Shown one piece after another: positions 1 to 64,000 of a stretch of 64,000 nucleotides of DNA. Position 1 is the stretch's first letter. Each line of letters begins with the position of its first letter. The translations under genes were made by a program, and so were the position numbers. Below the pieces are notes generated by a model. That model worked only from the letters and a program-made list of their open reading frames with translations. It made no database searches and was not told the origin of the DNA. The DNA is from Hyphococcus sp. (lineage in GTDB: Bacteria > Pseudomonadota > Alphaproteobacteria > Caulobacterales > Parvularculaceae): positions 1 to 64,000 of the forward strand of contig JANQON010000007.1 in assembly GCA_028289605.1 (NCBI GenBank), in the 5' to 3' direction.

Positions 1-1304
1 TTTTTTCAATAATTTCAGTTGTGTGTGGCGCACTTCTCAGTGCTGGAAACAGCTTCGCGCAGGCGCCTGAAGCCGCGCAGCCGACCAGCGAAGAGGTCAT
101 CGCGCGCTCCGGCGTACCCCGAGAAGCAGTCGCGGCGGTCGTCAATGACAAGGTGGTGACGACCTATGACGTTCGCCAGCGCATGTTGCTGACGCTCGTT
201 TCCGCCGGCGGCCGGATCCCGCCTGAAGCGCTTCCGCAGCTGCAAGAACAGGCCCTGCGCGAGCTCGTCCAGGAGAAACTCAAGCTTCAGGAAACCGATA
301 AATTCGAAATGGAATTTTCGGAGCGGGATTTCTTGAACGAGCTTTCCGGCATGGCGGCGCAATTCAATCTAAGCCCGCAAGGACTGTTGGCTGCATTAGA
401 AGCGCAGGGCGTGTCGGAAGCCAGTCTGAAAGAGCAGATCAAAGCGGGCGTTTTGTGGCCGGAGCTTGTGCAGGGCCGGTATCGCGACCGCGTTCGCGTT
501 AGCGACAGCGAAATCGAAAACACGATGGAACGGATGCGCGAGGATGCGAATCTGGACCAGTATCTGGTTTCGGAAATCTGCATTCCCGTCGACGACCCCG
601 CGCGAGCACAACAATACTACCAGGGCGGTCTTCAACTGATTGAACAGATGCGGCGCGGCGTGCCCTTCGCTGTTATCGCCCAGCAATATTCTGCATGCAC
701 CACCGCGGCGGTGGGCGGTGATGTGGGCTGGGTGCGGTCCGGCGAACTTTCGCCGGAACTTGATACGGCGATCAAGCAACTGCCGACGGGGTCGGTCACC
801 AATCCGATTCCCTCCGAAGGCGCCTTTATGATCCTCGCGGTCCGCGACAAACGGGCGGCGGTCGTCGCCGGAGAGCCGACCTTCACTCTCGCCTACGCGT
901 CCGCGCCAATGTCGGTTGGTGAAAACACGGCGCGCTTTGCTTTTGAAAAACTGGAAAATGCGGATGCTTGTTCGCAGCGTGCGCTGCGAACCGACTTAGG
1001 CCCGGAAATCGGTTTCGCACTGCTTGAAAACGTCACCCTCGATAAGCTCGATCCCCGGTTTTCGGATTTCGTCGACGGCCTCAGCCGCGGCGAGACAATG
1101 CCGGTCATCCAGGCGGATGGATACTACCATTCAGCCTTTGTTTGCGACAAAGACGAAGGGCTCGGCCTTCCGTCGCGAGAGATGCTTGAGAGCCGCATTA
1201 TGCAACGCCAGCTTTCTCGCATCAGCCAACAGTATCTCCGCGATCTCGAACGCCGTTCGGCGATTGATGTTCGTCTGGAATCGCCCATCGACGTGAACGG
1301 CTAG
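1..1304 (+). CDS. surA: SurA-like periplasmic peptidyl-prolyl isomerase/chaperone (5' end outside window)
   Basis: SurA escorts outer-membrane proteins, including LptD, through the periplasm. The reading frame is open to the window edge, and residues encoded from base 3 look like the hydrophobic part of a signal peptide ending near SFAQA, so the start codon lies upstream. The GTG at 21 falls inside that hydrophobic stretch and is unlikely to be the true start. After the signal come a SurA_N-like helical domain (starting SGVPREAVAAVVNDKVVT) and a parvulin-type region with a characteristic GGDVGWV segment. The pair of cysteines near CIPVDD and YSACTT is not something I expect in this family. 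pdxA and rsmA follow directly, matching the common lptD-surA-pdxA-rsmA order. Confidence 0.85.
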   Translation, partial: FSIISVVCGALLSAGNSFAQAPEAAQPTSEEVIARSGVPREAVAAVVNDKVVTTYDVRQRMLLTLVSAGGRIPPEALPQLQEQALRELVQEKLKLQETDKFEMEFSERDFLNELSGMAAQFNLSPQGLLAALEAQGVSEASLKEQIKAGVLWPELVQGRYRDRVRVSDSEIENTMERMREDANLDQYLVSEICIPVDDPARAQQYYQGGLQLIEQMRRGVPFAVIAQQYSACTTAAVGGDVGWVRSGELSPELDTAIKQLPTGSVTNPIPSEGAFMILAVRDKRAAVVAGEPTFTLAYASAPMSVGENTARFAFEKLENADACSQRALRTDLGPEIGFALLENVTLDKLDPRFSDFVDGLSRGETMPVIQADGYYHSAFVCDKDEGLGLPSREMLESRIMQRQLSRISQQYLRDLERRSAIDVRLESPIDVNG

Positions 1305-1313
1305 GAATTACGC

Positions 1314-2327
1314 GTGACGCGAGAAAGGCAGCCGCTCGCCCTCACCATGGGAGAGCCCGGCGGCGTTGGGGCTGAAATAACTGCTGCGGCCTGGAAGGCC
1401 CTACGCAGCGGCGATCTCGCGTTCTTCACGATAACCGATCCGGATCTGATCCGGGCCGTCGAGGCGCCAGTGGAGATCATCAGCGACCCGTCGGCGGCGG
1501 TATCGGTTTTCTCAAACGCCGTTCCTGTGCTGCCCGTCAAGAACGTCGTCAGCGCCGATCCCGGCGTCGCCAGTCCCGACAACGCTCCCGCCGTCACCGA
1601 AAGCATCGAACGGGCGGTCGCATTTGCGGTCGCGGGCGAGGCTGCAGGCGTTGTCACCAACCCCATTCAGAAATCATCGCTGAACGCCGCCGGTTTTTCT
1701 TTCCCGGGGCACACGGAGTTTTTGGAAGCGCTCACCACCGACGCTCCTATGCCCGGCGGCCGCACGCGCGGCGCCGTCATGATGCTTGCGGGACCGCAGC
1801 TCAAAACTGTTCCGGCGACAGTTCATGTTTCCGTCGCCGACGCCGTCCGGGAACTGCGAGCGGACCTCATCATCCGAAAATCCTTGATCACGGCCGAAGC
1901 GCTACGCGATGATTTCGGCATTGAGACTCCACGGATTGCGATTTCCGCTCTTAATCCGCATGCGGGCGAACAGGGCGCAATGGGCGTCGAAGACGCAATG
2001 ATTATCGCACCCGCAGTGACGGCGCTCCGGGAAATGGGCCTCGATGCGCGAGGCCCCTTGCCCGCCGACACCATGTTTCACGCAGAAGCGCGGGAAAAAT
2101 ATGATGCAGCGATCTGCATGCTGCATGATCAGGCGCTGATTCCGGCGAAAACCTTAGCTTTTCATGAGGCCGTCAATGTGACGCTGGGCTTGCCCATCAT
2201 ACGCACCTCGCCGGACCACGGCGCCGCGCTCGATATCGCAGGTCGGAACGTCGCCAGGGCGGACAGCTTGATCGCGGCGCTGCGACTGGCGGCGAGTATG
2301 GCCGAACGCCGCGGGCGTCGCGCATGA
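1314..2327 (+). CDS. pdxA: 4-hydroxythreonine-4-phosphate dehydrogenase
   Basis: PdxA oxidises 4-phosphohydroxy-L-threonine in the DXP-dependent pyridoxal phosphate pathway. The 337-residue length is normal for the family. Recognisable segments are the N-terminal LTMGEPGGVGAE, the FPGHTEFL motif, and the metal/substrate region LNPHAGEQGAMG, with HDQALIP and TSPDHG near the C-terminus that carry metal-ligand histidines. The chosen start is the GTG nine bases after the surA stop; no in-frame ATG gives the conserved N-terminus. The stop overlaps the rsmA start by four bases (ATGA), so the two genes are translationally coupled. Confidence 0.93.
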   Translation: MTRERQPLALTMGEPGGVGAEITAAAWKALRSGDLAFFTITDPDLIRAVEAPVEIISDPSAAVSVFSNAVPVLPVKNVVSADPGVASPDNAPAVTESIERAVAFAVAGEAAGVVTNPIQKSSLNAAGFSFPGHTEFLEALTTDAPMPGGRTRGAVMMLAGPQLKTVPATVHVSVADAVRELRADLIIRKSLITAEALRDDFGIETPRIAISALNPHAGEQGAMGVEDAMIIAPAVTALREMGLDARGPLPADTMFHAEAREKYDAAICMLHDQALIPAKTLAFHEAVNVTLGLPIIRTSPDHGAALDIAGRNVARADSLIAALRLAASMAERRGRRA

Positions 2328-3142
2328 GCGCGTTGCCGCCGCTGCGAGACGTCATCAAGGCTCACGGCCTCGGCGCCAAGAAATCTCTCGGTCAGCACTT
2401 TCTTCTCGATCTCAATATTACGGCCAAGATTGCGCGCGAAGCGGAGATCGGCGCCGATGACCACGTGCTTGAAGTCGGTCCGGGACCGGGAGGGCTGACC
2501 CGTGCGCTGCTTGAAACGGGCGCAACAGTAACGGCGATCGAGCGGGATGCGCGTTGCATCATCGCGCTTGAAGATGTGCGCGCCGCCTATGCTGGAAAGC
2601 TGACGGTTGTCGAAGGCGACGCATTGGGCGTTGATGAACGCAAAATACTCGGCTCATCGGTCCCGGTGGCGATTGCCGCGAACCTTCCCTACAATATTTC
2701 TACGGAGCTCCTGATTAAATGGCTCAAAGCGGGACCGGCGCTTTGGTCGCGGATGACGCTCATGTTTCAGAAGGAAGTCGCTGACCGCATTCTCGCAGAG
2801 CCGGGGTCGAAATCTTACGGCCGGCTTTCCGTCTTGACCCAAGCAGCGTCAGTTCCGCGTCGCGCCTTCGATTTGCCGGCGCGCGCTTTCACGCCGCCGC
2901 CGAAAGTTGATTCGACCGTTGTGATTTTCGACCCTCCCTTGAGAGCCTTCAGTCGCCTGGAGGCGTTGGAAAAAGTTACCGCCGCGGCGTTCGGCCAACG
3001 ACGAAAAATGCTCCGATCCTCGCTGAAGGCCGCCTTCGGCGCCAAACTGGAAGCGGCGTTGGATGAAGCCGGGCTCGCGCCGACCCTGCGCGCCGAAGAT
3101 GTCAGCGTCGACCGGTTTCTCAAGCTCGCGGAGCTGCTTTAG
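2324..3142 (+). CDS. rsmA: 16S rRNA (adenine1518-N6/adenine1519-N6)-dimethyltransferase
   Basis: RsmA (KsgA) dimethylates two adjacent adenines in helix 45 of 16S rRNA late in 30S assembly. The 272-residue protein has the early KSLGQHFLLD segment, the SAM-binding loop LEVGPGPGGLTRALL and the catalytic NLPYNIST motif (N6-adenine methyltransferase motif IV). The C-terminal helical domain is complete and includes the FGQRRKMLRSSL signature. The ATG overlaps the pdxA stop. Its stop codon overlaps, tail to tail, the stop of the convergent gene at 3139-4212. Confidence 0.95.
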   Translation: MSALPPLRDVIKAHGLGAKKSLGQHFLLDLNITAKIAREAEIGADDHVLEVGPGPGGLTRALLETGATVTAIERDARCIIALEDVRAAYAGKLTVVEGDALGVDERKILGSSVPVAIAANLPYNISTELLIKWLKAGPALWSRMTLMFQKEVADRILAEPGSKSYGRLSVLTQAASVPRRAFDLPARAFTPPPKVDSTVVIFDPPLRAFSRLEALEKVTAAAFGQRRKMLRSSLKAAFGAKLEAALDEAGLAPTLRAEDVSVDRFLKLAELL

Positions 3143-4212
3143 GCGGCCCCGATGAGGGGTAATCGATCATCCAACCACTGTTGGCGCGCAGACCATGTAT
3201 GTTCGACGGCGGCGCGCTCCACAGGCGTCAAATCGGGATGGTGGCATTCGAAAATAAGAACGACACGATCGGACGGCGACCTGTTCCATGCTTCATGAAG
3301 GTAGCTGTCGTCGAACGCGATAAGTTCATGAGGGCGCCAGCGATAGTCGGCGCCGACCACCCGGATCGCACAATTGTCCGGCACGATCAGCGGCAGATGG
3401 ACCGTGAGGCGCGCGTTGGTCAGGCCGTAATGCGGCGGAATATGCGCGCCCGGCCGCAACCGCGAGAAGAACACTTCCACGGGTGCGCCGTCCACCATCA
3501 CGAGATCAACGTCCTGCAGCGCCCTCAGCGTTGTCGGGAAGATGTCCGCCAAAGCCGTCCTCTTGGCTTTGTCGAAAAGATGCAGGGCCGACCAATCAAG
3601 AGTGCCCCTTAATGCGGCCCATTCAGGCGGGATCGTTTCAGCCGGGACATAGGGTTTTTGCTGTACGTTCTGTTCGATCGCGGCGGCGTATTCCTTCGCG
3701 ATCGCCGCACCGGCCGCTTCAAGTCCGGCCGCCCAGGGCAGCTCCGATGTCGCCGTCACCGGCGCGGCCGGCAAATCCGGCACATAAAAAATTGTCGGCG
3801 CCTGCCCCTCGGTCTTAAATCGAAACGGCCGATCATGGGTCTGCGTCCAGATTGCGTTTCGGATACGCCCGCCCTCTCCCTCGCACTGCGCAGAAGCCGA
3901 AGCGTGAAGCGATGTGAAATGGGCGCGCAACGCCTGATCCGCGCCCGCAGACAACGCCCGGATGTCCGGCGGGGCCTGGGGATCGTTGCGCGCGCCGCGG
4001 ACCGCAGCGCCCGCTTCGTCGCCGAGCGACCAAACGGCGAGCGCTTCGTCCCTGCTGCCGCTCTCGGAAAGCGCCGCCCCGGCGAAGAGGGCCAGCAAGC
4101 TGTTGCCAGTGTTATCCCGGTAGAGCGGCAGGAGCTGCGCCGCAGCGGCTTCATACGCTCCGCGATTGAAAAGCGCTATCGGGTCGTCCGCAGGCGAATT
4201 ATTGTCCGGCAT
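3139..4212 (-). CDS. TPR-containing aspartyl/asparaginyl beta-hydroxylase-type dioxygenase
   Basis: The C-terminal half (about residues 190-340) matches the aspartyl/asparaginyl beta-hydroxylase fold, a non-haem Fe(II)/2-oxoglutarate dioxygenase. Visible signatures are HIPPHYGLTNARLTVHLPL, WRPHELIAFDDSYLHEAWN (second metal-binding histidine region) and the later RVVLIFECHHP. The N-terminal part (about 10-110) looks like degenerate TPR helices (ALFNRGAYEAAAAQLLPLYRDN). The target protein or lipid is not evident. The start overlaps by 14 bases the stop of the upstream cupin gene, so the two are probably co-transcribed. Function is inferred from family only. Confidence 0.8.
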   Translation of the reverse strand: MPDNNSPADDPIALFNRGAYEAAAAQLLPLYRDNTGNSLLALFAGAALSESGSRDEALAVWSLGDEAGAAVRGARNDPQAPPDIRALSAGADQALRAHFTSLHASASAQCEGEGGRIRNAIWTQTHDRPFRFKTEGQAPTIFYVPDLPAAPVTATSELPWAAGLEAAGAAIAKEYAAAIEQNVQQKPYVPAETIPPEWAALRGTLDWSALHLFDKAKRTALADIFPTTLRALQDVDLVMVDGAPVEVFFSRLRPGAHIPPHYGLTNARLTVHLPLIVPDNCAIRVVGADYRWRPHELIAFDDSYLHEAWNRSPSDRVVLIFECHHPDLTPVERAAVEHTWSARQQWLDDRLPLIGAA

Positions 4213-4738
4213 CGATCAATACTGCGACGAGAAGCGCCGTCTCCTTGCCGCGGTTGACCCAGGCGTGGTTGGTCGCGCGCTGGATGACGACGTCTCCTGG
4301 CTTAAGGCGCGTTGCTTCCCCGTCGTCGAGGAGGAGATCGACCTCTCCGCGCACAAGAATGATGACGTCCAACGTATGCGTCTTGTGCATCATCGCATGT
4401 CGGGTCGTGTCCACCCTCGCCTCCGCGGCGCCGACGGCGGCGAACGCAAAGGCGGCCGCCGCCTCCTTTTCCTCTGACGTTTTTGTTTCGTCTTCGGGCG
4501 GCGTCGTGAACCACCGGACCTTGACCGCGCCTTTTGCTGGTTCGAGCCGCAGGTCTTCGTCCTTTAACTTATCTGTCGCATCGAGCAATGAACCTGGCGA
4601 CAGATCGGCAGTCCAGATTTCCGCAAGTCCCGCCTCTTCCACTGCGATCAGTTTGGCCGCCTCGCCGTCAATCAAAATGCGTGATCGCTCGCCGGCTCCG
4701 TTGTCGGTGATAATCCGTCTCAGGCTATTCCATTCCAC
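4199..4738 (-). CDS. Cupin-domain protein
   Basis: A 179-residue protein whose C-terminal 75 residues form a cupin_2-type barrel. The segments KTHTLDVIILVRGEVDLLLD and RLKPGDVVIQRATNHAWVN correspond to the two conserved cupin motifs. The first motif keeps a histidine but the overall metal set is incomplete by eye. The N-terminal 90 residues are not recognised. It sits between a lipoprotein gene (two bases upstream) and the TPR-hydroxylase gene it overlaps, suggesting one minus-strand operon. Substrate or regulatory role is unknown. Confidence 0.72.
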   Translation of the reverse strand: MEWNSLRRIITDNGAGERSRILIDGEAAKLIAVEEAGLAEIWTADLSPGSLLDATDKLKDEDLRLEPAKGAVKVRWFTTPPEDETKTSEEKEAAAAFAFAAVGAAEARVDTTRHAMMHKTHTLDVIILVRGEVDLLLDDGEATRLKPGDVVIQRATNHAWVNRGKETALLVAVLIDAGQ

Positions 4739-4740
4739 GT

Positions 4741-5259
4741 CTATTGGTCCCCGTACGAACCATCTTGCGGCAAAGTCAAGGACTGCAGTACTGACCGCGC
4801 GTCAAAGACGTCGATGCTGTCAGCCCCATCCGCCGCGACGTCGCCGGCGCCCATCAGCACCTCGAGCCGCGCGGTGAAGAAATCCTGAGATCCGATCCGC
4901 CCGAGGTCCGCGCCGACGCCGACGGAAACGCCGCTCCGGCGCCCATAGGACCCGCTGCCAAAGCCGGTGCCCACTGAAACGCCGCCGCGCTCTTCGCCGT
5001 CCAGGCTGCGGCCGATTACGCGAAACCAATCAAAACCGCCGTCAAGGGTCAGCTCGGCTGCGCGGCGGAGCGCATAGTCTTCGACCAGTTCAGGCGGCAT
5101 ACCGCCGGACCCGCGATAGGTAATGCGATAGCGGCCGTCCTCAATCTTCTGTTCCTCATAGCCGAAGCCTTTTGCATCAGCAGGACCATATTCAATCGGA
5201 CCGGTTGCGGCGCAGGCGGATAGTAAGAGAGCGACAATAGCGGGGATGATGATTCGCAT
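4741..5259 (-). CDS. Outer-membrane lipoprotein, CC0125/CC1285-like
   Basis: A small exported lipoprotein of 172 residues with an N-terminal hydrophobic helix and lipobox LLSAC. The mature part begins with a GFGYEEQKIEDGRYRITYRG stretch followed by EDYALRRAAELTLDGGFDWF, the pattern I associate with the Caulobacter CC0125/CC1285 lipoprotein family of unknown function. A Gly/Ser-rich segment (GVSVGTGFGSGSYGRRSGVS) lies in the middle. The ATG at 5259 is chosen because a GGAG ribosome-binding site lies about seven bases upstream; the TTG two codons earlier is less likely. Confidence 0.75.
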   Translation of the reverse strand: MRIIIPAIVALLLSACAATGPIEYGPADAKGFGYEEQKIEDGRYRITYRGSGGMPPELVEDYALRRAAELTLDGGFDWFRVIGRSLDGEERGGVSVGTGFGSGSYGRRSGVSVGVGADLGRIGSQDFFTARLEVLMGAGDVAADGADSIDVFDARSVLQSLTLPQDGSYGDQ

Positions 5260-5360
5260 AAACAAACTCCCTGGAATGGAGGTGAGCCTATCACAGGCGG
5301 ACGTGATGGCAATTTCCCAATATGAGTGATTAATGATGCATTAGCCGCAGTTTTCAACGA

Positions 5361-6965
5361 TCAGTCAAAATCGCCGCGTTCATACGCTTCGCGCAATTTG
5401 AACTTCTGAATCTTCCCTGATCCGGTGAGCGGCCAATCCTCGACCCAGATCCAGAATGCGGGTGTTTTCTGAGGGCTCAGTCTGTCGCGAATAAAGTTCT
5501 TAAGCGCGGCGTTATCGGGGCGCTCGTCGCCTCCGGCGCGCATGAAACAGGCGACCTGCTCTCCCCACTTTTCGTCCGGTACGCCGACGACAGCCACTTC
5601 CGCGACAGCGTCATTTTCAAGCATGGCGTTTTCTATTTCGGCCGGAAACAGGTTCTCGCCGCCGCGTATGATCATCTCTTTGACCCGGCCGGTGATTTTG
5701 ACATAGCCGCGCGCATCCATCGTCCCGAGATCGCCGGTGTGCAACCAGCCGTCCGCATCGATGGCGGCGGCTGTCGCGTCCGGATTATCGTTGTAGCCGC
5801 TCATGACGAGATATCCGCGGCAGCAAATTTCCCCTTGAACGCCGATCGGCGTCGGCTGATTTGTCTGCGGATCGAGAATCGAAACGTCGGTATAGGGCGT
5901 AGGCTGACCAATTGTCTGGGTGAGATCTTCAAGCGTGTCGTCAAACCACGCCTGCGTTATCACCGGCGATGTTTCTGTCTGACCATAGACGATCTGGACC
6001 GGCGCCCCGAATACTTCTTTGGCCTTTCTGCACAGCTCCGGCGCCACCATGGCGCCGCCGGACATGATGCGCTCAACCGAACTCATATCGGCGCCGGATT
6101 GCTCAACCACGTCGATCATTGCAACCAACATGGTGGGAACGCCGAGAATGAACTTTGATTTCTCGCGCTCGATGACGCCCACGATCATTGCCGGATCAAA
6201 AACGGGCGCCAACAGCATGGTTGCGCCGACCGCGAAACCGCCAAGCACCAGTATGGCGCAACCGGTCGTATGAAACAGCGGCATGTTATGCACGAAAACG
6301 TCGCCGGGACTGACGCCGCCGCGGTTCATCACCTCGATGCCGTTTCTGACAAGGCCATTGTGATGCAGAAGCGCTCCCTTGGGAAAGCCTGTGGTGCCGG
6401 ACGTATACTGAATCTGAACCGGATCTGCCGGCTTCGGATCCCTCAACGCGCCGCTGTGCTCGCCCGCAAAAAGCGCATCATGATCGGTAAGCAGGATGCG
6501 ATGCTTGATCGCTGAAATGTCGTCGCAAACAGAATCGGCGATTTCCTGCATAGGGTTGCCGCGGAAATCAGCGACATAATAGATGGCTTCGGCTTTCGAC
6601 TGTTCCAGGACGAATTTCAGTTCGCGCTTTTGGTAAGCGGGGTTCACCGTCACCAGAATGACGCCGGCGAGCCCGCATGCGAGCTCGAGCAACACCCATT
6701 CAGGAACATTGTTGGCGTAGACGGCAATACGCGCGCCTTCAGCGTGACGGTCCGCCAAAGCGCGCGCAAGGCGCTCTGAATCCCGCAACAGTTCCGCATA
6801 GGTCCAGGTTCTACCGACAGCGCCGTCGAACCCGAGTTCCTTTAGCGCGGGGCGATCCGGCGCCGCCGCCGCCGCGTTCCGCAACATGTCGCCGATGGTG
6901 AGCGGCGCGGGCAAAGGACCGCCCTGCGCAGAAAAGTGCGATTCCGTTAGATCGAGATTGTACAT
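5361..6965 (-). CDS. AMP-forming acyl-CoA ligase (fatty-acid-CoA ligase family)
   Basis: Activates a carboxylic acid to its acyl-CoA via an acyl-adenylate. The 534-residue length and motifs fit the ANL superfamily: P-loop YTSGTTGFPKGA, the YGQTETSP adenine-binding motif, GWLHTGDLGTMD, the hinge GRVKEMIIRGGENLFPAEIE and the catalytic lysine region LTGSGKIQKFKLRE. Closest in overall pattern to medium/long-chain acyl-CoA synthetases of the 3-(methylthio)propionyl-CoA ligase/FadD3 type, but the substrate cannot be read from sequence. The hotdog thioesterase gene lies 12 bases upstream in the same direction. Confidence 0.88.
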   Translation of the reverse strand: MYNLDLTESHFSAQGGPLPAPLTIGDMLRNAAAAAPDRPALKELGFDGAVGRTWTYAELLRDSERLARALADRHAEGARIAVYANNVPEWVLLELACGLAGVILVTVNPAYQKRELKFVLEQSKAEAIYYVADFRGNPMQEIADSVCDDISAIKHRILLTDHDALFAGEHSGALRDPKPADPVQIQYTSGTTGFPKGALLHHNGLVRNGIEVMNRGGVSPGDVFVHNMPLFHTTGCAILVLGGFAVGATMLLAPVFDPAMIVGVIEREKSKFILGVPTMLVAMIDVVEQSGADMSSVERIMSGGAMVAPELCRKAKEVFGAPVQIVYGQTETSPVITQAWFDDTLEDLTQTIGQPTPYTDVSILDPQTNQPTPIGVQGEICCRGYLVMSGYNDNPDATAAAIDADGWLHTGDLGTMDARGYVKITGRVKEMIIRGGENLFPAEIENAMLENDAVAEVAVVGVPDEKWGEQVACFMRAGGDERPDNAALKNFIRDRLSPQKTPAFWIWVEDWPLTGSGKIQKFKLREAYERGDFD

Positions 6966-6977
6966 GCTCGCGCCTCC

Positions 6978-7394
6978 CTAGCCGTCCGCCATTTTCACGA
7001 TTTGCGTCTGCAAAACAACGGCGGCCAGTTTTCCGTCTTCACGAAAAATCTCGGTTTTCCAGAGCTGCAGCGTTCGTCCGATGTTCACCGGCGTTGTCAC
7101 GGCTTTGGCTTTTTGGCCCACGGGCACCGGGCGCAGGAAATTGGTTTTGCTTTCAACGGTCGCCGTGGTCGCGCCCTCAGGCAGGTTCAAGAACGCGCCG
7201 CACCCGCCCATATTGTCCGCAAACGCCATGATCGCGCCGCCATGAAGGTTGGTCGGCAGGGTGCAGTGTTCCGGCGTCGCCGTCATCTCCCCTTCAAGCC
7301 TGTCCTTGGAGGCGAACGTCATATGAACCCCGATCATTTTGGCGAACGGCGCGTTGCCGGCGTTAAACATATCGGCAAAATTGTCATTCCCCAT
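6978..7394 (-). CDS. PaaI-type hotdog-fold acyl-CoA thioesterase
   Basis: A 138-residue single hotdog domain. The segment LPTNLHGGAIMAFADNMGG carries the HGG(x)6D-like signature of PaaI/YdiI thioesterases, and TATVESKTNFLRPVPVGQK is the following strand pair typical of the family. The start at ATG 7394 (MGNDNFADMF) is preferred over longer in-frame starts because it has a GGGA site upstream and gives the usual family length. It precedes the acyl-CoA ligase by 12 bases, so the pair probably works on the same acyl-CoA pool. Confidence 0.82.
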   Translation of the reverse strand: MGNDNFADMFNAGNAPFAKMIGVHMTFASKDRLEGEMTATPEHCTLPTNLHGGAIMAFADNMGGCGAFLNLPEGATTATVESKTNFLRPVPVGQKAKAVTTPVNIGRTLQLWKTEIFREDGKLAAVVLQTQIVKMADG

Positions 7395-7556
7395 GTTTGG
7401 AATTCCCTTTCCGTGACCTGAATGCGCCTCTCGTGAGGCTACCATCGACGTCCGGCGCGGCATATCTTTTTTGGCGCCGCGTCAATTCCTCAGACCGGCC
7501 TCTCTTTCGCCCCGTTCTCCGGATAAGGGAAACGCCGCAGCCGGCGGGAGAAGACG

Positions 7557-8705
7557 ATGCGCACAGCCCACAAGAACGACCCATGCCTCTACGACCTTGT
7601 CGTGGTAGGTGCGAGCTTTGCCGGTCTGGTCGCAGCCCGCGCCGCCGCCCACCGCGGTCTTCGTGTTGCAGTGATGGACGCCAAACGCGAGCCCGGCGCA
7701 CGAGTGCGCACGACCGGAATTCTCGTAAAAGAGGCGGTCGAGGAATGCGACATTCCTGCGAGCCTGACACGAAAAATTCCCGGGGTCAGGCTTTATGCGC
7801 CGAACCATGTCTACACGGACCTTTTCGCGCCGGGTTATTATTTCCTCGCCACTGATACGCCGGCGATCATGCGCTGGCTCGCCCGCGAAGCGCAGCGGGC
7901 AGGCGCGGACCTTTTGTTCGGAACGCGGTTCGAAGACGCAACGCTCGCCGACGACATGGTCCGGATACATGGCGCCGATCTCAAGGCGCGGTACTTGCTC
8001 GGCGCCGACGGCGCCAAATCCCGGGTCGCGCAAGTGTTTAACCTCGGGCGCAACACCGAATTTCTAATCGGTATGGAAACCGAATACGAAGAATCGCCGA
8101 CGGTCGATCCTGACTTTCTGCACTGCTTTGTGGATACCGATCTCGCTCCCGGATATCTCGGCTGGGTCGTGCCGGGCGTCGGCCTGACGCAGGCTGGTCT
8201 GGCCGTATCCCACGGCCCTTTCGGCGCGCGGAGAAAGCCGAACTTCGAGGCGTTTATGCGGCGCATCGATCATCGCTTCGCCCTGTGGAACTGCGAGGTC
8301 AAAGCAAAGCGCTCCGGCCCTATTCCCTGCGGCGGGCTGGTGTCGCCCCTGTCGACCCGGCGGGTTTTGCTGACCGGCGACGCCGCCGGCCTCGTCTCGC
8401 CGCTCACCGCCGGCGGCATTCGCCTCGCCTTTCAGTTCGGCCGGCGCGCTGGCGCCGCCATTTCGGAGTATCTACAGGACGGCGGCGCCGATCCCGGCGT
8501 TCTGATGGCCCGGGAGTATCCGGGATTCGGCCTTAAAACCTGGATGCGCCGGGCCTGGTCCGCCGCGCCGCCAAACGCATTGCTCAATGCAACGCTTTTC
8601 ACGCCGCCGATGCGGGCCCTGGCGCAGTGGATCTATTTCCAGAAACGGGGCGGCGGCGTGACGTCGGCAACGCACGACCGCATCGCCAAAACGCCGGCAA
8701 CCTAA
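7557..8705 (+). CDS. FAD-dependent oxidoreductase of the geranylgeranyl reductase family
   Basis: A 382-residue flavoprotein with the Rossmann FAD motif VVVGASFAGLVAARAAAHRG near the N-terminus and the second FAD motif LLTGDAAGLVSPLTAGGIR near residue 280. The latter, with its SPLTAGGI extension, is typical of geranylgeranyl-reductase-like and related p-hydroxybenzoate-hydroxylase-fold enzymes that reduce isoprenoid chains. The substrate is unknown. It is divergent from the thioesterase gene and convergent with the SRAP gene, whose stop codon overlaps its own. Confidence 0.78.
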   Translation: MRTAHKNDPCLYDLVVVGASFAGLVAARAAAHRGLRVAVMDAKREPGARVRTTGILVKEAVEECDIPASLTRKIPGVRLYAPNHVYTDLFAPGYYFLATDTPAIMRWLAREAQRAGADLLFGTRFEDATLADDMVRIHGADLKARYLLGADGAKSRVAQVFNLGRNTEFLIGMETEYEESPTVDPDFLHCFVDTDLAPGYLGWVVPGVGLTQAGLAVSHGPFGARRKPNFEAFMRRIDHRFALWNCEVKAKRSGPIPCGGLVSPLSTRRVLLTGDAAGLVSPLTAGGIRLAFQFGRRAGAAISEYLQDGGADPGVLMAREYPGFGLKTWMRRAWSAAPPNALLNATLFTPPMRALAQWIYFQKRGGGVTSATHDRIAKTPAT

Positions 8706-9382
8706 AACAACGTCGTCCGGGCCAACAATTGGGGCCCGTCGTGACGAACGTTTCCCACGGCATCGGAAACGGCGTGAAACGTCCAGCTCCCTTCCGCTCG
8801 CGGACGAAGCAAACTGGCGAGCGCCGGGGCGTCCCTTTCATCGCCGTCAACCCAGGCCTCATAGTGTTCCGGCGAAATGACCACCGGTTCTCGAGGATGT
8901 AACGAACTGAGGTCAGGACCGGCCGGCGAGGTGAGAATGGCGACCGTGTCCGCCTCGCCGCCGTCAGGGCCGATCGCGGTCTCCCAAAGAGCGGCGAACG
9001 CGAACAAACGCCCGCAAGAAACCGCATAGGGTTTTTTCGCAGCGCCGCGTCCGGACCATTCATAAAAGCCGTCGGCCGGGACGAGACACCGCCTTCGCCG
9101 ATACGCATTGCGAAAGGCCGGCTTGTCCGCCGCCGTTTCGCTACGGGCGTTAATCAGGGGCTTTGAACCGAACCGCACCAGGTGTTCGCCCCTGGCCCAA
9201 GACGGAATGAAACCCCATCGCATTAATGCGTAGGCGCGCTCACGGCGCTCGCTACGGTGAATGACGGCGATTGGCTGCGTCGGCGCGATGTTGTATCGCG
9301 GCGGGAAATTATCGCGCACGTCGACCTCGAAATGCGTTGCGAGGTCAGCCGGGGTGGCGTTGAGGTAGTATCGTCCGCACAT
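8702..9382 (-). CDS. SRAP/HMCES-family abasic-site DNA-protein crosslinking protein (YedK-like)
   Basis: SRAP proteins form a covalent thiazolidine link through Cys2 to abasic sites in single-stranded DNA. The N-terminus MCGRYY gives the required Cys2 after Met removal, and RYNIAPTQ, the INARSET region and the ADGFYEW motif are intact. The histidine motif near residue 162, usually written H-x-R-M-P, reads LHPREPVV, keeping His and Arg but losing Met. The length of 226 is normal. It is divergent from the Nudix gene starting at 9400. Confidence 0.88.
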   Translation of the reverse strand: MCGRYYLNATPADLATHFEVDVRDNFPPRYNIAPTQPIAVIHRSERRERAYALMRWGFIPSWARGEHLVRFGSKPLINARSETAADKPAFRNAYRRRRCLVPADGFYEWSGRGAAKKPYAVSCGRLFAFAALWETAIGPDGGEADTVAILTSPAGPDLSSLHPREPVVISPEHYEAWVDGDERDAPALASLLRPRAEGSWTFHAVSDAVGNVRHDGPQLLARTTLF

Positions 9383-9399
9383 GGGTCCTGGAGAGAAAA

Positions 9400-9837
9400 T
9401 TGTCTTTGACTGAAGAGAATATGATTCGCGTCGGCGTGGGCGCCGTGGTGTTTCGGGGAGACGACGTCCTGCTCATCAAGCGCGGCAGGCCCCCGTTCGC
9501 AGGCCACTGGTCGATCCCCGGCGGGAAACCCGACTATGGCGAACGCCTGGAAGACGCTGTCGCCAGGGAGGTGCGGGAAGAAACCAGCCTGGAGATCTCC
9601 ATTCAGGGGCTTGTCGGCGTCTTCGAAGCCATGCCGGAGGCGCCCGGCCAGCTCGGCCATATGGTGCTGATCGACTACTGGGCGGAATGGAGGTCAGGAA
9701 CGCCGGCGGCCGGCGACGACGCCGCCGCCGCCGAATTCGTACCGATCGAAGAAGCGCAGCGGCGCCTTGCCTGGGACGAAACGCGCAGAGCCCTCTCCAT
9801 GGCGCTTCAGTTGCGCGGGCGCCTTATGCAACGGTAA
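9400..9837 (+). CDS. Nudix hydrolase
   Basis: A 145-residue Nudix-fold pyrophosphohydrolase. The full Nudix box GX5EX7REUXEEXGU is visible from GGKPDYGERLEDAVAREVR through the following EETSLEI, with Ser instead of Gly near the end. The substrate is not evident; it resembles ADP-ribose or NUDT-type housekeeping enzymes. The TTG at 9400 is chosen because GGAGAG lies five bases upstream; ATG at 9421 is the alternative and would remove seven residues. Its stop lies 50 bases before the next gene. Confidence 0.85.
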   Translation: MSLTEENMIRVGVGAVVFRGDDVLLIKRGRPPFAGHWSIPGGKPDYGERLEDAVAREVREETSLEISIQGLVGVFEAMPEAPGQLGHMVLIDYWAEWRSGTPAAGDDAAAAEFVPIEEAQRRLAWDETRRALSMALQLRGRLMQR

Positions 9838-9887
9838 TGTCGCGATATCGCCCTATTCCCGCTACAAAGCCGCGCCAGGGAAGCTGC

Positions 9888-10343
9888 ATGCCGTATCGAC
9901 GTTTCATGAGTGTCGCCCTCATCGCCGTGTTTGCGGCGGGCGGCGCGGCCGCCCAGTCGCAGTCGGCCGAGGACTACCGCCAACGCCAGCAGGACCTGGT
10001 GGAGCTCGCCAGCGTCTTCGGCGAACTTCATCACATTCGGCGCATGTGCGAGCCGCGTTTTGAGGGCGATGTTTGGCGCGACCGCATGAAAAAGCTCGTT
10101 GACCTTGAACAGCCGCAGTTCGAGGCGCGCGAAGAGATGGTGAAGCGCTTCAATGCAGGCTACCGCAACGCCGGAAACCACTTTGGACGTTGCGACCGGC
10201 GCGCCAGAGACCACGCAGCGGCGCGCGCGCTTTATGCCCAGCGCCTCGTGCGTCGGCTCGCCGAACCGTTGGAGGCGATCGCAGAGTCCGAAGCGGAAAC
10301 AGGCGGTCCGCTGATGCTCACCATTCCTCAGGAAACAGAATAA
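9888..10343 (+). CDS. TIGR02301-like exported protein
   Basis: An exported alphaproteobacterial protein of unknown function. A signal peptide (MSVALIAVFAAGGAAAQ) is followed by the pattern DLVELASVFGELHHIRRMC, then WRDRMKKL and RFNAGYRNAGNHFGRC, which I recognise as the TIGR02301 family. Two cysteines are conserved in that family. ATG 9888 is preferred over ATG 9837 because a CAGGGAAG ribosome-binding site precedes it and it places the signal peptide at the N-terminus. It is convergent with pyrC. Confidence 0.7.
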   Translation: MPYRRFMSVALIAVFAAGGAAAQSQSAEDYRQRQQDLVELASVFGELHHIRRMCEPRFEGDVWRDRMKKLVDLEQPQFEAREEMVKRFNAGYRNAGNHFGRCDRRARDHAAARALYAQRLVRRLAEPLEAIAESEAETGGPLMLTIPQETE

Positions 10344-10349
10344 ACTCGA

Positions 10350-11417
10350 TCAGGCGCCCGGCCCCGCATATCGCCAGTCGAGCGCGCCGCCCGCGTGAAA
10401 CGGAGAAACCCTCTCCCCGCCCGCAATGATCGCGTCCGGCACATCGATTGAGTCGCGCACGAGGACAATGCTGTCTTCGTTGACGGGCAATCCGTAAAAC
10501 GCCGGACCGTTGAGCGCGGCGAACCCCTCAAGCTTGTCCAGCGCCCCTTCTTCTTCGAATGTCTTTGCATAGGATTCCATCGCGAACGGCGCATTGAAAA
10601 CGCCGGCGCAACCGCAGGCCGATTCCTTGGCGGAAACGGCGTGAGGCGCAGAGTCCGTACCCAGAAAGAACTTTGCCGATCCCGATGTCGCCGCGCGGCG
10701 CAAGGCAAGGCGATGCCGTTCTCGCTTGGCGACCGGCAGGCAGTAATAGTGCGGCCTGATCCCGCCCTCAAACATTGCGTTGCGATTGAACTCCAGATGA
10801 TGCGGCGTGATCGTTGCGCCGATGCGCGCGTCGCCCGCACTGACGAAGTCAACGGCGTCGGCGGTTGTAATGTGCTCAAACACAACCCGTAGCGCCGGGA
10901 AGTCCCGCATCACCGGCGAGAGCACGCGCTCTATAAACACCGCTTCCCTGTCAAAAACATCGATATCGGCGTCGGTGACCTCGCCATGGACGAGCAACGG
11001 CATGTCGATGCGCTGCATCGTCTCCAGAATCCGATAGATGTTTTTGATGTCCGTTACGCCGTGACTGGAATTTGTCGTTGCATTCGCCGGATAGAGTTTG
11101 CAGGCCGTGAAAACGCCCGTCGAGAACCCGCGTTCGATTTCTTCCGGATCGCCGTCGTCGGTGAGATAACAGGTCATCAGCGGCGTAAAGTCGTCGCCGG
11201 TCGCATGCAAGATGCGCTCGCGATAGCGTGCGGCGGCGTCCACGGTGGTCACCGGCTCTTCAAGGTTGGGCATCACGATCGCGCGAGCAAACTGACGCGC
11301 GGTGTAGGGCGCGACGGCTGTCAGCATCGCCCCGTCGCGCAGGTGAACATGCCAATCATCGGGGCGGCGCAGAACAAGCCGGTCCATTGCGGCGTCTTGG
11401 TTTTTCAATTGCGTCAT
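10350..11417 (-). CDS. pyrC: Dihydroorotase, class II
   Basis: Catalyses the reversible ring closure of carbamoyl aspartate to dihydroorotate in pyrimidine synthesis. At 355 residues it fits the E. coli-type homodimeric PyrC rather than the longer class I form. The zinc-binding HVHLRDG motif sits near residue 23, the second metal region includes LLVHGEVTD, and the FLGTDSAPH motif carries the metal-binding aspartate. An ATG ten codons downstream (MDRLVL) is a possible alternative start. It stands alone between two plus-strand genes. Confidence 0.93.
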
Positions 11418-11482
11418 AGGCGCTTTCTACGCCGCAGCCGCCGTGCTTTGCAAACGGCCGACGACCGACTACATGGGCGGCC

Positions 11483-12286
11483 ATGACAACGATCAAAAGA
11501 CTGCCCGACCGCGCCGTTGTCGCGGTCGCCGGCGCCGACGCCGGAAGCCTGCTGCAGGGGCTGATCACCAATGGGCCGCCGGCGGAAGGCGGCGCCTTTT
11601 CCGCATTGCTGACCCCGCAAGGCAAAGTGCTGTTCGACTTTTTCATCGCCAAGACCGATGACGGGTATCTGCTCGATGTCGCCGCAGACGCCGCAGACGC
11701 CCTCGTCAAGCGGTTGATGCTGTACCGACTGCGCGCAAAGGTAGACATCACGAAAGACGATCGACACGTCGTCTGCGCGTGCGCCGGGACGCCTGGTTCC
11801 GAAGTCGACGCGGTCGTTGAAAGCGCGGCCGATCAAGTCCGCAGCCGTATGTTCGCAAAGGCGGACGCGTTGGAGGACGCAGCCCTCGATACCGATTACC
11901 ACGCCCGCCGCATCCGCGCCGGCGTCCCGGAATGGGGCGCTGATTTTGAGTCGAACGAGGTCTTTCCGATGGACGTCAACTTCGACCTTTTGAGCGGCGT
12001 CGATTACAAAAAGGGCTGCTTTGTCGGCCAGGAAGTCGCGAGCCGCATGAAACGGAAGGGCGATGCGCGAAAGCGAACCCTGATTGCCGAGTTCGAAGGC
12101 GCACCCCCGGAGAAGGGGGCCGCCGTCACGGCCGGCGACTCAACCCTCGGCCATATCATGTCCGGCGTCGACGGCGCGGCGCTGGCCCTGATTCGCCTGG
12201 ACCGTTGGCGAAGCGCCGAGGCCGCGCCGTCCTGCGGCGGGCGAGCTGTGCGCATGAGACTTCCTGACTACATGCAAACGGCGTAA
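11483..12286 (+). CDS. ygfZ: Folate-binding YgfZ/GcvT-like protein (iron-sulfur cluster assembly factor)
   Basis: YgfZ/IBA57 proteins bind tetrahydrofolate and support maturation or repair of certain [4Fe-4S] enzymes, including the tRNA-modifying MiaB. The diagnostic KGCFVGQE motif with the reactive cysteine is present at about residues 173-180. The N-terminal GcvT-like half starts LPDRAVVAVAGADA. At 267 residues it is somewhat shorter than E. coli YgfZ, as usual in alphaproteobacteria. It is divergent from pyrC. Confidence 0.88.
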   Translation: MTTIKRLPDRAVVAVAGADAGSLLQGLITNGPPAEGGAFSALLTPQGKVLFDFFIAKTDDGYLLDVAADAADALVKRLMLYRLRAKVDITKDDRHVVCACAGTPGSEVDAVVESAADQVRSRMFAKADALEDAALDTDYHARRIRAGVPEWGADFESNEVFPMDVNFDLLSGVDYKKGCFVGQEVASRMKRKGDARKRTLIAEFEGAPPEKGAAVTAGDSTLGHIMSGVDGAALALIRLDRWRSAEAAPSCGGRAVRMRLPDYMQTA

Positions 12287-12319
12287 AACAGCGTCCAAAA
12301 ACAATAGGGAGCGAAACGC

Positions 12320-12730
12320 ATGTCCGCCACAGCTGTCACACTTTTGGGATTCGTCGCCTGGGGATTAGTCCTTCTCATGAGCCTTGGAACGCTGCGCAGC
12401 GCCATGGTGATGGGCGGCAAGCGGGCCGCCAACTCGTTCGCCGCATCCGGAGAAGACCTTGAGGGCCTGGGCAAACGACTGACGCGAGCGCACGCAAACT
12501 GCTACGAATTCCTGCCGCTCGCCGGCGTCGTCATGCTGTACGCCATCGCCACAGGCCAGACTGCGATTACCGATCCCCTCGCCTACCTCTTTCTCGCCGC
12601 TCGGATCGCGCAATCGGTCACCCACCTGATTTCGACCAGCAGTACGTTCGTGCTCATCCGGTTTGGCTTTTTCGGCGTGCAGCTCGCTATTCTGATCTGG
12701 TGGTTGCTGAAGCTCTTCGGCGCACTGTGA
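12320..12730 (+). CDS. MAPEG-family membrane protein
   Basis: A 136-residue protein with about four transmembrane helices (first VTLLGFVAWGLVLLMSLGT, last FGFFGVQLAILIWWLLKLF). The pattern GKRAANSF...RLTRAHANCYEFLPLAGVV is the MAPEG (membrane-associated eicosanoid/glutathione metabolism) signature, with the E-x-x-P feature in helix 2. Bacterial members have unknown physiological substrates. Its TGA overlaps the GTG start of tag, so the two are translationally linked. Confidence 0.82.
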   Translation: MSATAVTLLGFVAWGLVLLMSLGTLRSAMVMGGKRAANSFAASGEDLEGLGKRLTRAHANCYEFLPLAGVVMLYAIATGQTAITDPLAYLFLAARIAQSVTHLISTSSTFVLIRFGFFGVQLAILIWWLLKLFGAL

Positions 12731-13317
12731 GCAAGAAAAAGCTGCACTGCCTTTGGGCGCCGGAAAACGACGAGCTCTATCGGCGTTACCACGACGAGGA
12801 ATGGGGCGTTCCCGAATATGACGACCGCGCGTTGTTCGAAAAGCTTATGCTGGACGGGTTTCAAGCCGGCCTGTCATGGAGGACGATCCTCTACAAACGC
12901 GACAATTTTCGGAAGGCCTTCGACGGCTTTAATCCGGAGAAGATTGCGCGCTATTCCCCGAAGAAGGTTGATCGGCTTCTCCAGAACGAAGGGATTATTC
13001 GCTCCAAATCAAAGATCGAAGCGACCATCGGAAACGCCCAAAGCTGGCTCGCCGTCATGGAACAGGGCGGCGGCTCATTTTCCGACTTTCTGTGGGAATT
13101 TGTCGACGGGGCGCCCATCGTCAACAGGTTGAAAGTCTACACCGACGCCCCGACGAAGTCGCAACAGAGCGAAGCGATGTCGAAAGTGCTGAAGGCGGAG
13201 GGGTTCAAATTTTGCGGACCGGTGATCGTCTATGCGTTCATGCAGGCGGTGGGCATGGTCAATGATCACGAAATCGCCTGCCCGCGCTGGAAAGCCGTTC
13301 AAAACCTCGCCCGCTAG
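12727..13317 (+). CDS. tag: DNA-3-methyladenine glycosylase I
   Basis: Removes 3-methyladenine from alkylated DNA. The 196-residue product begins MSKKKLHCLWAP and has YHDEEWGVP, the GLSWRTIL segment, and the C-terminal NDHEIACPRW, which together supply the Cys/His zinc-snap ligands of the Tag family (Cys8 plus the His and Cys near the end). GTG 12727 is chosen because it overlaps the upstream stop (GTGA) and gives the standard N-terminus; the longer start inside the MAPEG gene has no family support. Confidence 0.93.
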   Translation: MSKKKLHCLWAPENDELYRRYHDEEWGVPEYDDRALFEKLMLDGFQAGLSWRTILYKRDNFRKAFDGFNPEKIARYSPKKVDRLLQNEGIIRSKSKIEATIGNAQSWLAVMEQGGGSFSDFLWEFVDGAPIVNRLKVYTDAPTKSQQSEAMSKVLKAEGFKFCGPVIVYAFMQAVGMVNDHEIACPRWKAVQNLAR

Positions 13318-13391
13318 CGGGCGGATCGCTTGCGCCGCGACCGCGATCGGCGCAAATTGGCCGTAAATCAAATGAGTGAAAGACGCCTTCC

Positions 13392-14552
13392 ATGACAGAA
13401 CAGCAATCTGCTGACGTCCGCATCATCGGAACCGGACTCTATACGCCGCCTGGCGCCATCACCAATGAAGAGTTGGTTGAGAGTTTCAACGCTTATGTCG
13501 ATCAGTATAACGATCGCTTCGCCGACGACATCGCCGCCGGGCGCATAGCGGCGCTGGAAAAATCCTCCGCCGACTTCATCGAAAAGGCTTCCGGTATCAA
13601 GGCGCGCTACACCGTCGATCGCGAAGGGGTCCTCGATATCAACCGCATGGCGCCGCACATTCCTGCGCGCGACAACGAGGAAATATCCGTTTTGGCTGAG
13701 ATCGCGGTCAACGCGGCGCGGGAGGCTCTGCGCGCCGCCGACCTCACAGCCGCCGACATCGACGGGGTTGTTTGCGCCGCGTCGAATATGCAGCGCGGAT
13801 ATCCGGCCATGGCGGTGGAAATCCAGGACGCGCTCGGCATTGAGGGATTCGGGTTCGATATGAATGTCGCCTGCGCATCGGCGGCCTTCGGCATCGAAAC
13901 CGGGCTCGGGCTGATCCGGGCCGGCGCCAGGCGCATTCTCATGGTGAACCCTGAGATCTGCACGGCGCACCTCAACTTTCGCGACCGCGACAGTCACTTT
14001 ATCTTCGGAGACGTCGCCACGGCGGTTATTCTGGAGCGAGCCGATAATCCGGCGCAAACGGAGTCTTGGGAGATTCTCGGCACGCGATTGCTCACGAAAT
14101 TCTCAAACAATATTCGCAACAATTTCGGTTTCATGAACCACTGCGAGCGCGAAACAGGCGAAGCACCTGACGCCCAAGATACTCCCAACACCGACAAACT
14201 GTTCATTCAAGAAGGACGAAAAGTCTTCAAAGAAGTCGTTCCCATGGTGAGCGAGATGATCAACAGCCATCTCAACGACATCGGCGTCGGCGCAAACGAC
14301 GTGAAACGGTTCTGGCTGCATCAGGCGAACCTCTCCATGAACGAGTTCATTGCGCGCAAAGTGCTCGGCCGGGACGCGAACCGCGAAGAAGCGCCGGTGG
14401 TCCTGGACGAATACGCCAATACCTCGTCAGCCGGATCGATCATCGCCTTTCACAAACACCGGGACGGTTTCAGTGTCGGCGACATTGGCGTCATTTGCGC
14501 TTTCGGCGCCGGTTATTCCGCCGGTTCCGTGGTCGTGCGCAAAGCGTCGTGA
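13392..14552 (+). CDS. Beta-ketoacyl-ACP synthase III-like enzyme
   Basis: A 386-residue thiolase-fold condensing enzyme. The active-site cysteine lies in MNVACASAAFGIETG, the histidine in FWLHQANLSMNEFI and the asparagine in EYANTSSAGSIIA, giving an intact Cys-His-Asn triad. It is longer than housekeeping FabH (about 320 residues), with an insertion between residues 30 and 90, as in a FabH-like family common in proteobacteria that may use longer or special acyl starters. No other fatty-acid genes are adjacent. It is unlikely to be the primary FabH. Confidence 0.85.
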   Translation: MTEQQSADVRIIGTGLYTPPGAITNEELVESFNAYVDQYNDRFADDIAAGRIAALEKSSADFIEKASGIKARYTVDREGVLDINRMAPHIPARDNEEISVLAEIAVNAAREALRAADLTAADIDGVVCAASNMQRGYPAMAVEIQDALGIEGFGFDMNVACASAAFGIETGLGLIRAGARRILMVNPEICTAHLNFRDRDSHFIFGDVATAVILERADNPAQTESWEILGTRLLTKFSNNIRNNFGFMNHCERETGEAPDAQDTPNTDKLFIQEGRKVFKEVVPMVSEMINSHLNDIGVGANDVKRFWLHQANLSMNEFIARKVLGRDANREEAPVVLDEYANTSSAGSIIAFHKHRDGFSVGDIGVICAFGAGYSAGSVVVRKAS

Positions 14553-14619
14553 CCGCTCGGCGCTGCGCTGACCCGGCGCCGGCTATGGTCAACGGGCGAA
14601 AAGACGCTATAGGGGCCCA

Positions 14620-15234
14620 ATGACCAATCATCTTCATCAGGGCGACCTTCCCGACAATCTCGGCCTCGGACAGGTGGTCGCCGTCGACAGCGAAACCATG
14701 GGGCTCAACCCCCATCGGGATGCGCTTTGCGTTGTTCAGCTGTCCGCGGGCGACGGAGACGCCCACCTCGTGCAGCTCGATCGCAAGTTATATGACGCTC
14801 CCAACCTGAAAGCGCTGCTCTCCGATCCCGGCGTTTTGAAGATTTTCCATTTCGCCCGTTTCGATATTGCCGCGTTCCAGCGCTGGTTGGGGATCGAAAC
14901 GAAGCCGGTCTATTGCACCAAAATCGCATCAAAGCTCACCCGAACCTACACTGACCGCCACGGCCTCAAAGACATTACGAGAGAGCTGCTCGGCGTTGAT
15001 ATGTCCAAGCAGCAGCAGTCTTCCGACTGGGGCGCGGCGACTCTGACTGAGGCGCAAATCGATTACGCGGCGTCAGACGTCCTTTATCTGCACGATCTCC
15101 GCGCCAAGCTCGATGAGATGCTCGCGAGAGAGGGACGCACCGCTTACGCCGCCGCCTGTTTCGACTTTTTGCCCACCCGGGCGGCGCTCGATCTGGCAGG
15201 CTGGCCGGAAACCGACATTTTCGCCCACGCTTGA
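14620..15234 (+). CDS. rnd: Ribonuclease D-like 3'-5' exoribonuclease
   Basis: A 204-residue DEDDy exonuclease. Motif I is VAVDSETMGL, motif II lies around FHFARFDIAAF and motif III is QIDYAASDVLYLHDL with the catalytic Tyr. It contains only the exonuclease domain; the HRDC domains of E. coli RNase D are missing, as is common for the short alphaproteobacterial form. It is followed, after about 140 bases, by the lptC-lptA-lptB cluster in the same direction. Confidence 0.88.
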   Translation: MTNHLHQGDLPDNLGLGQVVAVDSETMGLNPHRDALCVVQLSAGDGDAHLVQLDRKLYDAPNLKALLSDPGVLKIFHFARFDIAAFQRWLGIETKPVYCTKIASKLTRTYTDRHGLKDITRELLGVDMSKQQQSSDWGAATLTEAQIDYAASDVLYLHDLRAKLDEMLAREGRTAYAAACFDFLPTRAALDLAGWPETDIFAHA

Positions 15235-15376
15235 ACGGTCCGGAATCGGCGATTTCACCTGTTTTTCCGGCGGTTACTTGCTTCCAAATCGCTCCGGCGC
15301 AACTATATACGCAACTGGTGGGGATAACCGGCCTGCGGGACGGTAGCTAGCGAACAGACCGAACGGCCACAATCAC

Positions 15377-16138
15377 ATGAGCGAAAGCCATCGCGACGAC
15401 ATTTCCGCTCCCCAGAGGGGCAAATCCGTCAAAGGCGACAAGGCGCTTGAAAGCCTCGACTTTCGCTCTCGCACCACCGGCGCACAAGCCGTAGCCCGGT
15501 CCAGGCTGGTGCGCCGCCTCCGCATAGCGCTGCCGATTTTCGCCGTCATTCTGATTGCCGCCTTCATTTTCAACACCCAGTCCAATTCGGTCGACCAAGC
15601 GTTTTTGGAGGATTTCAAGTCCATCACCGCAACGACGGAAGAGCTGCGCATGGCCAACCCGCGCTTCGCCGGCGTCGACAATGAAGGCAAACCCTTCGAG
15701 ATTACGGCGTCGGCCGCGTTGCAGGATCCAAACGCGAAAGACGTCGTCGAGCTTGAGCAGCCGCGCGCCGTCCAAAACGCCGATGAGAGCGAAGCGACCG
15801 TCGTTACCGCCAACAGCGGCCTTTATCGTTCTGAAGAAAACATTCTGGAACTGACGGACGCCGTGACGCTTGAACACGATCTGGGGTCGAGCACCTATGT
15901 GCTGCGGTCGCCCGAAGCGATCGTCGCGATCAAGGACCAGATTGTCACAAGCACCGCCGGCGTCGGCGCGGAAGGACCCGACGGCGCGACGCTGACGGCT
16001 GATCGCATGAAGGCGTACCGCAATGACGGGCGCGTCGTATTTGAAGGTAACGTCAGTATGCGTATCTATCCGAGCTCTTCGGAGCTCGAGGTTCCATTGC
16101 TGCGCGATGGGAAGGTTGGGGAGGAAGAACAAGAATGA
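15377..16138 (+). CDS. lptC: LPS export protein LptC
   Basis: Bitopic inner-membrane protein that hands LPS from the LptB2FG extractor to LptA. A single transmembrane helix (LRIALPIFAVILIAAFIF, about residues 44-61) follows a basic N-terminus. The periplasmic part has the beta-jellyroll pattern of the LptC/DUF1239 family, for example MANPRFAGVDNEGKPFEITA and NDGRVVFEGNVSM. The 253 residues include a longer cytoplasmic head than in E. coli, typical of alphaproteobacteria. The stop overlaps the lptA start by four bases. Confidence 0.88.
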   Translation: MSESHRDDISAPQRGKSVKGDKALESLDFRSRTTGAQAVARSRLVRRLRIALPIFAVILIAAFIFNTQSNSVDQAFLEDFKSITATTEELRMANPRFAGVDNEGKPFEITASAALQDPNAKDVVELEQPRAVQNADESEATVVTANSGLYRSEENILELTDAVTLEHDLGSSTYVLRSPEAIVAIKDQIVTSTAGVGAEGPDGATLTADRMKAYRNDGRVVFEGNVSMRIYPSSSELEVPLLRDGKVGEEEQE

Positions 16139-16608
16139 GAAAGCTTGTATCAGCAATAGCAATCGGTAGCCTGGTTACATCAACCGCATCCGCGCAGCTT
16201 GCCGCAGACAGCAATGCGCCGATCGATATTACCGGCGACGCCGCGGAATTTCGCGACAATGTCGCCATCTGGACCGGCAACGTCCGAGTGGTGCAGGAAG
16301 ACTCCATTCTCATTGCCGACCGGCTCGAGGCCGACATCAATGATGAGGGCGACTTTGAAACCATCACCGCTACCGGCTCCGTTCGATATTCCAATGGCAA
16401 CGAAGCGATTACGGGCAAGCGCGCTGTCTTCGACAACACGCAACGAACGATTACCATGACAGAAGACGTCATCGTCACCCAGGGGAAACAAATCATGTCC
16501 GCCGGCGCCGTGATATATTGGGTCGATACGGGTATGGTTAAATTCCAGCCGGCGCCGGGTCAGCGCATTCGCGGCGTCTTCTACACCGGGGACGAAGAAC
16601 AGACTTAA
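16135..16608 (+). CDS. lptA: LPS transport periplasmic protein LptA
   Basis: Periplasmic bridge protein carrying LPS between LptC and LptD. A signal peptide (LVSAIAIGSLVTSTASAQ) is followed by OstA-like repeats: ITGDAAEFRDNVAIWTGNVR and NGNEAITGKRAVFDNTQRTI are the classic LptA strand patterns. The length of 157 residues is normal. The ATGA overlap with lptC and the downstream lptB place it in the LPS export operon. A small dyad (CTTAACCGTTAAG) lies just after the stop but lacks a T-run. Confidence 0.9.
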   Translation: MRKLVSAIAIGSLVTSTASAQLAADSNAPIDITGDAAEFRDNVAIWTGNVRVVQEDSILIADRLEADINDEGDFETITATGSVRYSNGNEAITGKRAVFDNTQRTITMTEDVIVTQGKQIMSAGAVIYWVDTGMVKFQPAPGQRIRGVFYTGDEEQT

Positions 16609-16654
16609 CCGTTAAGATGTGAATTTCACAGAAAGTTAAAGAGAACCCTCCTTA

Positions 16655-17458
16655 ATGAGCACCGGAATGGAACAGACGCCTTCGAATACCAATCATGCGG
16701 CCCCGTCGCGGCGCCAGCCCACCGTCGTTGAGGGCGGGGGCGCCCTTGTTGCGGAAAACCTTGGCAAGTCGTTTAAACGCCGACCGGTCGTCCGCGGCGT
16801 TTCCATGAGCGTCAAGCGCGGCGAAGTGGTTGGATTGCTGGGACCAAACGGCGCCGGCAAAACCACCTGTTTCTATATGATCACAGGACTGATCCCGTCC
16901 GACCGGGGGTCAATCTCGATCGACGGGACGGATGTCACGCCGCTGCCCATGTATCAACGCGCGCGGCTGGGGCTTGGCTACCTGCCGCAGGAGGCGTCGA
17001 TCTTTCGCGGTCTCACGGTCGAGCAAAATTTGCGCGCCGTCGTCGAACTGGTCGAAAAGAACAAGGATCGCCAACAGGCGATTATCGATGATCTCCTGAA
17101 CGAATTTCACGTGACGCATTTGCGCGGCGCGCCGGCGCTGGCTCTTTCCGGCGGCGAGCGGCGGCGCGTGGAGATTGCGCGCGCCTTGGCGACGGCGCCG
17201 TCATACATGCTCCTTGACGAACCGTTCGCGGGCATCGACCCACTCGCCATCGCGGAAATCCGCGAGCTTGTGACGCATCTGAAGGATCGCGGTCTTGGCG
17301 TTTTGATCACCGACCACAATGTCCGCGAGACGCTCGACATCATTGATCGGGCTTACATCATTCATGAGGGTGAAGTTCTACTCGAAGGCGCGCCGGGCGA
17401 CATCGTCGGCGACAAAGACGTTCGGCGGGTTTATCTCGGCGACCGGTTTCAAATGTAG
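16655..17458 (+). CDS. lptB: LPS export ABC transporter ATPase LptB
   Basis: Cytoplasmic ATPase that powers LPS extraction by LptFG. The 267-residue protein has Walker A GPNGAGKTTCF, the Q-loop GYLPQEASIF, ABC signature LSGGERRRVEIARAL, Walker B YMLLDEPFAGIDP and the H-loop ITDHNVRETL, all typical of LptB rather than LivF-type ATPases. An extra 30 residues at the N-terminus (before GGGALVAENLGKSF) may be unstructured; an internal ATG four codons in is an alternative. rpoN follows 18 bases later. Confidence 0.95.
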   Translation: MSTGMEQTPSNTNHAAPSRRQPTVVEGGGALVAENLGKSFKRRPVVRGVSMSVKRGEVVGLLGPNGAGKTTCFYMITGLIPSDRGSISIDGTDVTPLPMYQRARLGLGYLPQEASIFRGLTVEQNLRAVVELVEKNKDRQQAIIDDLLNEFHVTHLRGAPALALSGGERRRVEIARALATAPSYMLLDEPFAGIDPLAIAEIRELVTHLKDRGLGVLITDHNVRETLDIIDRAYIIHEGEVLLEGAPGDIVGDKDVRRVYLGDRFQM

Positions 17459-17476
17459 AAAGGCGAAGGGGGCGGT

Positions 17477-18994
17477 GTGGCGTTAGCTCCAAAACTTGAG
17501 TTCAGGCAGTCGCAGCAACTGGTGATGACGCCGCAGTTGCAGCAGGCGATCAAGCTGTTGCAGCTGTCAAATCTCGAACTCGCCGAATTTGTCGCCTCGC
17601 AGCTGGAAGAGAACCCGTTTCTTGAACAGGACGAATCCCCCGCCGACGCGCCGGAAGAGCGGCGCGGCGCCAAAGACGCGGATCAGCAGCCCGGGGAAAG
17701 CGACACCGGCGACATCGACCTGGCGGCGGACCAGTCTCCGGAAAAGGCGAGCGACGCGATTGACGCTGAGTATGAAGACATCGATCCGTCCGGAACCGGC
17801 AGCGATGCGGCGAATCAGGACTTCAAGACGAACGATTGGGCCACCGCCGGCTCCGGCGGCGCTTCTCTGGACGACGAACGACAGTTTGACGCAACGCTGT
17901 CGAAAGAGATCTCCCTCGCCGAACATTTGACTGAACAGCTTCACGTCGCCACGCGCGATCCAGCGAAACTTTTTCTCGGCGCTTATCTCGTCGACCTTAT
18001 CGATGAGGCCGGTTACTTGCGCGATTCCCTGGAAGACGTCGCTGAGCGGCTGGGCGCCGATCTCAGCGATGTTGAAGAGACGCATGCGTTGATCACGACG
18101 TTCGATCCATGCGGCGTCGGTGCGCGCGATCTGAAGGAGTGTCTCTCCCTGCAGCTCAAAGAGGCCGACCGTCTTGATCCGGCGATGCAGGCTTTTCTCG
18201 CCAATATTGAACTGCTGGCGAAGGGCGACCTCAGGGGACTGATCAAAGCGACCGGGGCGGACGAGGAAGATGTTCGCGACATGATCGCAGAAATACGGTC
18301 CTTAACGCCCAAGCCGGGTTACGCTTATGGCGGCGGCGCCGTGCAGGCCGTGGCGCCGGACGTATTCGTGCGTCAGGGCGCCGACGGCGCCTGGAAAGTT
18401 GAACTGAACAACGACACCTTGCCGCGCGTGCTCGTTAACCGACGCTATTTCGCGGAAATATCCGCCGCCCGGTCAAGCGAGGACGACAAGACCTATGTGG
18501 CGGATCAATTCGCGAACGCAAACTGGCTCGCCAAAAGCCTCGACCAAAGAGCGAGAACGATTCTGAAGGTTTCCTCCGAGATCGTTCGCCAGCAGGACGG
18601 GTTTTTCGCATACGGCATTAAGCATCTGCGCCCGCTCAACCTCAAAACCGTCGCCGACGCCATTGAAATGCACGAATCGACGGTGTCGCGGGTCACGTCC
18701 AACAAGTACATGGCGACGCCGCGAGGCCTGTTCGAGCTGAAATATTTCTTCACCGCGTCAATCGCCTCCACCGGCGGCGGCGAGGCTCACTCAGCCGAAG
18801 CTGTCCGCTTCCGGATTCGGGAACTTATCGAGGCGGAAACGGCGGACGCGGTTCTTTCTGACGACAAGATCGTTGAGATTCTCAAGGACGAAGGCGTTGA
18901 TATCGCCCGCCGCACCGTTGCTAAGTATCGAGAAACGCTGAATATTCCCTCGTCTGTGCAACGTCGCCGCACCATGTTGCAAGCGGCGATTTGA
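17477..18994 (+). CDS. rpoN: RNA polymerase sigma-54 factor
   Basis: Alternative sigma factor that needs AAA+ activators. Region I at the N-terminus is the Gln-rich LEFRQSQQLVMTPQLQQAIK, followed by an acidic linker (residues about 55-140), the core-binding domain, the helix-turn-helix around TVADAIEMHESTVSRVTSNK and the RpoN box ARRTVAKYRE close to the C-terminus. At 505 residues it is full length. The GTG start at 17477 gives the expected N-terminus. The order lptB-rpoN-hpf-ptsN is the widespread proteobacterial arrangement. Confidence 0.95.
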   Translation: MALAPKLEFRQSQQLVMTPQLQQAIKLLQLSNLELAEFVASQLEENPFLEQDESPADAPEERRGAKDADQQPGESDTGDIDLAADQSPEKASDAIDAEYEDIDPSGTGSDAANQDFKTNDWATAGSGGASLDDERQFDATLSKEISLAEHLTEQLHVATRDPAKLFLGAYLVDLIDEAGYLRDSLEDVAERLGADLSDVEETHALITTFDPCGVGARDLKECLSLQLKEADRLDPAMQAFLANIELLAKGDLRGLIKATGADEEDVRDMIAEIRSLTPKPGYAYGGGAVQAVAPDVFVRQGADGAWKVELNNDTLPRVLVNRRYFAEISAARSSEDDKTYVADQFANANWLAKSLDQRARTILKVSSEIVRQQDGFFAYGIKHLRPLNLKTVADAIEMHESTVSRVTSNKYMATPRGLFELKYFFTASIASTGGGEAHSAEAVRFRIRELIEAETADAVLSDDKIVEILKDEGVDIARRTVAKYRETLNIPSSVQRRRTMLQAAI

Positions 18995-19067
18995 CCTTTC
19001 ATTAACGGCGCCGGCGCCCATATGGTACCTTGTCGGCGCGCCGTTGGCGGCCAAAAAAGGAGCATCA

Positions 19068-19640
19068 ATGGACATCCAGGTCAGCGGAAAAAACATTGAA
19101 CTAGGCGACGCCTTGCAGTCCCACGTCACCGACAAGCTTTCCGAAGGCGTTAGGAAATATTTCGATCGCGGCGCGGAAGCCTCCGTTACCTTCGCCAGAG
19201 AAAAGCGGGAAGTCGAATGCGACGTCACCGCCCATCTTGCCTCTGGCGTCTTTCTCGCCGCTCACGGGCGCGCTGGAGACGCCTACGGGGCCTTCGAGGA
19301 AAGCCTTGAAAAGCTGGAGAAGCGCATTCGTCGCTACAAGCGCCGGCTGAAGGATCACCACGCAAACGGAAAACCGCCTCTGCCCGCCCAAGCCGCCTCA
19401 TTCTACGTGCTCGAGCCCCTCAAGGAGGAGGACGAGGAAACCGATGTCGGCGACCCTGATCCCGTCATCGTAGCGGAAAGCCAGACCCAACTAAGAGAGA
19501 TGACCGTTGGCGCCGCGGTGATGCAATTGGATCTCGCGGAACAACCTGCGGTTGTATTTCGCAACGCCGCCCATGGGCGCATAAATGTCGTGTATCGCCG
19601 CCGGGACGGCCACATTGGATGGGTTGACCCTGCCGCCTAA
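19068..19640 (+). CDS. hpf: Ribosome hibernation promoting factor, long form
   Basis: Binds the 30S decoding region and promotes 100S dimers in stationary phase. The N-terminal S30AE domain (about residues 1-105) starts MDIQVSGKNIELGDALQ and includes the basic KRIRRYKRRLKDHH helix. A flexible linker leads to the C-terminal dimerisation domain (about 130-190) with QPAVVFRNAAHGRINVVYRR, so this is the long-type HPF of 190 residues. ATG 19068 is chosen because AAAAGGAG lies five bases upstream. Confidence 0.93.
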   Translation: MDIQVSGKNIELGDALQSHVTDKLSEGVRKYFDRGAEASVTFAREKREVECDVTAHLASGVFLAAHGRAGDAYGAFEESLEKLEKRIRRYKRRLKDHHANGKPPLPAQAASFYVLEPLKEEDEETDVGDPDPVIVAESQTQLREMTVGAAVMQLDLAEQPAVVFRNAAHGRINVVYRRRDGHIGWVDPAA

Positions 19641-19770
19641 AAGAGTAAACACGCTGCCTTCCGGCAGACGCCTCGCCGATCGACGAAAACGGTAAGAAAT
19701 CTGCAAACCGGTCGAATGTACAAAGATTGAGACCACGATCTCCCAAATAGCACAGCCCAATCGGCGGAGT

Positions 19771-20247
19771 ATGAGTTCAGTTATGGGATTTGACGACATT
19801 CTGAAGCCGGAAAGCGTCATTTTTAACCTTAAGGCTCGGTGCAAGCGCGAGGCGCTTGAAGTCATGGCGGAATCCGCCGCGAAGCAGGTCGGCCGGCCGG
19901 CGAGCGAAATCACTGACGTGCTTCTAGAGCGCGAACAGCTTGGCTCTACGGGCGTTGGGGACGGCGTGGCCATACCGCACGGCAAAATCGACAATCTTCA
20001 TAAAATCACGGGCGTTTTGGCGCTGCTCAAAGAGCCGGTCAGCTTCGACGCCCTGGATGATCAACCCGTTGATCTGATTTTTTTGCTTCTCGCCCCCGCC
20101 AACGCTACAGCGGCTCATCTGAAGGCCTTGGCGCGCGTTTCACGCCTCTTGCGGGACACCGGCGCCAGAGCCGCCCTGCGCGGCGCTGACAGCGCCGAAT
20201 CGCTGTTTGCATTGGCGACATCCGCCGAAAAGCCGGACGCTGCTTAA
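19771..20247 (+). CDS. ptsN: PTS nitrogen-regulatory enzyme IIA (EIIA-Ntr)
   Basis: Phosphocarrier of the nitrogen-related PTS that regulates potassium uptake, stress responses and, in Caulobacter, (p)ppGpp synthesis. The 158-residue protein carries the phosphorylatable His70 in GVAIPHGKID and the standard fold segments LKARCKREALEVMAE and LIFLLLAPANATAAHLKALA. It ends the lptC-to-ptsN gene string; the 130-base gap after hpf may contain its own promoter. Confidence 0.94.
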   Translation: MSSVMGFDDILKPESVIFNLKARCKREALEVMAESAAKQVGRPASEITDVLLEREQLGSTGVGDGVAIPHGKIDNLHKITGVLALLKEPVSFDALDDQPVDLIFLLLAPANATAAHLKALARVSRLLRDTGARAALRGADSAESLFALATSAEKPDAA

Positions 20248-20288
20248 ATCTGGGATTTCATGTCAGGATGGCCGAGCGGCGCGAGCCC

Positions 20289-20558
20289 CTAGTGCACGCT
20301 TAGCGGCGTCATTTCGTATTGGCGTGCGGCCGCGAAAGCGAGTTCGCGGTCGCCGACCAGCGCCAGCCGCTCGCCGTCTTCATCGTGTACGGAATAGAGA
20401 ATGGCGTCGTCATCGATGTTAATTTCCGCACCGCCAAACTCGTCTTGAAGGTGGTCCATCACGTCACGAGCCGCAATCGGTCGGATATAGACAAGCTTGC
20501 GTCCTTCCAACGACGCAAACCCATTGTCGCCCCCGCTCAACTGGTTCGTGCTTTCCAT
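20289..20558 (-). CDS. DUF1150 family protein
   Basis: An 89-residue protein of unknown function found throughout alphaproteobacteria. The pattern VYIRPIAARDV...YSVHDEDGERLALVGDRELAFAAARQ.EMTPLSVH is the DUF1150 signature. It has no signal peptide or membrane segment. In many genomes DUF1150 genes lie beside small heat-shock protein genes; here it is convergent with ptsN and stands alone. Confidence 0.85.
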   Translation of the reverse strand: MESTNQLSGGDNGFASLEGRKLVYIRPIAARDVMDHLQDEFGGAEINIDDDAILYSVHDEDGERLALVGDRELAFAAARQYEMTPLSVH

Positions 20559-20751
20559 GCCGCCTTAGCACCTTTCCGTATCGGAACACCGCACCCAGCA
20601 TGTCCGATGTTCGCTATCAAATGATAAACAAAACTGACATTGATGTTCGCGGTCAGTTTGCCGGTGGTTAATAGGTAGTTTCGCGAAAAGCCGGTTCAAT
20701 GCAAAAATCGCAACGGCGCCAAATGGCCGCATTTCCGCATGGCCGCCAAGG

Positions 20752-21768
20752 TTAAGCCTTGTTCTCGATCTCAAGTAAAATTGAAGAAAAGAGAGCGGGA
20801 TCGATGTTTCCCCCAGATAGGGTGACTACGGTCGTTTTCCCCGAAGTTGGAATTTTCTTCGACAAAACTGCAGCAAGCGCCGCGGCGCCGCCAGGCTCCG
20901 TAACGATCTTCAGGTGTTTAAAGGCGAATGCGACCGCCTGTTTCACGTCCTCCTCGGTAACGCATGCGCCGCCTGTGACCCGACGCTGCATGATGGGAAA
21001 AGTGAGAAGGCCCAGCGACGGGGTTGCAATGGCGTCACAGATCGTCTTCTGGGTAACGTCAGCCGTGAGACGCATACCGGCCTTGAGCGAGGCCTGTGCT
21101 TCATCAAACCCTTCCGGCTCCGCGATAAAGATGTCCGATTTGGGCGCAATCTCTTCCAGAATCGTTGCGCATCCTGCGGTGAGGCCGCCGCCGCCGCAAC
21201 AGATGACAAACTGATCGGCGCGCGCACCCATTTCTCCGGCCTGCTCAACCGCCTCGAGCGCCACGGTGCCCTGCCCTTCGATAATATCGGGATGGTCGAA
21301 GGACGGCGCGAGGCTCATGCCGCGCTCCTCGCAAAGCGCTTTGCCGATCGCTTCCCGGTCCTCTGTATAGCGATCATACCGGACAATTTCGGCGCCGTGC
21401 GCCCGGACCATCTCGGACTTGATCGCCGGCGCATCGGCCGGCATGACGATAACAGCGGGGCAATCAAAGGCCCTCGCTGCAATCGCAACGCCTTGTGCGT
21501 GATTACCCGAAGACCATGCGACCACGCCGCGCGCGCGAACCTCTTCAGGCAAGCGAGACAAGAGATTATAGGCGCCCCGCAATTTGAATGATCCGCCGCG
21601 TTGCAGCGCCTCGCACTTCAACAAAACGCGGCCGCCCGCCAGGTCGTTCAACCGTTGATTCTCCAGAAGCGGCGTACGCACCGTCTTACCTGCAAGACGG
21701 CGCGCTGCGGCGTGCACGCCCCCCGCGGTGATCGCCTCTTCGCCGACAATATTGAGCTTCGTAGCCAT
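20752..21768 (-). CDS. PLP-dependent threonine/serine dehydratase
   Basis: A fold-type II PLP enzyme of 338 residues. The Schiff-base lysine lies in RGGSFKLRGAYNLL, the substrate loop is SSGNHAQG, and the Gly-rich phosphate-binding loop is CCGGGGLTAG. There is no C-terminal ACT domain, so it matches the short catabolic threonine dehydratase/serine racemase class rather than biosynthetic IlvA. It could act on threonine, serine or a beta-hydroxy amino acid. It is a single gene, followed by uppP upstream on the same strand after about 80 bases. Confidence 0.85.
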   Translation of the reverse strand: MATKLNIVGEEAITAGGVHAAARRLAGKTVRTPLLENQRLNDLAGGRVLLKCEALQRGGSFKLRGAYNLLSRLPEEVRARGVVAWSSGNHAQGVAIAARAFDCPAVIVMPADAPAIKSEMVRAHGAEIVRYDRYTEDREAIGKALCEERGMSLAPSFDHPDIIEGQGTVALEAVEQAGEMGARADQFVICCGGGGLTAGCATILEEIAPKSDIFIAEPEGFDEAQASLKAGMRLTADVTQKTICDAIATPSLGLLTFPIMQRRVTGGACVTEEDVKQAVAFAFKHLKIVTEPGGAAALAAVLSKKIPTSGKTTVVTLSGGNIDPALFSSILLEIENKA

Positions 21769-21847
21769 GTCCGAATTCCGGTTCGTTTGTATCTAATTTC
21801 ACCACCCCATCGCGGTGACGCCAGGGCGAGATTTGGGCCTGATTTTG

Positions 21848-22660
21848 TCAGCCGAATGCGCCGGCTGCAAACGCCAGCAACGCTACGCCCATCAAAATCC
21901 TGTAAATCGCGAAAGGGGCGAAGCTTATTCGCCGGGTCAAGGCCATCAAGGCGGCGATGGACGCGAACGCAGTGACAAACGATAGGACGGCCACGATGGC
22001 GGCAGCCGCCATCGTGGCATTCGCACCGGAGCGGATGATCTCTATACCGGCGAACAAACCGAGTGCGCCGATTGCGGGGATCGCCAACAGCATGGAGAAT
22101 CGCGCCGCCTCCGCACGGGTCCACCCAAGATAACGCGCCGCCGTCATCGTCACCCCCGACCGGGACGCGCCGGGTATCAACGCCAGCGCCTGGGCGGCGC
22201 CGATGCTCAGCGTTTCCCGCCATGTGATGCGGTCGAGCCCCTCATGGGACGAGGAACGCCTGTCGCCGTGCCAAAGAAGAACGCCGAAAACGATGCTGGC
22301 GAGACCGATCGCTTCAGGCGTGCGCAAATAGGCTAAGGCGCCGGTCGCGACAATGAGGCCTGCGGCGAGCAGAAGCGGAATCGTCGCCGCAGCGATAAAC
22401 AAAAATAGCCGGCGCTCATCGCTTGGCTTCATAAGAACGGTATGAATCCCGCCGCGAAACAGCATCGCAGACTCACTGCGAAAGTAGATCAGGACAGCAA
22501 TGAGCGAACCCACATGCGCGGCGACGTCGATCAACGGGCCTTGATCCTCCCAACCGTCGACAACCAACGGCGCTAAGATCAAATGGGCCGAGGATGAAAT
22601 CGGCAGAAACTCCGTGATCCCCTGAATAATCGCCAATACAATCAATTGGATGAGCGTCAT
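21848..22660 (-). CDS. uppP: Undecaprenyl-diphosphatase
   Basis: Dephosphorylates undecaprenyl pyrophosphate to recycle the lipid carrier for peptidoglycan and glycans. The 270-residue polytopic protein has the N-terminal motif QGITEFLPISSSAHLIL with the catalytic Glu and the second motif ALIPGASRSGVTMTAARYLG with the catalytic Arg and Ser, both diagnostic for the BacA/UppP family. About eight hydrophobic helices are visible. It is about 190 bases upstream of the convergently placed dehydratase end and separate from the response-regulator gene. Confidence 0.94.
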   Translation of the reverse strand: MTLIQLIVLAIIQGITEFLPISSSAHLILAPLVVDGWEDQGPLIDVAAHVGSLIAVLIYFRSESAMLFRGGIHTVLMKPSDERRLFLFIAAATIPLLLAAGLIVATGALAYLRTPEAIGLASIVFGVLLWHGDRRSSSHEGLDRITWRETLSIGAAQALALIPGASRSGVTMTAARYLGWTRAEAARFSMLLAIPAIGALGLFAGIEIIRSGANATMAAAAIVAVLSFVTAFASIAALMALTRRISFAPFAIYRILMGVALLAFAAGAFG

Positions 22661-22714
22661 GAGCTTGGCGCTAATTCCAAATTGCGACGTCGCAATGACA
22701 CCGCCTGCATAATT

Positions 22715-23131
22715 CTATGACTTCGCAATGCTGGAAATCTCTTTCGCAGCGCCGGCCTCCAGAATAGCGGCCTCGGCGAAAGCCGCTTCAATCGCTGTAC
22801 GATCATAGGGCTTTAACACATGATAAGCGGCTCCGGCGGCTTTCGCCAATGTGAATTGCTGGTGATCGTTTTCCGTCGCACACAGAATAATTACGGGTTT
22901 GTTGTCTTCCGGCAGTTCACTCGCCCCGCGAAGAAAATCGAGGGCGCCCATCGACGGCAGATCCCAGTCAAGAAGCACGACCCTGGTTTTATTATCCGCA
23001 CAGAACGCAACAGCTTCGCCGGCGTTTTCGGCCTGCGCCGCGCGAAGCCCTAAGTCGGCGACGATCCGCGCGGCGATTTCGCGAATCACTTCTGAATCGT
23101 CAATGATGAGGCAGATTTCTTTGTCGCTCAT
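22715..23131 (-). CDS. Single-domain response regulator next to chpT
   Basis: A 138-residue receiver domain with no output domain. The acidic pair is in LIIDDSEVIR, the phospho-acceptor is Asp55 in VVLLDWDLPSMG, and the conserved lysine is in HVLKPYD. It is chosen to start at ATG 23131 (MSDKEICL) with GGAG five bases upstream. It sits 63 bases downstream of chpT in the same direction. By context it may receive phosphate from, or compete within, the CckA-ChpT phosphorelay, but its partner is not proven; it is not obviously CpdR. Confidence 0.8.
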   Translation of the reverse strand: MSDKEICLIIDDSEVIREIAARIVADLGLRAAQAENAGEAVAFCADNKTRVVLLDWDLPSMGALDFLRGASELPEDNKPVIILCATENDHQQFTLAKAAGAAYHVLKPYDRTAIEAAFAEAAILEAGAAKEISSIAKS

Positions 23132-23194
23132 GTCGCTCCTCGGCTGGGCCAGCAACGCCCATGGAAACTGCGCGCCATCTTTGGCGCAGCAGCC

Positions 23195-23887
23195 TTAGGG
23201 ATGCGTTAACGTAGAAGGCGAATGTGCTTCAGACGACGGGGCAAAATGGGCGGTGATAACAGCTTTCTCTTCATCTGCGGCGGCCGAAACAGCCCCGCCT
23301 GACGCCTTGATCAATTGCCCGGCGATGAGGGCGGGGGTCAATTTGGGCGATATGTCGTTCGCATCCCCTGCGAGGGCGCGTATGAGACCTTCCTGCTTGA
23401 AGACGCGTTTGCCGACAGCCGTAATCTTGAACGCATTAACGTCGCCCTTGACCGTAACGGTTCCCCCCTTTGCGACAAAATCCGCCGCCGCGTTCACCAG
23501 GATCAATATGGCTTTAACGTTTTCTTTCGCGGCAAGACCGCCGGCGAGGTCCCATTCGAGGTCGGGCTTCAGCGTGTCATAGACCGCGGTCATGGCTTCG
23601 CGGGCGTCGTCCATGCTGATTTGCGCGCCAAATCCTCCGGCGGCGCCGTAGGCAAGGCGGGCGTACGACAAGAGCGCCAGCGCTTTTTTCGCGCCCGACC
23701 GCACAAGGTCGAGCGCGGCGGCGCGCATGGTTTCATCCATCTCCGGGTCGTCAAGAACGTCTATGCCGGATCCGATCGCCCCGACGGGATTGATCAAGTC
23801 ATGGCAAACCCGCGACGACAATAACGCCGAGAGCGAAATCGCATCGGGCGAATCATCTTCTTGTTCATTGACAACTGGATCGGACAT
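23195..23887 (-). CDS. chpT: Histidine phosphotransferase ChpT
   Basis: In Caulobacter-type alphaproteobacteria ChpT passes phosphate from the kinase CckA to CtrA and CpdR, controlling the cell cycle. The phosphorylated residue is His29 in SSRVCHDLINPVGAIGSG, and the C-terminal half is a degenerate histidine-kinase ATPase-like fold without ATP-binding motifs. The start at ATG 23887 gives a 230-residue protein and has a GGAG-like site upstream; the longer frame adds an unconserved 43 residues. This gene is one of the stronger taxonomic indicators in the window. Confidence 0.9.
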   Translation of the reverse strand: MSDPVVNEQEDDSPDAISLSALLSSRVCHDLINPVGAIGSGIDVLDDPEMDETMRAAALDLVRSGAKKALALLSYARLAYGAAGGFGAQISMDDAREAMTAVYDTLKPDLEWDLAGGLAAKENVKAILILVNAAADFVAKGGTVTVKGDVNAFKITAVGKRVFKQEGLIRALAGDANDISPKLTPALIAGQLIKASGGAVSAAADEEKAVITAHFAPSSEAHSPSTLTHP

Positions 23888-23976
23888 GGGACCGGCGACT
23901 CCTTCACTGTTCAAACGCCGATCATAAAGCCGATTCGCGCTCGGGACGCAGCACAGCCCCAGGTTTGGAGGCGCGG

Positions 23977-24327
23977 TCAGACTTCCTGCCAGGCCCCGTC
24001 TGAGCCGCGCACGCATTCGCCCGCCTCAGCGCTGTTAATAAGCTTTTCGGCCGTCAATGCAGCCGTGACCTCAATGGAGACGCCGTTTTTCTGAGCGAGG
24101 TCGGCATAGAACGCTTTTCGCTGTTGATTGACGTCGCGGATTTCCCGACGCAACGCGTCATCCACTTCCGCGTCCCCGACAACGCCTAAGTAGCCGTCCG
24201 CCTGTTCGCCGACAACGCAACGATCTTTTGCGTCTTCAATAATTTCGTTCGCCGAAGATGCAGCTCCTGCAAATCCGAATACGCCGATCAGCGCGCCGAC
24301 AATGTATGATGCGTGATGTTTGGTCAT
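23977..24327 (-). CDS. ydbL: YdbL-like (DUF1318) periplasmic protein
   Basis: A 116-residue exported protein with a signal peptide (GALIGVFGFAGAASSA). The mature segment AKDRCVVGEQADGYLGVVGD, the RREIRDVNQQRKAFYADLAQKNGVS stretch and a C-terminal ...GAW match the DUF1318/YdbL family. In E. coli ydbL is the third gene after ydbH and ynbE, and the same order occurs here. Its biochemical role is not established. A ten-base gap separates it from ynbE. Confidence 0.82.
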   Translation of the reverse strand: MTKHHASYIVGALIGVFGFAGAASSANEIIEDAKDRCVVGEQADGYLGVVGDAEVDDALRREIRDVNQQRKAFYADLAQKNGVSIEVTAALTAEKLINSAEAGECVRGSDGAWQEV

Positions 24328-24337
24328 GCCAATCCCC

Positions 24338-24544
24338 TTAGAAAATGTTCGGATTGTTCGCGATCAGGTCTTCAATCTCTCTGTCGAGCTTGACCCGCAC
24401 TTCCTGATCGATCTTTACGTTCAGATTGACTTCGATTGGCTTGTCCCCGCCTTCGAGCCTGACGGTTGTACAGGCGGTCAACCAAATCGCACACACAGCA
24501 GCCGCCATCAAAGAACCGCTCACAGCTCTGATTCTTGTCGTCAT
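24338..24544 (-). CDS. ynbE: YnbE-like outer-membrane lipoprotein
   Basis: A 68-residue lipoprotein with lipobox LTAC. The mature part KPIEVNLNVKIDQEVRVKLD is the YnbE signature. In E. coli YnbE forms an outer-membrane anchor that augments a beta-strand of YdbH, so that the pair bridges the two membranes for phospholipid transport. Here it lies between ydbH (120 bases upstream) and ydbL (10 bases downstream), supporting the same role. Confidence 0.85.
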   Translation of the reverse strand: MTTRIRAVSGSLMAAAVCAIWLTACTTVRLEGGDKPIEVNLNVKIDQEVRVKLDREIEDLIANNPNIF

Positions 24545-24664
24545 CGCTCATCCCCTATTCTGCGCGCATCGCTGCAATGGGCATGATTCTAGCCTGCTCG
24601 TTCGGCGAAAACTAGGCGGAAACGGCGCCTTCAGGCCCTGATTCCCGCACTCGAGGCCGCAACC

Positions 24665-27472
24665 CTATTGCTCGGCGTCCAATGCGCGCTGTATCTGCAT
24701 TTCCAGATTGCGAGACAAATTCGCCTGATTGAGTAATTCCAACAAAGCGGCGTCCAGCGTCACATTATATTTCACCGGCATGCGGACATTCTGATTATTG
24801 ACGTTGACCTCGCCCGTTCCCTCAAAATTTATTCTGAAGTCCAGGCGGCCGTCGAGCGGGCCGTCCACCATGACGCCGAGCCGCTCATAACGCAGGTCGC
24901 GCAGGACATCGAAAGCAATTTTCGCATCGCCGCCTGACGCCGCCGCCTCGCTTGCGGCTTGCCCCACATACTGGATCCGACCCGGGCCCTCCGCCGTCAA
25001 CTGGCCGCCCTCGATACGCGCGCGCCCCTCTTCCACAATCAGCGGCAACACGCCGTTCAGCGTTCCGGTCCCGGACAATCCCTCGACGTCGACATAGTCG
25101 AGGATCTGTTTGAGGTCGACCGATTCGACGCGCAGGGGCGCAAGCGCCTCACCGCCCGCAAAAGACGCGCGTGCGTCACGCACGCCGATCTCGCCGCCGA
25201 ACCACGGGAAAATCGCCTGTTCCACCAACAGGGTTTCATCCCCGGGCATGTCGAATATGATTTCGCCGTCCTGAAGTTGAAGCGCGCCGAAATCGACGCC
25301 GCGCACCGTCATCGACTGAGCGCCGTCGGTCGCGATCGGCCAGAGGCTGGAAAACGCAATGTCGGCGTTGACGCCGATCGTCTTTGTGACGGTCAGGCCG
25401 GGGCCACCGAAGGTTACATCGTCAAAAGAAAACATCGCGCTCGACTGGAGGTCGTTTCTGGACCAGGAAAAATAAGCGCGCCCGTCAGCTGCGCCGACAG
25501 TATCGCCGATAAATCCTTTCAGCACCGGCGCCAATCTGTCCGGCTGCAGACTGCCGGATGAAAAAACGAGACGGTTCAGCCTGAATTCGGCGTTGCCGTT
25601 TCCGTCGGCTACGTTGTGGACGCCGCTCCCGGCGCCGAGGGTTGCGCCCGATTCTGTTGCCGCCCGATAGTCAAATCGCGCTTCATCACCGGCGAGGGTC
25701 AGCGTCCCCGCCGCCATGATAGGCGCGATTTTCGGCGCGTCAGCATATTCAGTAAGACGCAGACGCTTGCCTTCAGCGTCAATGGTCATACCGTCGCCGC
25801 TCAACGTAAAGTCGATTTCCGCATCTGTTTGATCAATGCGTAAGAGGTCGTTGAGACGCGCCGATCCGCCTCTTGCAGCGATCTTGGCTGTCGTGACGTT
25901 TCGCACCGGTTCATACCGACCCGTCACCTTCAGGTTGGGCGGGCGCCCGACAAGCCGGGTCTCGCCAAGGCGATACCGGGCATGGTCCGCACTCAAATCT
26001 CCGGCAAAGTCCGCCTCCGGATCGTTCACAAAACGAATGACGGCGAGAGGCGCCCCGTTACCGCACAACCGAGCATCGCTCAACGACGCCGCCATATTCT
26101 GCTCGTCAATCGCCAGCGAAAGACGCTCCAGGCGCGAGCAGGCGCCGTCCGGCAAACGCAATGTTGCGGTCTGTGAGGATCGATCAATCGTGGCAAGAAA
26201 CTCAGCGCGCAGCGGCGCATCAGAAATCGTCAGCCGGCCGATGGCGGCCTTGGTCAGCTCGCCCATCGCAACAGCTTCGATATCGGCGCGTTCAGCCGCC
26301 GCTGTGCCGCGCACCACCGCCGACATTTCGCTCAGGGCGAGCGCCGGCGTCGATAACGCGCCCATGCGAATCGGCATGTTGAAATACCAGCCGTCGCCGC
26401 TTTCATTGGCGTCGATGTTGGCGACGGCCGAAAACGCGCCGCCGCGCATCGAAACGAAACCCGCGACGCTGCTGCGCCCCTCTTGACGGGAATAGAACGG
26501 CGCGCCCATGGCCGCGTCGAGACTGATCCGGAAACCGGTGTCTCCCTCAGCGGCGATCGGCGCATCGCCGGCATCCACCGCCAGCGCGCCGTCCTGAAAG
26601 GACACTCGCGTCGCACCGGAAATTTTCAGTGTTTTGAGCGGTCCGCCGATCACGGCGCTGAACCGCTCGTTCAGTAAATCCATCGCAGCGACATCGTCTG
26701 AATCCACGTGCGCGGACTCAAGACTGATCACGGCGAAGCCGGCGATCCCTTCGCGCGCGCCTGCTGCAAGATCAGTCCAGGAAGACCCCTCGCCCGTGAC
26801 GTCAAGCGCAATGTCGCGAATTATTCCGTAACCAGAGTGAATATCGCCGCCGAAATTGCCGCTGAGCGCAACGCGCCCGTCCGGGTCCAGATCGATCGCG
26901 GCGCCAAGCGTTGCTTGCTGAAAGCTCCAGTCGCCGAAACCGGCGTTTGCCGCCTCAACGCTCAACGAAGCCGCGCCGCCGGTTTCAGCATCGTATTCGG
27001 CGTCAATGACGCCGATTGCGACGCCGCCCGGCGTGTCGAGAAGCAGGTCAAGGTCTACGACTTCGAGGCGGTCGAACGGCCAGGCGCCCGACGACGCCTC
27101 TCGATCTCCGGCGCCGCCCGTCAATCCGGCCGCTGAAACGGATCCGTCGTCGCCGATCGAAGCCTTGAGTTTGCCGGGACCGACGCGAACGGTCCGAACG
27201 CGCCGATCGCGGAACGCCTCGCGCCATTCAAAATCGGCTTCGACCACATCCAAGACGACGTCTTCGTCGCCGGGCGATCCCGCCGACATATCCTCGATGC
27301 GGATGTGATCGAACTGAAGCGCGGTCACGCGAGCCTGCGGACGGTCAAGACCGGCCGCAGACATTGACGCGCGGACGGCCCAACCCGCGGCGGGAAGGCG
27401 CAAAAAATAGAGACCGACGCCAATCAGGATCAGCGTCAGCGCCAGCAAGAAAATCGTCTTAAGGCCCCGCAT
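24665..27472 (-). CDS. ydbH: YdbH-like AsmA-family inter-membrane lipid transport protein
   Basis: A 935-residue protein with one N-terminal transmembrane helix (TIFLLALTLILIGVGLYFL) and a long periplasmic region made almost entirely of beta-strands, the pattern of the AsmA-like/TamB-like bridge proteins. The C-terminal part includes GTGTLNGVLPLIVEEGRARIEGG and GPLDGRLDFRINFEGTGEVNVNN, typical of the dicarboxylate/YdbH C-terminal domain. YdbH acts redundantly with TamB and YhdP in moving phospholipids to the outer membrane in E. coli. The ATG at 27472 is chosen over the TTG six codons earlier. ynbE and ydbL follow. Confidence 0.85.
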   Translation of the reverse strand: MRGLKTIFLLALTLILIGVGLYFLRLPAAGWAVRASMSAAGLDRPQARVTALQFDHIRIEDMSAGSPGDEDVVLDVVEADFEWREAFRDRRVRTVRVGPGKLKASIGDDGSVSAAGLTGGAGDREASSGAWPFDRLEVVDLDLLLDTPGGVAIGVIDAEYDAETGGAASLSVEAANAGFGDWSFQQATLGAAIDLDPDGRVALSGNFGGDIHSGYGIIRDIALDVTGEGSSWTDLAAGAREGIAGFAVISLESAHVDSDDVAAMDLLNERFSAVIGGPLKTLKISGATRVSFQDGALAVDAGDAPIAAEGDTGFRISLDAAMGAPFYSRQEGRSSVAGFVSMRGGAFSAVANIDANESGDGWYFNMPIRMGALSTPALALSEMSAVVRGTAAAERADIEAVAMGELTKAAIGRLTISDAPLRAEFLATIDRSSQTATLRLPDGACSRLERLSLAIDEQNMAASLSDARLCGNGAPLAVIRFVNDPEADFAGDLSADHARYRLGETRLVGRPPNLKVTGRYEPVRNVTTAKIAARGGSARLNDLLRIDQTDAEIDFTLSGDGMTIDAEGKRLRLTEYADAPKIAPIMAAGTLTLAGDEARFDYRAATESGATLGAGSGVHNVADGNGNAEFRLNRLVFSSGSLQPDRLAPVLKGFIGDTVGAADGRAYFSWSRNDLQSSAMFSFDDVTFGGPGLTVTKTIGVNADIAFSSLWPIATDGAQSMTVRGVDFGALQLQDGEIIFDMPGDETLLVEQAIFPWFGGEIGVRDARASFAGGEALAPLRVESVDLKQILDYVDVEGLSGTGTLNGVLPLIVEEGRARIEGGQLTAEGPGRIQYVGQAASEAAASGGDAKIAFDVLRDLRYERLGVMVDGPLDGRLDFRINFEGTGEVNVNNQNVRMPVKYNVTLDAALLELLNQANLSRNLEMQIQRALDAEQ

Positions 27473-27688
27473 CTTACCGACTTCGCTCAAACCCGAGCGG
27501 CCCCCTTTGCTCTTGGTTAACGCCGGAGCGCTTCAATGCCCCTCGACGCTGGCGCCAAGCATGCAGAAAATTGCTCGTTTTGGCGAGCCGTGTCATGGTT
27601 GACTTTTTTCGCGGGCATGGCGATTCGCCACTGTTTTGCGGTAACGGAAAAAGCCCGCTCGGGCGGACGAAGGTTTTGCGTCAGCTTC

Positions 27689-29506
27689 ATGTCGGATGAA
27701 TTTGTTGAAACAGGTCAAACCTTTACGTCCGACGGCGCGGCCTACTGCCCTGTCGAACGCAAAGAACGCGGCGCGTTCGGCGTTATCGCGTCCCTCCTCG
27801 TTCTCGTCAGCGGCGCCGCTTTTTTGGCATACGCCGTCGTGGGATTCCCCACCCGGGAAAACGATTCCATAGCCGAAAATGCTGCAGCGCCGAAAAACAT
27901 TGTTAACAATGCGACAGAATCGACGCTGACCGCCCGGCGCGACGAAGCGGCAGCCCCGGGGATTGAATCCAAACCGCCCGCGGCGGCGCAGCCGCCGGCC
28001 GCGACGACAGACTTGTCGGTTGCGGAAGCGCTGGCGGAATCGCGAGCGGCCCGAGCGGCCGCCGCCGGCGGCTTCGCCTTCACGGCGCCGACGCTGAAAC
28101 CGGCCGCGAGCGCCTACGACACCCGCGGCGCCAATTTCCGGCCCAGCCTGAAACCCGCGACGCTGGCTGCGCCGACGCCGTCCGCCAACGTGATCCGGCC
28201 GATTCCCATCGGCGCTTCTCGCGATGCGCGCCCAGAGCTGGCCGTCGCGCCGATTTTTCTTCCTTCGACGGAGAAGGGTCGATTTTACAACCCGGCGATT
28301 GTTTATGCGCGCGACATTGATCGCGACCTTTTCAAAACCACAATCACCATCACGCGAGGCGAGACATTCGTTGATGCGCTGAAGCGGGTTGGCGTCGATT
28401 CACAGGATCGCAATCTGTCCGCATACGCGTTCGGCGAACATTACAACCTGCGCCGGCTTAAACCAGGCCAGGAGTTCAACCTCGTTCTGGGCTGGCCAAA
28501 CCAAACCTTGTCTCAGCTTGTAAGCGTCGGGAAACCGAACGCCCGGTTGTTGTCGCTGGAGTTTCGGGACGGGTACGAACAAAAAATCACGGTCACGCGA
28601 GACACGTCGGGAGAGTTTGTCGGCCATGCCGAGCCAATCCCGCTGACCAAAGAGCTTCACGCCGTACAGGGCCGAATCGAAGGCAGCCTGTATCTTTCAG
28701 CCAAGAAACTCGGCACGCCCGACGATATCATCGCAGGCCTCGCCGACGCATTCGCCTACGACGTGGACTTTCAGCGCGAGATATTCGGCGGCGACGAATT
28801 CGAGATGATTTTTGAGGCCCAGTATGACGATCTTGGCAAGATGGTGTCTGGAGGCGAAATCGTCTTTGCGCGATTGAATTGGCGCGGTCAATCTCGAGAA
28901 AAGGGCTATTATCGCTTCGACGACAGGGACGGCCGTCCGGATTTCTATGACGCCGCCGGTCAAAGCGCCAAGCGCCTCCTCATGAAGACGCCGATAGACG
29001 GCGCCCGTCTGTCGTCACGCTTCGGAACGCGCCGGCATCCCATTTTGGGATACGCCCGCGCCCACAAAGGCGTCGACTTCGCGGCGCCCCGCGGCACGCC
29101 GATCAAGGCCGCCGGCGACGGCGTCATCGAACGGGCCGACCGATATGGCAGCTTCGGCAATTATGTCCGTATACGGCATGCAAATGGATACAAAACGGCT
29201 TACGCTCACTTGAAGGGATTTCGCAAAGGCATTCGAAAAGGCAAACGGGTGCGCCAGGGCGACATCATCGGCTATGTGGGAACCACCGGCCGCTCCACGG
29301 GCCCGCACCTTCATTACGAAGTTCACCTCAACGGCAAGGCCGTCAATCCGCAAAAGCTGAAAATCGCTACGGGAAAACAGCTGAAGGGCGCCGAGCTTGA
29401 CCGGTTCAAGCTCACGCGCGACCGCATCGACGCGATGCGCCGTCCGCCGGAGGAGACGCCCCCGCTATACGCGTCAGACGATAGTCCGGCGAAAGACAGT
29501 CTTTAG
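27689..29506 (+). CDS. M23-family peptidoglycan endopeptidase, membrane-anchored
   Basis: A cell-wall hydrolase or divisome-type LytM factor of about 605 residues. A transmembrane helix (GVIASLLVLVSGAAFLAYAVV) lies near residue 40, followed by a disordered Ala/Pro-rich linker (to about residue 190) and a central region resembling OapA/LysM-like modules (TITITRGETFVDALKRVGVD). The C-terminal M23 domain starts RLSSRFGTRRHPILGYARAH and keeps the zinc ligands in HKGVDF and HLHYEVHL, so it should be active. The start is uncertain: ATG 27689 places the helix in a normal position, while in-frame starts back to 27536 exist. A terminator follows. Confidence 0.85.
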   Translation: MSDEFVETGQTFTSDGAAYCPVERKERGAFGVIASLLVLVSGAAFLAYAVVGFPTRENDSIAENAAAPKNIVNNATESTLTARRDEAAAPGIESKPPAAAQPPAATTDLSVAEALAESRAARAAAAGGFAFTAPTLKPAASAYDTRGANFRPSLKPATLAAPTPSANVIRPIPIGASRDARPELAVAPIFLPSTEKGRFYNPAIVYARDIDRDLFKTTITITRGETFVDALKRVGVDSQDRNLSAYAFGEHYNLRRLKPGQEFNLVLGWPNQTLSQLVSVGKPNARLLSLEFRDGYEQKITVTRDTSGEFVGHAEPIPLTKELHAVQGRIEGSLYLSAKKLGTPDDIIAGLADAFAYDVDFQREIFGGDEFEMIFEAQYDDLGKMVSGGEIVFARLNWRGQSREKGYYRFDDRDGRPDFYDAAGQSAKRLLMKTPIDGARLSSRFGTRRHPILGYARAHKGVDFAAPRGTPIKAAGDGVIERADRYGSFGNYVRIRHANGYKTAYAHLKGFRKGIRKGKRVRQGDIIGYVGTTGRSTGPHLHYEVHLNGKAVNPQKLKIATGKQLKGAELDRFKLTRDRIDAMRRPPEETPPLYASDDSPAKDSL

Positions 29507-29523
29507 CGCGTCGCCAATAAAAA

Positions 29524-29551
29524 ACCCCGGCGCGCCAAGCACGTCCGGGGT
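29524..29551. terminator. Bidirectional intrinsic terminator between M23 gene and flippase operon
   Basis: Stem ACCCCGG (29524-29530) pairs with CCGGGGT (29545-29551) around a 14-base loop. A T-rich tail GTTTTAT follows on the plus strand, and on the minus strand the hairpin is followed by TTTTTTATT. It lies 18 bases after the M23 stop and about 110 bases beyond the flippase stop, so it can end transcription from both converging units. Confidence 0.8.
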
Positions 29552-29658
29552 GTTTTATGCTGCCTCCTAGAAGACCGGTGCAAGTGGTTTCAAATAAATG
29601 CCGGAGCCAGCATTAGCCTTTTCCCATAACAGGCTTAAGGAAGCGCAAAAGAGCGTCG

Positions 29659-31194
29659 TTAAGAAATGGTTTTTTTTTCGCCCGCGAAACGGGCCCGTAG
29701 AGCTGACAAACGCTGCAACGCCAAGCGTTCGACGCCCGGCGGGGCACTTTCTAGTCGCCAAGCCGTCAGCACGACCGCGAAATGGATGCTCGCGCCGATG
29801 ATCACTTCAGCGGCGACCCTTAGCGCCAACGGCGCGTCGCTGATCGGGGAAAGATGGTCGCGCAGAAAAAGGAAGTAGACAGCCATGCCTGCGACGCCAA
29901 GGAATGACCGCCGCGCGCGCCAAAAGGGTTCAAGCGGCGAGCGACGACTGAGTCGCGCATACAGACCGGCGTTGAGAAATGTAATGAGCGTCACGCCGAC
30001 GGCCGACGCGAGCGCCGCGCCCATCAGGCCGTATAACATGGCGCTTACAACAAAAACCGGCGTTCGAAACAGAAAGACGACGACCTCGCGCAGAAACACC
30101 AGTTTCGCCCGGCCCTGGGCCAGCGCATAAGCGTTCGTCGCCGACAAGATCGTCATGACGCCGAGCGCCGGAGCGAAGTAAGACAGCATAACACTCGCCC
30201 GGCCCCACTGGTCGCCAAGCAGCAGTGCGACGAGTTCAGTAGCAAGAAAGGCGACGCCGAAAGAGGCCGGCATCGCGATAAACGCGATGGCTTCGACGCC
30301 GCGCAAATACGCCTCGCGCATATTTGACGCTTCCTCCTGGCGTTCGGCGAGACCCGGATAGATCGCGCGAGCCATAGGCGTCGCCAGTTCCCCGCTGGGC
30401 ATGGAGGCAATCGAGCCGCCGACGAAGAACGCGCCCACATCCGCCGGGCTGACCAGTCTGCCGAGAATGAGCACATCGAGCTTGTTGTTAAGCGCGGCCA
30501 CGAAGCTCACCCCGGTCAGCCATCCGGTGAAACCGCCGATCGATCCTAAAGCCGACAGGCTTATCCCTGGACGATACGGCCGCAGCACCCACGACATCAG
30601 CGTTTGAAGGAACGCTCCAGCGACGAGCCCGAGTACAATCGCCCAATAGCTGTGGAACGCCAGGGCGATAGAAACGGAGACGACGACGCCGAATAGCTTG
30701 TTGGAGGCGGCGAGCCAAAACTCCTTGGAAAAGTCGAGCGCACGTTCATATTCGAAAAACCGAGGATTCATTAGCCCATGGAAAACCGGGACGATGCTGA
30801 GCGCCAGAAAGACAGCCGCCATCCGCTGGTCGTCATAGACTTCGTCCGCAAACAGCGAAGCAATCACCAGCAAGGCGGCGACCGCTAGGCCCCTTAAAAG
30901 CGAGATTGTAAACAGCGTATTGTATTCTGAACGGCCCGCATTGCGGTATTTCACCACTGTCGTCGCGACGCCGATGTCGGAAACATTTTCCAAAAGCTGC
31001 ATGACGGTCACGCCGATGGCGACCAGGCCAAAGTCTCCCGGTGCAAGCAGCCGCGCAAGGATCAACGTGTTGATGAGGCCCAGCGTGCGTACGACAAAGC
31101 GGCCGCCGAGAATCCAGGCGGCGCCGAATGCAACCCGGTCCGTCAACGAACGCGGCCGGTCAGCGTGATCTGGCGAAGGCGCTGCCGACATCAT
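29659..31194 (-). CDS. Wzx/MATE-superfamily lipid-linked glycan or metabolite flippase
   Basis: A 511-residue membrane protein with about 12-14 hydrophobic helices. The N-terminal segment GAAWILGGRFVVRTLGLINTLILARLL and following GDFGLVAIGVTVMQLLE are typical of the polysaccharide-synthesis (WzxC/RfbX-like) branch of the MOP flippase superfamily. Such proteins flip lipid-linked saccharides, while related MATE proteins export peptide-polyketide products. Its start overlaps by four bases the stop of the upstream hydrolase gene, making it the last gene of the NRPS/PKS operon. No glycosyltransferase gene is nearby. A role in moving the pathway product, or a product-modified glycolipid, across the inner membrane is inferred. 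Confidence 0.82.
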   Translation of the reverse strand: MMSAAPSPDHADRPRSLTDRVAFGAAWILGGRFVVRTLGLINTLILARLLAPGDFGLVAIGVTVMQLLENVSDIGVATTVVKYRNAGRSEYNTLFTISLLRGLAVAALLVIASLFADEVYDDQRMAAVFLALSIVPVFHGLMNPRFFEYERALDFSKEFWLAASNKLFGVVVSVSIALAFHSYWAIVLGLVAGAFLQTLMSWVLRPYRPGISLSALGSIGGFTGWLTGVSFVAALNNKLDVLILGRLVSPADVGAFFVGGSIASMPSGELATPMARAIYPGLAERQEEASNMREAYLRGVEAIAFIAMPASFGVAFLATELVALLLGDQWGRASVMLSYFAPALGVMTILSATNAYALAQGRAKLVFLREVVVFLFRTPVFVVSAMLYGLMGAALASAVGVTLITFLNAGLYARLSRRSPLEPFWRARRSFLGVAGMAVYFLFLRDHLSPISDAPLALRVAAEVIIGASIHFAVVLTAWRLESAPPGVERLALQRLSALRARFAGEKKTIS

Positions 31195-32030
31195 TCAGCC
31201 CCGCCCGCGAGCGGAAAATGACGCTTCAGCCAATCACCTACATGACCAATCAAGGCCGACTGCGCACTTAACTCCGTATACGTATGGTCTATTTCCGGCA
31301 TGGTCACAACGTCGATGCGACTTCCGAAGTCGTATTCTGGAAATATCGAAAAGAAGTGAGACGGCCTCGAAATCATTGAGCGCACAAATCCCGTATAGAC
31401 GATAAGGATCCGCACCCCGCCATCTGTCAGCCGTTTAAGATCTGCGCCGAAAGACGTTCTCGGCGGCAATGGCCTGGCCTGATCCAAGTCTTCAACTGCA
31501 TCGGCCCCGCCGTTGTCAGATTTTGCCGACATGAGCGACGCCGCTTTGCGCATCCAGCGTTCCGGACTTGCGGCGCGCGCCAGCATATCCTCGGCGGCCG
31601 CCATGCGATTGGGATAGGCGTATGGATCAAGGAGGATCAGTCCCTTGATTCGTTCATCATTGAGCGCGGCGCGGTAGCCGTTGTCGGCGCCCGAACACAT
31701 GCCGAGCGACACGACCGCTTGCGCCTCCGCTTCCGACGACAACAGGTCGACAGCAGCCGAAATATCAATAGTCGCCTGCTCTTGGTGTCCGACCCCGCCG
31801 GACTTCGCAGGGCTCTCTCCTAGGCCGGACAAATCGAAACGCAGGCTCGGCGCCCCCTCTTTTTGCATTGCGCGGGCGATTTTGACGTTAAGGCGGTGCG
31901 CACCAATCCGGTGAACAACGCCGGCGTTGAATAGCAGCAGCGATGCGCCGCCGGCTCGATTCGCAGACGGCGTGCAAAGAACACCGTGCAACGCGCCGCT
32001 TTCGCCGATCTGGACAAGGCGTTCGCTCAT
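31191..32030 (-). CDS. Alpha/beta-hydrolase with Cys nucleophile, resembling exosortase-A-associated hydrolase 1
   Basis: A 279-residue alpha/beta-hydrolase-fold protein. The nucleophile elbow, normally G-x-S-x-G, reads G110-M-C112-S-G114, so Cys112 occupies the serine position; a candidate catalytic His249 lies in EIDHTYTEL. The N-terminal region LLLFNAGVVHRIGAHRLNV and RFDLSGLGESP fits, from memory, the family TIGR03100 that occurs with exosortase A. It is coupled to the neighbouring hydrolase and to the flippase by four-base overlaps. As no thioesterase domain is present in the synthases, it is the best candidate for product release or acyl transfer; this is inference. Confidence 0.75.
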   Translation of the reverse strand: MSERLVQIGESGALHGVLCTPSANRAGGASLLLFNAGVVHRIGAHRLNVKIARAMQKEGAPSLRFDLSGLGESPAKSGGVGHQEQATIDISAAVDLLSSEAEAQAVVSLGMCSGADNGYRAALNDERIKGLILLDPYAYPNRMAAAEDMLARAASPERWMRKAASLMSAKSDNGGADAVEDLDQARPLPPRTSFGADLKRLTDGGVRILIVYTGFVRSMISRPSHFFSIFPEYDFGSRIDVVTMPEIDHTYTELSAQSALIGHVGDWLKRHFPLAGGAE

Positions 32031-32845
32031 CTGTTCGATCCGATTGCATCCACGATATAGTCGATTGCGGCGGTCGGAATGAAATACGAATTCAGTGCGT
32101 CATCGCTGTTCCAGGGATCGGAATCGTCCTCGAAGACGTGGACGGATTTGGCGGCGCTTTCCGCTGTAGCGACGACGGATGATTCCGGCGCATGCGCGCC
32201 CGGTCTCATGAAGTGAACCCTCGCCGCGCGCGGAAAGCCGGTTTTGGACAAATCGATGGCGCCGACCTCGCGCGACAACGCCTGCGATACGGCGAAGCCA
32301 AGCGCCTCGGCCATGGTATCCGGCGCTGGACCAACCCGCTTGGCCACCGCCCCCGCGGGCTGGTCCAGGTTGCGCGCGAGAAACGCAAGGTGAGCGGCGT
32401 GAAGCTCGCGTAAATATTGCGTCCCATTGACGACCGCGTCCCAAAGGAACAGATGCTCAAGCCTTACATCGTTCTCTCTGGCGGCTGCGGCGGCGACGGC
32501 TCCGCCAAGCCCGAGACCGATCCACGCAAACCGACGTTTTGCGCTCATCGCTTGAAGTTCTTCCTGCGCGCTCGCTGCATCCCGCACCATGCCGCCGAAA
32601 GTGACGTCTGCGCAGTCGCCGGCCGAATCGCCCGCGCCAAAATAATCAAATCGCAATACCGGGGCGCCGATTCTCGCTAGTCGTTCCGCCAGCAGTTTGA
32701 AGATTCGGTAAGCGCGAATGGCTTCTTCACCAAATGGATTGAACAATAGCACGCCGGGAACCCGGGACGACGGCGCTTCCGCATGGTGATAAACACCATA
32801 CAGACGCCGATTACTTTCGCCAAAATAGAGCGGCGCCGCCGCCAT
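32027..32845 (-). CDS. Alpha/beta-hydrolase-fold protein lacking the serine nucleophile, resembling exosortase-A-associated hydrolase 2
   Basis: A 272-residue protein with the alpha/beta-hydrolase oxyanion and strand pattern (VLLFNPFGEEAIRAYRIFK, VLRFDYFGAGDSAG). The nucleophile elbow reads G110-L-G112-L-G114, so the catalytic serine is replaced by Gly112. The N-terminus PLYFGESNRRLYGVYH fits the family TIGR03101 from memory. It may be a non-catalytic partner of the adjacent Cys-type hydrolase or a binding protein. The gene overlaps the next one by four bases and follows the NRPS stop by 75 bases, the widest gap inside the operon. Confidence 0.73.
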   Translation of the reverse strand: MAAAPLYFGESNRRLYGVYHHAEAPSSRVPGVLLFNPFGEEAIRAYRIFKLLAERLARIGAPVLRFDYFGAGDSAGDCADVTFGGMVRDAASAQEELQAMSAKRRFAWIGLGLGGAVAAAAARENDVRLEHLFLWDAVVNGTQYLRELHAAHLAFLARNLDQPAGAVAKRVGPAPDTMAEALGFAVSQALSREVGAIDLSKTGFPRAARVHFMRPGAHAPESSVVATAESAAKSVHVFEDDSDPWNSDDALNSYFIPTAAIDYIVDAIGSNR

Positions 32846-32920
32846 ACCGGTTTCCCCTAAATATCAATCGATCGAATCTGACGTTGCGTCCCGCCGCAAG
32901 CTGGACAAGCGCCCTTTCAC

Positions 32921-35900
32921 TTAAGCATGCGAGTTTGGATCAGAGCCGGCCGACGCGCCTGCGACGAGTTGCTCAAGCGTTTCAAAAATCACCGCCCTTG
33001 GCGCGATCGCAAGACCGGCCGTTTTCCGGGCTCGCGCCACCATGCGCGTCACCTGAAGCGAATGACCGCCAAGTTCGAAGAAGTTATCGGAAACGGAGAT
33101 ATCATCGGTGTTGAGAATATCCGTCCAGATTGCGGCCAGCTTTCTTTCCTCTTCTGTCCGCGGCGCGACGCGCGTCGGCGAGCCGGTAACGCCGGCCGGC
33201 GGCGGCAGCGCCTTGCGGTCAACTTTGTTGTTTTGAGTCAGCGGCATTTCCGGCAGCTCAATAAAGAATTGCGGCGTCATGTAGTGCGGCACGTGTTCAC
33301 GCATGTACCGGCGCAGTTCACTGCCCGTCGCCGTTTCGCCGTCGTGAAATACGGTATAAGCAACGAGGGACGGCTCGCCGGTTTGGTCGGCCCGAACGGC
33401 GGCCGCAGCTTGCCGAATGGAAGGATGGCGCGACAACGCCGTTTCGATATCCCCAAGCTCAATGCGATAGCCGCGGATCTTCACTTGCTCGTCTCGGCGG
33501 CCGAGAATATCGATCTCGCCGTCAAGTCGACGCCGCGCTCGGTCTCCGGTGTTGTAAATGCGCCCTTCACCGGTGAACGGGTTTTCGCGAAACGACTTGG
33601 CGGTCAGTTCCGGCTTGCCGAGATACCCCAGTGCGACGCCGTCCCCGCCGAGCCAGAGATCGCCGGCGACGCCCGCGGGCGCGGGCTTTCCGGCGTCGTC
33701 CAGAATATAGGCCTGCGTATTTGCAACCGGCCGGCCGACATGGATATCGTCCGCATTCTCAATGAGCGCACATGTAGACCATACCGTTGTTTCAGTAGGT
33801 CCATACATGTTCCACAACGCGCCCACCTTCTCCAGCAAGGCGCCGGCGAGCGCCGGCGCCATCGCTTCTCCGCCGCACAGCGCCTTCAGTCCGCGAGCCC
33901 CATCCCAGTCAGAGTCGAGAAGAATGCGCCATGTCGCAGGCGTGCCCTGAAGGACGGAGATGTCCCTGTCTTCGATGATGTCAGCCAAGGCGAACCCGTC
34001 CATGGCGTCGTCGTCGCTCGCCAGCACCACCTCGGCGCCGGCGGAGAGCGGCACGAACAGCTCCAAAAGGGCGACATCGAACGAAAGCGTTGTTACGGCG
34101 AGCAACCGGTCCTCGGCGGAAAGGCCCGGGCGATGCATCATCGTCTCCAGGAAATTGCAAAGCGCCTGATGCGTGTTCTCGACGCCTTTCGGGTTGCCGG
34201 TCGAGCCGGAAGTGTAAATGACATAAGCCCGTGAGCGGCTATCGCGATGCGACAAAACCGGGGCGACCGACGGGGCGTCATCGACACGATCGGCGATCTT
34301 CGCCAGGTCAATCATGTCGACGCTTTCAGGAACCCAGTCTCCGCCAAGACCGTTGGTCACGATCGCCTTCGTTTTCGCATCCTCGACCATGTAGGCGAGA
34401 CGCTTTTCGGGGAATTCCGGATCCAACGGCAACATGGCCGCGCCGGTTTTCCAGACACCGAGGATGGCGGCGACCATCTCAACCGATCGGTCGAAATATA
34501 CGCCGACCACGTCGCCTTGCGTAACGCCCCAATCATGAAGCACATGGGCGATCTTGTTGGCGCGCGACTGGAGATCGGCGTAGCTCGCTGTTTGCTCACC
34601 CATACTGACAGCGGCGGCGTCCGGGCGCTTCGCGACCATCTCGTCAAAGTAGTCAAAAGCGAGCGCGTCGCGCCGGTAGGCCGAGCGCGTGCTGTTCAAG
34701 TCAACAAGCAAGGCGTCGCGCTGCGCTGCGTTCATGAGAGGAAGCGTATTGACAGCGCGCTCCGGAGAGGCGACCGCTGCCTCAAGAAAAGCGAGAAAGC
34801 AGTCCTTGAAGTACTCCGCATTCGCCGCTGTCATAACGTCGCTTGAATAGTTGATTTCCCCGGTCGCCTCCTCACTCATCTCACAAATTTCCAGGCGAAT
34901 ATCCGTAGGGGCGCCGCCTGGAGGGATATCAATCATATCAAGCCCGATTTCGCCCAACTTGGCTTTCCGTTCCCGTTCATCCTGATAGGCGAACATCGCC
35001 TGATACAATGGCGTACGGGAAGCATCGAGCGGTAGAGCGACTTTGGAAGCAAGCAAGCCGAGCGGCGCCGGGCGTCGGTCTGCAACGCTGAGCAGGTTGT
35101 CATTCGTCGCGCGCAAATGCGATGCAAAGGACGCGGACCCGTCAACGATCTGTCGAACGCCGAGGGCGTCCACAAAACAGCCGATAAGGCCGAACGTCTC
35201 TTCGCTTCGACGCAGGCTAACCGGCGTGCCGACGACGATGTCGGCATTGCCTGTGATTTGCGCCAGAAACGCCTGCCAAGCCGCCAGCAACACAATTGAC
35301 TTCGTGCAGCGGTGTTCGCGCGCCAAACGCGTCACGCTTTCAAAAACGTCCTTGTCGAACCGGAAGCACACCGCGTCGCCCTCGAAACTGAACATTTGCG
35401 GGCGCTTTGTCTCGCCCGGCAGTTCAATGGGCGGGGTTTTGCTGGAATAGTAGGTTTTCCAGAATTCCGCCTCCTCCTCCATGGCGCCGTCGGCAAGAAA
35501 CCGGCGATCCCACTCCGCAGCGGCGGCGTAGGCATCGCTGAGTGAGTCCAGCTCAAGGCGATCGCCGGCGACCTCGGCCTCATAAAACGCGGCGAGATCG
35601 CGCAAGAAAATGTCCCATGACATGCCATCCCAGATCAGATGATGCGGCATGAAAAACAACACATGGTCGGTATCTGAAGCGCGAAATAGGCGGGTGCGAA
35701 AAATTTCGCCGTCCAGCAGCGCCAACGGCGCGTCGCGCAGGTCTTCTAATCGTTGCAAGAGGCTCGCCTCATCTGACGGCGCCGGCTCGACCGTGAGTTC
35801 CAGATCGGCGGACGGCGTGCAGGTTGAAACCGGCGCTCCGTCGACAACATCGAACCGCATGCGCAGACTCTGGTGGCGGTTGATGACCGCATTCAACGCC

Positions 35901-36241
35901 CGCACGAGCGCGTCCGTTTTCAACGGCCCGCTCAAGCGCCAGGCGATCGCAAGATTATAGAGCGCAAGGTCCGGGAACATCTGCTGATGCGACCAGATCC
36001 GCTCTTGCAGGTAGCCGAGCGGCGCCGGGACTGAGTCTGGCGAGTGCGGTGAGGCGCCCGCGCCCAACATCGCAAGCAAGTCTTCTTTTCGATCGCGAAT
36101 GAACTCGATGTCGGTTGAAGACAGAACGCCTTTCGGCGCCGAGACATGGAGTTGCTCGCCGTCGCGAGCAAACGTAACGCCCCTGCCCTCAAGGCTGCGT
36201 GCGAAGGCGCTAGTCGATGTATCTTGTTTCTCAGGGCTCAA
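32921..36241 (-). CDS. NRPS module: TubC-like docking, condensation, adenylation, thiolation (C-A-T)
   Basis: An 1106-residue single-module NRPS. Residues about 12-58 resemble a TubC-type N-terminal docking domain (GVTFARDGEQLHVSAPKGVL). The C domain keeps HHLIWDG at 200-206. The A domain has YTSGSTGNPKG (676-686), FDVALLEL, NMYGPTETT and NNKVDRK. Manual alignment to GrsA gives the pocket residues D722, V723, L726, Q765, C789, G791, M812, V820, W821 plus the C-terminal Lys, close to codes I recall for glycine. The T domain carries Ser1061 in LGGHSL, and only 45 residues follow, so there is no thioesterase. The TTG start overlaps the upstream stop (TTGA) and has GAGGAG seven bases before it. 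Confidence 0.93.
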   Translation of the reverse strand: MSPEKQDTSTSAFARSLEGRGVTFARDGEQLHVSAPKGVLSSTDIEFIRDRKEDLLAMLGAGASPHSPDSVPAPLGYLQERIWSHQQMFPDLALYNLAIAWRLSGPLKTDALVRALNAVINRHQSLRMRFDVVDGAPVSTCTPSADLELTVEPAPSDEASLLQRLEDLRDAPLALLDGEIFRTRLFRASDTDHVLFFMPHHLIWDGMSWDIFLRDLAAFYEAEVAGDRLELDSLSDAYAAAAEWDRRFLADGAMEEEAEFWKTYYSSKTPPIELPGETKRPQMFSFEGDAVCFRFDKDVFESVTRLAREHRCTKSIVLLAAWQAFLAQITGNADIVVGTPVSLRRSEETFGLIGCFVDALGVRQIVDGSASFASHLRATNDNLLSVADRRPAPLGLLASKVALPLDASRTPLYQAMFAYQDERERKAKLGEIGLDMIDIPPGGAPTDIRLEICEMSEEATGEINYSSDVMTAANAEYFKDCFLAFLEAAVASPERAVNTLPLMNAAQRDALLVDLNSTRSAYRRDALAFDYFDEMVAKRPDAAAVSMGEQTASYADLQSRANKIAHVLHDWGVTQGDVVGVYFDRSVEMVAAILGVWKTGAAMLPLDPEFPEKRLAYMVEDAKTKAIVTNGLGGDWVPESVDMIDLAKIADRVDDAPSVAPVLSHRDSRSRAYVIYTSGSTGNPKGVENTHQALCNFLETMMHRPGLSAEDRLLAVTTLSFDVALLELFVPLSAGAEVVLASDDDAMDGFALADIIEDRDISVLQGTPATWRILLDSDWDGARGLKALCGGEAMAPALAGALLEKVGALWNMYGPTETTVWSTCALIENADDIHVGRPVANTQAYILDDAGKPAPAGVAGDLWLGGDGVALGYLGKPELTAKSFRENPFTGEGRIYNTGDRARRRLDGEIDILGRRDEQVKIRGYRIELGDIETALSRHPSIRQAAAAVRADQTGEPSLVAYTVFHDGETATGSELRRYMREHVPHYMTPQFFIELPEMPLTQNNKVDRKALPPPAGVTGSPTRVAPRTEEERKLAAIWTDILNTDDISVSDNFFELGGHSLQVTRMVARARKTAGLAIAPRAVIFETLEQLVAGASAGSDPNSHA

Positions 36242-39200
36242 AAGACAAACTCCTCACGCTCGCCTTGTTCAGGCGTTTCGAGCGCATCGATATGCGCCGC
36301 GAGCGCGCGCAAGTTCTCCGTTTCGAATATGGCGCGTACGCCCAGGTTCGGCGCCTGCGCTCGACGAAGGCGCGTCAGGAGTCGGGACGCGTGAATAGAG
36401 TGTCCGCCAAGGTCGAAGAAATTGTCGTCGATCGAAACGGATTCGCGCGCGAAGACGGCCGCCGCCGCTTCCGCGACGCATATCTCGGTGTCCGACATCG
36501 CCGTCGGCGATTCAGCCGGCGCCGCGACGGGAGCTTCAACCGTTGACGTCTGCCGGTCGGCGATGGCGACAACGGTTTCGTCTCTTTCTCTTGACTCCAT
36601 CTGCGCAAGCCGCGTCTCCGGATTGCGGACAATATCAGCGAGAATTGCCGTGAACTGATCGATCCAGTTCTCAATCGTGTCGGGATTGAAGAGATCGCTC
36701 GCATAATCCAAATCGATGACAAGCGATTCGCCTGCGTCTGACAGGTTCATGAAAACATCCTGGCAAACGGCGTAGCGGCGATTTTCGCGCGCATTGAAAC
36801 GGACGCCGGGCGCATCCAGTCCCGCGAAATATCCCGCGAAGTTGAAGACCGCTTCAACAAGCTGGGGCCTGCCCGGCAAACGCGGCGCGGCAATGGCGCT
36901 GATGAGTTCGCTCACCGACACCTCTGAGTGTTCAAACGCGTTGAGCAAGTCCGATTGTACCGACTTCGCAAATGCTGAAAACGCAAGATCGCCGAAGGGC
37001 CGAATGCGGACCGGAACCACATTGACGCAATAGCCGATCGCGTCGACGCCGTGACGCGCCTGACCGGCTATCGGCGCGCCCACGACGAGATCCTCGCGGC
37101 CTGTCAGCTTCCCAAGCAGGCTCGCAAACGCCGCCGTTGTTAGCGCCGCCATGGAAACGCCGAGGCTGCGCGCAGTGTCGCGAAGCCCTTTGCAAAGCGG
37201 TCCGGAGAGCACGCGCCGCGCTGTCGCGCCTTGATATGACATTTGTTGAGAACGCCGACGGTCTGTGGGTAAGTCCAACGTCGGCGGCGCGCCGTCGGCG
37301 AAGACGCCGCGCCAGTATTCCGGTGTCGCCGTCGCGCCAATCGACTTCACGATATAGGCGCTGAAGGGGTCGGCGCCTGACGCGCGCGGCGTTTGCCCAG
37401 CGATCAAAGCGCGGTAACGGCCTACAATATCGCGAATCAGGATGTCAGACGAATATCCATCGAAGACCAGATGATGGGCGTAGATGACGAAGACAAAGGA
37501 TTTTTCGCCCATCTGGTAAAGCGATAAGCGCACCAACGGCCCGCGCTCCAGATCGAAAGGCGTTAACGCATCGCGCTTTGTTTCTTCATCCAATGCGCGC
37601 TGGCGATCGCTTTCAGGCGCATCTCGAAGGTCTTGGTACTCAAGTTGAGCATTTGGTCCGTCTGCGACATATTGATATTCCCCAGCGCCGTCGAAGCGCA
37701 GGGAAAACGCCTCATGGTCGACGATCGCCGCGTTCGTCGCCGCCGTGAACGCCGCAATGTCCAGATCGCCTTCTGTGTGAATGGAATCCGATTCGTTAAA
37801 AGCGCAAGACGCCATGTCGCTGAGCTGCGAGGTCGCCCATATTGTGCGTTGACCGGAGGTCAACGGCAACTTGCGCTGAAATCCGGGCTCGGTTTCGTGT
37901 TTCGGTCCTGGCAACAGACCGTCCGCCTGCATCTCCAGAATTGAATCCTTCGCAGCGGCGACAATCATGTCGACATCTTCGTCGCTATGCGCCGTCGTCA
38001 TGTAACATGGGAAGCCTTCAAGCACGTGTACGCCGCGCTCGCGCATGTGGTAGAAAAATAGCGGCGCCAACTCACCCTTTTCTTCAATGCGAATGAACAT
38101 TTGCGACGTTGACTGCGCAACGTGAAAATCGACGCCGCGTTCTGCAAAAAAAGCGTTAAGCTCGTTTGCTAAGCGTTCCGCCAACGCGGCGGCATGTTGT
38201 TGAAGAGCCGGTCCTTTGTCTTTTAAATGCGCCAGGGACGCATGAGCGGCGGCGATGGCCAGAGGGTGGCGCACAAAGGTCCCAGCGAAAAATGTTACGC
38301 CGGCGGTTGGTTGCGACGCATCGCCGAAACGCCACTGTCCGCCGTCAAACGTATCCATAAACTTGGCGCGTCCCGCAACGGCGCCGATGGGCATGCCTCC
38401 GCCGATGATTTTCCCGAATGTGGCGAGATCGGCCTTGATATCGAAGACCTCCTGCGCGCCGCCGGGCGCCACGCGAAACCCCGTTACGACTTCATCAAAC
38501 ACCAAGGCGACGCCTTCGCGTTCGGTAATCGCGCGCAGTTTGTGCAGAAACTCTTTCGGCAGGAATTCCGGGCGCCGGCTTTGCACGGGCTCAACCAGAA
38601 CAGCAGCGAGTTCATCTGCGTGTTCGGCGATCGCGTGAAGAGCGGACTCTTCGCCGTAATCGAGAACAAGAACATTCTCCACCGCGGACGCGGGCACGCC
38701 CGGCGCCATCGGCCGGGCCGGCGCCGCGCCTGAAGTCGCAGGCCCCGCCCGCACCAGCACCTCGTCAAAATTGCCGTGATACGACCCTCGGAACAAAGCG
38801 ATCTTGTTGCGGCCGGTGACAGTGCGCGCAATGCGGATCGCCGCCTGCACCGCTTCAGACCCGGTGTTCACCCAGCTCGCCCGATCCATACCCGTCAGCT
38901 CGCACAGGAGCGTGGCCGCGTCTGCAGCGAGCGGGGTCTGGGGACCAATTTCAAACCCGTCGCCCAATTGTTCACGCAAGGCGTCCATCACAAACGGTGC
39001 GCGATGACCGAAAAAGTTGGGTCCAAAACCATTCAAAAGGTCGATATACTGATTATCATCGATATCCCACAGATACGCGCCTTTTGAGCGCTTAACGACG
39101 ACTGGATAGACCATTTCCTTCCAGAGCGTGTTGAAGCCGGCGGCGGTGCGCGGATCCGCATGACGCGCCCTGCCCTCCTGCGCGCGCATCTTTGAGCTGG

Positions 39201-39855
39201 AGGTTTTAGCGTTGTACCGCGCAGACAAGCGGTCGATATGCGCGCGCTGCATCGCAGTCAAAGAGCCGCCTTCGGAATCAGCAAGCGTCGGGCCGAAACC
39301 TGTCGGCAGCGCTGGGGCGTCGGCTGGAGGCTCATGCGGCATTGCGGGCGGGTTGGCGATTGGGGCCGGCTCGGACGCATCCAGCGTTTCCTGATTCGGC
39401 GCGCCCTGTCTGACAGCGCGTAAGATCTCCATCTGATCGCGCATCAGGTCAAGCTGACGGGCGAAAACAGCGGACAATCCGGAAACGTCGCCCGGCGGCG
39501 ACGCTTTCATTGACGGCTGATCTTTCACAATCGGTGCAGACATTTGCGTCGCGGTGTTGATGTCTTCGGCGGGCGGCGATGCTTCTTCCTTGAGTTGTTT
39601 TGTGACCATCGGCGCCAGATGCGCCGCCAGGATATTAATCGTCGGCTGGTCGGCGACAAGTTGGCGAAACGCCACGGGCGCGCCGAATTCACTTTGGAAT
39701 GCAGTCGCCAGCTGGGTCAGAAACAGGGAATCAAACCCGAGCTGCAAAAATGTTTTGTCCGCATCAAGATCACCCTCCGGATAGCCGGAAAGATCGGCTG
39801 TGACAGCGATCAGTCGAGCGCGAATGGCGGCGGTGTTATCGGTGGCGGCGTCCAT
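36238..39855 (-). CDS. Hybrid ACP-aminotransferase-condensation-thiolation synthase without adenylation domain
   Basis: A 1205-residue protein. Domain order: ACP with Ser43 in LGFDSLF; a short linker (FARQLDLMRDQMEIL, near 132); a class III PLP aminotransferase (about 240-640) with FDEVVTGFR and Lys482 in TFGKIIGGGMP; a C domain (about 660-1090) with HHLVFDG at 794-800; and a T domain with Ser1153 in LGGHSI. The layout resembles the ACP-AMT-C portion of iturin/mycosubtilin and microcystin synthases, where the aminotransferase converts a beta-keto thioester to a beta-amino acid. No A domain lies between C and T, so the T must be loaded in trans. ATG 39855 is chosen; the frame extends upstream into the PKS gene. 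Confidence 0.92.
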   Translation of the reverse strand: MDAATDNTAAIRARLIAVTADLSGYPEGDLDADKTFLQLGFDSLFLTQLATAFQSEFGAPVAFRQLVADQPTINILAAHLAPMVTKQLKEEASPPAEDINTATQMSAPIVKDQPSMKASPPGDVSGLSAVFARQLDLMRDQMEILRAVRQGAPNQETLDASEPAPIANPPAMPHEPPADAPALPTGFGPTLADSEGGSLTAMQRAHIDRLSARYNAKTSSSKMRAQEGRARHADPRTAAGFNTLWKEMVYPVVVKRSKGAYLWDIDDNQYIDLLNGFGPNFFGHRAPFVMDALREQLGDGFEIGPQTPLAADAATLLCELTGMDRASWVNTGSEAVQAAIRIARTVTGRNKIALFRGSYHGNFDEVLVRAGPATSGAAPARPMAPGVPASAVENVLVLDYGEESALHAIAEHADELAAVLVEPVQSRRPEFLPKEFLHKLRAITEREGVALVFDEVVTGFRVAPGGAQEVFDIKADLATFGKIIGGGMPIGAVAGRAKFMDTFDGGQWRFGDASQPTAGVTFFAGTFVRHPLAIAAAHASLAHLKDKGPALQQHAAALAERLANELNAFFAERGVDFHVAQSTSQMFIRIEEKGELAPLFFYHMRERGVHVLEGFPCYMTTAHSDEDVDMIVAAAKDSILEMQADGLLPGPKHETEPGFQRKLPLTSGQRTIWATSQLSDMASCAFNESDSIHTEGDLDIAAFTAATNAAIVDHEAFSLRFDGAGEYQYVADGPNAQLEYQDLRDAPESDRQRALDEETKRDALTPFDLERGPLVRLSLYQMGEKSFVFVIYAHHLVFDGYSSDILIRDIVGRYRALIAGQTPRASGADPFSAYIVKSIGATATPEYWRGVFADGAPPTLDLPTDRRRSQQMSYQGATARRVLSGPLCKGLRDTARSLGVSMAALTTAAFASLLGKLTGREDLVVGAPIAGQARHGVDAIGYCVNVVPVRIRPFGDLAFSAFAKSVQSDLLNAFEHSEVSVSELISAIAAPRLPGRPQLVEAVFNFAGYFAGLDAPGVRFNARENRRYAVCQDVFMNLSDAGESLVIDLDYASDLFNPDTIENWIDQFTAILADIVRNPETRLAQMESRERDETVVAIADRQTSTVEAPVAAPAESPTAMSDTEICVAEAAAAVFARESVSIDDNFFDLGGHSIHASRLLTRLRRAQAPNLGVRAIFETENLRALAAHIDALETPEQGEREEFVF

Positions 39856-39871
39856 ATTCCTGTTCGCTTTC

Positions 39872-42685
39872 CTACAATCCTTTGAGGATTTTGAGCTGAT
39901 CAGCAATCACGTCGAGTTGCCGATCAATGAGCCCATCAACATCCTGGATTTCCGTCGATCGGCCTTCGGTCGGTGGCTCATCGGCGCCATTCTCCAGGCC
40001 GATGGGAACGGATTTGGGTTTTCTGATGGGTTCAATCCAATACCGTTTGCGCTCGAACGGATAAGTCGGCAGAGGCGTGCGCCGACGGCGTCCGACAGAG
40101 AACGCTTCCCAGTCTGGCGAAACGCCATGCGTCCAGAGCTCGCCCATGAGCTGCATCATCGAGGCGGATTCCGTCCTTGTTGACGACAGTGCTCCCAGCG
40201 CGGCGAATGCGTTTGCGCCCGGCAGCGTCCGGGCCGTGAAGCCCGTCAGCGTTCCGCCGGGACCAAGCTCAACGAATATCTGCGGCTTGTCGTCGTCCGC
40301 AGCAGCGGCAAGCGCATCGCGGAACCGCACCGGCGCCATCAGCCCCTCGCCCCAATATGTCGGGTCGGCGAATGCGCCGGCGGGCGCGCGCGCGCCGAGC
40401 ATGGTTGAGTAGCAGTCAAGAGTTGCAGGGCTCAACGCGATATCGCGCGCGGCGGCGATCAGCGGGTCTTTCGCGCCGGCCATCATCGGCGAATGAAACG
40501 CATGAGACGTGTTGAGTATCTTCGCCGGCGTTCCGTCGTTTTCCAATCTCTCGGCGAGACGCCCAATCGCCGCTGTAGGACCGCTCAAAACGCAAGCGCC
40601 CGGCGCGTTCACTGCTGATACGACGATGTCCGGGGCGAGCGCCGACACAATCGTGTCTGCGCTGGCAAGGACGGCAAGCATTTGGCCCGCAGGTTGCGCC
40701 TGCATGGCGCGTCCCCGGGCTGCGACCAGCCGGGCGCCGTCCTCCAGTGAAAACACGCCGGCTGTCCATGCCGCTGCACATTCTCCGATTGAATGACCGA
40801 TGACGCCGGCTGGGACGACGCCCCAGCTTCTCAATAAGGCTGAGAGACCGCACTCGATCGCATAGAGCGCGACCTGGGCGTTCTCCGTGTTGGCGAGATC
40901 GGCGCTGACGGCCTCGTAAGAAGCATCCAACGCATCCGACCAAAGCAGGAAATCGCGAATGTCGCGGCGCGCGCCGTCATCAGCCAGCACCGCCTCAGCA
41001 ATGCAATCGACAGTCTGCCGGTAGATTGGCTCGTTGAAATAAAGTTCTCGACCCATCCCCGGGAACTGCGCCCCCTGACCGGGAAACATGAAAACGACTT
41101 CAGGAGAGGAAACGCTAAGCGACGCACTTTCTCCGATCGTCATTGCCGCGCGCAGTTTCTTCTTTGCTTCCGCCTTGTCGGCGGCGACGACGAAGCGGCG
41201 ATGCTCAAAGGCGCGGCGTCCTATGCGCAGGGTGTGCGCCGCATCCGCAAAGTCGACGTCCCGTTGCATCTCAAGGAACTGGGCGAGATTTTCAGTTTGC
41301 TGGTTAAGCGCTGCGTGGGAGCGCGCTGACAAGACGATCAACTCGCACGGACGACGGGTCTGGTCGAGAGAAGCGGGCGGGCCCTCTTCAACGACGATAT
41401 GCGCATTTGTGCCGCCAACGCCGAAGGAAGACACGCCCGCTCTTCGCGGTCCATCGGCGTCCCAGTGCTTAAGCTCGGTGTTGACGTAAAATGGCGTCGC
41501 ATCGAAATCAATTTTCGGGTTGGGACTCCTAAAGTGCAAAAGCGGCGGCAGAGTTTTCTCGTGGAGCGACAACGCGGTTTTTATTAGGCCGACGGCGCCG
41601 GATGCGCAGTCCAAATGGCCTAGATTAGCTTTTACCGAGCCTAGCGCGCAGTACCCGCTATCATCAGTCATCGACCGAAATGCTTTTGTGAGGCCCGCCG
41701 CTTCGATCGGATCGCCAAGGGGCGTCGCTGTCCCGTGCGCTTCGACATAGCCAATGGAACGGGCATCGACACCGCCCATCCCCAGGGCCAGTGAAATGAC
41801 TTCGGCCTGTCCGTCAACGCTCGGCGCCGTGTAGCTAAGCTTGTCTCCGCCGTCGTTGTTGGTCGCATAGCCCTTGATGACGCCGTAAATGACGTCGCCG
41901 TCGCGAATGGCGTCTTCGGCTCGCTTCAACAGGACCACCGCGGCGCCGTTGGAGAAAACGGTGCCGGCGGCGTCTGCGTCGAAAGGCCGGCAGCGCCCGT
42001 CCGGCGACAGCATGCCTCCTTCTTTGTAAGCGTAACCCTTACGCTGCGGTAAAACGATGGTAACGCCTCCCGCCAGCGCCATATCGCACTGATAGGTTTC
42101 GATGTTCTGACAAGCCGCAGCAATCGCAACAAGCGAAGTGGAACACGCCGTTTGCAATGTCATCGCCGGACCGCGCAAGCCGAGCTTGAATGCAACGCGC
42201 GTTGCAAGGTAGTCCTTGTCATTGCCTAGCTCGGTCTGGAGCGAGCCGACTTGCATGGACTCAACAAGATCGCGCAGCGACTCTTCGTTGGCGCACAGAT
42301 TATTGAACACGTAGGTGTCCATATAGCAGCCGCCGAAAACGCCGACAGCGCCGGGAACGCGCCCGGGATCATAGCCGGCGTGTTCCATCGCTTCCCAGCA
42401 GATTTCAAGAAAGATCCGATGCTGCGGATCCATGACTTCCGCCTCTTTCGGCAGGTAGCCGAAAAAGCGCGCGTCAAACTTGTCGATGTCGTCCAGAAGC
42501 CCCTTGGCGCAAACGAACTTGCCGGCGTCGTCTTTTGGCCCAGACGTCTCGAGTGTTTCAGGCGAAAATCGCGAAATTGAATCGACGCCGTCTTTGATGT
42601 TGCGCCAGAAGTCATCCACATTCCGTGCACCGGGAAATCGGCCGGCCATGCCGACAATGGCCACGCCTTGAGATGTCTCACTCAT
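39872..42685 (-). CDS. Type I polyketide synthase, KS-AT
   Basis: A 937-residue minimal PKS. The ketosynthase has Cys181 in TACSTSL, His316 in EAHGTAT and His356 in NLGHLD, so it is complete. The acyltransferase (about 525-830) has MFPGQGAQFPGMG, Ser631 in GHSIGE and the HAFH motif at 727-730, which normally indicates malonyl-CoA. A post-AT linker (PTYPFERKRYW) is followed by a short helical tail (IDRQLDVIADQLKILKGL) that may dock with the next protein. No KR, DH, ER or ACP is present; the ACP used is probably the one at the N-terminus of the aminotransferase protein. Start overlaps the FkbH gene stop (ATGA). Confidence 0.95.
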   Translation of the reverse strand: MSETSQGVAIVGMAGRFPGARNVDDFWRNIKDGVDSISRFSPETLETSGPKDDAGKFVCAKGLLDDIDKFDARFFGYLPKEAEVMDPQHRIFLEICWEAMEHAGYDPGRVPGAVGVFGGCYMDTYVFNNLCANEESLRDLVESMQVGSLQTELGNDKDYLATRVAFKLGLRGPAMTLQTACSTSLVAIAAACQNIETYQCDMALAGGVTIVLPQRKGYAYKEGGMLSPDGRCRPFDADAAGTVFSNGAAVVLLKRAEDAIRDGDVIYGVIKGYATNNDGGDKLSYTAPSVDGQAEVISLALGMGGVDARSIGYVEAHGTATPLGDPIEAAGLTKAFRSMTDDSGYCALGSVKANLGHLDCASGAVGLIKTALSLHEKTLPPLLHFRSPNPKIDFDATPFYVNTELKHWDADGPRRAGVSSFGVGGTNAHIVVEEGPPASLDQTRRPCELIVLSARSHAALNQQTENLAQFLEMQRDVDFADAAHTLRIGRRAFEHRRFVVAADKAEAKKKLRAAMTIGESASLSVSSPEVVFMFPGQGAQFPGMGRELYFNEPIYRQTVDCIAEAVLADDGARRDIRDFLLWSDALDASYEAVSADLANTENAQVALYAIECGLSALLRSWGVVPAGVIGHSIGECAAAWTAGVFSLEDGARLVAARGRAMQAQPAGQMLAVLASADTIVSALAPDIVVSAVNAPGACVLSGPTAAIGRLAERLENDGTPAKILNTSHAFHSPMMAGAKDPLIAAARDIALSPATLDCYSTMLGARAPAGAFADPTYWGEGLMAPVRFRDALAAAADDDKPQIFVELGPGGTLTGFTARTLPGANAFAALGALSSTRTESASMMQLMGELWTHGVSPDWEAFSVGRRRRTPLPTYPFERKRYWIEPIRKPKSVPIGLENGADEPPTEGRSTEIQDVDGLIDRQLDVIADQLKILKGL

Positions 42686-44730
42686 GAGAGCCCCTCCCGC
42701 GCAGCCTTAAGCCTGCGTCCATGCGCAGATCGCGCGCCGCGCATAAACGCCGCCCGCTCAGCCGCCGGCGCTTGCGTCGCCGCTTGAAGACGCAGCGCCA
42801 GTTGCTCGATCGTTGCGCATTCAAAAAGCATGGTCAGTTCAATGTCCCGCCCAAGAATTCGGCTCAGCATGGAATGGACGCGAACAAGATGAAGAGAAGC
42901 GCCGCCAAGCGCCGTAAAGGGGTCGCGCACGCCGATGGGCGAAACGCCCAACACCTGCGCCCATATGTCGGCGATATCCCGTTCAAGGCCCGGGGACGGC
43001 GCGACGAACGGCGACGGCACCGACGGTCGTTTTCGTTGCAGGCGCGCTGCGAGCGCTGATGCGATGCCGGCGCCCGTTGCAAGGTCGCCCGTTATGCGCG
43101 ACCAATCGACGGCGCGGACCGTCTTCGAGGAACTGGATTTAGCTGCTTTTGTCTCAAGCGTTTGTTTGCCCGCCTCAGGGGCAAACACCGTGGAGGCAAG
43201 TCGCTGCGGCGCAATGCTGGGTGACGCCGACAAGGCGTCCAGAAAGGTTCTCGCCGGTTTGTTTCGGGGGCCAACCTGGTACGCAAATGTAACAGACGAT
43301 AGTCCCTGCGCTTGCGCATTCTCGCCGACAAACGCCGCCATCCGGTGTTCGACGCCCCGGCCGAGGGCGCGGCAACTGAGCAAAAACAACTCAACGACGG
43401 CGTCGCCGCCGCTGACGCTGACGCCAATTGCGCCGACAATCCCATAGTCGCCGAAGCGATCGCGCACCGACACGCGATAGAGTGAATTGTACGGTGCTGA
43501 TCGCCATTCACGCAGTTGTTCTTCCGTTAGCCGCCGAAGATTGAGATTGAACTGGTTTGTACGCTGAGTGAGCTGAGATAGGCGGGGCGCGTCCTGCTCT
43601 TCCGCCGGCGCGATGTCGATGTCCAGATCGAGGCTGTCGATAAACGCCTGTAACGATGTTGCGGACTTTTCCTGCTCGCGTCGCTTAGCCTCCTCCCGAT
43701 ACATACGAGTTCGGGTCAGATCCTCTTTCGTGGCAGGCACCCCGTCGAACGGCCAGAAGTGATCTGCAAAACGCACCAACGCAGCGTCGCCTTTCGGAAC
43801 CGCGGCGGCAATCACAGCCGGCGCCGCTGCGTTGACTTCAGCGATTTCCAGTAAGTTGTCGTCTATGAAAACAACACTGTCATCGCCGACGCCAAACTCC
43901 TCCGTAATTCGACTAAGGTTTTCCGACTTTGAACGCCAATTGACTTCTCTCGCCAGAACATCGTCCAACGCTAGCGCCATGTCGGCGCGATGAGAGAATA
44001 CCGCGTCGACATCGCGGGCGTCGTTTTTGCTGAGCAGCGCCACAATACGGCCAAGGCTTGCCTGTTCAGAGAGTCGGCGCTGCAGCGCCTGGCGACCGGC
44101 GCCGATGCGAATACCGTCCACGCCGTCTTCGCCGACAACGCCGTCCCACAGAGTGTCATCGCAATCGACAGCGACCATTTTGACTGGCGGCCGCATCGCT
44201 GCATAGGACCGCCGCACGACGGCGGCGGACAGCGCTCCGTAACCCTCCATGCTGAAGGGGATCGAGGCCGTCTTCTCCAAGGTTTCGTCAAATGGCGAAG
44301 CAACACCGTACAAAGCGAAAATGTCGTTTCCTTCGACGACGCCGAAGCGCGGATCGAGCCCGCTTCGAAGAATCCTGTTTGCTGCCTGATCGCTTGGGTC
44401 CGCCTCCTCCGAGAAAAGAACAACCCAGGCGGTGACGCCTGATCCATTCAGCAGGGCCGTCAGCTCGGACGCGGCGCTCTCCATGTCGCCGGCCTGCGCC
44501 AGATCGCTCCACCGGACGAAAACGAACTTGTGCGCCGCGCTGTTTCGCAAAACGCTATCGGCGGACAGCAACTGTTGGTGTAATTGTCCAAACGGGGTGA
44601 ACGAAAAACCGACATCAACACCCAATACGCCGGACCACAACGGCGCGAAATCGCCCAGCGGATCCGCCGTAAACGTTGCTCCCACCACGATGTCGATACG
44701 CTGCACCGCCCGCTCCAGTTCCTTCCGCAA
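42682..44730 (-). CDS. FkbH-like HAD glyceryltransferase fused to a C-terminal carrier domain
   Basis: FkbH-type enzymes dephosphorylate 1,3-bisphosphoglycerate and load glycerate onto a carrier. The N-terminal 180 residues match the FkbH N-terminal region (VGATFTADPLGDFAPLW). The HAD motif is D189-C-D191-D-T193-L-W, followed by a GNAT-like region with TQRTNQFNLNLRRLTEEQ. The C-terminal ACP carries Ser612 in LGGASLHL, where the usual residue before Ser is His or Asp. The oxidoreductases needed for methoxymalonyl-ACP are absent, so a glyceryl starter is more likely than an extender. TTG 44730 is the recorded start; GTG 44706 has a better GGAG site. Confidence 0.88.
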   Translation of the reverse strand: MRKELERAVQRIDIVVGATFTADPLGDFAPLWSGVLGVDVGFSFTPFGQLHQQLLSADSVLRNSAAHKFVFVRWSDLAQAGDMESAASELTALLNGSGVTAWVVLFSEEADPSDQAANRILRSGLDPRFGVVEGNDIFALYGVASPFDETLEKTASIPFSMEGYGALSAAVVRRSYAAMRPPVKMVAVDCDDTLWDGVVGEDGVDGIRIGAGRQALQRRLSEQASLGRIVALLSKNDARDVDAVFSHRADMALALDDVLAREVNWRSKSENLSRITEEFGVGDDSVVFIDDNLLEIAEVNAAAPAVIAAAVPKGDAALVRFADHFWPFDGVPATKEDLTRTRMYREEAKRREQEKSATSLQAFIDSLDLDIDIAPAEEQDAPRLSQLTQRTNQFNLNLRRLTEEQLREWRSAPYNSLYRVSVRDRFGDYGIVGAIGVSVSGGDAVVELFLLSCRALGRGVEHRMAAFVGENAQAQGLSSVTFAYQVGPRNKPARTFLDALSASPSIAPQRLASTVFAPEAGKQTLETKAAKSSSSKTVRAVDWSRITGDLATGAGIASALAARLQRKRPSVPSPFVAPSPGLERDIADIWAQVLGVSPIGVRDPFTALGGASLHLVRVHSMLSRILGRDIELTMLFECATIEQLALRLQAATQAPAAERAAFMRGARSAHGRRLKAAREGLS

Positions 44731-44742
44731 TTGTCCGCGCCG

Positions 44743-45474
44743 CTAGCTGCAGAGTCTATAGAAATGCAATTTCGGGGCCGCAAAATCTGTCGCAATCGCT
44801 GCCTGGTAACCATCGAATGGATTGAATGATAAAAGGGTCCAGTCCGCCGCGATCGCCGCCGCGCCCTCCGCCCGGACGATCGCCGGCGGCGCATGAGGGG
44901 AAATCGCTACCTCGAAGGCGTTAAGCGGCGTCGCCAACCCGGTTCCGATGGCCTTGAGGACCGCCTCTTTCCGGGTCCAGGCGGCGAAAAACCCTGAGGC
45001 CCAGTCATCGGCGCTAAGCGCATCGAGTGCGCGCTGTTCGGCCGGCGCAAACGACTGGTTTGCAACGTCTTTCAGATCGTCGCTGAACCTGACTTCCTCC
45101 AGATCTGCGCCGAGAACCGGAGCCAACGAGACCGCCAACAGGGCGTGTCCGCCCGAACGAGAATAGTTGAAATTCAGGTTTTGCGCGGCCAATCGAGGCC
45201 GTCCGTGGTCGCCGACCTCGAATCTGATCGCGTCGGGCTCAAGGCCCACATAGCGCCCGAGTATGCGCCTTATTCGATCGTGACCGGCAATGAAACGCAC
45301 CCGATCGCGGTCAAAATGAAACCTTTCTGCGCGTGCGCGCTCGCCCGCATCCAACGTCTCCTGCGTCGCGGCGGCGTCCAAAGAAAACAGCCAGCAATCA
45401 ATGTCCTGATCGCGCAGCGCAGGGCTCACGTCGTCAACGCTCGCTGGGGTCGAGACTGCAGGATCAGTGTTCAT
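44743..45474 (-). CDS. Sfp-type 4'-phosphopantetheinyl transferase
   Basis: Attaches phosphopantetheine to the carrier domains encoded downstream. The 243-residue protein has the Sfp-family pattern: AGHDRIRRILGRYVG, then LNFNYSRSGGHALLAVS, GADLEEV (metal-binding acidic motif, normally GxDxE) and FFAAWTRKEAVLKAIGTG. ATG 45474 gives the usual length; a longer in-frame extension would run into the opposite-strand riboswitch and is not credible. It is the first gene of the operon, 12 bases upstream of the FkbH gene. Confidence 0.9.
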   Translation of the reverse strand: MNTDPAVSTPASVDDVSPALRDQDIDCWLFSLDAAATQETLDAGERARAERFHFDRDRVRFIAGHDRIRRILGRYVGLEPDAIRFEVGDHGRPRLAAQNLNFNYSRSGGHALLAVSLAPVLGADLEEVRFSDDLKDVANQSFAPAEQRALDALSADDWASGFFAAWTRKEAVLKAIGTGLATPLNAFEVAISPHAPPAIVRAEGAAAIAADWTLLSFNPFDGYQAAIATDFAAPKLHFYRLCS

Positions 45475-45537
45475 GCGTCCAAGCCTATCACTCCGGCGTC
45501 CGCTTGACATGCAGGAATAGAAATGCGCAGAAAACTG

Positions 45538-45697
45538 CAGACGGCGCCCTCTAAGGGGGCTTAATAGGGAATCCGGTGCGAATCCGGAACTGTGCCCGCA
45601 ACTGTTAGCGGCGAGCCGACGGCCACTAAATCCACTGGGACGCATGTCCTGGGAAGGAAGGCCCGAGGCGTTGACCCGCGAAGTCAGGAGACCTGCC
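45538..45697 (+). promoter_or_regulatory. Cobalamin riboswitch
   Basis: The core aptamer is readable: a TAATAGGGAATCCGGTGCGA segment at about 45562-45581, AATCCGGAACTGTGCCCGCA ending at 45600 followed by ACTGT, then GACGGCCACT, then TGGGAAGGAAGGCCC, and the 3' part CCCGCGAAGTCAGGAGACCT near 45675-45694. This is the standard B12-element layout. It controls the downstream btuB-btuF-btuC-btuD operon, which should be off when cobalamin is plentiful. A TTGACA hexamer at 45504-45509 could be the -35 element, but I see no convincing -10. Confidence 0.93.
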
Positions 45698-45748
45698 GTC
45701 GCGTCGCTCGCCCAAGGCCGGGACCAGCCAGCGGGGCAGGATCTTTTT
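45692..45748 (+). terminator. Candidate riboswitch-linked terminator in btuB leader
   Basis: CCTGCC (45692-45697), the last bases of the aptamer, can pair with GGCAGG (45735-45740), which is followed by ATCTTTTTCC. An inner CGCT/AGCG pairing may extend the stem with a bulge. Sharing of the aptamer's 3' strand would suit a switch by termination, though control of translation cannot be excluded. Confidence 0.45.
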
Positions 45749-45838
45749 CCATTGAAGCGACAGCCTATTCGCGCGCACGGCCCTTTGCCTGCGCTTATGT
45801 CGCTTGGTCGGCCCTCGCCGGCCGGAAAAGGAATGAAC

Positions 45839-47656
45839 ATGACGCCAATACCAAGAATTCTGTTGCGCGCCGCAGCCTTCGCCGCGGTCGCCTTGTCCGG
45901 CGCGTCAGCCGCCGACGAAATCATCGTGGAGGGTCTGCGACTGCCGACGCCGATCGGAGAAACGGGAACCAGCGTTTCGGTCATTACCGCCGAAGATATC
46001 GAGCTTCGCGCCTATCAGTTTGCCGTCGACGCCCTCGCCAGCGCGCCGGGCGTGACAGTGAACCAAAACGGTTCATACGGCGGCCTCGCCACCGTGCGGA
46101 TTCGCGGCGCCTCCAGCGACCAGACGCTGGTGTTGTTGGACGGCGTCCCGCTCGGCGATCCGACCGCCGTTGGGGGCGGCTATGACTTTTCACTGCTCGA
46201 CCCGGCCAATATCGAACGTATCGAAATCCTGAAAGGACCCCAATCGACCCTTTGGGGTTCGGACGCGATCGGCGGCGTCGTCAACATCATCACCAAACGG
46301 GCCGAAAACGGCTTGGGCGCGCGCGCTTTCGCCGAGGGCGGATCCTTCGCGACCTTTCGCGGCGGCGCCACCGTTTACGGCGGCGACGACGGCGGCGACT
46401 TCGTACTGAATGCATCGGGAATCACCAGCGAGGGGATTTCGAAGGCGGACGAAGCGGATGGAAACACCGAACGGGACGGTTATGACGGGCTTACGTTTTC
46501 AGGCAGGGGCGGCGTCAACATTGGCGCCGTTCGTCTGGAAGCGCGCGCGCAATATCAGGAAGGGGAAACCGAAATTGACGGCTTCCCGCCCCCCAATTTC
46601 TCGTTGGCTGATACAGATGATTTTTCGGAGACAGAGCAATGGACCGCATCAACACGCCTGCTGGCGCCGCTCTTTGATGATACGCTGCAGAACGAAGCGT
46701 TCGTCGGCTATACGGACGTGAAGCGCACCGGTGAATTCGGCGGTTTCTTAGCGGAAGACGCCGGAAACCGGTTGATCCTGCGTTATCAAGGCCTTGCTGA
46801 ACTTGGCGCGCGCAACCGCGTGGCCTTCGGCGCTGAACGCGAAGAAACCGAAGCCAATGGCGACGAAACTTCCATCAATGCCTTATTTGCGCTGTATGAA
46901 GTGAAGCCGATAATAGACCGGCTCACACTGAACGCTGGCGTTCGATACGATGATCATTCCACCTTCGGCGATGAAGTCACGGCCCGCGCCGCCGCTTCTT
47001 TCGCGATCACCGATTATCTAGCGCTGCGCGGCAGCTGGGGCGAAGGCTTCAAGGCCCCGACAATCTTCCAGCTCACCCAGAGCTTTGGCGTATTGCCGCC
47101 AAATGCCGATTTGCAGCCCGAAACGAGCGAAGCCTTTGATGTCGGACTGGATTTCAGGACGCTCGATGACCGGGCAAACCTGTCGGTAACGTACTTCAAT
47201 CGCGATACGGACAACCTGATCATCTTCGCTCCAAATTTTCGATACGAAAATCTTGAAAGAACCGAGGCGCAAGGCGTCGAAGCGGAGGCGGCCTTTGCGT
47301 TCAATGAGAGTCTCAGTCTCAACGCCGGCTACGCCTATATCGACGCAATAGACGCTACAACCGGCGACCGCCAGATCCGGACGCCGCGGCATTCAGGCGA
47401 GGCGGCGCTCATTTACCGCAACGGTCCGGCGAATGGCGCCGTCACGCTCCGCTATAACGGCGACGAGACGGAAGGTCTTTTTGGCTCAGATGTAGAAAGC
47501 TGGATCAGAATCGATGTGTCAGGCTCGTATGCGGTCAACGACTCGATTGAATTATACGGTCGCGTCGAGAATTTGCTGGATGAAGACTATCAGCAAATTT
47601 CAGGATACGGCACGCCGGGACTATCTGCTTATGGCGGCGTTCGCGTGAGGCTTTAA
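45839..47656 (+). CDS. btuB: TonB-dependent vitamin B12 receptor BtuB
   Basis: Outer-membrane cobalamin importer. A signal peptide (ILLRAAAFAAVALSGASA) is followed by the TonB box-like DEIIVEGLRL, the plug domain (VTVNQNGSYGGLATVRIRGA, VLLDGVPLGDP, IERIEILKGPQSTLWGSDAI) and a barrel ending in ...YGGVRVRL with a terminal Leu. At 605 residues it has BtuB size. ATG 45839 has AAGGA six bases upstream; an in-frame ATG two codons earlier is too close to that site. The riboswitch and the btuFCD genes fix its substrate. Confidence 0.92.
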   Translation: MTPIPRILLRAAAFAAVALSGASAADEIIVEGLRLPTPIGETGTSVSVITAEDIELRAYQFAVDALASAPGVTVNQNGSYGGLATVRIRGASSDQTLVLLDGVPLGDPTAVGGGYDFSLLDPANIERIEILKGPQSTLWGSDAIGGVVNIITKRAENGLGARAFAEGGSFATFRGGATVYGGDDGGDFVLNASGITSEGISKADEADGNTERDGYDGLTFSGRGGVNIGAVRLEARAQYQEGETEIDGFPPPNFSLADTDDFSETEQWTASTRLLAPLFDDTLQNEAFVGYTDVKRTGEFGGFLAEDAGNRLILRYQGLAELGARNRVAFGAEREETEANGDETSINALFALYEVKPIIDRLTLNAGVRYDDHSTFGDEVTARAAASFAITDYLALRGSWGEGFKAPTIFQLTQSFGVLPPNADLQPETSEAFDVGLDFRTLDDRANLSVTYFNRDTDNLIIFAPNFRYENLERTEAQGVEAEAAFAFNESLSLNAGYAYIDAIDATTGDRQIRTPRHSGEAALIYRNGPANGAVTLRYNGDETEGLFGSDVESWIRIDVSGSYAVNDSIELYGRVENLLDEDYQQISGYGTPGLSAYGGVRVRL

Positions 47657-48487
47657 ATGATACCGGCGCGTTTGCTTTCCATTCTTACCATTGCTCTTCT
47701 CGCGTCGTGTTCGCGCATTGACAACAATGAATCCGAGCAAACGCGCCGTATCGTCAGCCTTGATTTTTGTGCGGATCAATACCTGCTCGGGCTCGCCGAC
47801 GCAGAGCAGATTGCGGGGCTGTCTCCCGACGCGGCCAAGTCGTTTTCGTATTATCGCGACAGAGCCGGCGCGTTCGAGACTATTCGCCCCCGCGCGGAAG
47901 ATATTCTGCTGACGCGACCGGATGCGGTCATCAGAACCTATGGCGGGGGGCCGAACATAACGCGTTTTCTGGAGCGTGTCGGCGTTCGTGTTATTCAGAT
48001 TGACTATGCCGTTGATCTCGCCAGCGTGAAAGCGAATGCGCAAACAACCGCCGCGGCGCTTGGGCAGGCGAATCGCGGCGAGACAATCGCGGCGGAGATG
48101 GACCGACGGCTCGCCGCGTTGCAAGCTACAGGAGCGCTCGGCGGAGAAACGCTTTATTTGACGTCGAAAGGCGCCGTTGCCGGGCGCGGCGGGGTGATTG
48201 ACGAGCTCATCGTACGCGCCGGACGGAGTAATTTTCAGCAAACGGACGGCTGGGGTTTCCTTGATCTTGAGCGGTTGGCTTACCGCAAGCCGGACGTCAT
48301 TGCAGCGGGCTTTTTCGACGGCCCCGACGCCGCCACCGACAAATGGTCGCCGACGCGTCACCCCGTTGCTAAACGCGCATTGGAAAATGCGCGCGTGGTC
48401 AACATTCCAGGCGCGTGGACCGCGTGCAGCGCCTGGTTCGTCCTTGACGCCGCCGAGGCGATCGCAGCGCCGGAGGAGGAGGCATGA
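47657..48487 (+). CDS. btuF: Cobalamin ABC transporter substrate-binding lipoprotein BtuF
   Basis: Periplasmic B12-binding protein of the BtuCD importer. The N-terminus has a hydrophobic stretch ending in a lipobox (LLASC), so it is membrane-anchored unlike E. coli BtuF. The mature region RRIVSLDFCADQYLLGLAD and LLTRPDAVIRTYGGG follow the class III periplasmic-binding-protein pattern. It starts one base after the btuB stop and overlaps btuC by four bases. Confidence 0.88.
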   Translation: MIPARLLSILTIALLASCSRIDNNESEQTRRIVSLDFCADQYLLGLADAEQIAGLSPDAAKSFSYYRDRAGAFETIRPRAEDILLTRPDAVIRTYGGGPNITRFLERVGVRVIQIDYAVDLASVKANAQTTAAALGQANRGETIAAEMDRRLAALQATGALGGETLYLTSKGAVAGRGGVIDELIVRAGRSNFQQTDGWGFLDLERLAYRKPDVIAAGFFDGPDAATDKWSPTRHPVAKRALENARVVNIPGAWTACSAWFVLDAAEAIAAPEEEA

Positions 48488-49464
48488 CTGATGCGCGTTT
48501 GGTAGTTGGCCTTGTCGTGGCCGCCGTCGGCGCCGTCGTCGCAGCATGTTTGATCGGTTCGACCCCATTACCGATGGGGCGCGTCTTCGCAGCGTTGACC
48601 GGGGCCGGCGCACCCGGCGACGTGATTGTGATTTGGGAAATCCGCCTCCCTCGCGCGCTCGCGGCGTTCACCGTCGGCGTCGCCTTGGGCGCCAGCGGCG
48701 CCGCGTTGCAGGGACTGTTGCGCAACCCGCTTGCGGAACCGGGGGTGTTGGGTGTTTCCGCCTGCGCCGCCCTGGGCGCGACCCTGGTGCTGTTTTACGG
48801 CGCGGCGACCGGACTGACGGTTGCGCTTGCAGCCATGACCGGCGCACTCGCCGCGACAGCGCTGCTTGCCATCGCTGCCGTGAGAACGAGTTCTGTGGTT
48901 ACGCTGATCCTGATCGGCGTTGGTCTTTCCAGTTTCGCCGGCGCCGTCATGGCGTTGTTGCTCAATCTGGCGCCCAATCCGTTTTCGCTGGCGGATCTCA
49001 TGAACTGGACCTTAGGCTCCGTCGCCAATCGCAGCGTCAACGATCTTGCCCTCGCCGCCCCCTTCCTGGCGGGCGGGCTCCTGTGCTTTGCAGTAGCGGC
49101 GCGATCGTTGTCCGCGCTCGCGCTCGGTGAGGAAACGGCTTTTGGTTTGGGCGTTGATCTCCGCCGAACACGATTGCTCGTCGTCGCCGGCGCGGGACTG
49201 GCGACCGGCGCCGCCGTGTCGATCGCGGGCGCTATTGGTTTCGTCGGCATTGTTGCGCCGCATCTTGTCCGTCCCTTTGTCGGACACGATCCCGGACGAA
49301 CGCTGCTGCCTGCATCCCTGCTTGGCGGCGTTATTCTCGTTCTTGGCGACATCGGCGTCCGGCTTATTCCGACGCCCTCGGAACTGCGCCTGGGCGTTAT
49401 GGCGGCGCTCATTGGCGCGCCGATCTTTGTCTGGATCGCCGCGATGAGAGGGCGAAGGTCATGA
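48484..49464 (+). CDS. btuC: Cobalamin ABC transporter permease BtuC
   Basis: A FecCD-family permease of 326 residues with about nine to ten transmembrane helices. Recognised segments are RLPRALAAFTVGVALGASGA, GLLRNPLAEPGVLGVSACA and the late GFVGIVAPHLVRPFVGHDPG, which contacts the ATPase. The ATGA overlaps with btuF upstream and btuD downstream show a single translationally coupled transporter operon. Confidence 0.93.
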   Translation: MTDARLVVGLVVAAVGAVVAACLIGSTPLPMGRVFAALTGAGAPGDVIVIWEIRLPRALAAFTVGVALGASGAALQGLLRNPLAEPGVLGVSACAALGATLVLFYGAATGLTVALAAMTGALAATALLAIAAVRTSSVVTLILIGVGLSSFAGAVMALLLNLAPNPFSLADLMNWTLGSVANRSVNDLALAAPFLAGGLLCFAVAARSLSALALGEETAFGLGVDLRRTRLLVVAGAGLATGAAVSIAGAIGFVGIVAPHLVRPFVGHDPGRTLLPASLLGGVILVLGDIGVRLIPTPSELRLGVMAALIGAPIFVWIAAMRGRRS

Positions 49465-50249
49465 CCAGCCTCATTCTCGCGAACGTCTCCGTCGGCCGAA
49501 AGAAAGCAACATTGCTGCGTGAAGCAAATCTGACGTTGACAGCAAAGGAGCTTGTTGCAGTTGTCGGTCCCAACGGCGCAGGCAAATCGACGTTGATGAA
49601 ATGCGCCCTCGGGGCGATCAGGCCGGACGCCGGAAAGGCGACCATCGGCGACGACGATGCGGCGGAAATGGCGCCGGTGAAGCGGGCGCGGCTGATCTCT
49701 TATTTGCCCCAGATCCGGTCCGCGGCCTGGCCGATTCGGGTAATAGACATCGTCGCCCTCGGACGCTTCGCATACGGAACGGGGCTCAAATCCCCGACGG
49801 GAGACGACAAGCAGGCGATCGACGCCGCCATAGAGGCTTGCGGCCTGAGGGCGCTCGCCGACCGTCCGTCCGATACGTTGTCCGGCGGCGAGCTTGCGCG
49901 GACCCACTGCGCCCGAGCATTCGCAGCGCAAGCCCCGCTCCTGCTGGCGGATGAACCGACAGCATCGCTCGACCCGGCCGGGCAAGTCGATGTTCTTTCG
50001 CTTATTCGCGACCATGTGGACGCCGGACGCAGCGCGATGGTTATCCTGCACGATATTGCGCTCGCCGCGACCTTCGCCGACCGGATCGTCTGGATGTCGG
50101 GCGGTGAAATCATTGCTGACGGAACGCCTCATGAGACGGTTACGCCGGAGCGCATTTATGACGTTTTTGGCGTTGAGGCTTCTGTGAGTCGAGTCGACGG
50201 AAAACTCGCCATCGCCTACACGACGCCGGGCGGGCGCCGTCCGCTATAA
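49461..50249 (+). CDS. btuD: Cobalamin ABC transporter ATPase BtuD
   Basis: ATPase of the cobalamin importer, 262 residues. Walker A is VGPNGAGKSTLMK, the signature LSGGELARTHCARAF, Walker B LLLADEPTASLDPAG and the H-loop LHDIALAATF. The ABC signature continues with an unusual ARTHCARAF in place of the common QRVxLARAL, but the core residues are intact. It ends the operon; an approximately 100-base gap precedes the sulfotransferase-like gene. Confidence 0.92.
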   Translation: MTSLILANVSVGRKKATLLREANLTLTAKELVAVVGPNGAGKSTLMKCALGAIRPDAGKATIGDDDAAEMAPVKRARLISYLPQIRSAAWPIRVIDIVALGRFAYGTGLKSPTGDDKQAIDAAIEACGLRALADRPSDTLSGGELARTHCARAFAAQAPLLLADEPTASLDPAGQVDVLSLIRDHVDAGRSAMVILHDIALAATFADRIVWMSGGEIIADGTPHETVTPERIYDVFGVEASVSRVDGKLAIAYTTPGGRRPL

Positions 50250-50353
50250 CGGCGGAACTTCAACGCGAATATGTCGCCGGCCACTGATTTACGGCTGGCG
50301 CCGCGCTCGAAACCGGTCAAATATGGTCGCTCCGACAGGCTGGCCGCATACTG

Positions 50354-51403
50354 ATGACCGCAAACACAACCATATCCGCCGTAGACCTCGCTAAAGACGC
50401 GAGTTGGCTGCCGCATCGACTGGATATGGCGAAGCGAACAGTGCAGTTCGGTCGCTTCGATCACGCCGCTCTGCGCAAAGCGTCATTTCTTGACTATCGA
50501 ATAGAGCCCGCCGCCCTCGCCTGGACAGAAGTAACGCATGACGCGCTGTTGTCCGCGGCATCAGCGCTTCCTGCAAAAAAGCCGGGATTTCTGTTCCACA
50601 CATCTTATTGTTGTTCAACTTTACTGTCGCGCGCGCTCGATCGGCCGGGATCCGCCATGGTGCTCAAGGAACCCGAAATCATCATGGGGCTTTCGAACGC
50701 CTATCGCATGGCGCAGGATCGAGCGCAGGTAGACTATATAGACAAATTACGCGACGCCTTGTTTGCCTTTGCCGCCCGCCCTCACGTCGGCGATGAGAAC
50801 ATTCTCATTAAGCCGACAAATGCGGCGAACAATATTGTTCCCATCGTTGCCGCCCTGAAGACGCCGGCGGTTCTGCTTTACGGCGACCTCAGAGAATTTC
50901 TGACATCGGTGATCAAGAAGGGAGACCCGTGCAAAACCCTCGTTCGCCAAATCTACAGGGTCTATGCGATGGACAACATTGGCGTCGCCGCCATTCCTCA
51001 GCGGGACGCGTTGGCGCTGACGGACTTGCAGATTGCAGCGCTGGTCTGGCGTCACCAGATTGAGCTGTTCAATGCTGTATTGGGCGCACCCGAGGCGACG
51101 TCCCTACGATCTTTGAACTTTCGCACGTTGCTAGAGCGCCCGGCGCAAACGCTGGAGGCGGCCAGCAGCCACTTCAACACCGGCTATGACGCTGAGACGT
51201 GCCGCGCCGTCGCAGAGGGCGCGTTGTTTCAAACCGACGCGAAAGATGACGCCAGGCGATACGACGCCGAGCAACGCAAGGAAGAAGAACGCAGGCTGAT
51301 GGAGCAGCATTCCGACGCGCTTGACCTGATCGAGGACTGGGCTTTCAAACTTTCCTTGTGGCCCGCCAGAACAAAAAAGCTGCCATCCCGACTGATCGAT
51401 TAA
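50354..51403 (+). CDS. Sulfotransferase-fold (P-loop) protein of unknown substrate
   Basis: A 349-residue protein with an N-terminal nucleotide-binding-like loop FHTSYCCSTLLSRAL, which fits the PAPS-loop position of the sulfotransferase family but with Cys-Cys in place of the usual Arg-Ser-Gly. Later segments (VLLYGDLREFLTSVIKKG) resemble the 3'-phosphate-binding region. A charged helical C-terminus (ARRYDAEQRKEEERRLMEQ) follows. Proteins of this kind occur beside TonB receptors and 2OG-oxygenases in related bacteria. Catalytic activity is uncertain. It is convergent, three bases apart, with the next gene. Confidence 0.6.
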   Translation: MTANTTISAVDLAKDASWLPHRLDMAKRTVQFGRFDHAALRKASFLDYRIEPAALAWTEVTHDALLSAASALPAKKPGFLFHTSYCCSTLLSRALDRPGSAMVLKEPEIIMGLSNAYRMAQDRAQVDYIDKLRDALFAFAARPHVGDENILIKPTNAANNIVPIVAALKTPAVLLYGDLREFLTSVIKKGDPCKTLVRQIYRVYAMDNIGVAAIPQRDALALTDLQIAALVWRHQIELFNAVLGAPEATSLRSLNFRTLLERPAQTLEAASSHFNTGYDAETCRAVAEGALFQTDAKDDARRYDAEQRKEEERRLMEQHSDALDLIEDWAFKLSLWPARTKKLPSRLID

Positions 51404-51406
51404 GCG

Positions 51407-52033
51407 CTACCTAACCCGCCGAACCAGTATGGACCGTTTCGCGGACGTCAGTCGCAGCGCGTAAGCGCCGAGCGAGCGCTTCTTTATGATGACTTCATGT
51501 ACGTCTTTGTCAGGACGAACGCGCAAGGTTTTCGTATCGCCGGACAACTGGCGCCAGATCTGGCCGTTGTCGAGTTCGATAATGAACTTTCCGCGTCTGT
51601 CCGTGGAAATTGACGTCGCCACAGCGCGCAGTTCTTTTAGCTGCTGTTCGCGATCTTCCGGGACCAGATCTTCCGCTCCGAAGCTCGCAACCGGATCGAT
51701 CGCGTCGCCGTCTGCCGGCGCCGCTTGACCCGGCGCAGGCGCCGCCGATACGGACGATGTTTCGGCTCCGTCTGGTTCGGCGTCGTTGACAGACGCGAAC
51801 GACGGAGGCTCGACGTTATCTTCCCCGGCCGGCGTCGACGCAGCGACCGCCTCCGGCTCCAGAAACGCCGTCGCACGATCGAAGCAACGCAGCCGGTCGC
51901 GCGCCTTGGTCACTTGTCGGCAGGAGGCGATCTCGCGCAACCCGTCGTCCTCCGCCGGTTGCAGCGCTAACGCCGCCTGCCCCGACGCTAGGCCGGTGAA
52001 AACAATCACAGCTGACAAAGCAAGTACTTTCAT
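51407..52033 (-). CDS. Exported protein of unknown function
   Basis: A 208-residue protein with a signal peptide (VIVFTGLASGQAALA). The mature N-terminus contains C-x14-C spacing in IASCRQVTKARDRLRCFD, a motif found in many small periplasmic proteins (C...DRLxCFD). A disordered, acidic Ala/Pro-rich middle (about 60-130) is followed by a beta-rich C-terminal module (KFIIELDNGQIWRQLSGDT). I do not recognise a named family. The genes on each side are on other transcription units. Confidence 0.65.
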   Translation of the reverse strand: MKVLALSAVIVFTGLASGQAALALQPAEDDGLREIASCRQVTKARDRLRCFDRATAFLEPEAVAASTPAGEDNVEPPSFASVNDAEPDGAETSSVSAAPAPGQAAPADGDAIDPVASFGAEDLVPEDREQQLKELRAVATSISTDRRGKFIIELDNGQIWRQLSGDTKTLRVRPDKDVHEVIIKKRSLGAYALRLTSAKRSILVRRVR

Positions 52034-52138
52034 GGTCGAGACGACGCTCCGGTTGATGCGTTCACACTATATACGCATAGCCCTACGCGAGAAGCACAGG
52101 GTGCAGACGTATTATTCGCCTGCAGGACAAAAAAAGAA

Positions 52139-52171
52139 ACAGCGCCCGGCCGAAGGACGGCCAGGCGCTGT
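52139..52171 (-). terminator. Intrinsic terminator of the TonB receptor gene
   Basis: Near-perfect inverted repeat ACAGCGCC/GGCCG with matching CGGCC/GGCGCTGT arms around a short GAAGGA loop. On the minus strand it is followed by TTTCTTTTTTTG. It lies 55 bases beyond the stop of the minus-strand TonB receptor gene. Confidence 0.88.
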
Positions 52172-52225
52172 CTGTACGCTTGCAACCGGGCCGCCCTCTC
52201 TCGGGGACGGCCCAGCGTGACCGGA

Positions 52226-55200
52226 TCAGAACTGAATGTTGATCCCGGTGAAGATGAAACGGCCGGCCAGGTCATAGTTACCCGGATAGCTGTTTGCCGA
52301 GTTGTTGCCGGTCGGCGACGGACCAAAGCCCGGCACAATCGGCGGATCAACGTCAAACACATTGTTCACGCCGGCTCGCAACTGAACATTGTCAAGCAGA
52401 TCATAGAAGAATGCGAGATCAAGATAGCTGACCGCAGGAAGCGATGCAGACGCCGACGTCGAAGGATCGACCGTCGTGATGGCGCCCGTATTCGCATCGA
52501 TTGACGCGACACGATCAACGCCGGAAACGAACCGCCACACGGCGGATACGGACAGGTCGAAGTTGGTCGTGTAAGTGGTCGTAAAGACATGGCTGTATTC
52601 GAAATTCGGATTCTGACAGTTGTCATCATAGAATCCGACGCAGTCGAATTGGCCGAAGCCCGGCAACGGCAGGGTGGAGTTTTCGAGGTAGTAGGACGCG
52701 TTGTAGTCCCAATCGAAACTACCCCACTCGCCGAAGTCGTAGCCATAAGACACGCGGCCGTCGATACCGGACACGTCGTTCGCGGCGATGTTGGTGTTGG
52801 TCGCAGCGATATTGAACGACGTCCGCGGCAGGTTCGTCAACGAACCGTCCGGCGCCCGAGTGATCAGGCTACAGAAAGTCGGATCACCCGTTTGAAGACA
52901 CGTGTTCAACGTGATCGACGGCGTGATGCCCGTGATGCGGTCTTTCAACGAAATGTTGAAATAGTCGACCGCGACCGTCAGTCCCGGCACCTGGCTCGGC
53001 GTGTAGATGGCGCCGATGGTGTAGGTGTTGGCGACTTCCGGAGACAGGTCCGGGTTACCGCCCTGCAGAATGTTCAGCTGACCGGAGTCAGGCGGAACAA
53101 GGCCGAAGAGCGCAGCCGGCAAACCGGTGTTGGCGCACTGGGCTGCTGTGGCTGTCGGCGTCGCGCTGGCGCACGGGTCAGACAGCGACGTCAGGTTGCC
53201 AACCTGCGGCAGGAACAACTCGCCGATGTTCGGCGCCCTGATCGCACGTTGATACTGGCCGCGGAGACGAACATCCGGCACCGGCGTCCATGTCAAGCCA
53301 GCAGCGAAGGTGGTCGCAGTGAAGTCGCCGCCGCTGATGCCGTTGAGAATGTCCTGCGAGGAGTAGTCAGAGTAACGGAACGCGCCGTTGATCGCCAATG
53401 ACTCGATCCCTTGCACGCCCTCGATCAGCGGAATTCTCGTTTCCATGAACAACTCCCAGACTTCTGTGGAGCCATTCGTCGGATTAACGGCGCCGCCGGC
53501 GCCGATCAGCAAGCCGCCCGCATTCGTCGCGTCAGCCTGAGTGCGCAGCTGGTCACGGCGATACTCAACGCCGAACAAGATGCTCGCGGCGTCTTCAGTC
53601 CACGGGCTTTGGACACCGTACTGTTCCAGGCTGCTCTGAATGGTGCCGCCGAAAACCGTCTGCTGAAGGCTGCCCTGCGTCAGGGTCGGCGTGTCGACAT
53701 AGGCCTGGAGACCCGGCGGGTTCTGCAGATCAGTTTGGTATGCCGACAGGAACGGCACACAAGCCGGGTCCGTGCCGTTCAGGAACGAACGACAAACCGG
53801 GTTACCCGAGCCGTCATCAACAATGTCGATGGCGCGCAGCAATTGAGTCGACGTGACCTGATTGAACTGCAAGCGCTCGAGCTTGGTGTTGGCGAACTGG
53901 CCGAAGACTTCCCAGTCCCACGTATCGAAGACCGTACCGGTGAGACCGCCGACAACGCGGAAGTTCGTCAACGTACGATCATCTGTCCGCGTACCGCCTT
54001 CAACGAAGCGACGGCGCAGCTGCGCCGGAGCGAAACCGTCGGTGGTGCCGTCTGCGACATCACGCGAAAAGACGCCGCCGCCAAGGTCGGTGCCGCAAAT
54101 GCGCGCACGCGTTTCGTCTGAAAACAGCGGGTTGTCGCAGTTCAGCATGGTGGTTGAAGAACCAAACGCAGCACTCGGCGCAATGATTTGCGGCGATTGC
54201 GACTGCGTGAACCCGAACGTCATGAACGAGCTGATATTGTCGTTGATGTCGTAATTCGCGTTGAACCCGGCATTGAAGCGCTCAACCGACCGGAGGATCG
54301 GGTTGAACGGGTTGAAGTTGAACGGGTTGTTAAAGCCGACAGTAAAGGTGTTGCCCGTATCATCGAGCGACAAGGCCTGCGACACGACCGGGTTGCCCAT
54401 AGCGTCGAGCAGCGTGTTCCCCATGGCGTCAACAAGCGGGATCGGGTTGTTCATCCCATCCAGCAACGCCGGAATGAAGAACGTCGTCGGGAACGGACCC
54501 TGGTTAGAACCGAGGCAGGTCCGGCCCGCCGCGGTCGGCGCCTCGATGAGCGCACATTGTGAGAAATCCCGTTCGCCTTGTTGCAGGCCGTTGTTTCTCA
54601 GATAACGGAAATACGCCGTGACATTGCCGCGACCGCCATCAATGTTGGCGCCCATCAAGCCGCTGATGTCCCATGTCTCGTTGCCCGTGGTCGCTCCGGT
54701 AACCGGCGTCTCGCCAGAAGCGAGCAGAGCCGCTTGCGCGAACTCGGTGCCGTTGCCCGACTGGTTGAACCCGAACTGGCCGTCGAGTTCAAAGCCCTCG
54801 AAGTCCTTTTTCATGATGAAGTTGGCGACGCCGGCGATAGCGTCAGAACCGTAAACCGCGGATGCGCCGCCGGTAACGATTTCAACGCGCTCAATCAGCG
54901 GAGCCGGCACCAGGTTCACGTCAGAGGCGAAACCGCCCTGGGTGGGCGAACCGTAAGGCAGGCGTTTGCCGTCAACGAGCACAAGAGTCCGGGTTTCGCC
55001 AAGACCGCGCAGGTTGATTGTCGATGTGCCGTTGGCGCCGTTCGCAAAGCCCGTATTTTGCGAATTCAGTCCCGGCGAGATTTGCGGCAGCGTATTCAAC
55101 AGGTCGATCGTGTCTGTTGTACCGCGGATATCAAACGCTTCCGACCCGACCGTCGACACCGGGCTGGTTGCTTCAAGGTTGGCGTCCTTCAGACGAGAAC

Positions 55201-55327
55201 CCGTCACGATAACGATGTCGTCCAGATCATCGTCGTCTTGCGCCAAAACAGGCGATGTCGCAGCGAAAGCCGCCCCCGTGAGCACTGTTGTACGCAACAG
55301 GCGCGCCATAAAGTGTGAGCTTTTCAT
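52226..55327 (-). CDS. TonB-dependent receptor, large
   Basis: A 1033-residue outer-membrane receptor. A signal peptide (LLRTTVLTGAAFAATSPVLAQ) precedes an acidic stretch and TonB-box-like DIVIVTGSRL. The plug has the patterns LLNTLPQISPG, TLVLVDGKRLPYGS and IERVEIVTGGASAVYGSDAI. The long barrel ends ...AGRFIFTGINIQF with a terminal Phe. It resembles the large receptors of marine alphaproteobacteria and xanthomonads used for complex organic substrates, without a recognisable siderophore-type name. A triple 24-base repeat lies inside (54390-54467). Upstream on the same strand are a 2OG-oxygenase and an unknown gene. Confidence 0.9.
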   Translation of the reverse strand: MKSSHFMARLLRTTVLTGAAFAATSPVLAQDDDDLDDIVIVTGSRLKDANLEATSPVSTVGSEAFDIRGTTDTIDLLNTLPQISPGLNSQNTGFANGANGTSTINLRGLGETRTLVLVDGKRLPYGSPTQGGFASDVNLVPAPLIERVEIVTGGASAVYGSDAIAGVANFIMKKDFEGFELDGQFGFNQSGNGTEFAQAALLASGETPVTGATTGNETWDISGLMGANIDGGRGNVTAYFRYLRNNGLQQGERDFSQCALIEAPTAAGRTCLGSNQGPFPTTFFIPALLDGMNNPIPLVDAMGNTLLDAMGNPVVSQALSLDDTGNTFTVGFNNPFNFNPFNPILRSVERFNAGFNANYDINDNISSFMTFGFTQSQSPQIIAPSAAFGSSTTMLNCDNPLFSDETRARICGTDLGGGVFSRDVADGTTDGFAPAQLRRRFVEGGTRTDDRTLTNFRVVGGLTGTVFDTWDWEVFGQFANTKLERLQFNQVTSTQLLRAIDIVDDGSGNPVCRSFLNGTDPACVPFLSAYQTDLQNPPGLQAYVDTPTLTQGSLQQTVFGGTIQSSLEQYGVQSPWTEDAASILFGVEYRRDQLRTQADATNAGGLLIGAGGAVNPTNGSTEVWELFMETRIPLIEGVQGIESLAINGAFRYSDYSSQDILNGISGGDFTATTFAAGLTWTPVPDVRLRGQYQRAIRAPNIGELFLPQVGNLTSLSDPCASATPTATAAQCANTGLPAALFGLVPPDSGQLNILQGGNPDLSPEVANTYTIGAIYTPSQVPGLTVAVDYFNISLKDRITGITPSITLNTCLQTGDPTFCSLITRAPDGSLTNLPRTSFNIAATNTNIAANDVSGIDGRVSYGYDFGEWGSFDWDYNASYYLENSTLPLPGFGQFDCVGFYDDNCQNPNFEYSHVFTTTYTTNFDLSVSAVWRFVSGVDRVASIDANTGAITTVDPSTSASASLPAVSYLDLAFFYDLLDNVQLRAGVNNVFDVDPPIVPGFGPSPTGNNSANSYPGNYDLAGRFIFTGINIQF
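54390..54467 (-). repeat. Three imperfect in-frame 24-base repeats in TonB receptor gene
   Basis: Units at 54390-54413, 54414-54437 and 54444-54467 share a GGGTTGnnCATnnCATC-like core and encode LLDAMGNP, LVDAMGNT and LLDGMNNP on the minus strand, with two codons (IP) between the second and third. The unit length keeps the reading frame, so expansion or loss would lengthen or shorten an extracellular loop without breaking the gene. Confidence 0.75.
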
Positions 55328-55779
55328 GCTCGTCCCTCCATCAAATCAATGCGACGATCGAGACCAGCAAAACTGCTCACTATCGCCGAACCATGCGGAG
55401 GCCCTCGCTATCAGCGATATGCGAAGACCAAATTTGATGACAATATGACGACCAAAGACAGCAGTGCTGTTCTCGCCGCCGGCCCCTCCGGTAGCCTCTC
55501 GCTATTGTCGAAAAAACGAAAGGGCAATTTGGACCTGATCTGCGCCCATACAGATCGTTATGGTGCGGACGCTAGGGGTTTCTGCACAAAACCGTCAACC
55601 GCGAATGTCCGTGAAAAAGCTGACATTTTCTGACCGTTCCTTTTTGGCAACAGGTATTTCGGTCAAATTTAGGAACCGGTAAGATCGGTAAACAAAGTAT
55701 TAAGCCCGTCGGCGCGCACGGCTTCATTTCGCAATTGCGATAGCCGAGATCAGACTTACCGGCGCCGCGGCTGGCGCAT
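55328..55779. other. Intergenic region, no gene seen
   Basis: About 450 bases between the TonB receptor start and the TPR/2OG gene stop. The short open frame at 55349-55633 has no recognisable features. The half nearest 55327 should hold the receptor promoter, but I find no clear consensus hexamers or operator. A GGGACGAG ribosome-binding site precedes the receptor ATG. Confidence 0.5.
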
Positions 55780-57189
55780 TCAGGCGCGGCCCTCAGAAGG
55801 CGCAAAGTCCGCCGCCACCGTCAGTCTCGGCGCGCCTTTTGAGAATGAAACGGTGCCGTGCCACATATAAGAAGGAAACACGACCAGTTTTCCCGCTTCG
55901 GGCCTGACAAACCGTTCCGGTCCGAGAGAGGGAGAGGTCGCACAGCCTGGTTCGCCGAATTTCAGCCAGCCCGCATGCGGATGTTCCGGGTCCTCGGCGG
56001 GCGGATGAATATGACACGCAGAGGAGAGCCACCCTTCCGGGTGCACGTGATTGACGTGGAAGCCATTCGGCGGAAGCAGTACGGACCATGCGTCCAAAAG
56101 CGCGCAGCCGCCTCTTAGCCGGCGTCTGAGGGGATCCTCACCTGGCCCGAGTCGGCCCGCATATTCATGCAGAGGCCCGTCGACGGCGCAGGCGAAGGCG
56201 CGCATGGCGGGATTCTCCGACTTGGTAATTGACGCAATCTGACTGCCGTTCCGGACTGATAGAAAGAAAGGGTGCTGTCGAAAACAATGCGCTTCGGTGA
56301 GCGCGCCGGCGAGTTCGTCCAAATAAGCGTCCAACGTCGACCATCCCGGGGGCGTATCCAAATACGCCGACCAGACCATCGAGTCATAGTCGAACACCGC
56401 GTGGTAGCGCTCATCCTCGCGCATTCTCCAAGCCGTCGCCTGGAGAGCGACAAAGTACTGATTGTCAGGCTGCGCCGCCCTGAGCCTGTCAATCACCGCG
56501 AGCGCGGCGTCGGCGGCGCCGTTGGCGAGCAAGGCTGTTACATAGACCGCGGCCACATCATGTTCGTCCGGCGCTGCACGGTACGCGAGCGCCGCAAACT
56601 CAAGCGCCGGGGCGAAGTCTTTACAGGCGAGCGCCGCCCTAGCGGCGTAATGACATATTTGCGGGTGACGCCCGGTGCTTGCCGCAAGTCCCTCCAGAAT
56701 CTCAAACTGCGTTTGAGGATCGCCCATCTGTCCTCTGATTTCCGCCCGCATCACCTGCAGGCTGAGGTCGCCCGGCTGCTGCTGGATTGCGGCGAGGAGC
56801 GCGGCCTCGGACTTTGCGGAATCGCCGGTCCGCATCCAGACAAGTTGCGCTAACTCGCGGTGCGCCATCGCTTCGGAAGGATTCTTCGATATTACCTGCC
56901 GGTAGGCGGCCTCAGCTGCATCTAGGTTGAGAAGCCCGGCAAGAGCGCGCGCGTGCACAAGGTGTGCTTCATATCGGTCAAGGCCCTTGGATATGGCGCA
57001 CGCCGCGATTTCGGCAGCTTCCGCATTCTGTCCGACGTCGCCTAGCGTCGCCGCGAGGTCATGCTGATAGAGTAAATTGTCGGGCGCCCGCGCTGCGGCG
57101 ATGCGCCAGACATCAATGGCTTCATCCAGTCGGCCCGCCTTTTTGAGCGCTTGCGCTCTGCCAACGATCGCCTCAATTGGCTCTGTCAT
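55780..57189 (-). CDS. TPR-repeat protein with C-terminal 2OG-Fe(II) oxygenase domain
   Basis: A 469-residue cytoplasmic-looking protein. The first half (about 5-260) is a run of TPR helices (AQALKKAGRLDEAIDVWRIA, AEAAYRQVISKNPSEAMAH). The C-terminal part (about 370-465) is of the putative 2OG-Fe(II) oxygenase type: the metal ligands are likely in FHVNHVHPEGWLSS and MWHGTVSF, with the 2OG-binding Arg in APRLTVAADF. Similar TPR-oxygenase proteins lie beside TonB receptors in Caulobacterales and related marine bacteria. Substrate unknown. It is probably co-transcribed with the gene at 57237-58025, 47 bases upstream. Confidence 0.78.
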   Translation of the reverse strand: MTEPIEAIVGRAQALKKAGRLDEAIDVWRIAAARAPDNLLYQHDLAATLGDVGQNAEAAEIAACAISKGLDRYEAHLVHARALAGLLNLDAAEAAYRQVISKNPSEAMAHRELAQLVWMRTGDSAKSEAALLAAIQQQPGDLSLQVMRAEIRGQMGDPQTQFEILEGLAASTGRHPQICHYAARAALACKDFAPALEFAALAYRAAPDEHDVAAVYVTALLANGAADAALAVIDRLRAAQPDNQYFVALQATAWRMREDERYHAVFDYDSMVWSAYLDTPPGWSTLDAYLDELAGALTEAHCFRQHPFFLSVRNGSQIASITKSENPAMRAFACAVDGPLHEYAGRLGPGEDPLRRRLRGGCALLDAWSVLLPPNGFHVNHVHPEGWLSSACHIHPPAEDPEHPHAGWLKFGEPGCATSPSLGPERFVRPEAGKLVVFPSYMWHGTVSFSKGAPRLTVAADFAPSEGRA

Positions 57190-57236
57190 GATGATTAGCC
57201 GGTTCTCCGCGGCGCCCGATTCGGACAGTGACAGCT

Positions 57237-58025
57237 TTACTCTTTTTTAGCACGCACAAGCGTCGGCGGACGCAGGCGCTGCGCCTCTGAAAAAAGCGAA
57301 TAGGTTCTGCTCACAAACTTTGAGACATCGGAAATATCAGAAATATACTTTTCGAGTTCCGGCGTGATTTCCTGTTCCACAAGGCGTACTCGAGCGGACG
57401 GATTTTCGGTTTCAAAGCGAACATAAAACCACGGTTCGCCGCGCTTCAGTTTCAGCGGCCGCGTCACATCGTACCACTCAAAACCCCAGCTCACAGGCCG
57501 CGGCCAGATGTGGATGGGAAATCGCCCGCCCATCTGCACGCCGGGCCGCGGCTCGGGGAAATAGTGAAGATAGGGCGCGGTCTGTACGATGAAGCAAGGA
57601 TCGTCAGCAACGAAAATGTAAGGAGACAGAAATTGAATAAGCGGCCGATCGGGGTGCCGCCATTCCTGCTGCGGATGCAGCCGTAGCAATTCCTGCAGCC
57701 CGCTTGCGGTGATGCCGGATTGGTCGCCGTTTGCGTCCTGCAGCGACATGCCGCCGTTCGCTTGACGCACAAAATGCAGTTCGACGTCGATAGGCGACGG
57801 GATAACGAAGTGGCGGCGATCAAAATCAACGGCTGCAGGACAGTGTTGCACCGACTTTGACGAGGCCGCTTTCGGGTCGTCCCGGGAAAAGAGTTTGGGC
57901 GCGGAAAACAACACGGATGTCTGCGTTGTCCGCGCAAGCCAACCGACCGTTATGGTGCGCTTGCCGCCCAGTCTTTCCGCGTCCCGAGCGCCCTGTTCCT
58001 CCGCAAAAATCTCGTCCCAGCTCAT
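57237..58025 (-). CDS. Conserved-looking protein of unknown function
   Basis: A 262-residue soluble protein with no signal peptide or membrane helix. It is rich in aromatic residues and prolines, for example FIVQTAPYLHYFPEPRPGV, RFPIHIWPRPVSWGFEWYDV and EPWFYVRFETENPSARVRLV, and contains a CPAAVDFDRRHFVIPSP stretch. I do not recognise the family. Its position upstream of the TPR-oxygenase and TonB receptor suggests a shared role in handling an imported compound; this is context only. Confidence 0.6.
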   Translation of the reverse strand: MSWDEIFAEEQGARDAERLGGKRTITVGWLARTTQTSVLFSAPKLFSRDDPKAASSKSVQHCPAAVDFDRRHFVIPSPIDVELHFVRQANGGMSLQDANGDQSGITASGLQELLRLHPQQEWRHPDRPLIQFLSPYIFVADDPCFIVQTAPYLHYFPEPRPGVQMGGRFPIHIWPRPVSWGFEWYDVTRPLKLKRGEPWFYVRFETENPSARVRLVEQEITPELEKYISDISDVSKFVSRTYSLFSEAQRLRPPTLVRAKKE

Positions 58026-58692
58026 TCCAATATTGATTCCCTTGCACTGAGCAACGCCGCGCGAGCGCGACCCGCCGCCCCGACATCACGCTCATCGTGT
58101 CCAAAGATAAATAGCACCGCCGCACGTCGCGACAACGAGGCGGCGTGGATTAGAGCTTCACAAGCCAGCATGCACCGCACCCAAAGGCGCGCCCCTCCCG
58201 GCTTTTGCCTTTGCGGGTAAGACATCCACGCCCACGCGCCACCTCATTTCAAATTAGCACGGAAACGGACAATGTGGCATCAGCGCAACACGAGAATCCG
58301 CGATATGGCAAGGAAATGCGGTTAACCGGTTAATCCCGCGCCGCAATTGCCGCTTGCTCGGCGGCGGATTTTCGGATTACGATCCTTGGTGTGAGCCGGG
58401 AAGCAATTGGGCGTTACTTCCCAGCTCACGGGTAAGATGAACATAAGGCACCGGAGGGAGCCCGCTGTTCGATCAGTAGACAACCGTCGCGGAAGACTCC
58501 TCAATCCTTTGGCGAGATTTTTGCGACGCTGTGAGCCGCCCTGGCGGCGAACTGATCGTTAAAGTGCGGGCAAGGTGACTTTTTATCCGGTTTTCTGGAT
58601 ATCGGCCGCCTTGCCGGGACGGACCCAGCGTCCGTCAACCGGAGGCGATGCTTGGTTGTGACAAAGACGCATCTACTGTGCGGGAACTGGCC
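58026..58692. other. Long intergenic region upstream of the ECF sigma gene
   Basis: No convincing gene is seen in these 667 bases. Two features stand out: a perfect 12-base palindrome TTAACCGGTTAA at 58322-58333, and a structured segment at 58566-58616 described separately. The rest shows nothing I can name; short minus-strand frames here lack family features or ribosome-binding sites. Confidence 0.5.
58566..58616 (+). other. Nested stem-loops in leader of ECF sigma gene
   Basis: Outer stem GGCAAGG (58569-58575) with CCTTGCC (58609-58615), and inner stem TATCC (58584-58588) with GGATA (58597-58601), ending about 77 bases before the sigma-factor ATG. Could be a structured 5' leader, a weak terminator without T-run, or a protein-binding dyad. 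Confidence 0.4.
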
Positions 58693-59229
58693 ATGACGCC
58701 AGAACAAACCGCAAAACTTGAGACCGCCATTCGTGAAAACGAAGGCGTTCTCGTGAAATGGCTTACCCGCAGGCTCGGAGACCCCGACGCTGCGGGCGAC
58801 GTCGCGCAATCGGTCTTTCTGCGCGTCTGGAGCTATGCTGAGACAGCGATTGTCACGAATCCCAAGGCGCTGCTTTTCAAAACGGCGGGAAACCTCGCCG
58901 TTAACGAAATGAAGCGTCGGAACACTTTCAATCGCAGACACATCATGCCATCCGAAAACGACGACGACGACGCAATTAAGAACATTGCGGCCGCGGGACC
59001 CAATCCTGAAAAACAAACAAGCTTGCGCCAGGACGTAAAGAAAACGCTGGATGCTATCGCCGCGCTGCCTGAGCCGGCTCGAACAGCGTTTCAAATGAGC
59101 CGGTTCGATGGGCTCAGCTATCGGGAGATCGCCAAGCGTATGAAAGTTTCCGAAAGCAGCGTTGAGAAATACATGATCCTTGCGCTGAAAGAATTGCGCA
59201 AAGCGCTCAGTGAAGACCAATCCAGTTGA
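58693..59229 (+). CDS. ECF sigma-70 family factor, FecI-like
   Basis: A 178-residue extracytoplasmic-function sigma factor. Region 2 includes DVAQSVFLRVWSY with the following FKTAGNLAVNEMKRRN; region 4 includes LPEPARTAFQMSRFDGLSYR and the recognition helix AKRMKVSESSVEKYM. ATG 58693 is preferred over the longer frame because it begins shortly before region 2. It overlaps or abuts the fecR-like gene and, by family logic, is controlled by that protein and by the STN-type receptor that follows. Confidence 0.9.
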   Translation: MTPEQTAKLETAIRENEGVLVKWLTRRLGDPDAAGDVAQSVFLRVWSYAETAIVTNPKALLFKTAGNLAVNEMKRRNTFNRRHIMPSENDDDDAIKNIAAAGPNPEKQTSLRQDVKKTLDAIAALPEPARTAFQMSRFDGLSYREIAKRMKVSESSVEKYMILALKELRKALSEDQSS

Positions 59230-59302
59230 AGTAACCCAGTATAGAGACCCGGCGGTAAGGGACTCCCGCCGGCCAGTAATGAAAGGACGCGGGGCGCCGC
59301 AT

Positions 59303-60298
59303 ATGACAACCAACAACAGCTCAGCCGTCGAACTCGCCAGAATTGACGACGCCGCAGCCGCATGGGCGGCGCGGCGCTTGTCTGGCGATTTTACGAAGCG
59401 CGATCAAGTCGAATTCGACGCATGGCTGGCCGCGGACGCAAGACATGCGCCGGCCGTGCGAGAGTATCTCGCGATCGCAGACCAAAGCGCCCTTGCCGCG
59501 GCCGCCGCGGGCAAGCGATCAGCCGCAAATGACAGCATGGACCGAGGTCGGCCGCTTTCGCGTCGTCGATGGCTCATCGCCGGACCAGCCATCGCCGCGT
59601 CGTTGGCGGCAGCGTTGGTTTTATCGTCCGTCGTCGATCGAGGCGCGCCTGTAGCAGAACAATATGCGACCGCTAAGGGCGATACGCTAAACGTTGACCT
59701 CCCGGACGGAAGCGTCGTCACACTCAACACAGATACCGCGATTACGGTTTCTTTCGAAGCAGACCGAAGAATTGTGTCTCTTGATCGCGGAGAAGCTTTT
59801 TTTGATGTCGCACACGACAAATCGGCGCCTTTCGTCGTTGAGGCGGACAATGCGGAAGTAACCGTGCTTGGAACGTCGTTCACGTTGCGCTCGGCGATCG
59901 ACAGAGCGATCATTTGCGTTCACGACGGAACGGTCGCGGTGAAGCCGCAAGCGCTGTCCAAACGCGGCAGCCTCGTGCGCCTTGGCGCCGGCGAACAAGT
60001 CGCCATCAACGATTCCGGCGAAGCAAGCCAGATTCGGGAGTTTGCACCCAGCGAAGCTGCAACCTGGCGTCGCGGCTATTTGATGTTCGACCAAACGCCA
60101 TTGTCGAATGTGATCGAAGAGGTCAACCGGTATTTTGAAACGCAAATCACGCTCGGCGATCCAGCTTTAGGCGACGCCCCCGTCAGTGGGCGGATTGAAA
60201 TTTCGGACCAGGCGGTCGCTGTTCGCGCACTCAGCGTCGCGCTTTCGCTACAAGCTGAAGTCGATGATTCTTTCATTGTTTTGAAGTCGGATGATTAG
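59303..60298 (+). CDS. FecR-family anti-sigma/sigma regulator
   Basis: A 331-residue inner-membrane signal relay. The N-terminal DUF4880-like part (WAARRLSGDFTKRDQVEFDAW and DARHAPAVREYL) binds the sigma factor; a transmembrane helix (AIAASLAAALVLSSVV) follows near residue 95; the periplasmic FecR domain has GDTLNVDLPDGSVVTLNTDT and EAFFDVAHDKSAPFVVEA; the C-terminal domain has FDQTPLSNVIEEVNRYFETQ, an STN-like fold that contacts the receptor. ATG 59303 is chosen; upstream in-frame starts exist at 59279 and 59210. It overlaps the receptor start by eight bases. Confidence 0.9.
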   Translation: MTTNNSSAVELARIDDAAAAWAARRLSGDFTKRDQVEFDAWLAADARHAPAVREYLAIADQSALAAAAAGKRSAANDSMDRGRPLSRRRWLIAGPAIAASLAAALVLSSVVDRGAPVAEQYATAKGDTLNVDLPDGSVVTLNTDTAITVSFEADRRIVSLDRGEAFFDVAHDKSAPFVVEADNAEVTVLGTSFTLRSAIDRAIICVHDGTVAVKPQALSKRGSLVRLGAGEQVAINDSGEASQIREFAPSEAATWRRGYLMFDQTPLSNVIEEVNRYFETQITLGDPALGDAPVSGRIEISDQAVAVRALSVALSLQAEVDDSFIVLKSDD

Positions 60299-63200
60299 GG
60301 GCAAGAAAATTCTTTTATTTCCGCGGCTTACGCTTGCCGTCATCGCTTTGTTGGTTGCGGCGACGGAGACTGCGCTGTCGGCGAGCGTTCCCGAGAATCG
60401 TCCCCGCTCGCTATCATTGTCAGCGGGCGCTCTTGATGAGTCGTTGAAGTCGTTCTCCGATCAAACCGGCATTTCAGTCATCTACGATCACCGGATCGTA
60501 CGCGGGCAGTCTGCGCCGGCTATAGCGGGAAAGCACCGACCGCGCGACGCGCTGTCCACACTGCTGAAAGGATCGTCGCTCGAATATTTGGAGATTGACG
60601 ACCGAACGCTGGCGATCATTAGGCAGCAGCCCATCGTCGAAGCGATCCCTAGCGTTCCCGCGCTCGACCTATTGAGCTCGTCGCCGCGGCAACGCGTCGA
60701 CGAGATCATCGTCACAGCCAGTTATCGCGCTCCAAGCATCCACGCCGGCGTGCGGATCGACTACGCGCTTGACAAGGAAGTTCTTGAATTGTCCGGCTCA
60801 CAGAATGTTGCAGAGCCCATTCACGACCTTCCCGCGACCGTAGCGTCCGTGTCGTCGGCCAACACGCAACTTCAAATATCCGCTGGCGGACTGAATTTGG
60901 CGGATCTGCGAGGATTTGGGCCGGAGCGGTCTCTCGTTCTGGTCAACGGCCGTCGGTTTGTTCGCACAAATGGCGGCAACGGCATTTACGGCGTCGACCT
61001 CAACAACTTCTCGACCGCCTTCATTGACCGTGTCGAAGTTATCCACCAGGGCGCCGGCCCGGTTTTGGGCACAGACGCTGTCGCTGGCGCAATCAACATA
61101 GTGTTGCGCGATCATATCGACGGGATTTCCCTTAGCGCCGACGGCGGCGTATCGGAACGCGGAGACGCGGGAGAATACTCCGTATCCGTCTACGCCGGCT
61201 CCGGGTTCGCTGACGCGCGGGGCAAAGTGTCGGGCGGCGTTTCCTTTGCGTCTGATCCGTCGCTGTTCTTTACCGACCGAGACTACCTTTCTGAACCCTA
61301 TGGATTTGGGATGGACGGCAGACGGACGCCGGCGGGCGTGGGATTTTTTGCGCCAGGATTTGGCGGCAGTACGCTGACGCCTGCCGGAAACGTCGCCGGC
61401 ATTATCGAGGCCGGCGGTCGCGTCGTTCCTTTTTTCGACACCGCCGACGTATTCGTCTTGTCTCCAGGCGGCTTTGAGCGCTTTGAGGGACGACCAGACC
61501 AAACCTATAACTGGCTTACCGGTTTTTCTGCGCTTCCGGAAATCGAACGCCTCCACGGCTTCGCCAAGTCAAGCTTTGAAATTTCGTCTACCTTGTCGGT
61601 ATTCGGCGAGTTCCTGTTCGCCGACACCGAAACCATAAGCCAGGTTGCGCCGGCGCCGATTTCCGTCGTACGCGGTGCAAGCCCGCTATATGGTGATGCG
61701 ATCGTCGTTCCGGCGGACCATCCCGACGCGCCGACGGGTTTGAGGAGCGCCCTCGAAACGCAAGTTGGCGGTCCTATCGAGAGCTTTCTAATCCAGCGGC
61801 GGTTTGTCGAACTGGGGCCGAGGCGACGCGAGATTGGGCGGCAATCTTTTCAGTTTGTCACAGGGCTTCGCGCTCAGCTCAGCTCGGACTGGCGTCTGGA
61901 CGCGGAATACCAGTTCGGTCGGAATAAAACCGATGATACGTCAACCGGAATCGCTGACGGCAGCCTGGTTGCAACTGCGGCGGACCCGACGTTGTGCGCA
62001 TCAGATCCCGACTGCGTTCCGCTCAATGTGTTCGCCGGCGAATCTGTCTCTCGCGCCACAGCCGACTACTATCGCATCCCGGCGCGACGGCGGCGCCTGA
62101 CGACCAGCGAGCACATTGTTCGTCTTGCATTGGCCGGCGCCCTGTATCGGCTTGATGAGCGGGAAGCGCGCCTTGATGTCGGTTTGGAGTATCGCCGCGA
62201 CAAAATAACCGACGGTCCGCCGCCGAACCATGTCGACAGGCTTGCTCTTGCAGAGTTTGAAATAGCGGGCTCGGACGGCGCAGTCGACTACACGGAGCTT
62301 TTCGGCGTCGTCGATTTGCCGGTAACGCCCCCTGGAAGTTGGCTTGGGGCATTCGATTTCGGCGCCGACTTCCGGTTGACCCGGTGGTCGGGAGGCGGAC
62401 TGATCGCTAATTTTGCGGGGGATGTATCATGGCGACCGACGGGAGGCGTAGAGCTGTACGCGTACGCCTTGAGAGGCGGCCGGGCCCCGAACGTCATTGA
62501 ACTCTTCTCTAACGGGCCTAATGTCGCCTATGCGTTCGCTGATCCGTGTGCGATCGTTTTTTCCGCAATTGTCACTGAGAATTGCTCAACGCCAGGGCCA
62601 TTGTCGACACCCGCCGGCTTCACGCAGGCGACCCCGCTCATCCGGGTCGAGTCAACCGGAAACCCGCGGCTTGATGCGGAGAACGTCCATTCGCGTCATT
62701 TTGGGGTCGCAGTTGATTTTCAAGAGTTTATCAATCTTGGCGGCGACGCGTTACGGATAACCGCTGACTGGCGTTTCAATCGAATAGACAACGCAATCAG
62801 TTTTGCCGACCAGACGGACGCCCTTTTCGACTGTTATGAAAGCGTCAACCTTTCCAGCCGCTTTTGCGGCGTCAATCCAGCCACGGGCAATCCGTTCATA
62901 CGGCGAGACCCGTCGTCTGGGGCGCTTTTGCCGCTTGAAGCGACTTTTCTCAACAACGGCGTCATAACGAACAGCGGCCTCGACGCGACGCTTGCTTATC
63001 GATCTGAACTCGCATGGGCTCCGTTCGGACCGTCTTTGTCAGTAGACGTGCTTTATTCTTATACAAACAAGGCGACCAGGAGGGGATTCTTCGACGACAA
63101 GCCAATTGACCAAACCGGCCTCGCGAATTTCCCGCGCCACCAAGTGTACTCAACCGCAAGCCTCGAAACCGAGCGCTTCAAGACTCAATGGACCATTCGT

Positions 63201-63443
63201 CGTCGCGGCGCTGCGGAAACTGTTGCTGGATTGGATATCCCCGAGGCGCGACTGCCGCCCACCACCTATGTGGACGCCGGGTTTCAATTCAGGCCGTCCA
63301 ACGCCGTCATCGTGTACGCCGGCGTGGAAAACCTGTTCGACAAGGATTTGCCCATCGCCGCATTTGCAGAAGGCGGGTTTCTTGCGGCTTTTTATGACCC
63401 CATTGGGCGGCGCTATTTCGCCGGCGCCAAGGTCGAGTTCTGA
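60291..63443 (+). CDS. TonB-dependent receptor with STN signalling domain
   Basis: A 1050-residue outer-membrane receptor of the FecA type. After a signal peptide (LTLAVIALLVAATETALSA) the STN domain (about 40-115) reads LDESLKSFSDQTGISVIYDH through LKGSSLEYLEIDDRTLAI. A TonB-box-like DEIIVTASYR follows at about 142, then the plug (LADLRGFGPERSLVLVNGRR, IDRVEVIHQGAGPVLGTDAV) and a barrel ending AKVEF with terminal Phe. With the sigma factor and FecR it forms a cell-surface-signalling system that senses its own substrate. The substrate is not evident; no iron-siderophore enzymes are nearby. Confidence 0.92.
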   Translation: MIRGKKILLFPRLTLAVIALLVAATETALSASVPENRPRSLSLSAGALDESLKSFSDQTGISVIYDHRIVRGQSAPAIAGKHRPRDALSTLLKGSSLEYLEIDDRTLAIIRQQPIVEAIPSVPALDLLSSSPRQRVDEIIVTASYRAPSIHAGVRIDYALDKEVLELSGSQNVAEPIHDLPATVASVSSANTQLQISAGGLNLADLRGFGPERSLVLVNGRRFVRTNGGNGIYGVDLNNFSTAFIDRVEVIHQGAGPVLGTDAVAGAINIVLRDHIDGISLSADGGVSERGDAGEYSVSVYAGSGFADARGKVSGGVSFASDPSLFFTDRDYLSEPYGFGMDGRRTPAGVGFFAPGFGGSTLTPAGNVAGIIEAGGRVVPFFDTADVFVLSPGGFERFEGRPDQTYNWLTGFSALPEIERLHGFAKSSFEISSTLSVFGEFLFADTETISQVAPAPISVVRGASPLYGDAIVVPADHPDAPTGLRSALETQVGGPIESFLIQRRFVELGPRRREIGRQSFQFVTGLRAQLSSDWRLDAEYQFGRNKTDDTSTGIADGSLVATAADPTLCASDPDCVPLNVFAGESVSRATADYYRIPARRRRLTTSEHIVRLALAGALYRLDEREARLDVGLEYRRDKITDGPPPNHVDRLALAEFEIAGSDGAVDYTELFGVVDLPVTPPGSWLGAFDFGADFRLTRWSGGGLIANFAGDVSWRPTGGVELYAYALRGGRAPNVIELFSNGPNVAYAFADPCAIVFSAIVTENCSTPGPLSTPAGFTQATPLIRVESTGNPRLDAENVHSRHFGVAVDFQEFINLGGDALRITADWRFNRIDNAISFADQTDALFDCYESVNLSSRFCGVNPATGNPFIRRDPSSGALLPLEATFLNNGVITNSGLDATLAYRSELAWAPFGPSLSVDVLYSYTNKATRRGFFDDKPIDQTGLANFPRHQVYSTASLETERFKTQWTIRRRGAAETVAGLDIPEARLPPTTYVDAGFQFRPSNAVIVYAGVENLFDKDLPIAAFAEGGFLAAFYDPIGRRYFAGAKVEF

Positions 63444-63508
63444 GAAGATTCTTTAACTACCTGTTTTTGCACGCATTTATTCGACGGCGATTTAGGTATT
63501 GCTTGTTC

Positions 63509-63544
63509 AGAATACTTGTTCTAAAGCCAGAACAGCAATTCTGG
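63509..63544 (+). promoter_or_regulatory. Candidate TetR operator: two AGAA-N6-TTCT dyads
   Basis: Dyad 1 is AGAATACTTGTTCT (63509-63522). Dyad 2 is CCAGAACAGCAATTCTGG (63527-63544), containing AGAA-N6-TTCT at 63529-63542. Their centres are 20 bases apart, two helical turns, and the second ends one base before the ATG at 63546. This placement suits autoregulation by the downstream TetR-type protein. Confidence 0.6.
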
Positions 63545-63545
63545 A

Positions 63546-64000
63546 ATGGCCGTTCTGATGACGCTGCTGCCCTTGAAAGAGCCAACGGAAACTGATCTGG
63601 CGCTCAAAGAGCTATTCTGGCGTCGCGGATTCAACAACGCGTCCATTGAAGACGTTGTGAAAGCGACCGGCATGAATCGATATGCGCTCTACGGCGCATA
63701 TGGAGGAAAGCGCGACCTCTTTCTTGCCGCCCTCGACACCTACTATCACGAACGCAAGTCGGTTTTTCTCCGCAGTCTCAACGACCCCAACGCACCGCCG
63801 CTCGACGCCATACGGCGCGTTTTCGAATTCGCCATTTCGGAAATGGCGGAGCGCGGCGCCGGGTGCCTCCTGTGCAACGTGGCGACCGATGTGGCTCCGC
63901 ACGACGACGTGGTTGCGGAACGGATTGAAATTTACCTGGAAGAAATCCGCCTCGCGCATATTGAAGCGCTTTCCCGCGCCGAAGCGGCGGGCGAACTTAA
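63546..64000 (+). CDS. TetR-family transcriptional regulator (3' end outside window)
   Basis: The frame is open to the window edge, giving at least 151 residues. The N-terminal DNA-binding domain has LALKELFWRRGFNNASIEDV then KATGMNRYALYGAYGGKRDLF, the TetR helix-turn-helix with its G-K-R-D-L-F ending. The ligand-binding half begins with AISEMAERGAGCLLCNVATD, a pattern seen in TetR_C_33-like regulators. ATG 63546 or ATG 63558 could be the start; if the latter, the two upstream dyads are wholly untranslated. It lies 102 bases after the STN receptor. Confidence 0.85.
   Translation, partial: MAVLMTLLPLKEPTETDLALKELFWRRGFNNASIEDVVKATGMNRYALYGAYGGKRDLFLAALDTYYHERKSVFLRSLNDPNAPPLDAIRRVFEFAISEMAERGAGCLLCNVATDVAPHDDVVAERIEIYLEEIRLAHIEALSRAEAAGEL

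Follow-up and report, generated by a model that had tools for sequence, protein, structure and literature searches.

We propose, with a probability of roughly 55%, that a PKS-NRPS assembly line of Hyphococcus sp. (Parvularculaceae) makes a glycine-ended acyl group, that two hydrolase-fold proteins encoded with it transfer this group to a lipid-linked glycan, and that a Wzx-type protein flips the product. For the narrower proposal, that the line is dedicated to an amino-hydroxyacyl-glycyl substituent of exopolysaccharide handed over by an exosortase-associated hydrolase pair, we put the odds somewhat short of even.

Operon layout and conservation of the block

The operon comprises eight genes, all on the minus strand, spanning 29659..45474 of the window, i.e. 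the whole 64-kb stretch analysed (GCA_028289605.1, contig JANQON010000007.1, positions 1-64,000, forward strand). Genes were delimited from an open reading frame listing and domains were called with Pfam and NCBIfam profiles (Table 1). The ORF ends confirm the four 4-base overlaps given in a preliminary description of this DNA (31191/31194, 32027/32030, 36238/36241 and 42682/42685), and the profiles and motifs bear out its gene and domain list. If the first TTG is taken as start, the KS-AT and AMT genes share 35 bases; this overlap disappears with a later ATG at 39855. Two assignments needed revision. The flippase, described as Wzx/MATE, is of the polysaccharide (Wzx) type: it is the top of five PF13440 matches in the genome, four of them above cut-off, and no MATE model matched it at E 0.001, so that an identity as MATE exporter was dropped. 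Of the "two degenerate hydrolases", Hyd2 indeed lacks a nucleophile, whereas Hyd1 retains a Cys nucleophile and a His.

Table 1 Genes of the operon, with positions in the window
Product	Position	Strand	Evidence
Sfp/HetI-type 4'-phosphopantetheinyl transferase (PPTase), 243 aa from the start at 45474	44743..45474	-	PF01648, 58.6 bits; NF042922 (HetI), 143 bits, below cut-off of 370
FkbH (HAD-like glyceryl transferase domain) with C-terminal carrier domain (LGGAS)	42682..44730	-	TIGR01686, 281 bits (cut-off 146.65); PF00550
KS-AT, single extension, without KR/DH/ER	39872..42685	-	PF00109, PF02801, PF00698; motifs
ACP-AMT-C-T; mycosubtilin-type PLP aminotransferase; T without its own A domain	36238..39906	-	Pfam; best PDB match 6kfu
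TubC docking-C-A-T, without thioesterase; A code DVLQLGMVW	32921..36241	-	Pfam; best PDB match of A core 4zxh
Hyd2: alpha/beta-hydrolase fold without nucleophile, XrtA hydrolase 2 homologue	32027..32845	-	TIGR03101; Gly at nucleophile position; tree
Hyd1: alpha/beta-hydrolase, Cys nucleophile (GMCSGAD) and C-terminal His, XrtA hydrolase 1 homologue; proposed acyl transferase	31191..32030	-	TIGR03100; tree
Wzx-type flippase	29659..31194	-	PF13440, 212 bits

Of the 62 genomes of the family, 13 carry the AMT gene. The block is kept in all 12 relatives examined, from four genera, with protein identities of about 31-68% for the individual genes, and Hyd2, Hyd1 and Wzx adjoin it in each of the 12; its flanks differ, except in the closest relatives. 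Hyd2 of one relative (G052) was recovered in a separate profile search and left out of the hydrolase motif counts and tree, and a position filter removed genes of G013, G014 and G038 from several profiles. A wider search for AMT relatives, in which 80 of 255 relatives and two further loci were examined, showed the block in two gammaproteobacteria as well, HGW-Gammaproteobacteria-4 and Luteimonas aestuarii. The gene order thus extends beyond this strain and is conserved far more than chance would allow. Among the same loci, no Hyd1/Hyd2 pair was shown at AMT loci of Acidobacteria or Verrucomicrobia; a genome check of some of these gave one weak match, and the same check missed the known pair of L060. 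Neomegalonema was considered as a counter-example without hydrolases and rejected: its genome holds the pair, on another contig than the assembly line. When the AMT protein was compared with plasmids, 29 records were obtained, all below 60% identity and about half from Rhizobium, Sinorhizobium and Ensifer.

Predicted chemistry of the assembly line

The preliminary description had deduced a glyceryl starter, one malonyl extension without reduction, beta-amination and one or two amino acids, a chemistry that the domain sequences largely support. The FkbH domain, which no Pfam model recognises, scores above the TIGR01686 cut-off and carries the HAD motif D189/D191/T193 as well as S452-C453-R454, invariant in 10 aligned sequences; it is predicted to be of the glyceryl type and would load a glyceryl unit onto its own carrier domain. 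The single KS-AT (KS motifs TACSTS, EAHGT and NLGH; AT motifs GHSIGE and HAFH, the latter of malonyl type) has no reducing domains at its side and would add one malonyl unit, left unreduced. The following protein shows the ACP-AMT-C order of mycosubtilin synthase with the catalytic lysine in place (FGKI; K499, invariant in 12 sequences), and its AMT has subunit A of that synthase as best solved relative (6kfu, E 8.9e-128). Conversion of the beta-keto group to an amine would then give a 3-amino-4,5-dihydroxypentanoyl chain. Carrier motifs are recognisable in the ACP (LGFDS), T (LGGHS) and FkbH-linked domains, and HHxxxDG is intact in both C domains.

Pathways of the mycosubtilin/iturin type use a fatty acyl starter and yield a free cyclic lipopeptide; they share the ACP-AMT-C order and the AMT sequence with the Hyphococcus sp. 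operon, which differs in its FkbH glyceryl-type starter. FkbH and glyceryl-ACP provide starter or extender units in FK520, bryostatin and other systems. An FkbH domain whose HAD motif is intact and a carrier domain are shared with our operon, where FkbH would start a short, beta-aminated chain extended by two carbons. In line with the preliminary description, no description of a pathway with this gene set came up in search listings of open-licence papers.

The amino acid activated is most likely glycine. The A-domain code, mapped by hand at 9 of 10 positions, is glycine-like. PMC11253843, which served as the glycine reference, gives D656/Q699/W755 as the glycine pocket residues of DhbF and states that 4ZXH/4ZXI carry the substrate Gly; the pocket D...Q...W is the same here as in DhbF, and the nearest solved relative of the A core is the glycine-bound one. 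A search for a glycine code by its letters found no paper. The upstream T domain probably receives glycine as well, because a second Gly-type A-T sits at this place in three relatives. "One or two amino acids" can thus be sharpened to glycine, the NRPS part adding one or two and leaving the chain, on this prediction, in thioester linkage to the last T domain. Of 21 A domains from hydrolase-linked loci, 20 are glycine-like; the code is not special to these loci, being present also behind the AMT in L070, L076, L106 and L109. In AlmEFG, the system for glycine modification of LPS in Vibrio cholerae, an adenylating enzyme likewise puts glycine on a carrier before it reaches an envelope glycolipid (PMC3783018 and PMC11253843). 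There, AlmG is an LPLAT-type acyltransferase in contrast to the alpha/beta-hydrolase pair seen here, and a polyketide part is lacking.

The hydrolase pair and the XrtA exopolysaccharide system

XrtA loci encode an acyl-CoA ligase, an ACP and hydrolases 2 and 1 (TIGR03098, TIGR03101 and TIGR03100 for ligase and hydrolases 2 and 1, respectively). Hyd1 matches TIGR03100 with 83 bits (cut-off 168.45) and Hyd2 matches TIGR03101 with 80 bits (cut-off 202.75), both below the curated cut-offs; none of the 62 family genomes has a TIGR03100 match above cut-off. The Cys nucleophile is present in 32/32 first members of the pair, together with the C-terminal His in 20/20 from operons and 12/12 from XrtA loci, and the nucleophile is absent from 27/27 second members. 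For the tree, 12 XrtA loci were fetched, 9 of which gave hydrolase 2. It splits the hydrolase 1 and hydrolase 2 sides with support 100/100, placing Hyd1 and Hyd2 each with its XrtA counterpart and the operon Hyd1 members in a group of their own within the hydrolase 1 side (96/81). The order of the two genes is also the same in both settings. Judged by sequence, Hyd1 and Hyd2 are therefore homologous one to one to XrtA hydrolases 1 and 2.

The likeness extends to the neighbours. Profiling of six XrtA neighbourhoods placed an AMP-forming ligase-like gene no more than about 3 kb from the pair in five, and an ACP-like gene was seen by eye in three, with four of the six listed and only L165 and L166 resolved by the G+C-based gene caller. 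Two relatives (G049 and G058) have a stripped operon of PPTase, A-T, Hyd2, Hyd1 and Wzx, both with glycine-like A domains; this form parallels XrtA loci in which the AMP-ligase lies beside the pair. Hyphococcus sp. differs from the XrtA loci in having a PKS-NRPS line with PPTase as donor and its XrtA genes elsewhere in the genome.

With no thioesterase in cis, Hyd1 and its inactive partner Hyd2 would take the chain and attach it, through a hydroxyl or amine, to an oligosaccharide linked to polyprenyl. This oligosaccharide would most likely belong to the XrtA exopolysaccharide, and the decorated lipid-linked unit would be flipped by the Wzx protein. The transferase role is assigned to the pair by analogy; Hyd1 could instead carry out plain hydrolysis. 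When the Hyd1 profile was compared with solved structures, the matches were for the most part partial ones to alpha/beta hydrolases of the esterase type, with one weak match to a chain named DltD domain-containing protein (E 2.3e-4); together these speak neither for nor against a transferase. NCBIfam lists the XrtA hydrolase families as 'hypoth_equivalog', without stated function, and in the portion of the first PEP-CTERM/EpsH paper (PMC1569441) covered here the terms hydrolase, ligase, acyl carrier and acyl-CoA do not occur.

On contigs C10 and C18, Hyphococcus sp. has an XrtA system with scores above cut-offs (export, chain length, ATPase, deacetylase, FemAB and exosortase A). No XrtA biosynthesis gene was found among the flanking genes scanned, and the profile scan of the operon genes showed no glycosyltransferase or polymerase. 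Such XrtA genes do adjoin the block in L060 and L062: in the two gammaproteobacteria an XrtA-system sugar transferase (TIGR03013, above cut-off) lies inside or beside it, and on the Luteimonas contig the XrtA families for chain length and outer membrane also exceed their cut-offs. Within the family TIGR03013 was dropped as a marker, since it matches in 61/62 genomes, never above cut-off, and hence does not discriminate; the chain-length family TIGR03007 was used in its place. The chain-length gene is present in all 16 Hyd1-bearing genomes and Hyd1 is absent from the nine genomes without it, while 37 of 53 XrtA-positive genomes lack Hyd1. The family-wide association is weak (Fisher test ignoring relatedness, p 0.054; 0.072 in high-quality genomes). 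In one genus (g8), picked after seeing the data, Hyd1 and the XrtA chain-length gene coincide in 10/10 (p 0.005).

Alternative readings and implications

The preliminary description left open whether the flippase exports the product itself or a conjugate. Since the hydrolase pair is tied to exopolysaccharide biosynthesis and the flippase is kept with the pair, we favour conjugation, with a glycan or with a lipid carrier, rather than free release. Release would mean that Hyd1 is a stand-alone thioesterase freeing a polar beta-amino acyl (glycyl)glycine for export by the flippase. PKS-NRPS lines usually yield free products and MATE-type pumps export some peptide products; the missing glycosyltransferase, the separation of line and pair in Neomegalonema and AMT lines of other phyla with no pair nearby also fit. 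We nevertheless consider this reading unlikely, if a serious competitor, as the export gene is of the polysaccharide flippase type, the pair has its homologues among XrtA exopolysaccharide enzymes, and the Hyd2-Hyd1-Wzx set also accompanies a lone glycine-like A-T module, which could release glycine only. Moreover, inspection by eye shows a separate gene of type II thioesterase-like character in eight relatives, so that these already possess a candidate for plain hydrolysis.

Transfer by Hyd1 could also be directed at an acceptor other than the XrtA polysaccharide, i.e. a lipid (aminolipid or glycolipid), another glycan or a protein, the Wzx protein flipping the lipid. Wzx proteins move polyprenyl-linked substrates, the Hyphococcus sp. 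operon is unlinked from XrtA genes, and capsule-export-like genes (by eye) lie close to the pair in Neomegalonema. Against these stand the XrtA genes in every Hyd1 genome and the sugar transferase at the gammaproteobacterial blocks, and we regard another acceptor as improbable. Still far less credible is a siderophore or metallophore line, suggested by the divergent TonB receptor, binding protein, FecCD permease and ATPase genes adjoining the operon, which would be its uptake system. A cobalamin riboswitch (RF00174, 117 bits, 45525-45715) precedes the receptor, whose best NCBIfam match is a vitamin B12 receptor, and that of the permease is BtuC, both below cut-off; the ATPase and binding protein have no clear B12 assignment in NCBIfam. 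These neighbours occur in only 2 of 13 loci (Hyphococcus sp. and G036), some contigs ending early. The siderophore reading was rejected on these grounds.

If glycan acylation is indeed the role of the operon, XrtA hydrolases 1 and 2 would work as a general acyl transferase from carrier protein to glycan, with donors ranging from a ligase with ACP up to a full PKS-NRPS line. The repeated coupling of the pair to carrier-bound or ligase-activated acyl donors of growing complexity offers a testable role for families without a stated function, for which the stripped A-T-Hyd2-Hyd1-Wzx operon would be a small and tractable test system. Natural-product assembly lines would then also decorate surface polysaccharides, and clusters regarded as cryptic small-molecule pathways would need to be read anew.

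Operon content and conservation

The preliminary description had claimed eight minus-strand genes, most of them overlapping, and their coordinates and overlaps were all confirmed from the ORF ends. Pfam and NCBIfam profiles identify a PPTase, an FkbH domain with a carrier domain, KS-AT, ACP-AMT-C-T, a TubC docking domain followed by C-A-T, two alpha/beta-hydrolases (here Hyd2 and Hyd1) and a PF13440 polysaccharide flippase (Wzx). Of the window genome's five PF13440 matches, four of them above cut-off, the operon flippase scores best. All catalytic motifs sought, in the KS, AT, ACP, AMT, both C, T and FkbH domains, were found; a domain profile search of the operon found neither a thioesterase nor any reducing domain such as a ketoreductase.

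Close homologues of the AMT gene occur in 13 of the 62 Parvularculaceae genomes, the window's own included, in four of nine genera, with 46-60% identity in the 12 others. Across 299 genomes of the order the gene is present in 15, the two extra ones encoding larger proteins (37-41%). Neighbourhood comparison places FkbH-ACP, KS-AT, AMT and an NRPS part in one block with Hyd2, Hyd1 and Wzx in 12/12 relatives, a count that takes in G038, whose FkbH is cut at the contig end. The PPTase accompanies the block in 10 of the 12; the G038 contig stops before its position and none was found in G057. AMT and the NRPS part make up a single protein in G012-G015 and G057, Wzx lies on the opposite strand in G012-G015, and the flanks of the block vary among the 12, closest relatives excepted. 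Conservation beyond this strain held, in all 12 family relatives and in two gammaproteobacterial loci: the operon is real and conserved.

The genes divergent from the operon follow a cobalamin riboswitch and look like vitamin B12 uptake, the best matches being a B12 receptor for the TonB receptor and BtuC for the permease, both below cut-offs. Among the 12 relatives, some of whose contigs end early, B12-type genes lie beside the operon in G036 only, and these TonB/ABC neighbours are not counted in the operon's system. The 349-aa protein adjoining them has no Pfam match at E 0.001 and is 64% identical in G036.

Features in and around the operon and at related loci
Feature	Location	Strand	Remark
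Hyd1	window 31191-32030	-	
Hyd2	window 32027-32845	-	
Cobalamin riboswitch	window 45525-45715		before TonB receptor; divergent from operon
Riboswitch, B12-type TonB receptor, binding protein, permease, ATPase	window 45525-50249		divergent from operon
349-aa protein	window 50354-51403		adjoins B12 genes
Type II thioesterase-like gene	G012, G013, G014, G015, G047, G048, G057, G052	-	none seen in window operon
Glycosyltransferase	L149 38-979		after Wzx of G049 stripped operon
Predicted anchored protein	L177 798-1925	-	
Predicted anchored protein	L141 5745-6872	-	
Predicted anchored protein	G047 neighbourhood		
Capsule-export-like genes	G303:C21 about 114.7-119.8 kb (L177)		Neomegalonema
Wzx-like gene near AMT line	L089, L097, L106, L109, L110, L111, L117, L125, L127, L130		8/10 Acidobacteria records

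Predicted product of the assembly line

FkbH-family proteins provide a glyceryl-ACP starter, and the AT motif HAFH indicates malonyl. Among solved structures the AMT domain matches mycosubtilin synthase subunit A best (6kfu, 8.9e-128); the AMT domain there is beta-aminating. The A-domain pocket code of the window is DVLQLGMVW, and D[VI]LQ[LV]G[MLV][VI]W fits 20 of 21 A domains of hydrolase-linked loci, the sole exception to the glycine pattern being the NRPS part of G057 (DILQLGEVF). The solved structure nearest to the A core is 4zxh, for which PMC11253843 gives glycine as substrate, along with a DhbF glycine pocket of the form D...Q...W. A glycine-like code also follows AMT in loci L070, L076, L106 and L109, which have no hydrolase pair, making it a feature of the AMT line and not of the pair alone. 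Since relatives carry either one Gly-like A domain (the fused AMT-C-A-T of G012-G015, Luteimonas and the window type) or two (G024, G052 and L060), the lone upstream T domain of the window probably receives its glycine in trans. The predicted chain on the last T domain is 3-amino-4,5-dihydroxypentanoyl-Gly or -Gly-Gly. In eight relatives, a type II thioesterase-like gene with a GHSLGA-type motif (by eye) separates the NRPS part from the hydrolases.

The hydrolase pair, its spread and the XrtA genes

The NCBIfam families matched by Hyd1 and Hyd2 are hydrolase 1 and hydrolase 2 of the exosortase A (XrtA) exopolysaccharide system; the scores, 83 and 80 bits, fall short of the cut-offs (168 and 203). 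Strong hydrolase 1 matches occur in 16 of 299 phylum genomes (15 above cut-off), and in 9 of 12 loci fetched the gene immediately preceding hydrolase 1 is, by profile, a hydrolase 2, as in the window. In a tree of 59 proteins, all first members (20 operon, 12 XrtA) and all second members (18 operon, 9 XrtA) fall on opposite sides of a 100/100 split; within the second-member branch the operon proteins do not form a single group, those of L060, L062 and one G058 locus falling outside. The first members have a Cys nucleophile and a late His in 32/32; in the second members the nucleophile position is taken by Arg (22) or Gly (5), so that 0/27 have a nucleophile. Most simply, the divergence of Hyd1 from Hyd2 would predate the split of the two systems, the members having been kept together since.

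Hyd1-type genes (TIGR03100, E 1e-14 or better) occupy 17 places in 16/62 family genomes, namely all 13 assembly-line carriers plus G004, G049 and G058. In G049 and at one G058 locus they belong to a stripped operon in which one A-T protein is accompanied by PPTase, Hyd2, Hyd1 and Wzx and no PKS was found; a second G058 locus reads, from the contig end, C-A-T, Hyd2, Hyd1, PPTase, and the G004 contig ends right at Hyd1. Of six XrtA neighbourhoods, five have an AMP-ligase-like gene no more than about 3 kb from the pair, three an ACP-like gene by eye (L165, L166, L167) and one a weak flippase match. This graded series points to a core consisting of an acyl or aminoacyl group in activated form, as a rule carrier-bound, and the Hyd2/Hyd1 pair, with a flippase added in Parvularculaceae. 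The glycosyltransferase of L149 is related to TIGR03088, a family of the XrtA system (114 bits, cut-off 409). Three lineages carry a predicted anchored protein (36-44% identical) close to the pair or the PPTase. It is SGNH-like by eye and has the motif AVLGDSDSxSY in the two copies read; the L141 copy has no NCBIfam match at 1e-10, and no further locus of the tblastn search matched at 1e-4.

An AMT alignment scan of named genomes gave 330 stretches and 255 relatives; the 80 retained and two from the order-wide draw make up the 82 loci examined. Hyd1 and Hyd2 occur together in ten, eight being Parvularculaceae-type genomes already counted and the others L060 (HGW-Gammaproteobacteria-4) and L062 (Luteimonas aestuarii). 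Neomegalonema (L058) has the assembly line with no pair nearby; its Hyd2 (308 bits to the operon profile) and Hyd1 are on a separate contig, 6-11 kb from genes that by eye resemble capsule export (KpsC/KpsS/Wza-like). The Verrucomicrobia-type loci L068, L072 and L104 (in one protein) and L134 (in pieces) share the order FkbH-T-KS-AT-ACP-AMT-C-A-T, with no pair nearby and A-domain codes that are not glycine-like, and many Acidobacteria-type loci have an A-T protein where FkbH would stand. A genome-level hydrolase 1 check of 14 such carriers was positive in Neomegalonema and Luteimonas, with a weak match in the L070 genome; it missed the known pair of L060, so its negatives are weak. Ten loci have Wzx-like genes (87-128 bits) near KS-AT-ACP-AMT-C lines that lack FkbH and the hydrolase pair, which is another flippase-assembly line pairing.

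In L060 and L062 the XrtA-system sugar transferase TIGR03013, above cut-off, lies in the block or at most about 2 kb away; L062 contains in addition a TIGR03098-like ligase (465 bits against a cut-off of 592), and TIGR03007 and TIGR03016, above cut-off, lie some 23-27 kb from Hyd1 on the Luteimonas contig. Contigs C10 and C18 of the window genome, neither of them the operon's, encode TIGR03027, 03007, 03016, 03015, 03006, 03019 and exosortase A (TIGR03109), all above cut-off. The genome has three exosortase genes (C13, C16, C18), that on C18 being exosortase A, adjoined by an XrtA-type amidotransferase-like gene (736 bits, cut-off 817). TIGR03007 (E 1e-60 or better) is found in 53/62 family genomes, 50 above cut-off, and covers 16/16 Hyd1 genomes; Hyd1 is absent from all nine TIGR03007-negative genomes, some of them incomplete. 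One-sided Fisher tests, which ignore relatedness, gave 0.054 family-wide and 0.072 among high-quality genomes for Hyd1, and 0.10 for the AMT gene. In genus g8 both TIGR03007 and Hyd1 are present in four genomes and neither in six (0.005, the genus having been picked after looking and relatedness again ignored).

A possible route from carrier protein to envelope sugar

From these sequence comparisons, we infer that Hyd1, helped by Hyd2, would use its cysteine to accept the glycine-ended chain carried by the last T domain and pass it to a lipid-linked sugar, and that Wzx would then flip the acylated lipid-linked sugar. A PDB search with the Hyd1 profile gives chiefly esterase-type folds. Acylation of envelope polymers from a carrier protein is already known from the Dlt and Alm systems (PMC3783018); a PKS-NRPS line dedicated to it was not found in the open-licence literature searched. 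The route through Hyd1 would account for the absence of a thioesterase, for the steady association of Hyd2, Hyd1 and Wzx, for the existence of a stripped version limited to glycine, and for the connection with XrtA.
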